Shown: one piece after another, positions 1 to 64,000 of the stretch | How the letters are laid out: each line of letters begins with the position of its first letter | Position numbering within the stretch: the first letter of the stretch is position 1 | Assembly (NCBI GenBank): GCA_001972305.1 | Contig: BDDD01000118.1 | Span: 394,060 to 458,059 of the forward strand | Length of the DNA stretch: 64,000 nucleotides | Direction: 5' to 3' | DNA from: Cephalotus follicularis | Lineage: Eukaryota > Streptophyta > Magnoliopsida > Oxalidales > Cephalotaceae | Made by a program: the position numbers and the translations under genes | Notes under the pieces: generated by a model | What the model was told of the DNA's origin: nothing | The model's input: the letters and a program-made list of their open reading frames with translations, nothing else | The model's database searches: none

Positions 1-269
1 CGGTCATAAACCATATGACTATGGATCGTATGATTATGAATTGTTTGATGTGGATGAGCTGTGGTCGCAAGCCTATCGCTCCAGTTTCTCCATACATCAG
101 GCGATTAGCAAGATGTATCGAGATCTGAAGTTTGATATTGGTGGAAGTGTGATGGTAATACCATGGGCTTGGAAAGCCACTTAGAACATGAGGAAGAAGT
201 GAAGGCATTCTACCTTCACATGTTTAATCTAGAGAATCTCGGGACGAGATTTCTCTAAGAGGAGGAGGA
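1..269 (+). mobile_element. 3' internal end of a long-LTR gypsy derivative (copy 1)
   Basis: The sequence closely matches 10275-10556, the 3' internal end of the complete element at 4685-13851, including the stretch after the GGTCATAAACCAT-like start and the line describing GAATCTCGGGACGAGATTT. A purine-rich tract at 256-269 (TAAGAGGAGGAGGA) is the polypurine tract that primes plus-strand synthesis and directly precedes the LTR. No coding capacity is seen. The 5' part lies outside the window. Confidence 0.8.
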
Positions 270-521
270 TATAACGCCCCTAGATTTCATAAACAATTAT
301 TATGAAATTGGTGCGTGTATGATCGTAAATAAAACGGATAGAGGCCCGGAGTAATAAAAAGGCATTACGCATTGAAGTCGTAATTGCGTTGCCCAATATG
401 GTAAATAAAACTTATTTTTAATGCGCGACAGCAAAGCCCAATGTTCGCATTATTATTACGGTTATTTTGGTAGCTGTTTGGATAATTTATGTCGTAATTC
501 GCGGAATAATCGGGACCCATG

Positions 522-551
522 CTTTAGTATTTTGACTGGTAAATACTAAAG
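522..551 (+). promoter_or_regulatory. LTR stem-loop, 11-bp perfect stem
   Basis: Left arm CTTTAGTATTT (522-532) and right arm AAATACTAAAG (541-551) are perfect inverted repeats around an 8-base loop. Matching stem-loops are at 4935-4963 and 10807-10835. The second base pair is T-A here and C-G there, so both arms changed together. Confidence 0.7.
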
Positions 552-682
552 GGAAGCCAAAAGTATAAAAGGAGAAAGGGAGAGGACACAGGCGCATCAC
601 GTTCCCGTGCAAAAGAAAGAGCATATGGCGCTTTGTACGCCTGCACCAGAGAGAAAGGGAGAGAGAGATCGGGAGAGAAATC

Positions 683-716
<34 letters not shown>
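683..716 (+). repeat. (GA)n microsatellite
   Basis: An uninterrupted GA run in the LTR leader of copy 1. The other copies have only broken GAGAGA tracts at the matching place, so this is a local expansion. Confidence 0.9.
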
Positions 717-719
<3 letters not shown>

Positions 720-1316
720 CCGGAGCCAGCTGCCGGACCAGGAGAGGACGATGAGCAACCCAGGCAAGCCTACCGATGGTAAACTCTTCCCCCTTCTTCT
801 CTTTTCTCTTCTTTTTCTTCTCCTCTTCCCATCACTCTGTACGCCTCTGCCATGCGTTCCACCGCCGGTTAGCGTCGCAGATGGAGGGGGTTTTTGTCTA
901 GAAGGCCCGCTCTGTCCATTTTGATCACCGTTGAGGCGTGGCTTGGCCGGAATCGGCCAGGATCTGTCGACCGAGTCGACTCAGCGAGTCGACTCACTGC
1001 CACCTGAGACCGCGCGTTTGGCGCCGAGTCGCGGCGAGTCTTGTGAAGGGATGTGTATAATTGGTGAATGTGTGGCATTTTTGGGTGGCGATCGGACCTG
1101 TTGAGGTCCGGCGAGTAGACTCAGTGAGTCGTAACTCGCTGCCAGCCGTGACACGGCGTTCGACACTGAGTCACGGCCAGTCTTGAGCGGTTTTTAGTAG
1201 ACTGTTCAATGAGGAACCCGTTTATGGGTGTTACACGAGCTGTTTGTGTCGACCTGAATCCGGCCGGCGTTTCGGTGAAGACAATGTTTTGTGTGCGTTG
1301 ATCGTAATGGGAATGG

Positions 1317-1380
1317 AGGGAGGCCTCCCTCCAGTCACGCTTCATCTGTGGAATATAAGCTTCATTGAATTCAGTACTTT
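1317..1380 (-). pseudogene. Tekay-type gag scrap
   Basis: On the minus strand this short piece reads like EFNEAYIPQMKRDWRE, matching the gag segment SEFSAAYVPQMERDRRE of element B (near 42060-42110). The DNA also matches (CATCTGTGGAATATAAGCT against CATCTGTGGAACATAAGCT). It lies exactly at the junction between the truncated LTR and the Tat-lineage RT, so it looks like filler from illegitimate end joining. Confidence 0.5.
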
Positions 1381-2130
1381 GAAGAAAGTGAGGCATTTCT
1401 CAACTATTTTAGATGTAAACATGCTTAAAGCTGCAACCCTTCCATTCAACCTCTAAATGTCTCTTATCGTCGTAGGACGGGTCATGTTTTGAATTGCAGC
1501 GATCTTTTTTGGGTTGACTTCAATTCCTCTGTTATAGGCCATAAAGCCTAGGAATTTTCCCGAGATGACTCCAAACGCATATTTTGCAGGATTCAATTTC
1601 AACTTATAATGTCTTAATACCATGAAAGCCTCTCAAGGTCTTCCACACGAGATCTCTGATCTCGAGTTTTGACCAGTATGTCATCTATATATACTTCATT
1701 ATTTACTCCAATTTTGTAGGTGGCACCTGTATTCTTTAGACCAAAATGCATCATTTTATAATAATACGTACCTTGGTCCATGATAAATGAAGTTTTATCT
1801 TCATCTGAAGGATGCATCCTGATTTGGTTATAGCCTGAGTAAGCATCCATAAAACTTAGCTGTTTGTGCCTTGAAGTAGCATCTACCATTTGATCAATCT
1901 TAGAAAGTGGAAAGTGATATTTCGGACAAGCTTTATTTAGATATGTGAAATCTGTACATATTCCCCATTTCCCGTTTGGCTTTCACACCATCACAATATT
2001 AGCTAACCATGTAGAATAACGCTCTTCTCTAATGAATCTAGATTTAAAAAGTTTATCCACTTACTCTCCTATCAGTTCTTGTCTTTCTAGGGCAAAATTC
2101 TTCTTCTTCTACCTCACGAGGGGATAGTCC
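1381..2130 (-). pseudogene. Tat-lineage Ty3/gypsy reverse transcriptase, broken
   Basis: Read leftwards on the minus strand this is RNA-templated DNA polymerase of a Ty3/gypsy element. Visible in order: KPNGKWGICTDFTYLNKACP, a substrate-site stretch FMDAYSGYNQIRMHP, HFGLKNTGATY, the catalytic loop VYIDDILVKT, then LNP-like thumb residues and NPKKIAAIQNMTRPTT near the C-end. The wording (DAYSGYNQI, NP.KI.AI) is that of the Tat/Retand/Ogre group, not of the Tekay elements elsewhere in this window. There are several stops, and roughly eight residues are missing between GATY and the YIDD box. The RT is cut off near 1381, so its end, RNase H and integrase are absent. Confidence 0.85.
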
Positions 2131-2134
2131 GGAT

Positions 2135-2960
2135 CTATACTGAGCTTATGCACAATAACATCAGGATTGACCCCAGGGAAATCTCTACTGTCAAAGATAA
2201 TAAATCCTTATTCTCTTTCAAGAACTGGATAATCTGTTGTTTCTCCGGGATTTGCAATCTAGATCCTATACGAAAGACCTTAGACTTGTCTTTTTCATCA
2301 GCGACTACATGGATAAGATCATCCATAGGTTCTGGTCTTCCCTTGATCAATCTCATCTCTGAAATTTATGTTCCCAATATTCTGAGCTTTCTCCTTTCCT
2401 TTCATCTTTACAACGACAACTTCACACTTCTGTGCTGCTACTTGATCTCCTCTGATTTGTCCCACACCATTTTTAGTTGGAAATTTTACTATAGGGTGTT
2501 TAGTTGAGACTCTTACACCAAAGAGATTTAGACCCGGCCAACCTAAAATTGAATTATAAGGGCTTGGAGTATTAATCACAATAAATGTGACATCCATAAC
2601 AACTTATTTTGGAGGCTCCCCTATAATGACTAGAAGAGTAATTGATCCCATTGGGTATACCACTTCCCTTGAAAAACCAATTATAGTAGTCTTTACAGGT
2701 TTTAAACTATGTTCTAGGGTCTTCAAATTATCAAAGGCCTCCTTATAGACTATATCTACAGAGCTTCCTCCATCTATAAGAATCCTTCGTACTAGAAAGA
2801 GGTTTATGCTGAGCTATACCACTACAAGATCTGAATATGATAGTAAAGCACATTCCAAATCATCATCACTAAAACTGATCATAGTTTGTGATTCTCCTAT
2901 CTTTTTTTGTTGTTGTACTAACATGGTCCTTCTCGCTAAGATTTTTGAGATGATAGACCA
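2135..2960 (-). pseudogene. Tat-lineage protease and protease-RT linker, broken
   Basis: On the minus strand this holds the aspartic-protease C-terminal part typical of Tat elements: FIVINTPSPYNSILGWPGLN, then KFPTKNGVGQIRGDQVAAQKC, followed by a linker with IGSRLQIPEKQQIIQFLKEN. In the family this linker precedes the RT and cleaves from it in the polyprotein. Several frame changes and stops break it. It lies between gag (2995-4682) and RT (1381-2130), in the normal gag-protease-RT order for a minus-strand element. Confidence 0.8.
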
Positions 2961-2994
2961 TCTCCTTCAAATAAAGCTCATACTGAGATGGTAT

Positions 2995-4682
2995 TTATAA
3001 TACATTGGGGTACTTTTTATTTTTGTTCTGTGACGACTCAGCTTTATGATTAGTTTTTTGTTCTTTATTATTTGTTTCCTTAAATCTCCCCAAATATCCT
3101 TCTCTGATGAGTTTCTCAATCTCGTTTTTCAAATGTCTACATTCATTACTACTGTGACCTACTTCACGATGGAACTCACAATACTTGTTTTGATTTCTCT
3201 TTTCGGGGGGTATTTTCATCCGTTCAGGAAACTTTATGGGTTCATTCTTAATCTCCGGGAGGACATTTGCATAGGTCTCTGTCAAAGAAAAATATTTCTC
3301 GAATCCTCTGAATTGATTCTTTTGATTCTCTGATCCTCTGGCCTTCTTTCCTTGTCCATCGGGTTTTAGAGGATCCTCCTTTTTCCTTTCTCTTCTCACC
3401 TCTTCCTTGCGCAGGCCTTCCAGAATCACCTATTTTGGAATCCGCTGATGCTTTGATATCCATGGAATTCATAGCTTCCTCTGCATTGATATATTTCTCA
3501 ACTCTTTTGAGAAGTTATTCCATGTTTGTCGAGTGTTTTTTTTGTCAAAGAAAACTTGAACCGAGTTTTCTTCAGACTACTCAACAACGCCGATACAACA
3601 AAAGATGGTTCAAGATCTCAGACCTACAGAGATTCTTTATTGAACCGTGCGAGGTATTTCCTCATACCTTTGTTTTCCCTTTGAACTATGGTCATCAATT
3701 ATGTTGAGGTCTTTATTTGGGATCTACTATTCACAAACCTTGCCACAAATAATTCACTAAGGTGAATTAAAGAGTAAATAGATTCTAGTGCTAGTGTTCC
3801 ATACCAAATCTGTGTAGCACTAGTTAGAGTCGCAGGGAATGCCCTGTAGAGGACTACATCTAATACTAGATGTATGAGCATTGCATTACGGTAAAGGCGC
3901 AAATGATCAAGCGAATCCTTAGTTCCATCCATATTTCTCCACATAAGGGGACTTAAATGATGCACACAGAGGTTCTTCCATAATACTCAGAATAAACGGG
4001 TGATTGCTTATATCTATAAGCTCTGCCAAATAACCTCCTCTGTGGTCTACTTCTCTGGGAGCAGTAAATCTTTTTTCCACTTCAACCATCCACCTCTACA
4101 GCTGTATCCTCTAAACAGGTTATGTTCTGGTTCTGCCAGTAACCTATGAATGTTCCCTCCTTGGGGATCTTTGCCTGGGAGGCTGTTGTCCCAACCTGTC
4201 TTGAACTTTGCTTCTCCCTAGCCTACCAAAAACTGATCTACTGGGTTGTCTCGCTATTGACCTACTACTCCGAGGTCTTTGTTCCCCCCAAAATTATCAC
4301 ATGTTGTGTCATGAATAAAACGATTTTCTTTATGATCACGAGGTACATTCCTTGTCTCTAGCGACACCCTGTGAACGGATCTGCTCAGGTGTGAGCCCCT
4401 GTTCTGGCTTGCTTGAATCTTAGTAGGGTCCCATTGTTGATCCAAATTTTTTTGTCGCCTCACCTCTTGTGCAGTCCGTTGAAGAGAGTGAGAGATATCT
4501 CATATTTGCTGAAGTAATCTATTGAATTTTACCCTGGTGACAGAAGGGTCTCCTGGTTGCATTTGCTGCTGGGGCTGATCTCGTGGTTGTTGATTTTGAT
4601 AAGAAGGATTCTGTTATGCTTGTTGATCATGTGGAGCCTCTTGATTTCGTTGACTACGTATAGTAACCCTCTTGGGAGGCAT
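2995..4682 (-). pseudogene. Tat-lineage gag, broken
   Basis: Capsid and nucleocapsid region of the minus-strand Tat-lineage element. The start codon lies at 4680-4682, beginning MPPKRVTIRSQRNQE. A capsid core near 3700-3965 contains DSLDHLRLYRNAML and RAFPATLTSATQIWYGTL. A basic stretch and the C-terminal motif PPEKRNQNKYCEFHREVGHS (about 3070-3200) follow, with the cysteine/histidine pattern and EC.HLK.EIE.LIREGYLG usual for Tat gag. Several stops and frame changes make it non-functional. The start codon is the insertion site of the 9.2 kb element at 4685-13851; leader and primer site continue at 13852-13915. Confidence 0.85.
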
Positions 4683-4684
4683 GG
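4680..4684 (+). repeat. Target site duplication CATGG, left
   Basis: CATGG directly before the TG of the 5' LTR and again at 13852-13856 after the CA of the 3' LTR. The duplicated bases are the start-codon region of the Tat gag read on the minus strand. Confidence 0.95.
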
Positions 4685-4934
4685 TGTAACACCCCGAATT
4701 TCATAAATAATTATTATGAAATTAGTGCGTGCACAGTCGTGATAAAATCGATAGAGCCCGGAGTAATAAAAAGGCATTACGCATTTAAGTCGTAATCGTG
4801 TTAGCTAAGACGGCTAATAAAACCTATTTTTAATGCGCGACAATAAAGCCCGAATGTTCATATTTTTATTGCGATTATTTTGGTGGTCGTTTGGATAATT
4901 TATGTCACGATTTGTGGAAAAATCGGGACCCGGA

Positions 4935-4963
4935 CCTTAGTATTTTACCAGAAAATACTAAGG
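4935..4963 (+). promoter_or_regulatory. LTR stem-loop, 12-bp perfect stem
   Basis: Arms CCTTAGTATTTT and AAAATACTAAGG around a 5-base loop (ACCAG). It lies just upstream of an A-rich, TATA-like stretch and the GA-rich leader. The identical structure is at 10807-10835, and a variant with a paired C-G to T-A change is at 522-551. Confidence 0.75.
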
Positions 4964-5482
4964 AGGAAGCAAAATAATAAAAGGAGGGTGGGAGAGACAC
5001 GGGCGTATCACGCGCCCGTGCAAGAAAGAGGCAGCGGCGCTCTGTGCGCCCGCGCTAGAGAGAGTGCAAGAGAGAGTGGGAGAGAGATCGGAGTAGAGGG
5101 AGAGAGAGCGTGCCGGAGCCAGCCACCGGACCGGGAGAGCACGACGGTCAACCCAAGCACGCCACCGACCGGTAACCTCTCCCCCTTCCCCTCTTTTCTC
5201 TTCTTTTTTCTTCTTATGCCCGCCACTGTCGCGCCTCTTCCCGGAGTTTCCCGGCATCGTTAGCGTCGCGGATGGCGTGGGTTATGGTGTAGAAGGCCCG
5301 CTCTACCCATTTCGACCAACGGTGAGGCGTGATTCGGCCAGAAACAGCCGGAATCAGTTGACTGAGTTGACTCAGCGAGTCGACTCACTGTCGCCTGAGA
5401 CCGCGCGTTTGGCGCCGAGTCTCGGCGAGTCACGGGCATAGATGTGTATAATTGGTGAATGTGTGGCATTTTTGGGTGGTGA

Positions 5483-5502
5483 CCGGACCTGTTGAGGTCC
5501 GG
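5483..5502 (+). promoter_or_regulatory. LTR hairpin with GTTG tetraloop
   Basis: CCGGACCT, loop GTTG, AGGTCCGG: an 8-bp perfect stem. It recurs at 11355-11374. At 1093-1110 the stem is 7 bp perfect with the outermost pair changed to T-G, still a wobble pair in RNA. This suggests structure in the transcribed leader. Confidence 0.65.
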
Positions 5503-6099
5503 CAAGTTGACTCAGTGAGTCACAACTCACTGCCGGCCGTGGCGCATCGTTCGGCACCGATTCCCGGCGAGTCGTGAGCGGTTCTGTGCAGACCGTTCAA
5601 TGTGGAACCCGTTGATGGGTGTTTCGCAAGCTGAATGAATTGGCCTGAACCCGGCCGGCGTTTCGGTGACACAATGTTTTGTGTGTCGAGCATAACGGAA
5701 TTGTGTTCTATGTGCAGTGTGCGAGTGGCAATTGGATTTGGCATTGAGGAATTGATCAATTGGCGACAATCGGGTTCGGTTCGACGGTTATTGAGAAAGG
5801 TTCGACAAATTGAACATGCGGCTTGACTTTGCTGCTATTGTTGTGATTCCTAACTTGGAATCAGAGGTAGGGGTAGTTGTAGGGAATTTATACATGCATA
5901 TTTGAGTTCAATCGTAATGAGTGTTCATTTGATGAAATGCATGGATTATGAATTGTGTGATTCTGTTAGGGTTGCTATGAATAGTTAACTTGTAATGCAT
6001 ATTGCGTTTTACAATGATTGCGGATTGAATGGTATGCGTTGTATGCTTTGAATTCTATTGGTCTTGTGACGTGTTGAAGGAACCATGTTTTGGTTCGCT

Positions 6100-6370
6100 T
6101 AACCGTCGACGCTTCAGAAACAAGCGTCGACGCTATGGACATATGAAGAATGAGCTCTATTTTCGCCATAAACATCGACGCCATGATTCGTTGTATGTGA
6201 GAATGGACACACGTAGCGTTGACGCCTGAGGTTCCTACCTCAAAGCATCGACGCCAAGGGAATAAGCGTTGACGCTAAGAGTTAAGCGGCGACGCTTAAG
6301 TGATTGGATTGAACGTTGACGCCTAGAGTAGACGTTAACGGCTAAGAGAACTGATATAAACGTGGACGTC
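6100..6370 (+). repeat. Cluster of GCGTCGACGC-type palindromes
   Basis: Imperfect palindromes follow each other at irregular spacing: CCGTCGACGCTT, AAGCGTCGACGC, CATCGACGCC, AGCGTTGACGCC, GCATCGACGCC, AGCGTTGACGCT, GCGGCGACGCTTAA. The same block is at 11970-12250 in the 3' LTR. Variants are mostly C-T or G-A changes from a GCGTCGACGC core. Confidence 0.8.
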
Positions 6371-6596
6371 TAGAGTTAGGTGATGATGCCAAAAGAGTCT
6401 GTTCGCATTTTGAGCATATGGTTACTTGCATATAACTGTGGATTGGTCAAGCTTTCCTAGCTTTGTGCTGGTTAGCGTCGATGTGACTGTGCATTGAAAC
6501 GAGGTTTCAAAGGACTGTTACATATTTTGAATAAATATGTTTTGACAAGTACTTTATATTACATAAATTACTTGAAATGGATTGAAAGACTTTGAT

Positions 6597-7139
6597 GACT
6601 ACCAAGCTCTGTTGAGTAAGTAGCCAAGACTGTGAATTGTTTTAAAAGGTCTGATATACATTTGGGAATGTATGGTTTACAAGTATTATATTTATTAATA
6701 ATTACTTGTAATGGATTGATTGACCATGGTTGGCTGCTAAGCTCTGTTGAGTAAGTAGTCAGGAACCTCCCTACTAAGCTCTGTTGAGTAAGTAGCCGAA
6801 GATTCCATATACGGTAGCTACTAAGATCTGTTGAGTAAGTAGCTAGGGTTTCCCATAAAATGGTTGCTAAGCTCTGTTGAGTAAGTATCTAGGGTTTCCC
6901 ATATAATGGTTACTATGCTCTGTTGAGTAAGTAGACAGGGACTCCCTTTTGGGTTACTAAGCATCGTTGTGTAAGTAACCGGTTGCTAAGCACTGCTGTG
7001 TAAGCAACTTGAATTGGATTGTTTGTCCGATGTGACTGATTGATTGTTGTGGCAGTTACTAAACGCAGAGCGGAAGTAACCGGGTTACTAAACACAGAGT
7101 GGAAGTGACCAGGTGCTAAACACAGAGTGGAAGCATCCC
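6597..7139 (+). repeat. Tandem array of small hairpins in the 5' LTR
   Basis: Irregular tandem units with a near-constant loop (AAGCTCTGTTGAGTA, later AAGCACTGTTGTGTA and AAACACAGAGTGGA) flanked by short inverted arms. Arms differ between units yet pair within each unit, for example TAGCTACT/AGTAGCTA (6815-6845), GGTTACT/AGTAACC (6952-6980), GTTGCT/AGCAAC (6982-7008) and GTTACT/AGTAAC (7055-7080). Some units have decayed stems. The 3' LTR version at 12472-13142 has more units. Confidence 0.85.
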
Positions 7140-7843
7140 TGTTTAAAGTGTTGTCATTGGTGGCATGATTGATCGATTGATTGACTGAGTGATTGTTTGT
7201 CCGTTGTGAGATGTTTGACTGTATCGGATTGTTTTGTCCGTCGTGACATGACTGTATTGGATTGGATTGATTTGTCCTCTGTGACATGTTTGATTGGATT
7301 GATGGGTCCGCAGTGACCTGATTGATAATTTGTATGGTTATAGCCACTTGGCATAGTCGTACCTTTTGGCCCGTATACATATATACGTACATATATATAT
7401 GTGTATACATATCGTGTATTGCATCTTGGTGCATTCATGTCATGTCATTCATTATCGTTGTCCCCAAAGTGCATTTATATTTTCTCTACTTAGCCGAGTG
7501 AGGACAAAGGCTAACCCCCTACAATTTCAGATTGATTTCAGGTTGATGCAGCGGATTGTTACCGTTGAGCTCCGTGGAGCGAATGAAGTTTTATGTTGTT
7601 TTTACTTTTGAGAAATGTTAATGGATCATTGTAATAAATGAATCGATGTATTGATGATGTTTATCGTTGTAGCATGTAGTATAAAATGCATGTTACGTTA
7701 TAAATCGGCTTATATTTAAATGCTTCCGGAAGTGTTAATGGATATGGAAAGTTTTAAATTTATGGTAAATTGCATAAGCCGGATTTAATTGTTGATTGCC
7801 ACCACTATATATATGTCGGTTGTGAAACGGGGTGTGACAACAG

Positions 7844-7855
7844 TGGTATCAGAGC
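7844..7855 (+). promoter_or_regulatory. Primer binding site (initiator tRNA-Met type)
   Basis: TGGTATCAGAGC, four bases after the 5' LTR. It is the standard plant primer site complementary to the 3' end of initiator methionine tRNA, used to start minus-strand synthesis. Confidence 0.92.
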
Positions 7856-8004
7856 TTATATTCCTTTTATAAGCTGTCGCTGGGATACTATCCTCGACAA
7901 GTAAATAATAGGATGAAGGAACTTGTCCAGGCTAATAGGTTCCTTGGCAATTAACAATTGTTTCCTTGAGATGATTAATCATCATCTTCCTTAAAGGAAA
8001 AGAA

Positions 8005-8230
8005 ATGGACGGAAGGAGAAGACGCAGAAGGCCTTGAGCTGCTAATGGAAATGTTCCTAAGGAAGTAAATGACAGAACGGACCTTATGAGCCGTATAGCG
8101 GATTGCTTCCAACAGCAGATGGCTGCGAATGCTGCAAATGTGGAGGATATGCGTCGATTGTACGCACAAGCATAGCCACAACACATGATTCTTGACCTTT
8201 TTACGCGGCATGATGGGAACCGCTTTGGAA
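8005..8230 (+). pseudogene. Relic Tekay-type gag N-terminus
   Basis: From an ATG at 8005 the frame reads MDGRRRRRRP, a stop, then DLMSRIADCFQQQMAANAAN and VEDMRRLYAQA, a stop, PQH. This matches the start of gag in elements A (MDRRRTRARAR..YYFQQQMAFNRANAEEMRQYHAQA) and B (MDRRRDRRGRRR..LFQQQIQANAAHMEQMRQMYEA). It breaks off near 8230 and no capsid core or nucleocapsid follows. It shows descent from a coding Tekay-type chromovirus. Confidence 0.8.
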
Positions 8231-10543
8231 GAGCCTGATATGAACGTAGATACCTAGAGTGATGACGTCAATGCCTAAAGGGTGGTGTTGACGCCAATAG
8301 CCCTGTTTCAGTGAAACTGCCCGGTTTCGCATGGATTTTGATTCAGATTGAGATCAAGCTAATGTTTAAGCCTCAAAAATAGCGCCTAAGGCTACAGAGC
8401 AGTCTAGACTTGCCTGAAATGCTGACTTCAAGAAGGCAGACCTCCCGAAATCCTACGGGATACATCGAATGAAGTGACAATGAGGGTTTTGAAGTCCGAA
8501 ATGGTCAAGTGACCAACCGAATAAGTCGTAATGGCTAAATGGTCGATCGGATGAGCCGAAAGGCATAAGTGTTGTCGGAAAAGTTTCCGTATCGAATAGT
8601 GGTTGATCGAAATAGAATATGAATGGTCATTGCGAATGGCTAGTGTATCATCATGGATCGTATTGTATCGTTATCGATCGTATCATGATCGAATGTTGTT
8701 GAGCGGTTAGCGATCGTATGGGCCGTATGAGATGTTATCGAGCGGTTAGTGATCGAATGTATCATTGTTGAATGGATAGTGACCGAATGGGTCGTTATTG
8801 ATCGGATACTGGTCGAATGGACAATTATCGAATAGATGGGCATTGGATGAATGCTCGGAATAGATTATGAATGAACCGATGGGCGGCCAACTACGTATGT
8901 TGTTAGCCTCTAGATCCCTAGTAAAGTGTGAACGGATATGGACCGTGAACGGCTGTTGGCCGTAACGGATATGAATTGTAGATTGGTATTGACCGTAAAC
9001 GGCTATGGACCGTAAACGGATGTGAAATGTAATGGATAGAGCACAATCATGGATTGATACGGGACGAAAGGCCCCGGATGATGGTATATGGTAGAGTTAT
9101 TGATGACGTATTGTGTTATGACTTGTATAGATGTGAAATGACATTGTTCACATTGCTTATGCTATGTACGCATCTCACATGATTGACATTATATATATAT
9201 CTGCTACACCTCTGCATACATACATTGCATATGTACATTGTACACAGCCTTTGGCTACTGACCTGTTTCATTGAAATGAAGTGGGCCAGGTTCAGGTTCA
9301 GGTGGACGTGTCAGTGATTAGACAGTCCGAGTGCAGGGTAAGAATCTATATTCTTTGATCTATGGTTGTATAAGGTAATTGTTGTGGATGAACAGTATAT
9401 TTATATTATATGACCTGTCGGCTTGTGGCAGTGCTGCAAATTAATGTGTGTTGATGTATTGGACCTGCCGGTATGTGGCAGTGCATAAGTTGATCGGTGT
9501 ATTATATTACTGGATATGATCAGACCCATTATTTGAGGTTTTTACATGATTATCCGTCGCATGTGTATGATATTATTGGATATGATCAAACCCATCATTA
9601 AGGGTATTGAAAGGATTGTCCTTTGCATGCAAATGATATATTTGGATTTAGTTGAGATGTAGTCTGGTGTGGGAGGAGCCCCCAGCATATAGATTGTGAT
9701 GAGATGAGGGTTGATCCCCAAACATATGAACTGTGGTTTATCAGGTGGCATGGAGTCCGATAAACGAATACTTCATGCCGAAATTTTGAGAAATCCTAAG
9801 AGTATGGTTTTAATGGATTCATCACTTGAGATGTTAGAATGATGATTCAGATCTAAATTGTGGTTTGTTGAAAGCTGAGCCCATTTGTGAACTGTTGGTT
9901 CCTCCTTCGGGAGTGTGGACATATAAAATGTGTTTTCTTTACAAGGGGCATAGTCCTGTAAACGAATACTTCATGCCCGATTTTTGGGAGATTATAAGAG
10001 TTCAAATGTATTCAACTGATTATTCTGCTGATATGATGTGATTGTTTAAAGTTTATAGCACTTTTGGGAATGATTGATATATGACTGTTGCGGAACTATG
10101 CTGGATATACCAGTGTAGGATCCTTACTGTTGGGAGATTGAAGGTGATTAACTGAATAAGTGCTAATTGAAGTTATTTGGAGTTGCGTAATAATAACAGG
10201 TGATGTGTTGGGTTCTTGGAGACCCGACCATATGGATATAGTATGGTTACAGATTGAACGGATATAGATTATACGGTTACGAATTGTGAAGTCATAAACC
10301 ATGTGGTTATGGATCGTATGCTTATGAATTGTTTGATATGAATGAGCTGTGGTCGCAAGCCTATCGCTCCAGTTTTCCGTACATCCGGCGATTACCAAGA
10401 TGTATCGAGATCTGAAGCTCGATATAGGTGGAAGTATGATGGTAATACCATGGGCTTGGAAAGCCACTTAGAACGTGTGGAAGGAGTGAAGACATTCTAC
10501 CTTCACATGTTTAATATAGGGAATCTCGGGACGAGATTTATTT
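8231..10543 (+). other. Non-coding interior of the LARD-like element
   Basis: No retrotransposon domain is seen on either strand. From about 8600 to 9060 there are irregular short repeats built on GATCGTATG, ATGATCGAATG and GACCGTAAACGG-like words. 9540-9780 and 9900-10000 hold a duplicated motif around ATACTTCATGCC. 10210-10340 repeats the TATGGTTAC/TATGGATCG theme also found at 1-60. Only these degenerate repeats explain the open frames here. Confidence 0.6.
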
Positions 10544-10556
10544 AAGGAGGGGAGGA
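10544..10556 (+). promoter_or_regulatory. Polypurine tract
   Basis: AAGGAGGGGAGGA directly before the TG of the 3' LTR, the expected primer for plus-strand synthesis. Confidence 0.9.
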
Positions 10557-10806
10557 TGTAACGCCCCGAATTTCATAAATAATTATTATGAAATTTGTGC
10601 GTGTACAGTCGTGATAAAATCGATAGAGCCCGGAGTAATAAAAAGGCATTACGCATTTAAGTCGTAATCGTGTTAGCTAAGACGGCTAATAAAACCTATT
10701 TTTAATGCACGACAATAAAGCCCGAATGTTTGCATTTTTATTGCGATTATTTTGGTGGTCGTTCGGATAATTTATGTTGCGATTTGCGGAAAAATCGGGA
10801 GCCGAA

Positions 10807-10835
10807 CCTTAGTATTTTACCAGAAAATACTAAGG
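10807..10835 (+). promoter_or_regulatory. LTR stem-loop (3' LTR copy)
   Basis: Same 12-bp stem and ACCAG loop as 4935-4963. Confidence 0.75.
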
Positions 10836-11354
10836 AGGAAGCAAAATAATAAAAGGAGGGAGGGAGAGACACGGACGCATCACGCGCCCGTGCAAGAAAG
10901 AGGCAGCGGCGCTCTGTGCGCCCGCGCTAGAGAGAGTGCAAGAGAGAGTGGGAGAGAGATCGGAGCAGAGGGAGAGAGAGCATGCCGGAGCCAGCCACCG
11001 GACCGGGAGAGCACGACGGTCAACCCAAGCACGCCACCGACCGGTAACCTCTCCCCCTTCCCCTCTTTTCTCTTCTTTTTTCTTCTTATGCCCGCCACTG
11101 TCGCGCCTCTTCCCGGAGTTTCCCGGCATCGTTAGCGTCGCGGATGGCGTGGGTTATGGTGTAGAAGGCCCGCTCTACCCATTTCGACCAACGGTGAGGC
11201 GTGATTCGGCCAGAAACAGCCGGAATCAGTTGACTGAGTTGACTCAGCGAGTCGACTCACTGTCGCCTGAGACCGCGCGTTTGGCGCCGAGTCTCGGCGA
11301 GTCACGGGCATAGATGTGTATAATTGGTGAATGTGTGGCATTTTTGGGTGGTGA

Positions 11355-11374
11355 CCGGACCTGTTGAGGTCCGG
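11355..11374 (+). promoter_or_regulatory. GTTG tetraloop hairpin (3' LTR copy)
   Basis: Same 8-bp stem as 5483-5502. Confidence 0.65.
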
Positions 11375-12471
11375 CAAGTTGACTCAGTGAGTCACAACTC
11401 ACTGCCGGCCGTGGCGCATCGTTCGGCACCGATTCCCGGCGAGTCGTGAGCGGTTCTGTGCAGACCGTTCAATGTGGAACCCGTTGATGGGTGTTTCGCA
11501 AGCTGAATGAATTGGCCTGAACCCGGCCGGCGTTTCGGTGACACAATGTTTTGTGTGTCGAGCATAACGGAATTGTGTTCTATGTGCAGTGTGCGAGTGG
11601 CAATTGGATTTGGCATTGAGGAATTGATCAATTGGCGACAATCGGGTTCGGTTCGACGGTTATTGAGAAAGGTTCGACAAATTGAACATGCGGCTTGACT
11701 TTGCTGCTATTGTTGTGATTCCTAACTTGGAATCAGAGGTAGGGGTAGTTGTAGGGAATTTATATATGAAGATTTGAGTTCAATCGTAATGAGTGTTCAT
11801 TTGATCAAATGCATGGATTATGAATTGTGTGATTCTGTTAGGGTTGCTATGAATAGTTAACTTGTAATGCATATTGCGTTTTACAATGATTGCAGATTGA
11901 ATGGTATGCGTTGTATGCTTTCAATTCTATTGGTCTTGTGACGTGTTGAAGGAACCATGTTTTGGTTCGCTTAACCGTCGACGCTTAGGAAAGAAGGGTC
12001 GACGCTATGGACCGTTATACAAAGAATGAGCTCTGTTTTCGCGATAAACATCGACGCCATGATTCGTTGTATGTGAGAATGGACACACGTAGCGTTGACG
12101 CCTGAGGTTCCTACCTCAAAGCATCGATGCCAAGGGAATAAGCGTTGACGCTAAGAGTTAAGCGGCGACGCTTAAGTGATTGGATTGAACATTGATGCCT
12201 AGAGTAGACGTTAACGGCTAAGAGAACTGATATAAACGTGGACGTGTAGAGTTAGGTGATGATGCCAGAAGAGTCTGTTCGCTTTTTGAGCATATGGTTA
12301 CTTGCATATTACTGTGGATTGGTCGAGCTTTCCTAGCTTTGTGTCGGTTAGCGTCGATGTGACTGTGGTTTGAAACGAGGTTTCAAAGGACTGTTACATA
12401 TTTTGAATAAATATGTTTTGAAAAGTACTTTATATTACATAAATTACTTGAAATGGATTGAAAGACTTTGA

Positions 12472-13142
12472 TGACTACTAAGCTCTGTTGAGTAAGTAGC
12501 CAAGACTGTGAATTGTTTTAAAAGGACTGATGTACATTTTGGAATGTATGGTTTACAAGTATTATATTTATTAATAATTACTTATAATGGATTGATTGAT
12601 CGTGGTTGGCTGCTAAGCTCTGTTGAGTAAGTAGTCAGGAACCTCCCTACTAAGCTCTGTTGAGTAAGTCGCCGGAGATTCCATATCGGTAGGTACTAAG
12701 CTCTGTTGAGTAAGTAGCTAGGGTTTCCCATAAAATGGTTGCTAAACTCTGTTGAGTAAGTAGCCAGGGACTCCCTTTTGGGTTACTAAGCTCTGTTGAG
12801 TAAGTAGCCAGGAACTCCACTACTAAGCTCTGTTGAGTAAGTAGTCGGAGATTCCATATACGGAAGCTACTAAGCTCTGTTGAGTAAGAAGCTAGGGTTT
12901 CCCATATAATGGATACTAAGCTCTGTTGAGTAAGTAGCCAGGGACTCCCTTTTGGGTTACTAAGCACTGTTGTGTAAGTAACCAGTTGCTAAGCACTATT
13001 GTGTAAGCAACTTGAATTGGATTGTTTGTCCGATGTGACTGATTGATTGTTGTGGCGGTTACTAAACGCAGAGCGGAAGTAACCGGGTTGCTAAACATAT
13101 AGTGGAAGTGACCGGGTGCTAAACACAGAGTGGAAGCATCCC
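12472..13142 (+). repeat. Tandem hairpin array in the 3' LTR
   Basis: Counterpart of 6597-7139 with additional units around 12780-12960. One unit has an 8-bp stem, CGGTTACT/AGTAACCG (13056-13085), where the 5' LTR unit has a 6-bp stem. Confidence 0.85.
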
Positions 13143-13851
13143 CGTTTAAAGTGTTGTCCTTTGTGGCATGATTGATCGATTGATGATTGATTGACTGAGT
13201 GATTGTTTGTCCGTTGTGACATGTTTGACTGTATCGGATTGTTTTGTCCGCCGTGACATGACTGTATTGGATGTGATTGTTTTTTTCCTCTGTGACATGT
13301 TTGATTGGATTGATGGGTCCGCAGTGACCTGATTGATAATTTTTATGGTTATAGCCACTTGGCATAGTCGTACCTTTTGGCCCGTATACATATATACGTA
13401 CATATATATATGTGTATACATATCGCGTATTGCATAATGGTGCATTCATTTCATGTCATTTATTATCGTTGTCCCCAAAGTGCATTTATATTTTCTCTAC
13501 TTAGCCGAGTGAGGACAAAGGCTAACCCCCTGCAATTTCAGATTGATTTCAGGTTGATGCAGCGGATTGTTACCGTTGATCTCCGTGGAGCGAATGAAGT
13601 TTTATGTTGTTTTCACTTTTGAGAAATGTTAATGGATCATTGTAACAAATGAATCAATGTATTGATGATGTTTATCGTTGTAGCATGTAGTATGGGATGC
13701 ATGTTACGTTATAATTCGGCTTATATTTAAATGCTTCCGTAAGTTGTTAATGGATATGGAAGGTTTTAAATTTATGGTAAATTGCATAAGCCAGATTTAA
13801 TTGTTGATTGCCACCACTATATATATGTCAGTTGTGAAACGGGGTGTGACA

Positions 13852-13914
13852 CATGGTTACTGCTACTAAGAGATTTGAAAGAGTAATAAGTCGTTTCCCA
13901 CAGACGGCGCCAAC
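13852..13914 (-). promoter_or_regulatory. Tat-lineage leader with primer binding site
   Basis: Leader of the interrupted Tat-lineage element between its 5' LTR and gag start. On the minus strand 13912-13895 reads TGGCGCCGTCTGTGGGAA, two bases after the LTR end. This primer site is typical of Tat/Ogre-type elements (tRNA-Arg in described Ogre elements; I have not matched a tRNA here). 13852-13856 is also the right CATGG duplication. Confidence 0.85.
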
Positions 13915-14140
13915 TGTTGATGCAAGAATCTAGTTACTTGATCAACACTAAATTTGATGACGAGATCCCTTCTCGTAAAAGCCTGCAAAACACGTGTAGG
14001 CAGAAGAGAGACTTCGTGGACATCATCCGATAGCTAAGTCAGTGCATGTAATAGCTGCTCTAGAGAGTTAGGATTCGAACCTCGACCTTTAGTGAAAAGT
14101 TGACATTTATAACTAGTTGGTAGGGTTACCTTGCAGTTTA
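13915..14140 (-). mobile_element. 5' LTR portion of the Tat-lineage element
   Basis: Begins on the plus strand TGTTGATGCAAG, so on the minus strand it ends CTTGCATCAACA directly before the primer site. It is at most 226 bp here and is probably cut off by the copia LTR that begins at 14141. Confidence 0.65.
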
Positions 14141-14917
14141 TGGGAATTGTATATCATACCCATAATCCAGATTCGGACCAAGGGTGTTACAATGTAGAAC
14201 AACAAATTTTCTAAACATAATGTAGCGGAAGAAAAACTTTAACACCATAAAACAAGGTCCAAAACAGGGAATCCGCAGGTTAAGGATCACCACATCATAA
14301 ACATAATTTAATTGGCATCACCAATTCATGCAATGGTGACATTCAAACATGGCAACATAGAGGGAGACAAGGAGTTCATACTATATGGTGATGGCTCCTT
14401 CGTTCTTTGCCGGTTCACGCTTGCGTAGACTCCCTCAGAGTTCTCTTCCAAGTCAAGCTCTTACTGCTTCAAGCAACAGGCTCCTCGGGCTAACAAGAAA
14501 GACAGTCACTGTTTTGTTCCCTCTCACTCTCAAAGCTCACAAAGAGAAGATTGGAATTAACCAATTGTTAATAGCAATCCACCCTAGATAAGCAACAAAC
14601 TTGGTGAAGAAATCTAAGAAGGGATTTGCTTAGTGTAAGTGGTTCTTTTGACCTCAAACTTGCCCAGAAAAGCTCTGCCAAAAGACCCGCATGATGCCTT
14701 GGTCATTTCCTCTGGTTTTATGCCAACTTCTTTTTCACTCACTCTCACGTTGCACTCACTCCACCATGAAGTGATCATGCTGCTTCCATTAAGGAATCAT
14801 GAAACCATGATCCCAACGTGTTCCCCATCATGCTCAGATGGGAGAAAATCGCTGGGAGTGGGAGAGAGAAAATGTGCGCACGTCTTGGGTATGATTAGGG
14901 CCCCATGTTGCACACAA

Positions 14918-15045
14918 AGCATCGACACTTTCTACAAAGGCGTTGACGCTTTGACATAGTTTAGCGTTAACGCTTACACCAAGGGCGTTGACTCTTTGAG
15001 CATGGTTTGGCGTCGACGCTTACACCAAGAGCGTCGACGCTTTAA
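14918..15045 (-). repeat. Cluster of GCGTCGACGCTT palindromes in a copia LTR
   Basis: Six motifs: ATCGACACTTT, GCGTTGACGCTT, AGCGTTAACGCTT, GCGTTGACTCTT, GCGTCGACGCTT, AGCGTCGACGCTT. It is the same theme as in the gypsy-derived LTR at 6100-6370, though the LTRs are otherwise unrelated. Confidence 0.85.
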
Positions 15046-15851
15046 AATCATATAGGCATATTCACATGTCTACAATGAGTCCAACTCATTCTTGTATGAC
15101 ACATGTTTACTTCTCCAAGAAGTTAACCACTACATCATATGAATAGGTCCTACCCATTCAAGTGATGTTGCATATCCACCCAACCGATCTTTGATTTTAT
15201 AAATTTCACCAAGACTTAAATATGTCCAACAGATTTATGAAAAAATCATTATCGGACAGGGACCCTTTAAAATCTTGGTTAGAATCGGTGGTGTTAATAA
15301 ATTACTGAAATACCCCTAGGGTTCGGTTAAGCCACTCTAAATGGTCCCATACCTATTTAAATGCTCCTGAACTAATATCCAATATTATCCAGATGAAAAA
15401 TTAATCTAATTAATTTTCTCATAATTTATTACACACCGCCGTAATGCAAGACTTTCTAAGTTGTCAGTTTGCGTGCACTATAATCCCTTGTCATACTTAG
15501 CCCCGATTGAGGACTAGAGTAAGGATACGTTTCAACCTTAGATTATACCTCAATACCTAAAATATCTGATCATCACTAGGACCTTTGGTAGACTCTTCGG
15601 AAATCTAATTTCCAGTCCACCTCAACCTTGGCGAAGGATTTCATAAGTCCATAGTACAATCAGATCATGATAGAGCCGATCACCTTCGCTCAGGTGTGAC
15701 AATTCCATATTGCGGACTCGCTTACATTCGTATACATTCAATCATACCTAAAGACCACCCGATTTCCAGCCTCGCGCAAGAACTGGGTAAGGTGGAGATC
15801 AAAGTATAACCGTCTCCATACAATATAGAGCAGTCGCTCAGGGGATCAAAC

Positions 15852-16930
15852 TGTTGGAACCTTATGGCGATTTAAACAATAAAATATCTAGATGCATAAA
15901 ACCCTAATATATATATTGTGTTATCATCTCATGAATATCTAGCCATATGATTCATACACAGGATCTTTTCAGCATACATATACAGTTATATATATATATA
16001 AGGAGGAGCAGGCGGAATTACTCACATTAATGGAGCGGCTCCTTCCTTCTTCCTTTGAGTCTTCTTGCTTCCAAAAGCGTAGGTTCCTTGTTTCTATGAA
16101 ACGGTTCTAGCCTCCAAGTGTAGAAGGCCTCCAAGGTATCCATACCAAGCCTCAATTTCCAACACCGGTTTCTCAAACCTTCAACTCTTGATTGTGTTCT
16201 TGAGAGAGAAAAGAGAGAAGACTCCAAAAGAACACAAAAACATGTACATTATACAGGCGCTTAATCGCTAACGAAAATCATCCTAAGCATAATCTTCTTT
16301 TACTAGAAGCAATGGATTCATTGTTGCCAGTTCACATGCCTCCATACATAAGTGTACCATGTCCAACTAATGCCTGTATACGCTTCATAGAATATGTATT
16401 TAAGAATCATCAAAACACAGCACCTTATGCACAAGACATCCAGTGACGGCTCATGTCCAAGGACCACATGCACTGCTGTAAAACTAGAATTCTATCTGAC
16501 ATGTAAGTAAAATTCCATACAGATATTCTATCAACAATCACCTTCAGTGAACTCAAGAAACGAGCACTCATGTAGTTGTCATAGCATCATCCATGGGAGT
16601 GAGTGTGAGATCAGTCACTCTCTGCTTACCGATCTGACAGTATGTGCCGGTCTATCCGGATTGATCATGCCCTGAGTGTTATTCCTATGACCAGGAAGAT
16701 TCGAAAGAAAGTATACCGAGCTTCCAATTCTCACATCACGATCTCATCATGAACTTGGTTCTCTAACTGTATTCCAGGACATTCATTTACAATTTAATTA
16801 AGCATGTATTAATGAAACAAACTCATAGCCATTGATAAAACATAAACATATTTATTGAATTTATAAATCGTTTATACAAGATATAGTAAATACAAGCTCA
16901 ACACTGGCTCACGGCACTTTATCTCTAACA
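15852..16930 (-). mobile_element. Solo LTR inside the copia LTR
   Basis: A 1079-bp insert from TGTTGGAACC to TCTCTAACA that is absent from the homologous LTRs at 29397-31545 and 50243-52279. Flanks are CAAAC and CAGAT; the empty site in copia C reads CAGAC, so each flank differs from it by one transition, as for an aged 5-bp target duplication. No coding region or primer site is seen inside. Confidence 0.75.
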
Positions 16931-17460
16931 CAGATGAGTTAAAAAACTTGCTAAATGACTAGCACTTATACACAACCACAACAAGTAGGAGTCACTACTG
17001 ACACGGGAATAGCAACTATCCTAATAGTGTCTCCTACACGGGTCCAGTTTAGCGTACACTCTCCCAGCGTGCACCCCGTATTTTCCCTAGTGTCCCAACA
17101 CAGATGGTAGTGAGAGAATACATCCTCCAATTCCAAAAGTAGGCAACATACGCGCAAGTCTATTCGGTTCACTAATGCCCACAAAGTGAACCTATGACTT
17201 GGAACTAATTCGACATAAGGAATAAGGTAGCCAATCTCACTGCCTCCATGCTTTCCATCCAACCTCATGTCAGGGCATCACAAGCGTAAGTAGATTTATA
17301 ATAACTACTTCAATTATATGATAAAACACAAGTGATATTGCCGTATAAAATTATAAACAAAGTAGCATGTGTCATATATCAGGAGTAAGATGTTTTATAT
17401 ACATGGATAGATACAATACGAAAACCCATCCAATGGCTTGTTGGGTCATCCTATCTAACA

Positions 17461-17473
17461 ATCTCCCACTTGA
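17461..17473 (-). promoter_or_regulatory. Polypurine tract of copia element 1
   Basis: On the minus strand TCAAGTGGGAGAT directly before the TGTTAGATAG start of the LTR. The identical arrangement is at 52280-52292. Confidence 0.85.
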
Positions 17474-18020
17474 CCCTCAAGCCATGAACTCCTATAGCCT
17501 AGACCCATCATCCCACAATGATGCTCCAAAGCCTTGGTGCCCATTGCCTTAGTCAGTGGAACTGCTGTGTTCTCCTCTGAGGAGACCCTTTCAAGCAAAA
17601 TATCTCCCCTACAAATAATCTCCTGGATCAAATGAGATCGCCTCTCGATGTGTTTGGATCACTGGTGAGACCGTGGTTCCTTGGCTTGTGCTGCAGCCCC
17701 ATTATTATCACAGTATATTACAACCGGACTGCTAATGGAAGGAACAACCCCGAGTTCAGTAATGAACTTGCGCATCCATACACCATCCTTGGCGGCATCT
17801 CAGGCTGCTATGTACTCGGCTTCTGTTGTAGACTCTGCTATAGTCCCTTGTTTTGAACTGCGCCAGCTCACAGCTCCTCCATTAAGTACAAAAACATATA
17901 TGGAGACAGATTTGTGATCATCAGGATCACTATCAAAACTGGAGTGGATATAACCCTCGAATTTTAATTCACTATCCTTTCCATAGATCAAGAAGATATC
18001 CAGAGTCCTTCTTGTCAGAA
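17474..18020 (-). pseudogene. Copia RNase H C-terminal end, broken
   Basis: On the minus strand this is the 3' end of Ty1/copia pol. It reads SSFDSDPDDHKSVSIYVFVL, NGGAVSWRSSKQ, then [10 protein letters not shown], a stop, DAAKDGVWMRKFITELGVVP, IYCDNNGAAAQAKEPRSHQ, a stop, then SKHIERRSHLIQEII. Acidic residues of the RNase H site (SD, EAE, YCDN) are visible. Two stops interrupt it. Homology ends near 18020, so RT, integrase, protease and gag are missing. It is the same family as copia D at 52280-53165. Confidence 0.85.
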
Positions 18021-19370
18021 ACCCGGGAGGGATCCCGGTCGATTTTAGGTCTAGGATGTCAATTTGTATAATTTTAATTTTTCAAAAGCACCAAGACAGT
18101 AAGTCAAGGTTGACACTTGCATCTTAGTACCACAATAAAAAGCCAAGGATCTCCGTTTAATTAGTAATCGAACTAAAACATGAATGATCATGCACATAAA
18201 GATAAACCGAACACACGTCGGTAAACAAAAAAAGCATAAGGGAAGCAACCACACCAACGTTGGAGGCTTCACCACTTTACCGCTACGCGATTGTAGCAAA
18301 CTCATCCCATCACCGGACCGCTGCCGGATTCTGGCCAACCTGTCAGAACGCCGACCAAGACACCAATGGCCTCCAAATACGCTGATCTATCCATACTCGG
18401 CTGAGACACAATGAGAAGCACCCCGGAACGCCCTGACGCAGCCGACAGCGACTGTGACTCGCTGAGTCAACTCAGCGAGTTTCGATTCAACATCGCCACG
18501 GACCGGCCTCACCATATCCGAACCCCAAGAAGCCGATCTACACCATGGTGGGGGAGACTAGCTGTGACTCCACATGGAACGGGCGGTCACAACGAATCGG
18601 TGAGTCAGACTCACAGAGTTGACTTGCTCAACTAAACCCGGGTCGGCCACTTCAGCCTCGGGCCATAGAAGCCTCGATCTCAGCACCTACACCCAAGACC
18701 CGCCATGACTCAGCGAGGAACGCCAAGTCACAACGACCGACGAGTCGACTCGACAGATTTGATTCAACAAACGCAAACCAGCCAAAAAAAGATCAAAAAA
18801 CACAAAACAAAGATCAAAATGGATAGAGCCATTGATTGGCTCCACCCATGGTGATCGATGGAGGCGGAAAGAGACGCCAGGAGTAAGAACAACAAAAAAT
18901 GGCAACTGCTGTGAGGGAGAGAAAGAAGGAGAAAATGGGAGAGAGAGAGAGGGAAGGAGGCGTACCAAGGAAGGATGGATACCACCAAACCGACAACCGC
19001 CGTGAAGCCCCGATCTTCTTTTCCTACCGTAAAGCGCCCCTACGCAGTGCGCACGCATAGCCGGCTCTCTCTCCTCTTTTGGTGCATGAGCCCGGCGCAA
19101 AAAAGAAAAAAAAATTGGCTTAATTAAAATGCTTGTCAAAAAACTTTCTCCTTATATCATTTAAAATCTCTTTCAATTTTTTTGACTTTCTCTCCTTTTA
19201 ATTTTATAAAAATGTCTCTCACATTTTTAATAAAATTCAAACATGCTCCCGCTAAAAAACTCTTTATATATCAAGATGACAATTAGTGGAATGAGAAACA
19301 AACCACTAATATCAAAATAGTATATACTATTGAAAAACTAGATTTACCACCAAGCGAGCATGTGTGCAGC
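18021..19370 (-). mobile_element. LTR-like fragment, probably gypsy, minus orientation
   Basis: No coding domain. Read on the minus strand it shows the layout of the long LTRs here: an AT-rich part (19140-19370), then a short-ORF leader with CT-rich tracts (18880-19090), then several GACTCAGCGAGT and GAGTCGACTC-type words (18450-18760). It lacks recognisable TG/CA ends and a target duplication. The long minus-strand frame at 18687-19139 is a low-complexity leader frame with no domain. Confidence 0.45.
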
Positions 19371-20519
19371 ATGCGTCACTTTTTCAATGATTGGACAGGA
19401 CCCGAAAGCCCGGTGGAATTCTGGTACGATGATAAATTTTCCAGAACGTCCAGAAGTTCTGGTACGACTATCCAGCCAATAGCCTTGGTGTGATCTATAA
19501 TCACCCCCGAATCCGTGGACCAAAACGTAGCACGTCTATCATTCGCTAACCGGTTCCCGAATGCTTTATCACTCTCATCGGTTTGTGTGCCACGTATCCT
19601 TCGTCATCTCGGCTCCGACCGTGGACTAGGATTTTGATTAATGTCACTCCTAGGTAAAACCGTGATAACTATAATTCTATGAACGCACTGAGACTATGGG
19701 AGATATCCCAGGAAACCTATCGTTCCCAGTCCCCCAGTGCCCTGCCGGGACTTTAAGTCTTCAACGGTCACAGATGTTATAGAGCCTGTAACCCTCAACA
19801 TGGGTGTGACGATCCCATCTTGCGAACTCACCCATACATCTCAATGCAGCTCCCACAAGGCCCAAAGATAAACCTTTTCCCAGCACGTGGCTAGTGTTGG
19901 GGAAGGCAGAAATCAAAGCCAAACAGTTACTAAACAACGTATGCCAACCGTTCAGGTCTAAAGATACAACGTAAATCACGTATGATCAACTAGTCCTCTT
20001 TGACTAAGCACTACCGTGACAATAGGAACTCTATTGACAGAGGTGTTGACTCTCCAAATGGATAACCTATGGTGGTTCGATTCAGTGTCGTGCCTCTGCA
20101 CGCACCCCGCATCAACTTTAGGCTTAAACCCAAATGGCAATGAGATCATCCATCCCCCTTTACCATTTAGAGCAAGCATAACACAGAAAGTCTTTGCAGT
20201 TCATCAATTTGCCTAAAAGAATGAACCTATGACTTGGAACTTTTGTCACAAGGGAGTAAGGATCTCATTCTCATAACCTCTCAGGCACGAGATCCAACCC
20301 TTTACGGACAGGACGCTATATGTGTATTCAGTTGACATGGTGATCAACTAATCCGTAGAGACGCTATGGGATAATAAATATAGCAAATTGCCAATCTTTA
20401 TTAAATATGCACAATAGAACACGAATGAAACTAAGAATGTACGTTTCAAGAGTGTGTCATATGTAAAGTACATATGTCTGCAGCCTCCTCGTGGCTTGTA
20501 GGGACACCCTAATCTAACA
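19371..20519 (-). mobile_element. 3' LTR remnant of old copia element E
   Basis: Distantly similar to the other copia LTRs (shared words such as GGTGTGACGATCCCAT and CTATGACTTGGAACT). On the minus strand it starts TGTTAGATTAGGGTGTCC at 20519, and a degenerate purine tract follows on the plus side (20520-20535). The left boundary is uncertain. Confidence 0.6.
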
Positions 20520-21924
20520 ATGTCCCACTTGGCCCTCCAGCCATGAAGACCTTCAGCCTAATCATATCGCACTCTAGCACTGCTCATGGCCTTGGTCAGT
20601 GGGTCTGTAAGTTCGCTTCCCGCGCAACACTCTCTATGGTGACATCTACTCTTATGATGTCTCCTATATTTCCTCAATAACATCTCTTTCGAAACGTTAC
20701 ATCTATGATTTCCACGATCAAATGATACCGTTGATGTATATGTTTGGGCGGTAATGAGAGCCGGGTTCCAGGGTTTTGCGAAGCCCCATCGTCGTCCTTA
20801 TCGTGCACAACTGGAAAACGATGGGTGGAACCACATAAAGTTCCATAATGAACTTCTGTAGCCAAACCAGCTACCATAACTGATATCATAGGTTGCAACA
20901 TACTTTCATTCTCTGGTGGAGTTTGCAGTCCTCGACTGCCACAAACTCCTCCCACACACACAGCACTTCCATTTAGGACCAACAGATATCCTGAAATGGA
21001 TTTGTGATCATCCGGATCACAATTGAAACTAGAATTAAGCTAACTCTTACGTCTCAATTCACTATCTTCTCCATGTGTCAAGAAATAATCCTGAGTCTTT
21101 CACATACATTAAGTCCTCTTGACAATGTCCCAATGTAACATCACAGGGATTGGGCTGAAATCAACTAGCCAAACCCTTAGGCATATCGACATCAGGCCTA
21201 GTATGAAGTATGGCATACATGATGGAGTCTATTGTCGAAGCATAAGGTTGCCAATTCATGCGTGTCCTCTCCTCATAAGTCTTAGAAGACATCCTCTTGG
21301 AAAGGTGAATTCCTTGGCTAATTGGCAGTAAGCCATATATGGAATTCATTTCCATAGTATTTCAGCTACCCGCTGATGTACTGGCTTTGGGAATGCCAAA
21401 ACAACCTACTTGATCTATCTCTTATATATCTTCATTCTTAAAACGTAGGAAGCCCTTCCCAAATCCTTTACGGAGAAGTTCTTGCTTAACTGTAGTTCAA
21501 CATACCTACAACATCCTCTATATGTAGTACGTTTTCTACATACAGTGCCAAGAAAGTGATTTCAGGGTTATCCTGTTTCCGGTAGACATTAGGCTTATCC
21601 ATATATTTGATGAAATCAAAATGGATATTTCAGCTACAGGATGCTTGCTTAAAGTCATAGACCTTCGGTGCCTGCACCTCTCGGGCGAATGCTCCTCGGA
21701 TGTAAACCCCTCGGGTTTGGGACATAAATATGTCCTCTTCAAGATAGTCACTCTTGCAGACTGTCTTAACATCCATTTGCCATAACTCATTATCACAATG
21801 AGTAGCAATAGCAAGCACAATCCGAATGGACTAAAGCATTGCAACTGGCGAGAAAGTTTCGGTATAATCAACCTCTTCTCTTAGTTATACCCTTTCGCGA
21901 CCAATTGCTCTTTAAAGGTACTAA
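20520..21924 (-). pseudogene. Copia E RT and RNase H, heavily decayed
   Basis: Minus-strand Ty1/copia pol. Near 21810-21640 it reads LWQMDVKTVCKSDYLEEDIF (family: QMDVKTAFLNG.LEE). Near 21355-21160 it has SQGIHLSKRMSSKTYEERTR and SIMYAILHTRPDV. Near 20990-20680 an RNase H end has KHIHQRYHLIVEIIDV. Many frame changes. It continues upstream at 24992, because a solo LTR was inserted after LVAKGY (near 21905). Confidence 0.75.
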
Positions 21925-24900
21925 TGTAACACCCCCGATTCGGAACCAGGATCACTCCCGATTCGAGATCAGTGTGTCACACAAAACTGAGCTAAAAACA
22001 TGTCAAAAATCTTAATCTTAATCTTCATCAATACGCGGTGGTTCTAAAATTTGAAAACATGTTTAATCCTTAACATAAACTCAAAAATCAAAAATTAAGT
22101 TCACAACACCGGTTCACATATGATCATAATACAACCATTATTCAAATGACAGAATCAAACTCCTAAGTGATCCTCTGATATAGGGTAACTCTCTCATCAC
22201 ACTTGCCCGAGAAGCTCCTGATAACCTGCCGCATGGAAAACAAAAACACGGCTGAGCAAACCCCAGTACGGATATAGAATCATAAAACAGTTTACGAACA
22301 AAACAGAATAGTTACGAAACAAAATAGAATAGTTACGAAACAAAACAGAACAGTTACGAATCAAAATAGAACAGTTACAAAACAAAACAGAACAGTTACG
22401 AATCAAAACAGAACAGTTATGGATCATAACAGAACAGTTACCAAACAAAACAGAACAGTTACAAATCAAAACAGAATAGTTATGAATTATAACAGAACAG
22501 TTACGAAACAAAACAAATCAGAACAGTTACGAATCAAAACAAATTTTGAAACAAAATAGATTTCGAAACAAAACAAAACAAAACAGTTTAAACATTCTTT
22601 ATAAATTACCTCAGAAATCTTCGTATAAACTGAATCCATAACTTTCAAAACATAAAGCATACTTTTCAGAACATAAAGTTCCATACTTTTCAGAACATAA
22701 AGCATACCTTTCAAAACACAAAGTTCCAGAATTTTCAAAGCACAAAGTTCCATACTATTCAAAGCACAAAGTTCCATACTGAGCATCATAACATATCACA
22801 TATTGAAACACATAAAAGCAATGGATTCATGACGTCCACATGCCAAATAGAATTGAAGTGTATGACACTACACAAACAATTCCCATATCATAACATATCA
22901 TATAACATATAACTAGGATCGATCCATACGCCTCTATCACAAATCCTATCCAAGGATATCACAGAGAGACGCTATAAACTAATAACACCATTACGGAAAG
23001 TGTCATGTCCCCGTGCCAGGCCTACGACATGCCTATGGTACGCCCCATAGGTGGGTACAAAAAGCTCAGTACTTCACCATTTCAAAACATTGATTTTATC
23101 ACAATCAATTTAAAACATATTGAAAGGTTTTTCGAAACATATCTAAAAGTCATTATCAAACTATATAAACATATACTTTCATATTCGAAAAAATCAACTC
23201 ATTTAATTCACCATAAAAGAGATGATTGCATAGCATTCCATAACCAAATCATAACTGAGCATATATAAAGTCAGAACATTTAATTTCGTAAGAATGTTAA
23301 AACTGACTTTAGTTCCAGAACGTGTCAAAACCCGAAACATAACAAAGTCCATAAAATCCAAAGGAACATACTCATAAAAATGGGTTTATTTCAAATAAAT
23401 CAGTTGTTCAGAAACGAGTGTCAAGGAGTAGAATATCCGTACATCTCATTAAAGCAAAACAGATTCAATTCAGATAAAATTGAACGATAACCAAAACGAA
23501 GAATCCATATTTTATTCACAAAATGAAACTGAATTTATACTCTAATAAAATTGACAAGAGTGTATCAAGAAACGAAGAATCCGTACTTCATTTACTAAAA
23601 CAAAACCGAATTTATCTCAACAATACCAAATGAGATATCAATGAAAGAGAATCCGTACTTTATTCATAAACGTAAAATTAACTTTTTACTCTAATAAAAA
23701 CAATAGGAGGGTATCAAGGAACGAAACATCCGTACCTCATGTGATCACCAATATAACCTCAAGAATGTCTTTCGATAATTCTCTAAACCGCTCCTCGGTT
23801 GTTGCAAATATCTAACAGACATAAAATTGTTCTCATAAGGACTTGAAATAAAATCAGACCTCGACTCATGGGTCACTGTACACTGATCATGACCATATAA
23901 GATAATGATACGTTTGCTAAGTCCAATTTATAGAAGCCTCATCTAAACATAATTTCGGATTCACTAAATTCAAGCGGTCGTTCAGGTCATTCAATTTCGA
24001 ATCATAAAACCGGTTCAGCTCATACTATCGCATAAACAACTACAGAAATACAAAATTCAACCAAAAATAGAATTTAACGGAGCAAAGTTCAAAGTTTACC
24101 GAAAGCAGATGGAACGGAACACAGAGTCATAATCATACTGTGGAATTGGAACGGATCACACCTATGCGGAGAACGGAGTCGGAAAGCTGTCAAAAACGTG
24201 TCGTCGAAGACTGCCAGAGAGTGGGCTCACGCGCTGCCGCTGGCCGGCGTGTGTCTATCACGCGCGGTCACCAGTCAGACGCTAAAAAGGGCATGCCTAA
24301 AGTGACATAGGTCGAGGATCACATATCCGGGGCGCGTTTGCCACGACGCCACCACATTTGGCCGGAACATACTCATTTGACCGCAGTTGACTTTGCCTCT
24401 GATCTGCGTTTCTGGCATCACCAAGGGTCGGGGTTGGTCGGGCTCCCTTCATCTCGACACCAGGAGTCCAAATATGGGCTTGCCTTATTGTGCTGATCAC
24501 CGAAGCAGGAGAATCGGTGCCAAACAGATGCGGGAGAGAGAAGACATCGCGCAAGCCGAATGGGCCGTTTGCCGGTACAGGGATGGCGTCCGGTGTGCTC
24601 AGGAGGCTGTGGGGACTCGACTGGTACCTTCGCCTGCGTCATATCAGTACCGACGCCAACGGCAGAGGCTGAGTGGGAGAGAGGGCGGGAGAAAGGGTGG
24701 TGAGGAGAGAGAGTGTGGGAGAGAAAATAAAATAAAATATAAAAATATGGTTTTTTTTATTTTTAAAATGCTGAAAAATGGTTTTAACACTTAAATAAAG
24801 AGCCAAAATTGTTTTATTTATTCATAGACTTGATATCAAAACCCACTAGGCTAAGGCTAAAACCCGCTTAGCCCATCAAAGAGCAAAACAAACGGAAAAT

Positions 24901-24991
24901 GGGCAGTCCACATACCCAAAAAAAAATTGACAACCCACACGAAACAGATCGAAAAGCCCGAAAATTTTATACAAAAAAATGGGATATTACA
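21925..24991 (-). mobile_element. Solo LTR, 3.07 kb, in copia E
   Basis: Runs TGTAACACCC...ATATTACA with flanks ACTAA (21920-21924) and ATTAA (24992-24996), a 5-bp target duplication with one transition. It splits copia E RT, whose frames resume on both sides. On the minus strand it starts TGTAATATCCC and ends GGGGTGTTACA, like the gypsy LTRs of this window. It contains a 20-bp minisatellite at 22280-22560 and a GC-rich leader around 24160-24720, but no primer site or coding domain. Confidence 0.8.
22280..22560 (+). repeat. Minisatellite, about 20-bp unit CAGTTACGAAACAAAACAGA
   Basis: About a dozen tandem units with variants (GAATCAAAACAGAA, TATGGATCATAACAGAA). A second loose array of AAAGTTCCATACTTTTCAGA-like units follows at 22630-22790. 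Open frames over this region are just the repeat translated. Confidence 0.85.
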
Positions 24992-25923
24992 ATTAACCTT
25001 TTCCATTAATGCAAATCTTCATCCTAAAGATTTACTAGCATCCAATAGGATTTTATCCCTTCGGGTGTGTATACCAAGTCCCTCACTTGGTAGGCGTATA
25101 TGGAGTCCTTTTCAGATTTCATGGTCTCTTTCCATGTCCTGGATTCAGTGCTCTTCACAGCTTCCTAGTAGGTGACAGGCTCGTTATCATCAATGAGGTT
25201 AGGTTTATAAGTGCCTTCATTGAGAAAACCTTATTTCTCATGTGCTATCAAAAGCCTTGCCAGATCTCCTCGCTAGAGGAGTGAATCACAGAGACTCTAT
25301 CTTAGATTGGGATCCTGTCCCAATTATGTCTTTAGAGGAATAAACCTCTAATTTCTTATCGTCCTGCGGGTTTCTAATTGGTGCAAACTCTCTTTGTTTA
25401 ACCTAACTCCCACTGCTTCCTGCAATCATGTATTCCTATCTCAGAATTTTGCAGTACAAGAAACAAAACCATATTTGTTTGCAGGAATGGTAGAAGTAAT
25501 ATCCTAAGCACTTCTTAGAATATTCCACAAACTGGTAAAGTCTCAATCGTGCCTCCAGCTTATAAGGTTTTCATCTTCTTATATGAACTGGACAGCCTTT
25601 AACCCTCAAAAGGTTTAGGCTGGGTTTCCTCCATTGGAATATCTCACTAGATATAGAGGGGATGGATTTCAAAGGAATCTGGATTAGGATATGCTCTGCC
25701 AACTGCAGTGCATTAGCCAGAAAAATATTGGAAGATAGATAAAAGACATCATGGACTAGACCAAATTAATCCAGGTCCAGTTCCTCCATTTGCATTGACC
25801 AACAACGGTTCACTACCGTCTGTGTAACCTAATATGTCCACTATCCTTTCTCCACATTCAGAGATGGGAGATTTAGTCATCAAACCAATCAAACATGGTG
25901 CACACGATGGAAAGGACCGCATG
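24992..25923 (-). pseudogene. Copia E integrase C-end and RT N-end, decayed
   Basis: Minus strand. 25900-25450 reads SMMSFIYLPIFFWLMHCSW and later DITSTIPANKYGFVSCTAKF, the end of copia integrase. 25190-25000 reads NLIDDNEPVTYEEAVKSTES-like residues (one stop) then RTWKETMKSEKDSIYAYQV, the start of copia RT. Stops throughout. The frames continue into 21924 after removal of the solo LTR. Confidence 0.75.
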
Positions 25924-25928
25924 TCCTG

Positions 25929-27731
25929 TGTAACATCCCCGATCCGAGTTCACTAAATGCTCAAAGTGAACTTCGAGGATTCGGTGCATTACTGGTGGGG
26001 GTGAACATTAAGTCGTTTAACAATCTCGATGTTATATCATATTCAGTAACTTCATAACTTCAAAATATACTTACAACGTTAACACTGAACTTTAGAATCA
26101 TCATACTTCTCATTTGAAACCACTATATACCATAACAATCATTTCTAGTACCTTTACATTTATACACAACTTGTCATATTACATTTCTCAGGGGAATTAT
26201 CGACTTATTACATCATAGAAATAGTTTATACATAACATAATTGCTTCAAAAACATCTTTTACAAACTTCTTCTAAAGCTTGATATCCCATGTTCATCAAT
26301 TTCCTAGAAATTTTATTTGAAAACAAAAACATTGAAAGGAGTGAGCTCAAATATCCTAGTAAGACTTTGATAATTAAAAAAAAAACATTTTATCACATTC
26401 ATTTTTATAATCATTTCTCGTAGATTAGAAACTTTTTAAACAACTGAGGGGTTATATAAACTCAAACAACCCAACCGAACCATTGTTTCACCGGGCCATT
26501 GTGCACTCCCCGATTACTATCCTTACATCACATGCATGTCCGCAAGCACTCTACGCTCTTAACATTATCCCTATTTGGATCGCAATCCAAGAGTTGTTCA
26601 TCTTAGTTTATTAACCTTTTACATTTCATAAATCATTTCTCAATACTTTGAGTATTCAGCTTAAAGATGTTCACAAAACAGGATCGTACAACATTTAAAA
26701 AATTGATATTTCATATAGAAGCATTATTTTTCAGAGGAAACACAAAGCAGTAAAGTTATACCTAACATCTCAAATATTTCAGAATGATAAAGTTCATAGT
26801 TTTTGGTTGAGAAAAGAAGCTGAAATGAATTTTTAAAGTGACTGTTACTGCACGTAAGCAGAAAATGAGCATTAATTTTCAATGAAATATTTCGTCCCGA
26901 AATCGGTAAAATCTCGAGATACATGAAACATAAAAGTTATAGAGGACATATTTGAGTTTTCAAAATAGTTAGCCATTCAAATTTTCATTAAGAATCGAGA
27001 GAGATATGCTTAAAGAAATTTACTACAAAATATCAAAAGTAAAACAGAGGAATGAAAGAGTAAGATTTTCCTTACTTTGATTAATCTCCTTCTCTCTTTT
27101 TGAATTAACTCAGACAATGTGACTAAGCTCATGCCATTCAGGGGTATTTATAGCAGCTAGAGCCGCCCCCCCTTGCATGAGTCACCATGCCCCTCCATCA
27201 AAATCATGCCACCTAGCATTCTAGTTGCCCATGTGATGATATTAGCATTTCTCTCTCTTTCTAGCTTGGTGACACATGTCATTCTCATCATGGTAAGCTT
27301 GACACTTGGCTAAATATCTAGATTCATAACTCCCTAGAATGCCACATGTCCCTTAATTATAATCATTTATTCACAAAGAGAGAATTAAGCTAAACTCTTT
27401 AATAGGTCTGCAGGCAAAGCGCCGGCGCTTTGAAATGAAGCATTGCAGCTTACGAGTTTTGTCATAGGCAAATTTCCATTTGCTTTCAAAGCGTCATTGG
27501 TTGAACCAAAAGCGTCGATGCTTATCTACAAAGCACTACCACTTTACTTAAACCGTCGGCGCTTTGACGCTTTGAGACATCCATCGACGCTTAAGGTAAC
27601 CGTCGACGCTTTAAGCTAGGCAGTCGACGCTTTACACAGAATATGCAAAAAATAGCAAAACAAGATGGGATTCGAACAAGAAATATTCTATAACAATATT
27701 ATAACAACTTAATGAGAATTTCGGTCATTAC
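25929..27731 (-). mobile_element. Solo LTR, 1.80 kb, with perfect target duplication
   Basis: TGTAACATCCCC...GGTCATTACA flanked by TCCTG at 25924-25928 and 27732-27736. On the minus strand it starts TGTAATGACCG and ends GGGGATGTTACA, so it lies in minus orientation. It contains a GCGTCGACGC cluster at 27415-27640 and no coding region. Confidence 0.88.
27415..27640 (-). repeat. Cluster of GTCGACGC-type motifs in a solo LTR
   Basis: Words such as AAGCGCCGGCGCTTT, AGCGTCGATGCTT, CCGTCGGCGCTTT, CATCGACGCTTAAG, CCGTCGACGCTTTAAG and CAGTCGACGCTTT follow each other in about 220 bases. Confidence 0.8.
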
Positions 27732-27736
27732 ATCCT

Positions 27737-28283
27737 GGATGTCCAATAGACCATCCTTAACCATTGTGTTTTTCTAGCATCTCTAGGATGAACTAATCAA
27801 CAATGAAATAAGAATGAAGGATTAATATCCTTTCTCTCATAGTCTTTTAGTAATTTGTTCCTTGAATTGTTAATGTAATGTTATGGTAGTTTTATAAGAC
27901 GTAGATCTCTGATGTCCACGTGCCTTTTGCACTAACGAGAACATTGAAATGTATAAGACTAAGAATTTATACCAAAAAATTTGAGCTTCCAACTTATCTT
28001 ATACATATATCACATAGAAACAAAGTTCCTTACAATGTTCTTTATATACATAGATCAAATATTTATTACAAAACCATTTAGAAAAATTACAATTCATAAA
28101 TGCCAACTACATAGGTGTGAATCCTCGATGCATCACCATGGCGCCAGTCCATAGCTTTACCAGCTCTCTCAGCTGTCTAGCGTCTCTCAGCTACCTGCAA
28201 AGAGTTACAAATGCTAGTCTCACAACATGAGCCAACTACTCAAGTTGAACTTACATTGTAAACTAGATAAAACATGAAAGTAC
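27737..28283 (-). other. Copia E interior, no domain recognised
   Basis: AT-rich sequence between the solo LTR and the gag remnant. By position it should be decayed integrase, protease or gag, but I see no motif. The element may have lost material here. Confidence 0.4.
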
Positions 28284-28770
28284 CTAACCACAAGGTATTT
28301 TCGACTTTGGACTATAGGAACATATTACAATCTCTTCCAGTTGCCTTAGCTTCCCACAATGGATGTAAGCAAACTCCATATAAAATTTTTTGATCCCATC
28401 TAGAATGGAAACCCATTGCACTAACTGCCTTTTCCTTGGATTTTCACCCTTGGAACTTAGATTCACTTTATCTATCTCCCCTTGAGATTATTCAAGTAGG
28501 AAATCGAGGCATCACTAATGATCTCGACCCATCCTGGTCAAAATCTACCTTTACAGTCCTCGACTGGGTTCCATACAACTCCTTGAGTTGTGTAAGCATG
28601 ACACACAAGGCCTGTGAGTGCATAACCCAATCATACGAAATTGTGGCAACATGCCAACAATTGATAGGGTACGAGCTCGATAATCGTCGTTCCACTATTT
28701 AGCCCCTATGGCCTTGTGATGGTCGGATACATCGTTCACTAGATCGGGGTTATCTTAATCATAACATGAG
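28284..28770 (-). pseudogene. Copia E gag fragment, decayed
   Basis: On the minus strand the stretch SQALCVMLTQLKELYGTQSR followed by TVKVDFDQDG resembles the copia gag segment before KMxEGxSVxxH (compare LLDLEEMYGAGSRTRRHNL in copia C near 33660-33710). Stops and frame changes follow. Homology is weak but position and strand fit copia E. Confidence 0.5.
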
Positions 28771-29222
28771 CAACTCTCATGCTCGTGAGAATGTTACGAT
28801 AAACGTGTTTCCATTCAGTGAAATACGGATGTTCATGTTTTGGAGTGTTAAACATGTTTGAAATTTGTTTGTGCTGTTTGCCAATTTGAGTATATCATCA
28901 AGTATGTAAAAACTAGCGACCTATATGAGGAAAAAGAAAGAGAATGTTAACAGATCATTCCATTTATGTTATTACCATAATACGTGGTCGTTTGTAATTA
29001 TGGCTCCTCCCACTATTCTAATCGTATCCCACACATCCATGTGGAATTTGAGAAGCCTCCTATTTCCTATTGGGGATCAGAATCTATCTCTATCTATTAT
29101 GGCCTCAGCCAAGTGCATGACAAACCACAATATCAAGATAGTTCAACATGAGTGCCCATTTACATTAGGGCCTCTCACCCAAAATGTAAGATCCGATACT
29201 AATTCCGGCCTCCCGTCCATAC
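28771..29222 (-). other. Copia E leader region
   Basis: Non-coding. 28990-29080 matches, in reverse orientation, the region of copia C before gag (33180-33300): both contain TCCTCCCACTATTCTAATCG followed by TATCCCA. It is cut by copia D at 29223. Confidence 0.6.
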
Positions 29223-29396
29223 TGTTGGAAATGGTGAAACATTCCCAAGGGTCAAATCAGACCAAGAGGTGTTAGAATGTATAACAAAAATTTATAACAT
29301 GGCAGCGAAAAAATAAAACATTCAACACAACAAACTGGTCCAATTTAGCACCACATATCACAAGGAACACCATAACATATGCATAGTTGAATTGGT
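29223..29396 (-). mobile_element. Copia D 3' LTR, left piece
   Basis: Begins TGTTGGAAATGG and matches the far end of the copia LTR in reverse. The LTR is interrupted by copia C and resumes at 50243. 29392-29396 is TTGGT, the target duplication of copia C. Confidence 0.75.
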
Positions 29397-31545
29397 TGTT
29401 AGATATAGTGACCCGACAAGCCATTGGATGGACTGACGTTTTATATTTGTTCTTGTATGAAACAATCTTATTCCTTATATATGATGCGTGATAATTTTGT
29501 TATGGCTATATCACTTGTATTTTATCACATAATTGAAGTAGTTTATTAATTAGCTACTTATACTTGTGATGCCCTGACATAAGGTTGGATGCCTGGCATG
29601 GAGGCTGTGAGACTGGTTACCTTATTCCTTATGTCAAATTAGTTCCAAGTCATAGGTTCACTTTGTGGGCATTAGTGAACCGGATAGACTTGCGCGTATG
29701 TTGCCTCATGGAATTGGAGGATGGATTCTCTCACTACCATCTATGTTGGACACTAGGGCAAATATGGGGTGCGCGCTGGGAGCGTGTACACTGAACAGGA
29801 CCCGCGTAGGAGACACTATTTGGATAGTCGCTATTCTCGTGTCAGTAGTGACTCCTACTTGTTTCGGTCCTGTATAAGTGATCATTACTTAGCGAGTTCT
29901 TAAACTCGTCTGATCCTTAGACCTGAGCAACTACTCTATATTGTATGGAGATGGTTATGCTTTGATCTCCACCTTACGCAGGGCTGGAAATCGGGTGTTC
30001 TTTGGGTATGATCTAATCTCGAATATAAGTGAGTGCGCAATATGGGATTGTCACACCTGAGTGAAGGTGATCGGCCCTATTATGGTCTGATTATACTTTG
30101 GACTTATGAAATCCTTGGCCAAGGTTGAGGTTTACTGGAAATTAGATTTCTGCAGAGTTTACCAAAGGTCATAGTAATGATCAGATATTTTAGCCATTGA
30201 GGTATTATCTTGGGTTGACACATATCCTTACCCTAGACCTCAATCGGGGCCAAGCATGACAAGGGATTATAGTACATGCGAACTGTCGACTTAGAATGTC
30301 TAGGGTTTATAAGGTGTATGGGAAACTTAATTAGATTAATTTTTCCATCTGGATACTATTAGATATTATTCTAATAGCATTTAAATTTGTCAATGACCAT
30401 TTAGAATGGCTAAACGGGACCCTAGGGGTATTTCGATAATTTATGAACACATCTTATTTTAACCAAGATTTTAAAGTGTCCCTGCCTTATAATGATTAGT
30501 TCTTTGATATGTTGGACATATTAAGTCTTGGTGTCAAATATCGGTTATATGGATTTTGCATTTTGTGGAAACACATATGCTTGATCTTACTTAACCAATA
30601 TTCGAAGGGTACATGAGATCACTAAAAGAGTTAGACACTTAATACTTCACTGGCCAGATAAAGCATCAACGTCTTTTAGAAAGACGTCGATGCTTAAAAT
30701 TTTTAAAGATGTCGATGTCTTTTAGAAAGCGTCGATGTGTTTTAGTGCCACATTGCATGAGCGTCGATGTCCTTTGGAAGGCGTCGACGTCTTTGAGCAG
30801 AACGTGCAACCTGTGCACAAGCTCACTTCGTGGGCACGTTTTCTCTCTCATCTCCAGCAACCATCTCCCATTCTTGCATGTTATGGGAACGTGGGATCAT
30901 GGACATAGACTCCCTAGGAGTGAGGACATTGATCCTAAGTGAATGGGAGAGTGGGAAAAAGAAGAAGGGGGCTAGTAATAAGCATTTTCTGTAGAAAATG
31001 AAGTAGAGTTTTTGGAGAGTTTTTGCTGGGCAAGGATGGCTCGAATTTCTCTTTGCAGATTGTGAGTGTTCCATTCATCCGTGATACACCAAGCAAGAGC
31101 TTATCTAGGGTGGATTGATTATTAACTTCATTGGTCAATATCAATTTACCTTTTCTGAACTTAGTGAGAGAGAGAGAGTTTATACAATTTGTTCTGGGTT
31201 ATTGCTGGTTGGATTACTTGTTGTTCCAGTGACTTGGAGAATATTAAAGAGGGAATCTACTCAAGCTTGTAGCGGCAAAGAAAGAAGGAGCCTTCACCCG
31301 CTGGTATATCTCTTGGTCCTTCTCTTCTTGCCATGCTTGTGTGTCACCATTGTTTGATATGGTGACACCAATTCAATTCTGATGATGATGTGGTAATCCA
31401 TGTGGTCTGTGGACATGCCTTATGGACTATTTTACTTTTTAATTGGGTGTTCTTCCGCTGCCATTATATATGTTTTTGTTTTGTTCTACACCTTATTTGC
31501 CTAAGTCCGTTGTTGGCATCGGATTCGGTTTTTCCGTTTCCATCA
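29397..31545 (+). mobile_element. 5' LTR of copia C
   Basis: 2149 bp, TGTTAGATATAGTG to TTTCCATCA, preceded by TTGGT (29392-29396) and followed by a primer site. The matching 3' end at 50237 is followed by TTGGT again. It carries a hairpin and GTCGATG-type cluster at 30661-30800. Confidence 0.9.
30661..30800 (+). repeat. Hairpin and ACGTCGATGTC cluster in copia C LTR
   Basis: Arms AAGCATCAACGTCTTT (30661-30676) and AAAGACGTCGATGCTT (30680-30695) pair over 15 of 16 positions with a 3-base loop. Further motifs follow: GATGTCGATGTC, GCGTCGATGTG, GCGTCGATGTC, GCGTCGACGTC. Confidence 0.75.
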
Positions 31546-31546
31546 G

Positions 31547-31559
31547 TGGTATTAGAGCG
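31547..31559 (+). promoter_or_regulatory. Primer binding site of copia C
   Basis: TGGTATTAGAGCG, one base after the LTR. It is the initiator tRNA-Met type with one change from TGGTATCAGAGC. Confidence 0.85.
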
Positions 31560-31839
31560 TCCCACATCATCCTTGATTTAATTTATGCTTTAGATAATGA
31601 ACTAATTAACGGTTCAATTGCTGGAGATTTTTTATGATCAAACTAGATTTTCAAAGTGCCTTAATGAAAATTGCATGAAATTGGATTTCATTGTGTTTTA
31701 GACCTGCTGATTTTCATATAATGTGTTTAGAATTATGTTTGGAACATGCATAGTGCAGTTTGGATTGCCATATTGGAATGCCAAAGTCTAAACCATTATT
31801 TTCTGCATTTTTTGAAATGAAGAAACTGCCCAGGGGGTT

Positions 31840-32090
31840 ATAGACGTCGACATTGTTGATAGACGTCGATGTCTTGTTCATGTTTCCAGGAAACGCGCCG
31901 ATGTTCTTGATAGACGTCGATGTCTTGTTCATCATTTCCAGGAAACACGTCGATGTTCTTGATGAACATCGACGCCTTGTTCATCATTCCTAGGAAACGC
32001 GTCGATGATGTTGATAAACGTCGACGTCTTTTTCAACAGTTTTCATGAAATGCGTCGATGCCTTCTGGGAAGCGTCGACGTCTTTTATTA
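31840..32090 (+). repeat. Tandem GACGTCGATGTC repeats in copia C leader
   Basis: About six irregular units of roughly 35-45 bases: GACGTCGACATTG, GACGTCGATGTCTTGTTC, GCGCCGATGTTC, GACGTCGATGTCTTGTTC, ACGTCGATGTTC, GAACATCGACGCC, GCGTCGATGATG, ACGTCGACGTC, with AGGAAACGC between several. It extends the GTCGAC theme into an internal leader. Confidence 0.8.
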
Positions 32091-32869
32091 AAAAAAACTG
32101 TTTTTAATAAAATTGGATTTTATACATTTTGGCGCTTAGAAAATCAGAAATCATTGCTTGATTTAGAGGGAGTTTGATCAGTTAACAATCCTTATATTAA
32201 ATTGTATGATTGGTTATTATTTATGGCATTTGTTTTATTTGTGTTTTATAATATTGGATATTATATAAGTCTTATGCACAATGGATGGCCCAAAAAGGAC
32301 ATAGACCTAGTTTATGGTTTTCTTTGTGTGGATGGATTTATTTATTATTTTAAAGGTCTGTAATAAGGTGTCTGCGTGCACCATTTATTTTTCCTTACTT
32401 TTGTTATTTCTCCTTGTAATTTTTAAAATGTATTTTTCCTTTCGAAAATGTAATGTTCTTTTTGTAAAAGAAGACCTTACAAGGAGAGATGGAGGAAAGG
32501 AGAAATGGAGTACAAGACTTTTGAAGGCCATGTATGCATGGTTATTGTTGTAATAAATAGTTTTTAAATCTTATCACCTAGGAAGACCTAGTAGTGATTT
32601 TGGGCTCAAACCACTACTACTAATGTCCTTGCCAATCCATTGACATATTTTAGAAATATGTCCAAGGTGCATAAGATACACGTCTTGCATGCTAAGCCGT
32701 AATTAATTGAAATTGGCTAATACAACCAATGAATTAATTAATGGCTTGGTAATTAAAACATGAGACCGCAAATTCCCTCACTTTAATAATAAGTCTTCAC
32801 GTAGGAACCCATGGAGTGGTTCCCCATGGCCTTCCACAATTTTCGTTGAGTAGTGTTCCTGGGTTGTTA

Positions 32870-33180
32870 GTTTGTCATGCCCTAACTGAGGCTGATGACT
32901 TGGGGATATTATGTCAACGTTGGTGTTGGGCACCGCAAAGGGTGGCTATGTTTTAGCACTTGGACACACCTACGTGTGGGTGTTAAAACTAGTGCATTCC
33001 AATGAAAATTGTGGGTACTGGACTTATCAAGTTTCTGATGGTTTGTCATGCCCTAGCTGAGGCCATATTGAATCTAAGGCCGAATACTATGATTGGATCT
33101 TGTATTGGATACAAATTGGCAAGAAAGCCTACCCATTGGATATATTATGGTTTGTCATGCCCTAGCTGAGGCTATAATAT
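32870..33180 (+). repeat. Three spaced copies of a 25-base word
   Basis: TTTGTCATGCCCTAACTGAGG at about 32870, and TTTGTCATGCCCTAGCTGAGG at about 33043 and 33152 (each with flanking GGC). Spacing is irregular. No hairpin or frame explains them. The last copy ends about 190 bases before the gag start. Confidence 0.8.
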
Positions 33181-33367
33181 GATTGCGATGGGTTCCAATC
33201 GCCACTGGGAAGTTAGACTTCTCGAATTCCATATGGGGGTATGGGATACGATTAGAATAGTGGGAGGAACCATAAGCACTAAAGACCAAGTGTTATGGTT
33301 GTCATATATTAAAATTGGAATAGATGCTGACTCAACTTTATATTTCCTTATCTTGGTTGCTATAAAA

Positions 33368-34382
33368 ATGGCTTTACAATCTGCTATGTCCCGCATTCTA
33401 GAGACAAACAAATTGATAGGCCCAAACTTCATCGATTGGCAACGTAACCTCAAATTCTTCCTAACGGCCAATAAATTGGCGCATGTGATGAAATGGGGGC
33501 CTCCATCACTAGGTGATGATCCTAAGCCCGATGAGTGTGACCGTCTGGCCATGTGGCTGGAGGACGATGAGCATGCTCGGTGTATCGCCCTTTTGGGGAT
33601 GACACTGGAGCTACAACGCAAGTATGAGAAGATTGAGACCTTATCCGCTATACTTCTTGATCTCGAGGAGATGTATGGGGCCGGGTCTAGGACTCGGAGG
33701 CATAATCTCTAACGCAAGCTCTTCAAGGCGCAGATGCCAGAGGGAGCTTCGGTCCATGATCATGGACTAGAGATGATAAACATGATGGAGCAGCTTACTC
33801 AATTAGGGTTTGTCATGGATCACGATCTACAGATAGATCTTATCCTTACATCCCTCCCTGGATTGTTCTCACAGTTTGTGGAGTATTCTCACTTGATCGA
33901 AATAGAAGTAACTCTTTCTGAGTTAGTTTCTATGCTGAGAACGGCAGAGGCCAATCTTCACTCTACGAAGTCAGAGATGCCAGCCCAGGAGGGGAAGCTT
34001 GGAGCTAGTGGGAGCGATGCCAAGAATCGAATGAAGCAGCTGGCGGCTGAGGGTGCCTGTTTCCAGTGCGGTAAGACCGGACACTGGAAAAGGGATTGTC
34101 GAGTTATTGGTGCTGGAGTCTCTTCTGATGTTTTGCATGGTGCAAGTACATCAAGTATGTTGATGATTGAACTAAATCTAGCTTTGAATAGTAGTTCTTC
34201 ATGGGTATTGGATACTGGATGTGGAACTAACCTTTGCAATTCGTTGCAGGGACTAAGAAAAGTTAGAAAGCTTAAAGCTGGAGACTTGGACTTACGGCTT
34301 GGGGATGGATCTAGGATCATCGCTGAAGCTGTAGGGATTTATGATATTACTTTATGTAATGGTCATGTATTGACACTTGATC
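33368..34382 (+). pseudogene. Copia C gag and start of protease, truncated
   Basis: From ATG 33368 the frame reads MALQSAMSRILETNKLIGPN, FIDWQRNLKFFL, and LDLEEMYGAGSRTRRHNL, then one in-frame stop at 33710-33712, then RKLFKAQMPEGASVHDHGLE and LTSLPGLFSQFVEYSHLIE, the order of a Ty1/copia capsid. A nucleocapsid zinc knuckle CFQCGKTGHWKRDC (about 34061-34102) follows, then the protease start SWVLDTGCGTNLC with the catalytic DTG. Copia gag packages the RNA and the protease cuts the polyprotein. Coding ends at 34382 because a deletion joined protease to the middle of the 3' LTR, removing the rest of protease, integrase, RT and RNase H. Confidence 0.9.
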
Positions 34383-35113
34383 TGAAATCCATGGCCAAGG
34401 TTGAGGTAGACTGGAAATTAGATTTCTGGAGATTTTACCAAAGGTCCTAGTAATGATCAGATATTTTAGCCATTGAGGTATTATCTAGGGTTGACACATA
34501 TCCTTACCCTAGACCTCAATCAGGGCCAAGCATGACAAGGGATTATAGTACACGTGAACCAACGACATAGAAAGTCTAGGGTTTATGAGGTGTATGGGAA
34601 AATTAATTAGATTAATTTTTTCATTTGTATAATATTAGATATTATTCTAATAGCATTTAAATTGGTCAATGACCATTTAGAATGGTTAAACCAGACCCAG
34701 GGGTATTTTAGTAATTTATGAACACCTCTTATTTTAACCAAGATTTTAAAGGGCCCATGCCTTATAATGATTAGTTCTTTGATATGTTGGACATTTTAAG
34801 TCTTGGTGTCAAATATCGGTTATGTGGATTTTGCATTTTGTGGAAACACATATGTTTGATCTTACTTAACCAATAATCGAAGGGTACATGAGATCACTAA
34901 AAGAGTTAGACTCTTAATGCTTCACTGTCCAGATAAAGCGTCGATGTCTTTTGGAAAGACATCGATGCTTAACGTTTTTACGGACGTCGATGTCTTTTAG
35001 AAAGCATCGATGTGTTTTAGTGCCACATTGCATGAGCGTCGATGTCCTTTGGAAGGCGTTGACGTCTTTCAGCAGAACGTGCAACCTGTACACGAGCTCA
35101 CTTCGTGGGCACG
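34383..35113 (+). mobile_element. Copia C 3' LTR, left piece
   Basis: Matches the 5' LTR from 30107 onward. The junction has an 8-base shared word, TGAAATCC, at 34383-34390 and 30107-30114. A 16-bp-arm hairpin at 34936-34970 has arms AAGCGTCGATGTCTTT and AAAGACATCGATGCTT. The LTR is split by element A after GCACG (35109-35113) and resumes at 49526. Confidence 0.88.
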
Positions 35114-36427
35114 TGTCACACCCCGTTCAGGAGAAACGTAACATTAAAGCGGTAAAGGAAATTAACATAAAGTACAGCTCATGCAAAAACCATAAAACTT
35201 AAAACTTTTCCAAAGTACAACAGTTGCGGAAGCATAACATAACATAAGCTGTAAACTCGTAACGTGCGTCCCATACCGCACGCTACCCCAAATAATTCGA
35301 CATTGTTAATCGCCTATAAACGGAGCGTGAATTACAGTACAAGATTAAAATCTTTCAGAAACAAAACTATAACAACGGTACATCCGAAAACCATAACCAA
35401 CATAGGTTTAATACAAAGCAAGAGAATAAGCAAAAACAAGATCATAACAACTTGCTCTTCATCCATGTCAGTCCAATAGGTCCACTGCATCAATCTGTAA
35501 AGTAGGGGGTTAGCCTTTGTCCTCACTCGGCTAAGTCATAAAAGCAGTTCGGGATTAACATTAAATGCATGTCATGATATGAATGCATAAATGATGCAGT
35601 GTAGGAAAACCAATTCATATATATATATGAGAAATATATATATTTTAACAGTACAGTAAAATAACAGTGGGTACATATATAAGAAAATATATGTATGCAG
35701 GATCAGTACAGTAGTAACCCGGCCAGGGCTACATCAACAAACACAGGAATATCTGTGAAGGACCAACAAGCAGTACAGGACATCCACATAGGACTACAAC
35801 AGGCAGGATGTCCACATAGGACCACAACAGGCAGTATGTGTAGCACCGCCAACTCCTGGCCCCACGCTACACTCCCACTCCGGTCCCTACATCAGGCAAC
35901 CGAGCGAGGCAATAGTACAGTAAGTTACCCAGCCATACTCCTGGCCCCTAGGTCAACCCTCCACTAGTCGACACTGGCAGTCTCTGCCATGCAACTAGTG
36001 GTTCAAGCAAAAACACATAGCGATTCACAGAGCAAACAATGAATTCAAGCAGTAACAGTACAGTAAATAGTAATGATCGATTTGATCCACAACAGGCAGG
36101 TTATTTCCAAAATGTTTCCAAAAGTGACAACATTTGAAATATATATTTTCAATGGAAAATACTTTTAAACAGTTTCAGTAGTGTGAATTGTTTATCAATC
36201 CGTTCGAAAATACGTTATTTAACCAATACATATTTTCATACTCAAAATATCACATTCCGAGTTCATATATGCATTTCTAAGTACCACAACTTTAGAAACC
36301 ATAAACAATTCACAAACAGTATACAATCAGGTAGTAAACAGTACATTTGCAATGCATACAAATGCTCAGATGCATCCTAGCAGGAATCGGGATCGTTTCG
36401 CATTGTTTTAAGCAAGCAGCAGTCCAA

Positions 36428-36700
36428 CCAGTCGACTGGAATCCTCACCAGTCGACTGTTCTGGGTCGCGCAGTATGGGTAGTCGACTGGTTCCTTCTAC
36501 CAGTCGACTATCTATTAGGCAGCCGGCTGTTGTTCTTCAACAGTCGACTGTTCCAGTACTCACACACGAGAAAATTCCCAGATTTCCATCTTCTGGGCAG
36601 TAGGAAGTATGAACAGTTGACTGCTTTCCATAGGCAGTCGACTGGTATCAATGAGTAGTCGACTGCCTTCCTTCGATAGTTGGCTGCTCTGCGAACCAGT
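36428..36700 (-). repeat. CAGTCGACTG palindrome cluster, block 1
   Basis: About ten motifs, including CCAGTCGACTGG, CCAGTCGACTGTT, TAGTCGACTGG, CCAGTCGACTA, CAGCCGGCTG, CAGTCGACTG, CAGTTGACTG, TAGTCGACTG and TAGTTGGCTG. The counterpart block in the 5' LTR is 48165-48405. Confidence 0.9.
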
Positions 36701-37504
36701 GGCATACAAATCGATCTAACCACTCCAACAGTTCATGGTAAGCAGATAAATCAAGCTCAGGGATAGGAATATAATCACAGGTTGTCATATAATCCATATA
36801 ACAACACATTCAACATGTATTTCAACATGCAACCAATTCCATGCTAAGGTTCAACATGTATGAACTTAATCACAATGATTCACAGTAACAAGCATAACAG
36901 CTCCCAAAAACAGTAGCAATTACATCCTAAAACCAGTAGCTACAAGTCACATAACCAGGCATTGCAATTCATGGAACATGCAGTAAATTTAAACTCAAAG
37001 TGACATTACAACTTTCCCCTACCTTTGATTCCAAGTTAGGAATCTGTAAGTCCACCTCTTTTCATTCCAATCGGTGGCTTTTAGAGCTCCCCAGAAGCTC
37101 CAACTCCAAGTCCAGTAGCTCCAAGGATAGCTCTCACCTTGAGCTCCAAGCTTCAACAATGGACAACCACTCTCTTTTCTCTTTTCTTTGTGGTTTTCTC
37201 TCTACTGTCTCTGTGATTCTCAACTCAACAGTACCAGGACGAGAGAGAGTGAGTGGGAGGGTTTTATGCAGAGCTTTTCCTCTCTTTCTTCTTCCCCTCC
37301 TCACATGGCACTAAATGCCATATTCTTCCACTCACATGCAAGCACACACACACAAGGCCAATTTCTCTGCCCCATGAGGTCCTGCATGATTCACAGGTGT
37401 CTCTTCCTTCCATCCTCTCGGCTGCATGAAGCACAGATGGCCTCCCCTTCCACTGTCAGTTATAACATGTGATTCCTGTCACATGCAATAAAAACAGAGC
37501 ATGA

Positions 37505-37660
37505 TCCAGTCGGCTACCTTTCCCTGGCAGTCGGCTGGTCACCTGGAAGTCTGTTGCCAAGTGTCACGACAGTTGGCCAGTCGACTGGTTCATCACACCA
37601 GTCGACTGCCCCCATATGCAGCCATCCAGTCGGCTGGTCCTCCCTACCAGTCGACTGCCC
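37505..37660 (-). repeat. CAGTCGACTG palindrome cluster, block 2
   Basis: CAGTCGGCTA, CAGTCGGCTGG, CAGTTGGCCAGTCGACTGG, CCAGTCGACTGCC, CAGTCGGCTGG, CCAGTCGACTGCC. The counterpart in the 5' LTR is 49224-49375. Confidence 0.9.
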
Positions 37661-37808
37661 CCAGTAAATACCAAGCATTCACACTTCTAAGCACATAAAA
37701 TATTTAAAACAACAACATCTGATTTGGAAACCCATCATTTTATTAATTCCACAAATAAAGTACAATTACATTGTGAAATTTTAATACATGAAAATCTTGG
37801 GCGTTACA

Positions 37809-37821
37809 TCCACCCCCCCTT
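37809..37821 (-). promoter_or_regulatory. Polypurine tract of element A
   Basis: On the minus strand AAGGGGGGGTGGA directly before the 3' LTR, preceded by GAGGACGAAATTCC, a block common to plant chromoviruses. Confidence 0.88.
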
Positions 37822-37852
37822 CAAGGAATTTCGTCCTCGGAATTAAACAAGT

Positions 37853-39810
37853 CTAGAACAAGTGCGGGTAGCGTTCTCGGATGTCCTCCTCACGCTCCCA
37901 AGTCGCTTCATCAGGTCGGTGAAACTGCCATTTAACCTTGACCATGGAAATGGTTCGGTTCCTCAAAGTCTGCGTCTTCCGATCAAGAATCCGCACAGGC
38001 AATTCCTCACAGGATAGATCATCTCGCATNGGATCTGCTGCAATTCAGGATCATGTGGTTGTGCATCTTTGATGTGATGCAGTAACTCAGGTTGTACTCG
38101 CATGTCAGCCAAAAAGATCCCCGGTGCCTGATTAAATGGAGACCACTCTTGGAAGTCTTCCAGCATCTTCCATTGCGACACCATCGCACTGGCATGCATA
38201 GCCTTACGGCTCAAGGCATCCGCGACTACATTCGCCTTCCACAGGTGATACTGTACACTGCAGTCATAAACATTGAAGAACTCTACCCACCTGCGCTGTC
38301 TCATGTTCAGCGTGTCCTGACAAAACAGGTACTTCAAGCTTTTATGATCGGTAAAGATCTCAAACTGCGCCCCATAAAGATAGTGCCTCCACTTCTGAAG
38401 GGCAAAGATGATAGCTGCAAGCTCAAGGTCATGAGTCGGGTAGTTTTCTTCATACCGTTTAAGCTTCCTCGAGGCATATGCAATCACTCTGCCTCGCTGC
38501 ATCAACACACAGCCCAAACCCTTACCCGATGCATCACTGTAGACTACAAAGCCCTCATTACCCTCAGGTAATGCCAAGATAGGAGAGGAAACCAACCGAT
38601 CCTTCAGTTCACGGAAACTGGCTTCACAATCTTCATCCTAGACAAACAAGGTTTTCTTCTGGGTAAGTCTAGTCAAGGGCTCAGCTATCCTTGAAAAATT
38701 CTGGATAAACCTTCTGTAATACCCTGCCAATCCAAGGAAACTGCGCACTTCGGTCACGTTCTTCGGTTGTGGCCAGTCTCGCACCACCTCAGTCTTTGAC
38801 GAATCCACCGTCAAACCTGCTCCAGATACGATGTGATCGAGAAAGATCACATGATCAAGCCAGAACTCACACTTGCCGAACTTGGCATACAACCGATGCT
38901 CTCTGAGGACTTGTAATACCAGTCTCAGATGGTGAGTGTGCTCCTCCTCACTCCTCGAATATACCAGTATATCATCAATGAATGCCATGACAAACTGGCC
39001 AGGTATGGCCGGAATACGTCATTCATCAATGACATAAAAGCTGCCGATGCATTGGTAACACCAAACGTCATTACTAAGAACTCGTAATGACCATACCGTG
39101 TTCGGAAGGCAGTCTTCTCAATGTCTCCTTCCCTTACTCTCAGTTGGTGATAACCCGATCTCAAGTCGAACTTGGAAAACACCCTTGATCCCTGCAACTG
39201 ATCAAACAAATCCTCAATGTGGGGTAAAGGATACTTGTTCTTGATAGTTGCTTTGTTCAACATTCGGTAGTCGACGCAGAGCCTCATCGAGCCATCCTTC
39301 TTCTTAACAAAAGAAACAGGCGCACCCCACAGAGAAACGCTGGGCCTTACAAAACCCTTATCAATCAGGTCTTGTAACTGTAGCTTCAGCTCTCGCAACT
39401 CAGCAGGAGCCATCCGATAAGGTGATTTAGAGATAGGAGTCGTTCCAGGAACAAGATCAATAACGAACTCCATACTCCTCTTCGGTGGCAAGGATCCCAA
39501 GTCATCAGGAAACACATCTGGAAATTCGCACACAACTGGAATTTCTTCCAAGCTCACGCCTTTCTCCTTCCCGCGATCAATCACATAGGTCAGGTATCCC
39601 TCGCATCCCTTCTCTAGGTATCTCGATGCTCGGATAAAAGATATGATCGGCGTCAAGAACCCCTTGTCCCCCTTGAACTAAAAAGTCGTTCCGTCGGGCA
39701 GACAAAAATCCACCGTCTTATGGTAGCAATCCATACGAGCACGGTGCGCTGATAGCCAATCCATTCCCAATATAACATCGAAGTCACGGATAGGCAGCAC
39801 TATCAAATCA
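37853..39810 (-). pseudogene. Tekay-type pol: protease end, RT, RNase H, chromodomain end; integrase missing
   Basis: Minus strand. 39790-39690 gives the protease end LPIRDFDVILGMDWLSAHRA. RT follows with [45 protein letters not shown], and the catalytic FIDDILVYS near 38985; a frameshift lies near 38990-39010. RNase H (38595-38060) shows [30 protein letters not shown] and [11 protein letters not shown]. One stop lies near 38640. At 38030 an N sits where the sequence jumps to LPVRILDRKTQTLRN and EEATWEREEDIRERYPHLF-like residues, the pol C-terminal end after integrase. The stop codon is 37853-37855. The zinc-binding and catalytic parts of integrase are absent. Confidence 0.9.
38030..38030. 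other. Single N, probable collapsed gap
   Basis: One ambiguous base exactly where pol passes from the RNase H-integrase linker to the pol C-terminus. Confidence 0.8.
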
Positions 39811-41025
39811 TCCTTCCCACAAAATCAATTCCAAAATCAACAATCACCTGGATTGTTGAACCAAAGGGAAGATACGTCTAGGATTTCATCGTTAGAAAAG
39901 AATATAGAGCTTCTTATGAGCACTATGATGACTAGTCAGCATAACCTAGAAAAACAAATCTCTCAGCTAGCATCTGCGGTGCATACAAGAGAAAAAGGGA
40001 AGATGCCTTCCCAACCCGAACCGAATACTAGGATGAATATGATTCAGCCCGATCGTATCCAACCACAATCTAATCTGCAATGCTCATCTTCTTCCGGACC
40101 TTCCGACCAAGCATTCGCCTTGCGAAGTGGAAGTGAGTACCAACCAGTGGATCAAACAGAAAATTCGAGTGAGGAGTTGGTTGAGTCATTTGTGCATGAC
40201 AAAGCAAAAGAACAGTTGGTTGACTCCTTTGCGCAACCAACAAATTTGAATGTGCAAGAAGAAGTAAGGGAAGAGAAATAAAAAGAGGAAAAGGAACAAT
40301 TAATGGAAATACCCAAGCGTTCATTTGATCCCCCAGTTACTTTTCCAAAGAGATTAGATAAGAAAGCCCCTGCAATGGAAAAGATCATTAATACATTTAA
40401 ACAAGTTCAAATCAATATCCCATTGCTTGAAGCTATCGAGCAAGTGCCCTCTTACGCAAAAGTCCTTAAAGATTTATGCACGAAAAAGAGGATCCTTCAA
40501 ACTCCGAAAAAGGCTTTCTTGGCAGCCAACATCACTGCGATCATTTCGCAACCAAAGATTCCAAAATACAAGGATCCTGGCTGCCCAACAATCTCTTGTG
40601 TTATTGGCAACACCAAAATCGATCATGCCTTGCTCGATTTAGGAGCGAGTGTGAATTTGTTGCCTTCGTCAGTTTTTGAGCAACTAGGTTTAGGAGACTT
40701 GTGCCCGACCACCATGACCTTGCAATTAGCTGATAGGTCGGTAAAAGTACCAAAAGGAAATATTGAGGATGTTTTGATAAAGGTTGGTGAAGTTTTCTTT
40801 CCTGTCGACTTTGTCGTATTAGATACCCAACCTGTTGTGAACATAAAAGACCAAATCCCAGTTATCCTTGGTAGACCATTCTTGGCCATGAGTAATGCAT
40901 TGATCAATTGCCGAAATGGTCCCATGAAGTTGAGTTTTGGAAAGTCGTCGATGGACTTTAACATTTTTTGTTTGGGAAAGCATCAATCTGACTTTGATGA
41001 TGTCTACGTGATTATCGGTGTAGAG
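39811..41025 (+). pseudogene. Athila-lineage gag C-end and protease fragment
   Basis: Plus strand, opposite to its host. The frame from about 39853 reads SLEKNIELLMSTMMTSQHNL then EKQISQLASAVHTREKG, the coiled C-terminal part of Athila gag. One stop falls at 40279-40281. Then come DPPVTFPKRLDKKAPAMEK, VNI/INIPLLEAIEQVPSYAKVL, the protease core IGNTKIDHALLDLGASVNLL (DLGAS in place of D-S/T-G), MTLQLADRSVKVPKGNIEDV and PVILGRPFLAMSNALINC. These match the Athila gag-protease border. No LTR or primer site is attached, so this is a fragment. It is flanked by two copies of about 145 bases of Tekay-type protease sequence (39655-39800 and 41030-41177). Confidence 0.88.
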
Positions 41026-41460
41026 AATCCCTTGTCTCCCTTGAACTGAAAAGTCGTTCCGTCGGCAGACAAAAATCCACAGTCTTGTGGTAGCAATCCA
41101 TACGAGCACGGTGCGCCGATAGCCAATCCATCCCCAATATTACATCGAAGTCACGGATAGGCAGTACAATCAGATCTGCATATAGAGGAATGCCTGCCAT
41201 GGACATCTCACAACTCCTATATACCGAGTGAGTATACATAGAAGTCCCAGTCGGTGTACTCACATCAAGTATATAAGACAAGCAGTCAGGGGTAACGTCT
41301 AAACAAGATGCAAAACGTGCAGATATAAATGAATATGATGCACCTGAATCCATCAGTACTCTAGCAGAATAACCATATACATACAGAGTACCTCCAACAA
41401 CAGAAGTTGACTCTGGAACCTCAGTCTGAGCAAGTACAAAAACTCTACCTTTTGCGATGC
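41026..41460 (-). pseudogene. Element B protease
   Basis: Minus strand: LMDSGASYSFISARFASCLD with the catalytic DSGAS, then YSCEMSMAGIPLYADLIV-like residues and LPIRDFDVILGMDWLSAHRA. It is the retropepsin-like protease of a Tekay-type element. It ends where the Athila fragment begins. Its last 145 bases are repeated, about 7 per cent different by eye, at 39655-39800. Confidence 0.85.
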
Positions 41461-42599
41461 CCTTGCCGGTGTCCCTTCGCTGTGAAGGCCCCGCTGCTGC
41501 TAGCTGGCCCGGTAGGTGCTGCAGTCTGATTCTTCGGGCAATCCTTCACCGAATGACCAGACGCTCCACACCTGAAACATAGCCCGTTCATCCTCCAACA
41601 ATCCTTCTACAAGTGGCCCTTCCGACCACAGTGATAACAAGTCCCGGTTCCCGTATTACTCCCCTGACTAGGAGTCCCCAGCGTGGCAGTCTGCTTGAAT
41701 CTGTTCTTCGTTGACTTATTCGGAGAACCACTATTTTGCCACCTCGAAGAAGCTGGTCTCGTCGGGTTCTGTTTCTGGGACTGTGCTGGTCTCAATTGAG
41801 TACGAGACTGTTCTATCCTTCTATCATTTGCATCAGCTTCCAGAATTCTAGCTCTCTCAGCAATATCTACAAAAGATGTTAGCTGCAACAGTAACAACTT
41901 AGATCGAATATCTGGACGAAGGCCTTTCAGGAACCTTCGGATCTTTCTGGACTCACCCTCTACGAGATAGGGCGTGTGCCGAGCTAACTCCACAAAATGG
42001 GTCTGGTATTGAGCTACCGTCATATTACCTTGACGTAACTCCATCAATTCTATCTCTCTCCTGTCTCGCTCCATCTGTGGAACATAAGCTGCTGAGAACT
42101 CTGATTGAAATCGGTCCCAAGTTCTGTCCAGATCTAGAGATTCCCACTTTGCTTCAACCATTTCCCACCAATGAGTAGCTTCACCCCATAGGCGGTACAC
42201 AGCAAAGGTAATCTTTTGCTCATCGGTACACCTCAAGGCGTCAAATATCCTCTCCATGTCTCTCATCCATCGCTCAGCTACATTGGCATCCAACTCTCCC
42301 AAGAATGTAGGAGGGTTTTGCCTCATGAACCGTTCCAGGTCTCTGCCAAAATCGCCAACATGGCTGACTTCTGGAACACACTGTCGGGCTTGAGTAGCCT
42401 CGTACATCTGCCTCATTTGTTCCATGTGTGCAGCATTGGCTTGGATCTGCTGTTGGAAAAGATCGGCCATGCGTTCGAAGTTACTCCTCTCATCGTGCAC
42501 CGGAGGAAAATTCACTTCCGGGGCATTCTCGTGAACATGCGGGGCATCGTTTACCTCATCAGCTCTACGCCTTCCACGTCTATCTCTCCTTCGATCCAT
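41461..42599 (-). pseudogene. Element B gag with double zinc knuckle
   Basis: Minus strand, start codon 42597-42599 (MDRRRDRRGRRR). The preceding in-frame ATG near 42629 is less likely because elements A and the 8005 relic also start at MDRRR/MDGRR. The capsid core has DVAERWMRDMERIFDAL-like residues, WGEATHWWEMVEAKWE, EFSAAYVPQMERDRREIELM, LRQGNMTVAQYQTHFVELAR and IRRFLKGLRPDIRSKLL. The C-terminal part is rich in S, Q and P. The first knuckle CYHCGRKGHL is followed by one stop (41607-41609), then KDCWRMNGLCFRCGASGHSV and KDCP, a second knuckle. Only that single stop breaks an otherwise well-kept gag. Confidence 0.9.
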
Positions 42600-42690
42600 T
42601 CTGTTTCCTATATGAAACGACAAAATCATTAGGAAACAATTTACTTAATTTTCCGAGAAACTTATCCCAGCTTTAGCATATATGGAATAT

Positions 42691-42702
42691 GCTCGGATAC
42701 CA
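42691..42702 (-). promoter_or_regulatory. Primer binding site of element B
   Basis: Minus strand TGGTATCCGAGC, three bases from the LTR. It is the initiator tRNA-Met type with one change. Confidence 0.85.
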
Positions 42703-43448
42703 CGTTGTCACACCCTGTTTTCCAAATTGAGACAACATATAAAGTGGTAAGGCAATCAACATAAAATAATCAAGCTCATGCGAAAATACCAACAATTAAA
42801 AACCTTCAATAGCGGAAGCAACAACTTAATTCAGCCGAATCAAACACACATCACGCATCCCATACTACGTGATGCCCAACAAGTTTATAAATAATCCCAA
42901 AACATGACTGTTGACCGCCCAAAATGGAGCGTGAAAAAGATACAATACAGATAGCAAATATCCAATGTTACAAAATATGAGTAACCATGATCATTGTTCA
43001 ATAACCAAGAACATAAACAAGAAGATAACAAGTCTTCTCTTTAAGTCTCCGTGCATTCTCCATGTCAAGACCACTCCATCAATCTGTTACAGTAGGGGTT
43101 AGCCTTTGTCCTCACTCGGCTAAGTGAATAAACCCATAAAATACAGTTCGAGTCATATGATAATGGGTATCATGAATGAATGCACTATGATGAGCCATGA
43201 CATGCAATTTTCATAGTAAAAATACCTCTGTATATACACATAAAAATATATGCATGCTCACAGTACAAGTATAACTCATAAGTTATATCACACAGGCAGT
43301 AAATATGTTCCCAAAAGGAACCAGACAAACCAGTCGTCATGACCGTCGCCACCTCCTGGCCCCAACGTCATGCACTCTTACTCCATCCCAAACGGTTTTG
43401 GAGCAAGTCCTCAGTAAGTTGTTTAGCATGGCGACTAAACCAACACAG

Positions 43449-43598
43449 GTTATTAGCACAGTGGCTAATAATCAACAGGTTATTAGCACGATGGCTAATA
43501 ATCAACAAGTTATTAGCACGATGGCCAATAATCAACAAGTTATTAGCACGATGGCCAATAATCAACAAGTTATTAGCACGATGGCCAATAATCAACAA
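43449..43598 (+). repeat. 30-bp minisatellite of hairpins, five units
   Basis: Five head-to-tail units of 30 bases, GTTATTAGCACGATGGCTAA plus TAATCAACAA. Each unit can form a stem TTATTAGC/GCTAATAA around a 6-base loop. In the last three units GCTAATAA is GCCAATAA, costing one pair. The open frames here are the repeat translated. Confidence 0.92.
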
Positions 43599-44559
43599 GC
43601 ACAAGCATTTCACAGTACAAGTCAAGCAATTACATATGATTACTTGATCGAATATATTTGAGTAAAATATACTTTTCCGTCCACAGGTTGTAATAAGTCA
43701 TAAGCTTAAAACAATACATTTCTCTTGTCTTTGGAAATACTTCCCCAATCATTTTGAAAAAAATATATATATTCATAATTTATACATTTTTGCAAATTTC
43801 ATTTGGTTTCATAATCGAACCTTTAAAACATTTTTCTGTCATTGGAAATACTTCCCCAATCATTTCAAAAATATATACATTCATATGTGGATAAATATAC
43901 ATTTTCGTACCCAAATGATCATAATAATCATGCAAGCTTTTCAAAATGGTTTAACACTTTCAGGAAGCAACCATAATGCAAATCACAGTAACAATGCAAA
44001 CATATGCTCAGAATGCATCTATGTTTGTTTCTAAAGTCGTTTCGGGTCTAACGGTTCTCATTCGTGCGAAATTCTACTGTCCAGGAGGAAAGACGTCGAT
44101 GTCATTCCTTAAGGCGTCCAGCTCCAAGATCCCTTAGCAACTGCTACCCACGAGCTCAAACCTCAAGCTTCAGGCAAACTCAACAATGGTGGCTCACACT
44201 CACTGTTTTCTTCCCTCTCTTTCTTCTGGTGTTTTTAAAACGAGAGAGATAAGTGGGGAGGAATATCCTTATGCAGAAGGCTTCCTCATAACCTCTTCCT
44301 TTTGTCATTTCACAGGCCACCCCGAGATCTCTCCCACTTCCAGGTTTTATAAATTTCTTTTTATTTTCTAATCTTCCTTTTTGCAGGTTGCATGATAGGG
44401 TGGCACAATTCCTTGCATGTTCCATGTGAGGGTAGGTTTTAGTGCTCATGGTCAGCATACCAAAATGCTCAACACGTCGAATAGCACTTGTAAAGGCGTT
44501 AGGTAAAGCCTCTAAACAATTCCCCTTGCATGTTACTCTGCCAGAGAAAAAGCTAGAAA

Positions 44560-44740
44560 GACGTTCCTACAAAGGCGTCGACGTCTTTCCTTGGACGTCG
44601 ATGTCTTTTCCATTTTTGTAAGAAAGTGTCGATACCTTCTCTAAAGGTCGACGTGTATGCCCGAACATTCACGCGTATCTCAAACCTCAAAGCCGTCGAA
44701 GTCTTTCCAAAAGAAGTCGATGTCATTATTCCAAAACAAT
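44560..44740 (-). repeat. GTCGACGTC cluster in element B LTR
   Basis: GCGTCGACGTCTTTCC, GACGTCGATGTCTTTTCC, GTGTCGATACCTTC, GGTCGACGTG, GCCGTCGAAGTCTTTCC, AAGTCGATGTC. An isolated copy lies at 44089-44104. The motif is the copia C type (ACGTCGATGTCTTT), here in a gypsy LTR. Confidence 0.8.
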
Positions 44741-44898
44741 GCCGTTTCAAGCTTTGACATACACATTCCATTTCCAAAGCCATAAGTAGGGTTTGTGAGT
44801 CATCCTTTGAGTTCAAAAGCTCAACATTCTCATAAAATCAAGTTTAATGATTACATCATAAATCGAAATATTACATCAGGAAAATATCGGGCGTTACA

Positions 44899-45849
44899 GT
44901 AATAGCAACCTCCAGATTTGGCATTACTCCCCTGGCTGGGAGTACCCTGCGAAGCTGTCTGTTGAGTCTTGTTCTTTGACGACTTCTTTGGAGAACCACC
45001 ATCTTGACATTTTGACGATGCTGGTCGGGACTGTGTAGGACTCTGTTTACTCTCTTTTGTGCGAGCTCTCTCAGCCCAGTCCTCACTGGATATCGTCTCC
45101 AACAGTCTAGCTTTCTGAACAACCTCCACAAAAGTCCTCAGATCCATGGCTCTAATTCTTGACCGAAGATCCGGTCGCAACCCTCTCAGGAACCTCCGTA
45201 TTTTATTCACTTCATCAGCTACCAGATAAGGTGAATGTCTGGCCAGCTCCATGAACCTTGCCTGATACTCAGCAACAGTCATCTCTCCCTGTCGTAACTC
45301 TAAGAGCTTAGTCTCTCGTCGCTCTTGCTCAATACCCGAAACATAAGTCTCCAAGAACTCAGTCTGGAATCTGTCCCCAGTGTTGTCCAGTCTCTGTGAT
45401 TCCCATTTTTCTTTAACCATTTCCCACCAATGAGTGGCCTCACCCCATAGGGGGTACACAGCAAACTTTAACTTCTGAGTATCAGTACAGTCCATCACTG
45501 CAAAGATCTTCTCCAGGTCTTGCAGCCATCTCTCAGCAATCGTAGCATCAAGTTCTCCCTTGAAGCTGGGTGGATTCAGCCTCATGAACTTCTCAATATC
45601 TCTACCAAGACCATCCTCTCCCGGGTAGTGGTCGGGAGCTCCGCGTTGCGGTCGAGCCTGCGCGTGATACTGGCGCATCTCCTCCGCATTAGCCCGATTA
45701 AAGGCCATCTGCTGCTGAAAGTAGTATGCGATCCAAGCCATCGGATCTCTGTCATCTTGGGGAAAATTCATCCCTTGCGGAACATTTTCCTCCTCGGGGG
45801 CATTAGCTCCAGCAGTTCTAGCCCTAGCTCGAGTTCTCCTTCGATCCAT
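44899..45849 (-). pseudogene. Element A gag, interrupted in its zinc knuckle
   Basis: Minus strand, start codon 45847-45849 (MDRRRTRARART). The frame stays open through the capsid core: DPMAWIAYYFQQQMAFNRAN, WGEATHWWEMVKEKWES, LELRQGEMTVAEYQARFMEL, IRRFLRGLRPDLRSR. The basic S/Q/K-rich tail ends in GGCYYC at 44899, where element B begins, so the rest of the CCHC knuckle is not joined to it. About 317 residues remain without a stop, so this part may have been intact when B inserted. Confidence 0.9.
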
Positions 45850-45943
45850 TTTCCTATAAGAAGACTGACGGTCAGTAACGACTTTAGGAAAACAATTCAT
45901 TAATTGCCAAGGAAAGTATCCTAGCTAAGCATATATGGAATAT

Positions 45944-45955
45944 GCTCTGATACCA
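45944..45955 (-). promoter_or_regulatory. Primer binding site of element A
   Basis: Minus strand TGGTATCAGAGC, four bases from the 5' LTR, initiator tRNA-Met type. Confidence 0.92.
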
Positions 45956-46707
45956 CTGTTGTCACACCCCGTTCAGGAGAAACGTAACATTAAAGCGGTA
46001 AAGGCAATTAACATAAAGTACAGCTCATGCAAAAACCATAAAACTTAAAACTTTTCCAAAGTACAATAGTTACGGAAGCATAACAGAACATAAGCTGTAA
46101 ACTCGTAACGTGCGTCCCATACCGCACGCTACCCCAAATAATCTGACATTGTTAATCACCCATAAACGGAGCGTGAATTACAGTACAAGAATTAAATCCT
46201 TCAGAAACAAAACTATAACAATGGTACATCCGAAAACCATAACTCACATAGGTTTAATACAAAGTAGGAGAATAAGCAAAAACAAGATCATAACAACTTG
46301 ATCTTCATCCATGTCAGTCCAACAGGTCCACTGCATCAATCTGTAAAGTAGGGGGTTAGCCTTTGTCCTCACTCGGCTAAGTCATAAAAGCAGTTCGGGA
46401 TTAACATTAAATGCATGTCATTATATGAATGCATAAATGATACAGTGTAGGAAAACCAGTTCATATATATATATGAGAAACATATATATTTTAACAGTAC
46501 AGTAAATATCAGTGTTACATATATAAGAAATATACATATGTAGTAACAGTACAGTAGTAACCCGGCCAGGGCTACATCAACAAACACAGTAATGTCCGAT
46601 AAGGACCAACAGGCAGTATAGTATGTCCGTATAGGACCACAACAACAGTCAGTATGTCCACATAGGACCACAATAGGCAGTATGCGTAGCGCCGCAAATC
46701 CTGGCCC

Positions 46708-47262
46708 NNNNNNNNNNNNNNNNNNNNNNNNNNNNNNNNNNNNNNNNNNNNNNNNNNNNNNNNNNNNNNNNNNNNNNNNNNNNNNNNNNNNNNNNNNNNN
46801 NNNNNNNNNNNNNNNNNNNNNNNNNNNNNNNNNNNNNNNNNNNNNNNNNNNNNNNNNNNNNNNNNNNNNNNNNNNNNNNNNNNNNNNNNNNNNNNNNNNN
46901 NNNNNNNNNNNNNNNNNNNNNNNNNNNNNNNNNNNNNNNNNNNNNNNNNNNNNNNNNNNNNNNNNNNNNNNNNNNNNNNNNNNNNNNNNNNNNNNNNNNN
47001 NNNNNNNNNNNNNNNNNNNNNNNNNNNNNNNNNNNNNNNNNNNNNNNNNNNNNNNNNNNNNNNNNNNNNNNNNNNNNNNNNNNNNNNNNNNNNNNNNNNN
47101 NNNNNNNNNNNNNNNNNNNNNNNNNNNNNNNNNNNNNNNNNNNNNNNNNNNNNNNNNNNNNNNNNNNNNNNNNNNNNNNNNNNNNNNNNNNNNNNNNNNN
47201 NNNNNNNNNNNNNNNNNNNNNNNNNNNNNNNNNNNNNNNNNNNNNNNNNNNNNNNNNNNNNN
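46708..47262. other. Assembly gap, 555 N
   Basis: Run of N inside the 5' LTR of element A. 46374-46707 before it and 47263-47597 after it are the same LTR segment (both start CGGCTAAGTCATAAAAGC and end CTGGCCC). Confidence 0.99.
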
Positions 47263-48164
47263 CGGCTAAGTCATAAAAGCAGTTCGGGATCAACATTAAA
47301 TGCATGTCATGATATGAATGCATAAATGATGCAGTGTAGGAAAACCAGTTCATATATATATATGAGAAATATATATATTTTAACAGTACAGTAAAATAAC
47401 AGTGGGTACATATATAAGAAAATATATGTATACAGGATCAGTACAGTAGTAACCCGGCCAGGGCTACATCAAAAAACACAGGAATATCCGTGAAGGACCA
47501 ACAGGCAGTACAGGACGTCCACATAGGACTACAACAGGCAGGATGTCCACATAGGACCACAACAGGCAGTATGTGTAACGCCGCCAACTCCTGGCCCCAT
47601 GCTACACTCCCACTCCGGTCCCTACATCAGGCAACAGAGTGAGGCAACAGTACAGTGAGTTACCCAGCCATACTCCTGGCCCCTAGGTCAACCCTCCATT
47701 AGTCGGCGCTGGCAGTCTCCGCCATGCAACTAGTGGTTCAAGCACAAACACATAGCAATTCAAAGAGCAAACAGTGAATTCAAGCAGTAATAGTACTAGT
47801 AAACAGTAGTGATCAATTTGATCCACAATAGGCAGGTTATTTCCAAAATGTTTCCAAAAGTGACAACATTTGAAATATATATTTTCAATAGAAAATACTT
47901 TTAAACAGTTTCAGTAGTGTGAATTGTTTATCAATCCGTTCGAAAATACGTTATTTAACCAATACATATTTTCATACTCAAAATATCACATTCCGAGTTC
48001 ATATATGCATTTCTAAGTACCACAACTTTAGAAACCATAAACAATTCACAAACAGTATACAATCAGACAGTAAACAGTACATATGCAATGCATACAAATG
48101 CTCAGATGCATCCTAGCAGGAATCGGGATCGTTTCGCATTATTTTAAGCAAGCAGCAGTCCAAC

Positions 48165-48405
48165 CAGTCGACTGGAATCCTCACCAGTCGACTGTTCTGG
48201 GTCGAGCAGTATGGGTAGTCGACTGGTTCCTTCTACCAATCGACTGTCCATTAGGCAGTTGGCTGTTGTTCTTCAACAGTCGACTGTTCCAGTACTCACA
48301 CACGAGAGAATTCCCAGATTTCCATCTTCTGGGCAGTAGGAAGTATGAAGAGTCGACTGCTTTCCATAGGCAGTCGACTGCCTTCCTTTGGCAGTCGGCT
48401 GCTCT
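48165..48405 (-). repeat. CAGTCGACTG cluster, 5' LTR block 1
   Basis: CCAGTCGACTGG, CCAGTCGACTG, TAGTCGACTGG, CAATCGACTG, CAGTTGGCTG, CAGTCGACTG, GAGTCGACTG, CAGTCGACTG, CAGTCGGCTG. It has fewer units than 36428-36700, so the block differs by small insertions or deletions between the two LTRs. Confidence 0.9.
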
Positions 48406-49223
48406 GCGAACCAGTGGCATACAAATCGATCTCACCACTCCAACAATTCATGGTAAGCAGATAAATCAAGCTCAGGGATAGGAATATAATCACAGGTTGT
48501 CATAAAATCCATATAACAACACATTCAACATGTATTTCAACATGCAACCAATTCCATGCTAAGGTTCAACATGTATGAACTTAATCACAATGATTCACAG
48601 TAATAAGCATAACAGCTCCCAAAAATAGTAGCAATTACGTCCTAAAACCAGTAGCTACAAGTCACATAACCAGGCATTGCAATTCATGGAACATGCAGTC
48701 AATTTAAACTCAAAGTGCCATTACAACTTTCCCCTACCTTTGATTCCAAATTAGGAATCTGTAAGTCCACCTCTTTTCGTTCAAATCGGTGGCTTTTAGA
48801 GCTCCCCAGAAGCTCCAACTCCAAGTCCAGCAGCTCCAAGGACAGCTCCTGCCTTGAGCTCCAAGCTTCAACAATGGAAAACCACTCTCTTTTCTCTTTT
48901 CTTTGTGGTTTTCTCTCTACTGTCTCTGTGATTCTCAACTCAACAGTACCAGGACGAGAGAGAGTGTGAGTGGGACGGTTTTATGCAGAGCTTTTCCTCT
49001 CTTTCTTCTTCCCCTCCTCACATGGCACTAAATGCCATATTCTTCCACTCATATGCAAGCACACACACACAAGGCCAATTTCTTTGCCCCATGAGGTCCT
49101 GCATGATTCACAGGTGTCTCTTCCTTCCATCCTCTCGGCTGCATGAAGCACTGATGGCCTCCCCTTCCACTGTCAGTTATAACATGTGATTCCTGTCACA
49201 TGCAATAAAAACAGAGCATGATC

Positions 49224-49375
49224 CAGTTGGCTGCCTTTCCCTGGCAGTCGACTGGTCGCCTGGCAGTCTGTTGCCATGTGTCACGACAGTTGGCAAGTCG
49301 ACTGGTTCATCCCACCAGTCGACTGCCCCCATATGCAGCCATCCAGTCGGCTGGTCCTCCCTACCAGTCGACTGT
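49224..49375 (-). repeat. CAGTCGACTG cluster, 5' LTR block 2
   Basis: CAGTTGGCTG, CAGTCGACTGG, AAGTCGACTGG, CCAGTCGACTGCC, CAGTCGGCTGG, CCAGTCGACTG. Confidence 0.9.
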
Positions 49376-49525
49376 CCCCAGTAAATACCAAGCATTCACA
49401 CTTCTAAGCACATAAAAGATTTAAAACAACAACATCCGATTCGGAAACCCATCATTTTATTAATTCCATAAATAAAGTACAATTACATTGTGAAATTTTA
49501 ATACATGAAAATCTCGGGCGTTCCA

Positions 49526-50237
49526 GGACGTTTTCTCTCTCATCTCCAGCAACCATCTCCCAATGTTGCATGTTATGGGAACGTGGAATCATGGACATAG
49601 ACTCCCTAGGAGTGAGGACCATGATCCTAAGTGAATGGGAGAGTGGGAGAGAGAAGAAGGGGGCTAGTAATAAGCATTTTCTGCAGAAAATGAAGTAGAG
49701 TTTTTGGAGAGGTTTTGCTGGGCAAGGATGGCTGGAATTTCTCTCTGCAGATTGTGAGTGTTCCATTCATCTGTGATACACCAAGCAAGAGCTTATCTAG
49801 GGTGGATTGATTATTGACTTCATTGGTCAATATCAATTTACCTTTTCAAAGCTTAGTGAGAGAGAGAGAGTTTATACAATTTGTTCTTGGTTATTGCTGG
49901 TTGGATTACTTGTTGTTCCAGTGACTTGGAGAAGATTAAAGAGGTAATCTACTCAAGCTTGTAGCGGCAAAGAAAGAAGGAGCCTTCATCCGCTGGTATA
50001 TCTCCTGGTCCTTCTCTTCTTGACATGCTTGTGTGTCACCATTGTTCGATATGGTGACACCAATTCAATTCTGTTGATGATGTGGTGATCCATGTGGTCT
50101 GTGGACATGCCTTATGGACTGTTTTAGTTTTTAATTGGGTGTTCTTCCACTGCCATTATATATGTTTTTATTTTGTTCTACACCCTATTTGCCTAAGTCC
50201 ATTTTTTGCACCAGATTCGGTTTTTTCGTTTCCATCA
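49526..50237 (+). mobile_element. Copia C 3' LTR, right piece
   Basis: Continues the LTR from 35113 and ends TTTCCATCA at 50237, matching the 5' LTR end at 31545. It is followed by the target duplication TTGGT at 50238-50242. Confidence 0.9.
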
Positions 50238-50242
50238 TTGGT

Positions 50243-52279
50243 ATCACCTATGCATGCACTGGTGATACACAAACATGGCAACCAAGAGAGAGAAGGAGTT
50301 TATCGTTCAGTGTACGCTCCTTCGTCTTTTCCGCTTCAAGTTGTGAAGAATCCCTCTTTGTTGCCCTCCAATACGTAGTCCTACTACTCCAAGCAACAAT
50401 GATTCCATACCAGCAAGGAATAATACAGAGACTATTCTCTCTCTCTCTCTCTCTCTCTCTCAATGCTTACAAAGAGAAGATTGGAATTGACAAGTGTTTT
50501 CAATCACAATCCACCCCATGTTATCTTAAAGCTTGGTACAAAAATCAGTAAAAAGGGATAACACACTAAATATGTTCTCAATATGCCCAACAACTTACAG
50601 AACCAAAGTTCCCCCCATGGTTCCTCCATTCTTTTTCTGGTTTTATGCCAGCCTCCCATTCTCTCTCTCTCACGTTGCATGTCCACCACTACGTGGTGAT
50701 CATGCTCCTTACTCTAAGGAATGCACAAAGCATGATCCCCACGTCCTCCCTATCATGCACAGACAAGAGAAAAACGCTTGGAGTGGGAGAGAAAATCAGG
50801 CGAAAGTCACACGCCCACATCAGGCACCCACATTGCCATTATAAGCGTCGACGTTTTTCAATAAGTGCTGACACTTAGATGGCTAAGCATCGACGCCATT
50901 CGACATGGTATTGACGCTTATACGTGGCTTAAGCATCGACACTATTCCAAAAGGCGTCGACGCTTTGAAGGCTGATAGGCATATATAGTCTAACTCATTT
51001 TAGTGATGCCACATATCCCTTCGAATATTGATTAAATAAGATCAAGCAAATATGTTTTCACAAATTGCAAAATCTACACAACCGATATTTGATTTTATAA
51101 ATTTCACCAAGACTTAATATGTCCAACATATTTATGAACTAATCATTATCGGGCAGGGACCCTATAAAATTTTGATTATGATCGGTGGTGTTCATAAATT
51201 ACTGAAATGCCCATAGGGTTCGGTTAAGCCATTCTAAATAGTCCTAGACCTATTTAAATGCTCCTGGACTAATATCCAATATTATCCATATGAAAAATTA
51301 ATTTAATTAATTTTCTCATAATTTATTTCACACCTCTGTATCACGAGACTTTCTAAGTTATCGGTTCGCGTGTACTATAATCCCTTGTCATACTTAGCCC
51401 CGATTGAGGTCTAGGGTAAGGATACGTGTCAACCCTAGATAATACCTCAATGCCTAAAATATTAGATTATTACTAGGACCTTTGGTAGTCTCTCCGGAAA
51501 TCTAATTTCCAGTCCACCTCAACCTTGGCCAAGGATTTCATAAGTCCATAGTATAATCAGACCATGATAGAGTCGATCACCTTCACTCAGGTGTGACAAT
51601 TCCATATTGCGTAGTCGCTTACATTCGTATAGATTCAATCATACCAAAAGACTACCCGATTGTCATCCCTGTGCAAGAACTGGTTAAGGTGGAGATCAAA
51701 GTATAACCGTCTCCATACAATATAGAGCAATCGCTCAGGTCTAAGGATCATACGAGTTCGAAAACTCGCTAAGTGACTAATACTTGTGCACAACCCTAAC
51801 AAGTAGGAGTCACTACTGATACGAGAATAGTGACTATCCAAATAGTGTCTCCTACGCAGGTCATGTTCAGTGTACATGCTCCCAGCGAGCATCCCATATA
51901 TGCCCTAGTGTCCCAACACAGATGGTAGTAAGAGAATCCATCCTCCAATTCCATAAACAGGCAACATACGCGCAAGTCTATCTGGTTCACTAATGCCCAC
52001 AAAGTGAACCTATGACTTGGAATTAATTCAACATAAGGAATAAGGTAGCCAATCTCACTGCCTCCATGCTTGGCATCCAACCTTATGTTAGGGCATGACA
52101 AATGTAAGTAGGAAATATAAAACTACTTCCATTACGTGATAAAACAAAAGTGATATTGCCATAAAATATATAAACAAAGTAGCACTTGTCATATATCAGG
52201 AATAAGATTGTTTATATATACATGGATAGATAAAACACGAAAACCCATCCAATGGCTTGTTGGGTTATTCTATCTAACA
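50243..52279 (-). mobile_element. Copia D 3' LTR, right piece
   Basis: Resumes the LTR of copia D interrupted at 29396. On the minus strand it starts TGTTAGATAGAATAACCC at 52279. It contains a (CT)n run at about 50434-50462 and a GCGTCGACGC cluster at 50844-50965. It lacks the solo LTR found in the homologous LTR at 14141-17460. Confidence 0.85.
50844..50965 (-). repeat. GCGTCGACG cluster in copia D LTR
   Basis: AAGCGTCGACGTTTTT, AAGTGCTGACACTTA, AAGCATCGACGCCATT, GGTATTGACGCTTA, AAGCATCGACACTATT, GGCGTCGACGCTTT. Confidence 0.85.
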
Positions 52280-53165
52280 ATCTCCCACTTGACCCTCAAG
52301 CCATGAACTCTTATAGCCTAGACCCATCGTCCCACGATGATGCTCCAAAGCCTTGGTGCCCATTGCCTTGGTCAGTGGATCTGATGTGTTGTCCTCTGAG
52401 GAGACCCTCTCAAGATGAATCTCTCCCCTACCAATAATCTCCCGGATCAAATGATAACGTCGCTCGATGTGTTTGGGTCACTGGTAAGACTGTGGTTCCT
52501 TGGCTTGTGCCACATCCCCATTATTGTCACAACATATGGACAGCTAATGGTAGGAACAACTCTGAGTTCAGTGATGAACTTGAGAATCCATACACCCTCC
52601 TTGGCGGCATTTCAGGCTGCTACATACTCGGCTTCTGTAGTAGAATCTGCTATTGTCCCTTGCTTTGAACTGAGCCAGCTCACAGCTCCTCCATTAAGCA
52701 CAAAAACATACCCAGAGACAGACCTATGATCATCAGGATCACTATCAAAACTGGAGTGTGTATAGCTTTCCAATATTAACTCACTATCCTTTTCAAAGAT
52801 CAATAAGATATCCTGAGTCCTACAAGGTACTTCAGGATTCCCTTGACCACCTCCCAGTGCTTCTCACCAGGATCAGACTTAAATCGGCTTACCATTCCCA
52901 AGGCATGCACGACATCAGGACTAGTACATAACATGGCATACATGATCGACCCTACTACCGAAGCATAAGGTATCCGACTCATGAGTGCTCTCTCTTCAGA
53001 TGTCCGAGGAGACATCTTTCGAGAAAGATGAATTCCTTCACCTATTGGCAATAGGCCTCTCTTGGAATTCTCCACGCTAAATCTTTTCAGCACCTTGCTG
53101 ATGTACTGGTTTTGGGAAAGCCCAAGCAACCTATTGTATCTATCCCTGAAGATCCTAATACCCAG
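52280..53165 (-). pseudogene. Copia D RT C-end and RNase H, broken
   Basis: Minus strand. 53160-52800 reads LGIRIFRDRYNRLLGLSQNQ, YISKVLKRFSVENSKRGLLP, EGIHLSRKMSPRTSEERALM and SIMYAMLCTSPDV, the thumb and connection of copia RT. 52800-52612 reads SSFDSDPDDHRSVSGYVFVL, NGGAVSWLSSKQGT and STTEAEYVAA of RNase H, with the CDNN and HI..R parts further left. A purine tract at 52280-52292 precedes the LTR. A frame change lies near 52800. RT upstream of LGIRIF, including the YVDD site, is missing because another element begins at 53166. Confidence 0.88.
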
Positions 53166-55718
53166 TGTGATACCCAGGTACGGTTTTGGAGGAAATCCAC
53201 AGTGTTATGTGCTTGTTAAGGGCCTGGATTTGTGTTATGTCATATTTCCTTAGGCCAATTGGGAGTTATCTCTTATGGAAGTTAAGGCCCAAAGTGGTTT
53301 GGAGGAAAATCACTCTTGGTTAGCCCATATTAGAGAGGCTTCCAAAGGAAGCTAACGCCTCCCAAGGTGAGCAGATGTATGTCAATAGAAAATATATCAT
53401 GCTTTTACTACCCGTTCGGCAGGAAGGAAGTGACATTAGCCCAGTGTGGGGGTATATGTGGGAAAGAGGAAGAAGAAAACAGGAAGAATGAGAAAGGAAG
53501 GAAGAGAGGGTGCAGATTGAACTCCTGTTCCAGTGAGTCGTGAGTGCTGCCTACGAGATTCAAGCCTCCTCTTTCGTTGGATTCTTACTTCTGGCGTGGC
53601 CGAAGCATCTCCTTGCAAGACTCTATTTCTCTTCTTCTACATTTCTACTGTAATCAACTATGGTTGAGGGTGATTCTCACTGGTCTTTCGATGTCCCTAC
53701 CCCAGGTGTGGTATGGTGGAATCGGTGTTCCTCAGTACAGTGAGTAGTGAGATGGTATTCCTGGTATGTTTGGTTTCTGGGAAAGTGAAATGAGGATCCA
53801 GTGGCAGATCCGAAGCTCCAAGTGGACTGGTTGAGTTTCTGGAATGTGAGGAATCCAGTGAGTGATTCAAAGTTTCCAAGGAACTGGTAAGCGTTGCAGG
53901 AACTGGTAAGCGTTGCAGGAACTGGTCTTGAGAGACCCAGGTATGTGACGTATTACTGTGATTTAGTTTTATTGTTTTTACTGACTTAACCATTTTGTGT
54001 TGAGTTGTTTGTGAGTCTGTGTTATAGCGTTCGAGATTCTGGGTTGATGAGGTTCCCCAAATTTCATGTGACGAACACGGATGTTATGGCTATGGTAAGA
54101 TGTGTGTTCTTGCCAAGGAGTTAGTATGATGTGCATCCTGGCTGAGGACCCAGTGTGATGCGCATTCCTTTCCGAGTAGTGCATGCCGAGCACCTTCTTC
54201 AGTATTGATTATTGAGGTGTTTCCTCTAGCATTATTGATTGAAGTGTTCCTCTGTCGTTGCTGAGTGTAGTGTTTCCTCGGGCATTGCTGAGTATGGTGT
54301 CTCCTCAGGCATTGCTGAGTATGGTGTTTCCTCGAGCATTGCTGAGTGTAGTGTTTCCTCAGGCATTGCTGAGTATGGTGTCTCCTCGGGCATTGTTGAG
54401 TGTGGTGTCTCCCCGAGCATTGCTGAGTGTAGTGTCTTTTTGGGTGTTGAGTAAAGCTTCTCGGGTGTTGTTGAGTAAAGCTTCTCAAATGTCTTATTGA
54501 GTTAAGCCTCCTCGGGCATTTGCCGAGTGAAGTAGCCTCTCGAGTGTTTTGTTGAAGATGCCTTCTCAGGCATGAATCTTCTCGGGCATTATGATGAGTG
54601 ACCTTCTCGGACCTCCTAGTCTGACAGTATGACTGTTATGGTTTCTCGTCTTCTTGTTTTCATGGGACAGTGGTAGACGAGCTTCCTTGTCCTCCTGTCT
54701 AGAACAACTTGGAGTGGTTAGAGATCCGCTAGTGCAGACAATGTGCTGGTAGTGCACGACAGTTCTTAATATGCCTTGGTGTCTGTGGGACAATGGTAGG
54801 TAAGCTAATTTCACCAATCTGGTTTTGATGGACTGTTAGAGGAAGGCCACGGGTATAGTGATCTACTGGTACCCCTTTCATGCAAGTGTTGGCTGGTCGG
54901 GCAGTACGTAGCATTGGTCTTGCTTGTGTAGGGTTAGTGGTCAGCCATGTGTGGTATGGTAAGCCACCTCTTGTATGGTAATCCACCGGTGGTCTGGTAC
55001 TCTGCAGTTGGTTGGGTATTCCGCAGGTTGGTCTGATATTCCGTGGATGGTCTGGTATTCCGCAATGGTCTGGTGGGCATGGCTCCTCTCCAGGCGGATA
55101 GTGGAATAGTTGTGGTGTTCTATATCATACTGTTGTGGATGATTCTTGAGAGCTAACATGCCAAGCTTACCAAGCTACGTTTTACAGAGGTGCGTACCTT
55201 GAAATGCCAAGCTCCTAGGCAGATCAGGTGCAAGCCTCGTAGTATTGAGGTGAGCAGTCTGAGCTAACTTGCCGAGTAGGGTTTTGCTGAGCAGACCAAC
55301 TACTGTGTTCCTCTAGTCCGTGAATAGCCTCGTGTGCTGATGAAACGTTGAGCTTGGAGCCCTCTGATTAAGTGAAGCGCATGTACGGTTGGCCTGGTCT
55401 GGTATGTGAAGTCTGTGAGTGGCTTTCTCTGGTATGTGTAGCTACTCTGACTTTCTCTTTCTCTGACTCTATGAAGTCTGGTTGACTATGCATGGCTGGT
55501 CTGACTATACGTGGCTGGTCTGACGTTGTGGTCTGGCTTTTTGGTCTGGCGCTTGTTGTCTGGCACTATGCAGCGTTGTGGTCTGGCACTATGCAGGGTT
55601 GGGGTCTGGCATTTGTGCAGGGTTTGTGGTCTGGCATCATGCAGCGCTTGTGGTCTGACATTGTGGTATGTCGCTTGTGGTCTGGCGTTATGGTCTGACG
55701 CTTGTGATATGGCATTGT
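53166..55718 (+). mobile_element. LTR-like block G, plus orientation, type unassigned
   Basis: Begins TGTGATACCCAGGTACGG exactly where copia D RT ends, so 53166 looks like an insertion edge; CCCAG (53161-53165) would be the left target copy, but I find no matching right copy. No coding domain. It has a GA-rich leader (53455-53530), a direct duplication GGAACTGGTAAGCGTTGCA near 53880-53920, a tandem hairpin array (54185-54620), and GGTCTGGTAT/GTGGTCTGGC repeats (54990-55710). The overall layout resembles the long gypsy LTRs here. Confidence 0.5.
54185..54620 (+). repeat. Tandem array of CTC-loop-GAG hairpins
   Basis: Irregular units of about 28-36 bases, CCTCGGGCATTGCTGAGTGT and AGTGTTT. Each can pair CTCRR with YYGAG around GCATTG. 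Exact pairs: CTCAG/CTGAG (54304-54319), CTCAA/TTGAG (54484-54501) and CTCGG/CCGAG (54511-54527). Others use G-T wobble (CTCGG/CTGAG). Open frames on both strands are the repeat translated. Confidence 0.85.
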
Positions 55719-56126
55719 TGTAATGACCAAAAATTTTGAATGATAATGTTAAGGAGTATGTTCTTTTACTTGGTATCTTGTTTGCATCATGATTGGTGTG
55801 AATGTCATGTTGAAAGATTTGACGGAATAGTTTAAAGTGCCGACGGTGTACGGTAAAATGGTAGAGCTTTAATGTTCTCTAAGGAACCACTAAAACGATG
55901 ATTCGTAACGTCGACAAACTAAGACAAATTCGCAGAAGTGCCGACTGTTTCTTAAAACGGCGATGCTTTAAAGGTAAACCATCGACGCTTGGACCTCTTC
56001 CAACGCCGGTTAAAAGTAGGGGGTTTTCAACTTGGACAAACTCCTCCAACCGACGAAGGTTCGACAAAAGCAGTAGCGCTTGGATGAAACCGACGATGCT
56101 CTAAATGTAAGCTTCGGTGCTTTGAA
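55719..56126 (+). mobile_element. LTR 5' fragment with GTCGAC-type motifs
   Basis: Starts TGTAATGACCAAAAATTTTG, like the minus-strand start TGTAATGACCGAAATTCTC of the solo LTR at 25929-27731. Weak motifs (ACGTCGACA, CATCGACGCTT, AACGGCGATGCTTT) fill 55845-56120. It breaks off at the next fragment. Confidence 0.5.
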
Positions 56127-56350
56127 TGATGGAATCGGATAAACCGAATCCGGAGCCAAAAACGGACTTAGGCATATAGGGTGTGGAACAAAAATAATCA
56201 TACAAAATGGCAGCGGAAGAACACCCAATAAAAGCAAAAACAGTCCATTATGGTATGTCCATAGACCACATGGATCTCCACATCATTACAATAATTGAAT
56301 TGGTGTCACCATGGCATGCAATGGTGACACACAAGCTTGGCAATTGTTCA
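56127..56350 (-). mobile_element. Copia-family LTR end fragment
   Basis: Begins TGATGGAATCGGATAAACCG, the reverse of the copia C LTR end, and continues through GGACTTAGGCATATAGGGTG, ATGGCAGCGGAAGAACACCC and GAATTGGTGTCACCAT, matching 31545 back to about 31330 in reverse. It is truncated near 56350. Confidence 0.8.
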
Positions 56351-56362
56351 CGAAAAAAAGAA

Positions 56363-57324
56363 TGATGTTTTAAAATTTATAGCCGCAAGTGCACGGATCA
56401 TGCAGTAACAGGTCGAACGCAGGGAAACGTTAAACTAGTTGTAATCTATCAAACCTAAGCGAAGTATGCAAATATGGAAGCAAAACTATCAAGAACTATT
56501 CTTAATTATGCAAAATAAAATAAATAATTGAAAACAGGCAGAAAACAAGGTTGGATTTTACAAGATAAATTCGCTCAATGTAATTCACAACAAAGATAGG
56601 CTAAGATATGAAATGAGAGCTTTTGAAATGAACTTTGAATTTGAGTGATTGTTGTATGATTTCTTTGAATTCTTTTGTAATATGAAATCTCTTGTGTTGC
56701 TCCTCTTATTTCTCTTCAAAAAACCTTTGTATATATGTGTTTTTGCCTCAGAGATACGTTGGGTATTGTCTTCAAAGTTGTTGCATCAAAGACGGCTCAT
56801 TAAAGCTCTGTCAGAATTCTTTTCAGCGTGCAAAGCGTCGACAGTCTCCTTCAAAGCGCCGACGCTTATGTGGCCGTTAGGTACTTCAATTTGAAATTGT
56901 CAGCTCAAAGCGCAGGCGTTCTAAGCGTTGGAGTCGACCGGCACCTCAAAGCGCTGACGCTTAAGTTTGGGCGTCGACGCTTGGGCCAAATTGAATTCCA
57001 ATTGAGCGCACTGGTTTACTGAGCAGACGCTTTGTCTCAAGGCGCTGACGCTTTGTGTCAAAGCGCAGACACTTGAATCTTGGGCGTCGACGGTTTGAGT
57101 ATTTGTTCTTCTTCTCAAAGTGCTTCACCGGTAGACGCTTTGTTCATTGTCTCGACTGTCTCTCAAAGCGCTGACGCTTTATTCCTGAGTGTCGATGGTT
57201 TGCCCTGTTTCTGCAGTTTTCTTGTGCTGTTTTGTGCATTCCATGGTTTTCTTGCACATCAAGAAACTTTGTTAAACACAAATATGTTATCATCAAAACT
57301 AGGATTGAGACATAAATGTCAACA
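56363..57324 (-). mobile_element. 3' LTR of the SIRE-type copia element
   Basis: On the minus strand it starts TGTTGACATTTATGTC at 57324, right after the polypurine tract, as in SIRE/Maximus elements. The left edge near 56363 is approximate. 56827-57195 holds GCGTCGACGC-type motifs (AAAGCGTCGACAG, AAAGCGCCGACGCTTA, GCGTCGACGCTTGG, AAGGCGCTGACGCTTTG). Confidence 0.7.
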
Positions 57325-57338
57325 ATCTCCCCCTTTTT
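57325..57338 (-). promoter_or_regulatory. Polypurine tract, with a second copy at 57513-57526
   Basis: Minus strand TCAAAAAGGGGGAGAT adjoining the LTR. A second AACAAAAAGGGGGAGATA lies about 190 bases upstream on the minus strand. Confidence 0.85.
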
Positions 57339-57930
57339 GATGATGACAAAATTTGTTTCATTTTAAGCATAATAAACGTTAAGTTAAAACGTTAACAAAT
57401 AATGCACATAAGTGTTGCACAAACATATTTGCTCCACCTGAATTCATTACCTCCCCCTTAGTTACACAAGGGGTGTTTACATTGTCATCATTTCCCTGTC
57501 ATGCTTATGCTATCTCCCCCTTTTTGTTATCAATTCAAAAAGGTTTCGTTTATAAAAACAGTATTATTTTAGCATTCGTTCCATGTTTCAATTCAATAGC
57601 ACAATAACATAGAATTCAATACGCACAAAGGAAAACATTCCAAAACCATAGCATTTGCATTGCATACCAACAAACGTTTTGCACAATTAAATCAAAAAGA
57701 TACATAGTCTTGTTACATAACAAATAGTACCATCGATTGAACAAGCTACAAATCCAAGCATTCCAAAACCATAACATTGTTTCATATTGCATACACACGT
57801 TTTGCACGTAGAAATCATAACGATACATAGTCATTTCTCATAGCAAACAGCACTACCAATTGAAACAAGATGCAAAAATCATCCATAGCAGAATATTACA
57901 TAAAATGCAAAGAAAATGAAATACATATGC
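57339..57930 (-). other. 3' non-coding region of the SIRE-type element
   Basis: AT-rich sequence between the downstream frame and the polypurine tract. Two near repeats around CATTCCAAAACCATA (57635-57660 and 57755-57780) are visible, plus the second purine tract. No frame is supported. Confidence 0.6.
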
Positions 57931-59187
57931 CTAGTCGTCCATACGGGTGTCCTCGTCTCCACCACCGATCTCTCCCTCCAAGTTGTCGGTTGCTGCATCA
58001 TCTTGAGGGATGTTTTCATTGTCGTGGCTCGAGGATGAAGAGATAAGACCTTCATAGTCAATAATGCCCATTTCAGCGAAATTCTTGGCTATTCTCTTTT
58101 GTCGCCTCTTCACCGACTGCATACTCATTTTCACTTCTTCAACATTCTGCTGGAGTCCTTTGATTGCCTCCAAAATCTCATCAAGCTTGCTTCTCGGAAG
58201 ATTGACATCCGGAATTGGTTCATCTTGAGGTTCAATTGGTAGTGGTACATTTTCTGCTTCATCTCCCATCTCAGCCTCTCCTTCCTCGTCAACGACTCTA
58301 TTCGAGTCCTCTTCCCTTGGAATCCACGTTCCGAGCCTTTTGTGCTTTTTGAACCCCATTCTCCCAAGGGTTCCTTTCCCCAACTTGTCAACACTCTGGA
58401 GTGGATAGTTTACTTCTCCAGTGAGGTCTACATCAAAATAATGGAGGATTTCTGTTATGATGTTGCTATAACCCAATCTTGCATTTTCCCGGTCGTGAAT
58501 CGCATTCATGTGATTGATAATCAGGAAGGGCACATTGATTTTTCTTCCAGTGATCAAATGGTACATGGTGTAGGCCTCCATGTGGGTTACCTCATCGAAC
58601 CCACCAGCTTTAGGTAAAATGTGCATACATACCGCACGATGTAGGAATCGATAGTGTAAACTGAGATTCCTAGTGTACATACGCTGGACATGATCAGCAT
58701 TCTCACCAAAGAGAACTCGCACACAGTCTTGTTGATCAAAGTTTGGGCTAGTCACCCAAGACCGTTGGTTCCAACCCCAAGCACCACCATTTGGAACATT
58801 CAATATAGTGGCTAGTCTATCTAAATCCAACTCAATTGGTTTGTTTTTTACTGTAGTGCTTAAACTTTCCATAGAGCTACTCAAAATATGAACATAAAAC
58901 TCCTTAATTAGCTCTGGATAGCTAGGTAAGTTGATAGATAATAAGGGCTCTAACCCTTGAGCACTAAGCCACTCTACAATAGGAAATCCTTCATTTTGGC
59001 AAAAATCAAAGTCTAAAATCTTGCCTACAAGTATCTTCCTATTAAAGTAAGCTGCCGGATACCTAGGGAGAAAAGGCACAACCTCAGGTGTGGCTGGTTG
59101 AGTGTCAATACCCTTGCCCTTGCGCCCAAGTGATTTCTTCTTCGGTTTTGATCCTTGTCCTGCCTCAATGTTCTTAGTTCTTGGCAT
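57931..59187 (-). CDS. Downstream ORF of a SIRE-type element, resembling plant 'putative transposon protein' domain
   Basis: Intact 418-residue frame on the minus strand. I chose the start MPRTKNIEAG (59185-59187) over the upstream ATG at 59244 because similar proteins begin MPRT. A basic N-terminus (KPKKKSLGRKGKGI) precedes a globular part (about residues 45-270) with YPELIKEFYVHILSSSMESL, ELDLDRLATILNVPNGG and RAVCMHILPKAGGF, reminiscent of the plant transposon-protein family often labelled PF20167. An acidic stretch (295-330) and a probable coiled coil (335-375, LDEILEAIKGLQQNVEEVK) follow. It lies where SIRE/Maximus elements carry an envelope-like ORF, but I see no signal peptide or membrane segment. 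Function unknown; it could be an accessory capsid-associated or nucleic-acid-binding protein. The family match is from memory, not a search. Confidence 0.75.
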   Translation of the reverse strand: MPRTKNIEAGQGSKPKKKSLGRKGKGIDTQPATPEVVPFLPRYPAAYFNRKILVGKILDFDFCQNEGFPIVEWLSAQGLEPLLSINLPSYPELIKEFYVHILSSSMESLSTTVKNKPIELDLDRLATILNVPNGGAWGWNQRSWVTSPNFDQQDCVRVLFGENADHVQRMYTRNLSLHYRFLHRAVCMHILPKAGGFDEVTHMEAYTMYHLITGRKINVPFLIINHMNAIHDRENARLGYSNIITEILHYFDVDLTGEVNYPLQSVDKLGKGTLGRMGFKKHKRLGTWIPREEDSNRVVDEEGEAEMGDEAENVPLPIEPQDEPIPDVNLPRSKLDEILEAIKGLQQNVEEVKMSMQSVKRRQKRIAKNFAEMGIIDYEGLISSSSSHDNENIPQDDAATDNLEGEIGGGDEDTRMDD

Positions 59188-59274
59188 GATTGAAGTTTGA
59201 TGAAGGTTAATCTGTGTTTTTCGAGTTTTTTGCCAAAAAATCACCGGAGATACTGATTTTAGGAGTTAGGGTTT

Positions 59275-59465
59275 ATGTTTTGGGCGTTAAATGGCTTGAC
59301 AGACGGCGCTTTCTGTCTAAAAAAGCGATTAAAGTGTCGACGTAATGGGGGTAAGCGTCGGCGCTTAGACCAATTTCCCCAATTTCGAACCCTAATTTTG
59401 TGTAAAGCGCTGACGCTTTAAAGACAACAGTCGGCGCTTTGCTCTGTTTTCTGCCGATTTTTCGT
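59275..59465 (-). repeat. GCGTCGGCGCTT motifs between pol and the downstream ORF
   Basis: Words such as GGGCGTTAAATGG, GACGGCGCTTTC, GTGTCGACGTAA, AAGCGTCGGCGCTTAG, AAAGCGCTGACGCTTTAAAG and CAGTCGGCGCTTTG. The same theme is seen in this element's LTR. Confidence 0.7.
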
Positions 59466-59559
59466 AAACGCACGAGAAAGAATGCAAATGATGCATAAAT
59501 GAGAAAACAAGCATTTTGAGCAAACATATATAATCACAACAATCATAGAAACATGTCAA

Positions 59560-61335
59560 TCACTCAATTTCACACAAACCTAATTCCAATCTAAATTTAG
59601 AAAAGGTTTGTTCATCTAAAGGTTTTGTGAATATGTCCGCGACTTGTTCTTGGGTCGGGACGAAAACTAATTCAATATCACCTTTTTCTATATGATCTTT
59701 TATGAAGTGATATCTTATGTCAATGTGCTTAGTTCTAGAGTGATGAACTGGGTTTTTCCCTAAGCATATTGCACAAGTGTTATCACACATAATTGGCACC
59801 TTTACAAAGTTAAACCCATAGTCAAGGAGTTGTTGCTTCATCCACATGATTTGAGCGCAACAACTGCCCGCGGCAATATATTCGGCTTCGGTAGTCGAAA
59901 GTGCTACCGAATTTTGTTTGTTGCTAAACCATGAAATAAGCATATTGCCCAAAAATTGACATGTGCCACTTGTGCTTTTTATATCTACCTTGTATCCTCC
60001 AAAGTCGGCATCGGAGTAAGTGTGTAAGTCAAAGGATGATTTCCTAGGATACCATAGTCCTAATGACGGTGTATATGCTAAATATTTGAAGATTCTTTTT
60101 ACGGCATGCAAATGGGATTCTTTGGGGCATGCTTGAAATCTAGCACATAAACATACACTAAACAAGATGTCCGGCCTACTTGCCGTTAAGTAAAGCAATG
60201 AACCTATCATGCTTCTATACAATTTTTGATTAATGGACTTACCTTGCTCATCCTTATCAAGCTTTGTAGTTGTGCTCATAGGAATCTTGCTCCTTTTGGC
60301 GTTCTCCATCCCAAATCTTTTGAGTAAGTCCTTGACATACTTTGATTGGTTGATGAAGATTCCTTCCTCTAATTGTTTGACTTGAAGTCCAAGGAAGTAG
60401 TTGAGCTCACCCATCATGCTCATTTCAAATTCTACCTGCATGATCTTAGCAAAACTCTTGCACAAGTCTTTGTTAGTATAACCGAAAATTATATCATCAA
60501 CATATATTTGAACAATTAAAATTTCTTCCTTAACAGTTTTTGTGAAGAGGGTGATATCAATAGTTCCTCTCTTAAAGCCATTTTCAAGTAAATAGCCACT
60601 CAACTTTTCGTACCATGCTCTAGGAGCTTGTTTCAAGCCATATAATGCCTTTGGAAGTTTAAAGACATGGTCGGGATAATGAGTGCTTTCAAACCCGGGA
60701 GGTTGTTCCACATAAACTTCCTCCTTCATTAACCCATTTAAGAATGCACTTTTTACATCCATTTGAAAAAGTGTGAAATCCTTAAATGATGCATATGCAA
60801 GCAACATACGTATGGACTCTAATCTAGCTACGGGTGCATATGACTCATGAAAGTCGATTCCCTCTTCTTGGGAATATCCCTTAGCAACTAACCTAACTTT
60901 GTTTCTAATAACAACTCCTTGGTCATCTACTTTGTTACGAAATACCCATTTTGTGCCTATGAGGTTTTGGTTACTAGGCCTAGGTACTAGGTTCCATACT
61001 TTACGTCTTTCAAATTGGTTTAATTCTTCTTGCATGGCATTAATCCAATTTTCATCTTTTTCGGCCTCATTTATATTCTTAGGCTCTATTTGTGATAAGA
61101 AAGCAAGATAATTATGATTAATACTTGATCTAGTAGATACACCTAATCTAGGATTACCTATTATTGCTTCATAAGGATGTCCTCTTACCACCTTCAAGGT
61201 TTTGTCATGAAGAGCTTCTTGATAGCTTTCTTGAGGGGTTTCTTCTTCGGTAGACTCCTCCTTTTTGGCTTCATCTAGATTAAGCTTGTTAACACCAAGA
61301 ATACCGCACAAGGGTACAATCAATTCATCCATCAA
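59560..61335 (-). CDS. SIRE/Maximus-type copia pol, C-terminal part: RT and RNase H
   Basis: Open frame of 591 residues without a stop, the best preserved coding region here. It begins in the linker after integrase. RT spans about residues 95-340: [61 protein letters not shown], and the catalytic IYVDDIIFG (278-281). [20 protein letters not shown] and [20 protein letters not shown] follow. RNase H covers about 435-560 with [42 protein letters not shown] and [18 protein letters not shown]. It ends [20 protein letters not shown]. The wording is that of SIRE. Gag, protease and integrase are missing: the element is cut at about 61335, so it is partial and immobile despite the open frame. Confidence 0.93.
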
Positions 61336-62141
61336 TTGGGTGTCACATGTCGCTAACTCCTAGCACCAACTGAGCACCACCTATCTATCACCCTACGCTC
61401 TGAGAATGATAGATTAGGTAACATTTACTACCGACGTTGGCGGGTAGTTTAACAATCAATCTCTACGTTGCAGAATAGTTTGGGTGATATTCTGGCCAAC
61501 TCCTGGCACCAAGAATCACATCCATAGTCAGTGACATCCTCCATCACTCAACCACGGCAATAACATAGACAAACAATACAAGCATTTCAATAATAATATT
61601 ACATATATCCGTAATATGCAATATAAAAGTTGTTTACTTTAGAAACATATAACAATTCATTCATCATACATCTCATTAGAGGGAAACGATATCAATTCAA
61701 TAGTGGTTTCCAGTTTGGGAACCAAAACAGTAGGTACCTCTCATATAGGAGGACAATCAGTGGTTCATTTGGCAATAATCATTCTTTTGAAAATGATAGT
61801 TGATATCATGATTTGGGTACATAGCCCATATTTGTTTTCAATTGTTGAATACAATTGGTAGTGGTGTTAAATGACACCAAAACAGTTTATACTAATATGA
61901 CAGTAGCATATTCAGTAACAATATCACAATTCAGTAGTAATGTAAGGGTTCACAATAATAGCATTTCATAGTCATTCATATGCAACTCTCACAAGGAGTG
62001 CGTACATTGTTTAGTTTTGGAATGTAATTGTATATGAGGCCAGGATTAACTGTTCTAGTCATCCATATGGAGGCCAAGTTCATTACATTCAAAATTGAGA
62101 CCTTAACAGGACTTATATCAGAAATTTTACCCAAAACAATC

Positions 62142-62255
62142 GGCTGCCTTCAAGAATAGCCGACTGCTTTGGTTGAGTAGTCGACTACTTTGCCTTGGCA
62201 GTCGACTGGATAGGTTGAGTAGTCGACTGCCATGGGGAGCAGTCGACTGCCTCTG
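62142..62255 (-). repeat. CAGTCGACTG cluster, element F block 1
   Basis: ATCGGCTGCC, TAGCCGACTGC, TAGTCGACTAC, CAGTCGACTGG, TAGTCGACTGCC, CAGTCGACTGCC. Confidence 0.88.
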
Positions 62256-63264
62256 CCCAGAAAATGCAGGCAGTAGCAAGTCATGCAATTCAAGTTCAAT
62301 TTTCAATCAATTTCAACACATGTAAACATGCAGAAAATAGACATACACAATATGCATACTATATCTTCCATAACATATCATTACCCCTACCTTAAATTGT
62401 TATCCCAAGATCAATTGGAGTTGATCTTTCTCTTTGTGTTCCAAGTCCATTTCACCAATAATCTTTCAATTCCAGCAAGATCAATCTATGCATGTTTGTT
62501 TATGAACACATGCATCAGTACCAGTAAGTTTCAATAACTCTAATCAGTGGTTAATCATTAATCCATTTAAGTCTTAACTTTCCTTTTCCAATTTCCCTTT
62601 TTGAATTCTATGTCAAGTATCAATCAATCTCGGATTCATTGATCTTAAGTGTGTTGACAGAATATGCATTTACATTTAGGAAACCAGTAAGCATATTCAT
62701 GACATTAACAATAACCATAATCCATTCTAGAGGTTATAGTCACCAATTCCACTTGATCCAATTACTACTTTCCATTTCAATTCTAGAATTTGTTATCTTT
62801 AATTATGTTAACAGAAGGTATTCAACATTCTCCTAGTTATATTATCATACCATGGCAGTGAGCTCGAGTTTAGAAACTTATCAAGAGTCTAAAGCTTCCA
62901 AGTCCTCCTTTGAGCTCTCTAAATCATCCAATGCAAGCTTTCAATAATTCTTAGCAACTCTCACTTCACTCAGTGTTTTTTAACACTCATCTCACCATTC
63001 AACAGATGATATAAGGTCAAAAGACTTTGAATTCGTAAGATTCCTTTTCTAAGTCACATGCACTCATCTTTCTCTCTTTTCTTTCCATCACATGCATCCC
63101 TCTCTTCACCTTTCTCTCATTATTTTTCATTTTGTAGGTTGTAGGTCTGCAGAGAACATGCAAGAATTCCGTTTTGCATGTTATGGCAGGTGGTGACATG
63201 CATGTGCCACCTAACACACCTGTCCTCCTTGTCTCTGCACATGCCAGAAGTCTGTCCGGCACTA

Positions 63265-63350
63265 ATCCAGTCGACTGGCTGTACTGGGCAGTCAACTACC
63301 TTCAACACGTATCATGCAGTCGACCGTTGCCCTGTGACAGTCGGCTGTGT
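63265..63350 (-). repeat. CAGTCGACTG cluster, element F block 2
   Basis: CCAGTCGACTGG, CAGTCAACTACC, CAGTCGACCG, CAGTCGGCTG. Its position near the LTR start (minus strand) matches block 2 of element A. Confidence 0.85.
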
Positions 63351-63521
63351 GGGCTGGTTTAGGGCTTCTTAATTTTTGATACTTCACCAATTGCACATCC
63401 ATTCATCCCAAGCATTTACCAATCATAGAAATTAATATAATTGGACAATTAACTCAATTAAAATGTATATTTTATTTCAAATTTGGATCCATATACATTA
63501 ATTGAATTTGCGGTTATTACA

Positions 63522-63533
63522 TTCCCCCCTCCT
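63522..63533 (-). promoter_or_regulatory. Polypurine tract of element F
   Basis: Minus strand AGGAGGGGGGAA, preceded by AATTCGAGGACGAATTTTCT, the usual chromovirus block. Confidence 0.85.
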
Positions 63534-63566
63534 TACAGAAAATTCGTCCTCGAATTTAGCCTTTCA

Positions 63567-64000
63567 TCACATTCCGAACAAGTGGGGAAATGTCTCCCTC
63601 ATTTTGTCCTCACGCTCCCACGTAGCTTCCTCCGCTCCGTGAAAATGCCAAAGCACTTTTACCATAGGGATGGTCTTGTTCCTTAGAACCTTTTCCATTC
63701 TATCTACAATCCTTGTTGGCCTTTCTTCATATGTTTATCTCGGACTAATGAATCCAGGGTCGTAGCTCAAAATGTGAGATGGGTCGGGTACGTATTTCCG
63801 TAACATGGAAACATGAAATACGTTATGCACGTCCGACAAGCTAGGCGGTAGCACAATCTGGTATGCTACCTCCCCCACTTTCCCCAGTATCTCATAAGGT
63901 CCAATATACCTTGGAGCCAACTTCCCTTTAAGGCCAAAACGGTGTATCCCTTTCGAAGGCGAGATCTTCAAGAAAACATGATCTCCCTTCTCGAATTCCA
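63567..64000 (-). pseudogene. Element F pol C-terminus (integrase end and chromodomain-like tail), partial
   Basis: Minus strand, running off the window. It reads MKISPSKGIHRFGLKGKLAP, RYIGPYEILGKVGEVAYQIV, LPPSLSDVHNVFHVSMLRKY and VPDPSHILSYDPG, then one stop near 63737, then TYEERPTRIVDRMEKVLRNK, TIPMVKVLWHFHGAEEATWE and REDKMRETFPHLFGM with a stop at 63567-63569. This is the end of Tekay-type integrase with the chromodomain-like tail thought to direct insertion to heterochromatin. Only the one stop is visible in this part. Confidence 0.9.

Follow-up and report, generated by a model that had tools for sequence, protein, structure and literature searches.

GTCGAC-centred dyad boxes in copia and gypsy LTRs of Cephalotus follicularis: putative regulatory arrays for a host factor

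Sirevirus long terminal repeats (LTRs) carry a palindromic repeated motif (RM) in high copy, which the RM passages of Bousios et al. 2010 (PMC2829016) call Sirevirus-specific and report as absent from the non-Sirevirus copia elements of that study. The same passages give the grape RM as CGGTCGACCG, with the core GTCGAC, and describe a CGG-CCG signature to which Tnd-1 is an exception. Maize Sirevirus LTR palindromes, CACCGGACNNNGTCCGGTG, are clustered in the LTR cis-region (Bousios et al. 2016, as relayed in passages of PMC10760457 and PMC5311732); they resemble the boxes described here in being clustered palindromes, but their core differs, and those passages interpret them in terms of RNA structure and small RNAs. 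CACCGGACNNNGTCCGGTG is also given as the commonest motif in structured regions of Helitrons (10.7%, same part of PMC10760457). RYCGAC is listed as CBFHV beside the DRE/CRT element RCCGAC (PMC4482647). GTCGAC, GCCGAC, ATCGAC and ACCGAC all match RYCGAC, but a lone core site of this kind leaves symmetric arms and fixed spacing unexplained.

We analysed a 64,000-nt stretch of the Cephalotus follicularis genome (GCA_001972305.1, contig BDDD01000118.1, positions 394,060–458,059 of the forward strand; hereafter the window), in which boxes with the core GTCGAC recur in clusters. A first-pass annotation knew of no described system that explains such clusters, but the Sirevirus RM had already been described, with a GTCGAC core in the grape passages cited above, and the SIRE-type element of the window (F4) has that layout. 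Like the RM of those passages, the boxes are high-copy dyads in the upper LTR, ahead of the TATA box and again before ENV, and the grape core is identical. Unlike that RM, they mostly lack the CGG-CCG signature and are present in gypsy LTRs; two-turn spacing and themes that cross superfamilies also distinguish them from the RM as those passages present it. The open-access literature searched yielded no account of gypsy LTRs with GTCGAC arrays, and as far as these searches reach, the sharing with gypsy elements, the two-turn spacing and the scale are new relative to the known RM.

Elements that carry the boxes

The box-bearing features of the window are as follows (window positions, strand in brackets).

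966–993 (+): three GTCGAC, their arms CGAGTCGACTC, inside an incomplete F1-like LTR; one homologue each at 5379 and 11251
4685–7839 (+): left LTR of F1, a gypsy (Tekay-type) LARD; ends TGTAACACCCC...GGGGTGTGACA, PBS TGGTATCAGAGC at 7844
6105–6295 (+): F1 box array, theme AAGCGTCGACGCTT; 21-bp pair 6105/6126; copy at 11977–12171
10557–13851: second LTR copy of F1; pair identity 91.6%
14915–15055 (−): F2c array, theme A; related to F2b, 50847–50961
27415–27640 (no strand assigned): F5 array, theme A; 21-bp pair 27602/27623; possible solo LTR 25929–27732 with the 5-bp repeat TCCTG
30660–30810 (+): F2a LTR array, Sirevirus-like, units of about 21 bp; PBS 31547–31558; right copy 34936–35070
31846–32080 (+): F2a leader array, theme GACGTCGATGTC, about 290–520 bp past the PBS
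35114–37808 (−): F3 3′ LTR, gypsy (Tekay-type); PPT 37809–37820
36431–36663 (−): F3 cluster II, 1148–1375 bp past the LTR start and downstream of the AGGTAGGGG block; 5′ LTR copy 48167–48399
37508–37655 (−): F3 cluster I (U3), theme CCAGYCGACTGG, 156–297 bp past the LTR start; 5′ LTR copy about 49247 to 49372
42706–44898 (−): element B LTR, gypsy (Tekay-type); LTR ends, PBS and blocks common to F1 and F3
44577–44652 (249–319 bp past the LTR start) and 44097 (−): element B boxes, theme AAAGACRTCGAYGTCTTT
45960–49525: F3 5′ LTR, interrupted by an N run
56127–57324 (−): part of the 3′ LTR of Sirevirus F4; box array 56837–57190; PPT octamers at 57327, 57451 and 57514
57931–59184 (−): F4 ENV-position ORF with a Transposase_32 domain
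59275–59465 (−): box array of F4, lying between its pol fragment and ENV-position ORF; aligns with the LTR array, z 9.2
59560–61359 (−): F4 pol fragment, RVT_2 (copia reverse transcriptase)
61300–63527 (−): LTR of F6, probably of the gypsy (Tekay-type) kind; begins near 63527, the 61300 end a provisional boundary
63270–63345 and 62159–62247 (−): F6 boxes, theme C, clusters I and II respectively

LTR ends of the form TGTAACRCCC...GGGGTGTGACA, an iMet PBS and common LTR blocks, which we take to be the marks of Tekay/Del chromoviruses, were found in F1, F3 and B. The LTR blocks of F1 recur in F3 and B; the AGGTAGGG block was looked for in the element B LTR and not found. F6 is probably of the same type, judging from its PPT-like end and LTR start, both read by eye. 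Gag, RVP_2, RT and RNase H domains lie between the F3 LTRs, part of them belonging to the nested element B, and a Pfam search of 17 ORFs of the window gave no integrase match. The solo LTR of F5 can only be called possible because 25929–27732 is only one of two candidate LTRs found.

The first-pass annotation had described the carriers as unrelated families. Two superfamilies are indeed present, and clusters occur in the LTRs of both copia (Sirevirus-type) and gypsy (Tekay-type) elements; but the LARD-like F1, element B and the LTR at 36–37 kb share one gypsy LTR type, to which the LTR at 62–63 kb probably belongs as well, and the copia LTRs form one Sirevirus-like family. The true contrast is between the two superfamilies.

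F4 agrees with the RM in several respects: it has 10 core hexamers in its LTR stretch and 4 before ENV, against at least 8 boxes per element for RM carriers, counted by hexamer rather than by full symmetry. Where RM clusters start 200–400 bp past the PPT junction in the upper half of the LTR, ahead of a TATA box, F4 has exact boxes at 236–485 bp past the LTR start and a TATA-like box at 587, and further copies stand upstream of ENV at 59275–59465. It lacks the CGG-CCG signature, its arms reading AAAGCG...CGCTTT around TCGA, TCAG and similar centres by eye. F1, F3, B and F6 are not Sireviruses, F3 having gypsy-type gag, RT and RNase H and F1, F3 and B having Tekay-type ends and PBS; the boxes of these gypsy carriers are RM-like rather than Sirevirus RMs.

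Abundance and spacing of GTCGAC

Exact GTCGAC occurs 59 times among the 63,444 non-N bases of the window (about 58 had been estimated by eye), against 6.6 expected from dinucleotides (first-order), so that the excess remains after correction for composition; under the same first-order expectation it ranks first among the 64 palindromic hexamers. Markov simulations on local 2-kb blocks, with 100 runs per order, gave 6.5±2.7 (order 1), 7.2±2.6 (order 2) and 26.9±5.1 with a maximum of 42 (order 3). Forty-six sites are left when only one LTR copy is counted for each of two elements. By our own assignment, 55 of the 59 lie in LTR, leader or pre-ENV/linker segments (32,234 bp), and 4 in the remaining 31,766 bp. 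Nine of the ten intervals listed at first pass contain exact sites, 34936–35070 holding only a GTCGAT variant at 34988; the three densest arrays (36431–37650, 48167–49367 and 62180–63319) were all missing from that list.

A sample of twenty 10-kb stretches of this genome, hand-placed regardless of content (16,561 N), contained 102 GTCGAC where 14.0 were expected; the excess was once more the largest, and 7 of the 20 stretches had none. Chance or composition as the source of the clusters is rejected by the window counts, the simulations and this sample. Genome-wide, AAGCGTCGACGCTT has 18,108 copies (reversed control, 15), and GTCGAC pairs at 19–23 bp number 176,266 (control, 1,828), compared with 19,129 at 24–28 bp.

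Spacing was examined in 100 pairs, the first to be listed and all from one contig, of which 64 were distinct: the gap was 21 bp in 33, 20 in 17, 22 in 9, 19 in 4 and 23 in 1. Within the 15-nt spacers of the 33 pairs with gap 21, positions 5–9 hold only 0.01–0.13 bit; the spacers are mostly but not wholly free, since positions 10 and 11 hold 0.43–0.49 bit. Across 15 Tekay-type LTRs, 64 of the 75 box gaps of up to 30 bp are 19–22 bp, and gaps of 9, 13 and 28 bp occur too. Beyond the 20–21 bp peak, helical phasing is no more than suggestive. In the 200-kb set, exact all-pairs distances greater than 23 bp had a best period of 10.4–10.5 bp, as strong in 0 of 2,000 simulations although the pairs are non-independent; removal of duplicates gave p 0.055 and 0.165, and the window alone gave p 0.25 or worse.

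It is very unlikely that the arrays are neutral products of tandem duplication or slippage, roughly 21-bp LTR repeats whose palindromic form is accidental. The F2 LTR arrays do resemble tandem units of about 21 bp by eye, and F3 boxes diverge more than other bases between its LTRs (0.082 vs 0.031), but F1 boxes diverge less (0.014 vs 0.032), the identical core occurs in LTRs of two superfamilies, the spacer middle is nearly information-free despite the fixed spacing, and the boxes hold fixed places in Tekay-type LTRs.

Those places were mapped in 15 Tekay-type LTRs. Exact boxes occur in 13 of the 15 (two have none), with 53 in the LTR stretches against 4 in the equal stretches preceding them, and they lie mostly 150–330 bp and 800–1500 bp into the LTR. 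Cluster II begins 145–361 bp past AGGTAGGGG in 12 of 13 LTRs with that block, and the 150 bp preceding the block contain zero boxes; the block is absent from 5 of the 15 Tekay-type LTRs. TATA-like boxes at 300–900 bp in 10 of the 15 suggest that cluster I likely precedes the transcription start.

Arm themes and the origin of the arrays

The boxes are dyads of 12–14 bp with three arm themes, in line with the set flank themes noted in the first-pass annotation, and every theme is found in both Sirevirus-type and Tekay-type LTRs. Among 57 sites hand-picked from the window site list, the flanks co-vary between themes (143 pairs vs 87±8 with shuffled halves); inside a theme, no arm covariation beyond the consensus was found in these sites (p 0.73, 0.09 and 0.40).

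Sharing of the 14-bp themes between superfamilies would also be expected of one mobile cassette swapped by template switching or gene conversion, and copying within an element is demonstrated by L010, whose LTR and upstream arrays are 97.8% identical across 320 bp. When the boxes were masked and 104 pairs from the window compared, z exceeded 4 only for a pair belonging to a single element; the highest copia-gypsy value was 3.2, and F5 against B scored 3.4. Another 55 pairs gave 3.6 as the best z between Sirevirus and Tekay-type arrays, a value also reached by 1 of 200 shuffles. Given how many pairs were compared, these values of 3.2–3.6 do not stand out clearly, and we regard a swapped cassette as quite unlikely, although the spacers of Sirevirus and Tekay-type arrays may retain a faint old similarity. 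The earlier remark that backbones are not alignable is supported across superfamilies in so far as they show no clear alignment (z at most 3.6); LTR-cassette exchange between them finds no clear support. A single inserted mobile repeat as the source of all clusters is unsupported because masked arrays of different superfamilies fail to align clearly. Integration into palindromes was also rejected: the part of PMC6911290 that bears on it reports only a weak preference, and the arrays sit inside LTRs.

The boxes might instead act as RNA, as hairpins diced into small RNAs or in RNA dimerisation or packaging. Five of 12 segments fold as RNA better than all 200 shuffles (theme C and F2; z −8.0, −6.7, −5.3, −4.3 and −4.2), and maize Sirevirus palindromes attract small RNAs according to passages of PMC10760457 and PMC5311732. 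The arrays of Sirevirus F4, by contrast, fold weakly (z −1.7, −1.3 and −1.2), hairpins do not require a fixed 21-bp spacing, and cluster I would lie ahead of the likely transcription start. Mismatches on the sense strand, counted in the hand-picked window sites with four F5 sites excluded for lack of orientation, were A·C in 27 cases, G·U in 16 and other in 20. In 15 Tekay-type LTR stretches of 1.51 kb, 93 variants were of the A·C type (sense strand) and 19 of the opposite, G·U type, where loci of the same family make the counts non-independent and most asymmetric variants are also simple transitions of GTCGAC; F2 copies show the opposite orientation (sense GTCGAT 12 vs ATCGAC 1). In the window and Tekay-type counts the sense strand has no G·U preference, although antisense RNA would show one. 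An RNA hairpin as the selected feature is lowered by this lack, even with five segments folding strongly, and we judge it unlikely. Rfam returned 0 matches at gathering scores.

An element-encoded anti-silencing factor, similar to the VANC proteins of VANDAL transposons and exploited by both superfamilies, was also considered. As presented in passages of PMC5735166, VANC targets are short motifs within tandem repeats of non-coding DNA, and the motifs of one VANC likewise occur in an unrelated element family (VANC6 motifs in AT9TSD1); those motifs differ in being non-palindromic, in belonging to DNA transposons and in having a known element-encoded binder. The F4 array directly 5′ of the ENV-position ORF would suit such a factor, but the structure model of the ENV-position protein is unusable (mean pLDDT 36.5), and box CpGs decay as often as others, with no sparing indicative of low methylation in two LTR pairs (8/43 decayed in boxes vs 33/185 elsewhere). 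We give this explanation very little probability. A protein search that used a reading from one array yielded 75 candidates, 0 of them at E up to 10, and a scan of viral contigs with a theme C pair gave 0 matches.

A putative host factor shared by two superfamilies

We consider it probable, on sequence evidence, that the boxes are regulatory arrays bound as double-stranded DNA by a putative host dimeric factor common to both superfamilies. Of the causes offered at first pass, a binding site acquired repeatedly fits best. The protein, presumably of host origin, would be a symmetric dimer that binds the 12–14 bp dyad with its GTCGAC-like core, and the 20–21 bp spacing, two helical turns, would put neighbouring dimers on one face of the helix. 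One array would stand upstream of the promoter and another downstream of a splice-donor-like block, within the transcribed leader, with a further array in Sirevirus F4 ahead of the ENV-position gene; in these positions the bound factor may drive transcription. Since both superfamilies have these boxes, in all three arm versions, Sirevirus-type and Tekay-type elements probably answer to one factor or its paralogues. The CBF-type family is one candidate binder and no more, because the core and the commoner sense-strand variants of Tekay-type LTRs (GCCGAC 49, ATCGAC 33, ACCGAC 11) fit RYCGAC.

More tentatively, we suggest that copia (Sirevirus) and gypsy (Tekay-type) elements each took up, independently, one host system with three paralogous arm specificities. 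The more than 170,000 two-turn GTCGAC pairs might then form a shared control network of competing elements, whose LTRs switch themes but keep the core, the spacing and the placement relative to promoter and leader donor.

Were a single factor to govern both superfamilies, much of the retrotransposon transcription of this 1.6-Gb genome might hang on one input, and the spaced sites, more than 170,000 in number, could titrate the factor away from genes. The purpose of the Sirevirus palindromes would become directly testable through a binder of box pairs and altered spacing.

GTCGAC excess and the elements that carry it

The excess of GTCGAC is real, and far larger than the window alone shows. The window holds 59 exact copies where dinucleotide composition predicts 6.6, and on that expectation GTCGAC is the most over-represented of the 64 palindromic hexamers. 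Local Markov simulations gave 6.5 copies at order 1 (maximum 13) and 7.2 at order 2 (maximum 14); order 3 gave a mean of 26.9 and a maximum of 42, still below the observed count. The symmetry extends outward, with arms of at least 4 at 44 sites (1.35 simulated), at least 5 at 29 (0.4 simulated) and at least 6 at 12 (0 simulated). With segment boundaries that we assigned ourselves, LTR, leader or pre-ENV linker segments (32,234 bp) contain 55 of the 59 copies and the other 31,766 bp contain 4; 46 remain if the second LTR is left out of the count for two elements. Both the excess reported in the first-pass annotation, once corrected for composition, and its clustering in LTRs of different families were borne out. 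The carriers are two kinds of element, gypsy Tekay-type and copia Sirevirus-type:

4685-7839 and 10557-13851: LTRs of F1, gypsy Tekay-type (LTR ends, PBS)
35114-37808 (3' LTR) and 45960-49525 (5' LTR): F3, gypsy Tekay-type (LTR ends, PBS, PPT)
42706-44898: LTR of element B, gypsy Tekay-type (LTR ends, PBS)
near 63527: LTR start of F6, probably gypsy Tekay-type (PPT-like end and LTR start)
from 57324: 3' LTR of F4, copia Sirevirus-type (three PPT octamers; RVT_2 at 59560-61359; Transposase_32 ORF in the ENV position)
31547: PBS, one mismatch, of F2, copia Sirevirus-type (copia gag)
25929-27732: F5, possibly a solo LTR (two candidates carry a 5-bp repeat, this being one)

We take F1, F3 and B to be of the Tekay lineage on LTR ends, PBS, PPT and shared blocks; F6 probably belongs there too. 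The F3/B interior encodes gag, RVP_2, RT and RNase H domains, and LTR blocks are common to F1, F3 and B. F2 is 85% identical to F4 over ~220 bp at the end of the LTR.

Several structural details were also noted. F3 sits inside the right LTR of the Sirevirus-like copy F2a (junctions 35113/49526), and it is flanked by GCACG and GGACG, which resemble a target duplication that differs at a single base. In the F3 5' LTR, an N run at 46708-47262 is flanked by stretches (46374-46707 and 47263-47597) that repeat each other at 89%; it may mark a gap in the assembly or a tandem duplication. The Transposase_32 domain of the F4 ORF (57931-59184, minus strand) is PF20167, and the 93 relatives of this ORF among the matches listed are all from Cephalotus follicularis. 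One of them, P0027, additionally matches a gypsy-type RNase H, which may point to a link with both superfamilies or be an artefact of nested insertion. A separate tandem array at 22244-22558 repeats every 21 bp (11 registered copies) and lacks exact GTCGAC.

Form and spacing of the boxes

The boxes, dyads of 12-14 bp, follow three arm themes: A, AAGC-GTCGAC-GCTT; B, AAAGAC-GTCGAT/C-GTCTTT, plus its reverse; and C, CCA-GTCGAC-TGG. Among 57 hand-picked, non-redundant sites, left/right arm agreement was 143 against 87±8 for halves shuffled over all sites. Inside a single theme, agreement at these sites was no more than expected and no compensating changes were seen; hence the symmetry resides in the theme. 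Of 21 neighbour gaps within 14-30 bp, 20 measured 19, 20 or 21 bp and the remaining one 28 bp; F1 sites near 970 have box gaps of 9 and 13.

In the C. follicularis genome (1,577,397,061 bases) the window corresponds to 394060-458059 of contig C118. Genome-wide, AAGCGTCGACGCTT occurs at 18,108 places (15 for the reversed control). GTCGAC pairs 19-23 bp apart number 176,266 (control 1,828), where random placement would give ~2,000 by arithmetic from 102 GTCGAC per 200 kb, and pairs 24-28 bp apart number 19,129 (control 463). In a genomic set of 20 x 10 kb, GTCGAC was again the top palindrome (7.3-fold), and 7 of the 20 stretches had none. The first 100 listed 19-23 bp pairs, all on one contig (C1), comprised 64 distinct pairs, with a gap of 21 in 33 and of 20 in 17. 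Gap-21 spacers (33 distinct, 15 positions) carry at most 0.13 bit at positions 5-9 and 0.43-0.49 bit at positions 10 and 11; the ends, part of the arms, are higher. Since gaps concentrate at 20-21 and mid-spacer information is low, it is the distance between boxes that is conserved and, for the most part, not the sequence between them. Helical phasing past 21 bp is no more than suggestive. By eye, many of the listed genomic pairs ~28 bp apart have ACGTG-like (G-box-like) mid-spacer sequence, as if two boxes framed a candidate site for a second factor.

Placement in LTRs and themes in both superfamilies

Tekay-type PPT/LTR junctions number 6,959 genome-wide (control 12), and 15 were sampled for placement. 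Exact boxes were present in 13 of the 15 LTRs; the LTR stretches (15 x 1.51 kb) hold 53 of them, against 4 in the 15 x 1.5 kb preceding. They fall into two arrays: 21 of the 53 lie 100-400 bp into the LTR (actual 157-318), one at 400-800 bp and 31 past 800 bp, and themes A, B and C are each found at these positions. Ten of the 15 LTRs carry a AGGTAGGGG block, as do F1, F3 and F6; it was not found in B. In Tekay-type LTRs it stands between the two arrays, in the window at these places:

near 5865: block in the F1 LTR 4685-7839
near 37020: block in the F3 LTR 35114-37808
near 62390: block in the F6 LTR 61300-63527

The second array begins 145-361 bp downstream of the block in 12 of 13 block-bearing LTRs and 649 bp in the other (for L028, which carries two blocks, the second was taken), and no box occurs in the 150 bp ahead of the block in these 13. 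The block looks like a 5' splice site, and a spliced leader inside the Tekay-type LTR is possible.

The same themes occur in both superfamilies (L numbers are loci elsewhere in the genome):

Theme A: Tekay-type F1, L007, L008, L026; Sirevirus-type F4, F2c, L009
Theme B: Tekay-type B, L021, L027; Sirevirus-type F2a
Theme C: Tekay-type F3, F6, L023, L030, L031, L033, L035-L038; Sirevirus-type L010

L010 fits published Sirevirus marks, with four AGGGGGAG octamers, the last then AT/TG. Sirevirus PPT/LTR junctions number 9,227 genome-wide (control 37), of which 8 listed ones lie inside the C1 stretch spanned by the 19-23 bp pair listing. On a hand reading of listed positions, 4 of these 8 have such a pair 130-500 bp into the LTR; theme A accounts for two of them and theme C for the other two. 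The Sirevirus side of the sharing rests on few loci.

Origin, target and precedents

Exchange of LTR cassettes between families had been proposed as one cause. With boxes masked, window pairs exceeded z 4 only where the LTR and pre-ENV arrays belong to one element (z 9.2). Pairs of copia with gypsy reached 3.2, and F5 against B 3.4. Among 55 further pairs, the Tekay-type arrays of F6 and L012 aligned at z 6.3. The LTR and upstream arrays of L010 (4480-4800, 7860-8180) also align box-masked and are 97.8% identical over 320 bp, which suggests recent copying from one array to the other; part of the intervening gene consists of N. At the level of sequence, array copying within one element is shown. 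Exchange between superfamilies is not shown: the best Sirevirus-Tekay pair of the 55 had z 3.6, matched by 1 of 200 shuffles, and a faint old similarity may exist.

Imperfect boxes on the sense strand carry 27 A·C, 16 G·U and 20 other mismatches. Asymmetric sense-strand cores in the 15 Tekay-type LTR stretches were GCCGAC (49), ATCGAC (33) and ACCGAC (11), against GTCGGC (10), GTCGAT (8) and GTCGGT (1), with GTTGAC (4) and GTCAAC (3) left out of the comparison. A sense-RNA stem would prefer the second set. The boxes do not keep one orientation with respect to transcription, because F2 is reversed (GTCGAT 12, ATCGAC 1); Sirevirus segments hold 17 GCCGAC, 15 of them from the two near-identical L010 arrays. 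Among 12 segments, predicted RNA folding was better than all 200 shuffles in 5, which belong to theme C and F2, and was weak in F4. Taken together, these results favour double-stranded DNA as the probable target, with which small-RNA consequences would be compatible.

The Tekay-type sense-strand cores match RYCGAC, which the part of PMC4482647 consulted lists as CBFHV beside DRE/CRT RCCGAC; a CBF-type factor is a candidate. A single RYCGAC site leaves symmetric arms and fixed spacing unexplained, and a simple transition in GTCGAC is enough to produce most of the variants; the match therefore stays a lead.

The first-pass annotation knew of no described system that explains the clusters, a view that the literature does not support. 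In the sections of PMC2829016 consulted, Sirevirus repeated motifs have the same placement as here, the grape version being CGGTCGACCG, and are absent from that paper's non-Sirevirus copia set. From the parts of the sources consulted, small RNAs are reported on maize Sirevirus palindromes (PMC10760457, PMC5311732), Helitrons contain the same palindrome as maize Sireviruses (PMC10760457), and VANC offers a precedent for motif arrays, some motifs occurring also in an unrelated element (PMC5735166). As far as our searches of open-access literature reach, a core, arms and two-turn spacing common to two superfamilies are undescribed. The mechanism behind the arrays is one that we infer; the feature itself is the known Sirevirus palindromic motifs extended to a gypsy lineage.
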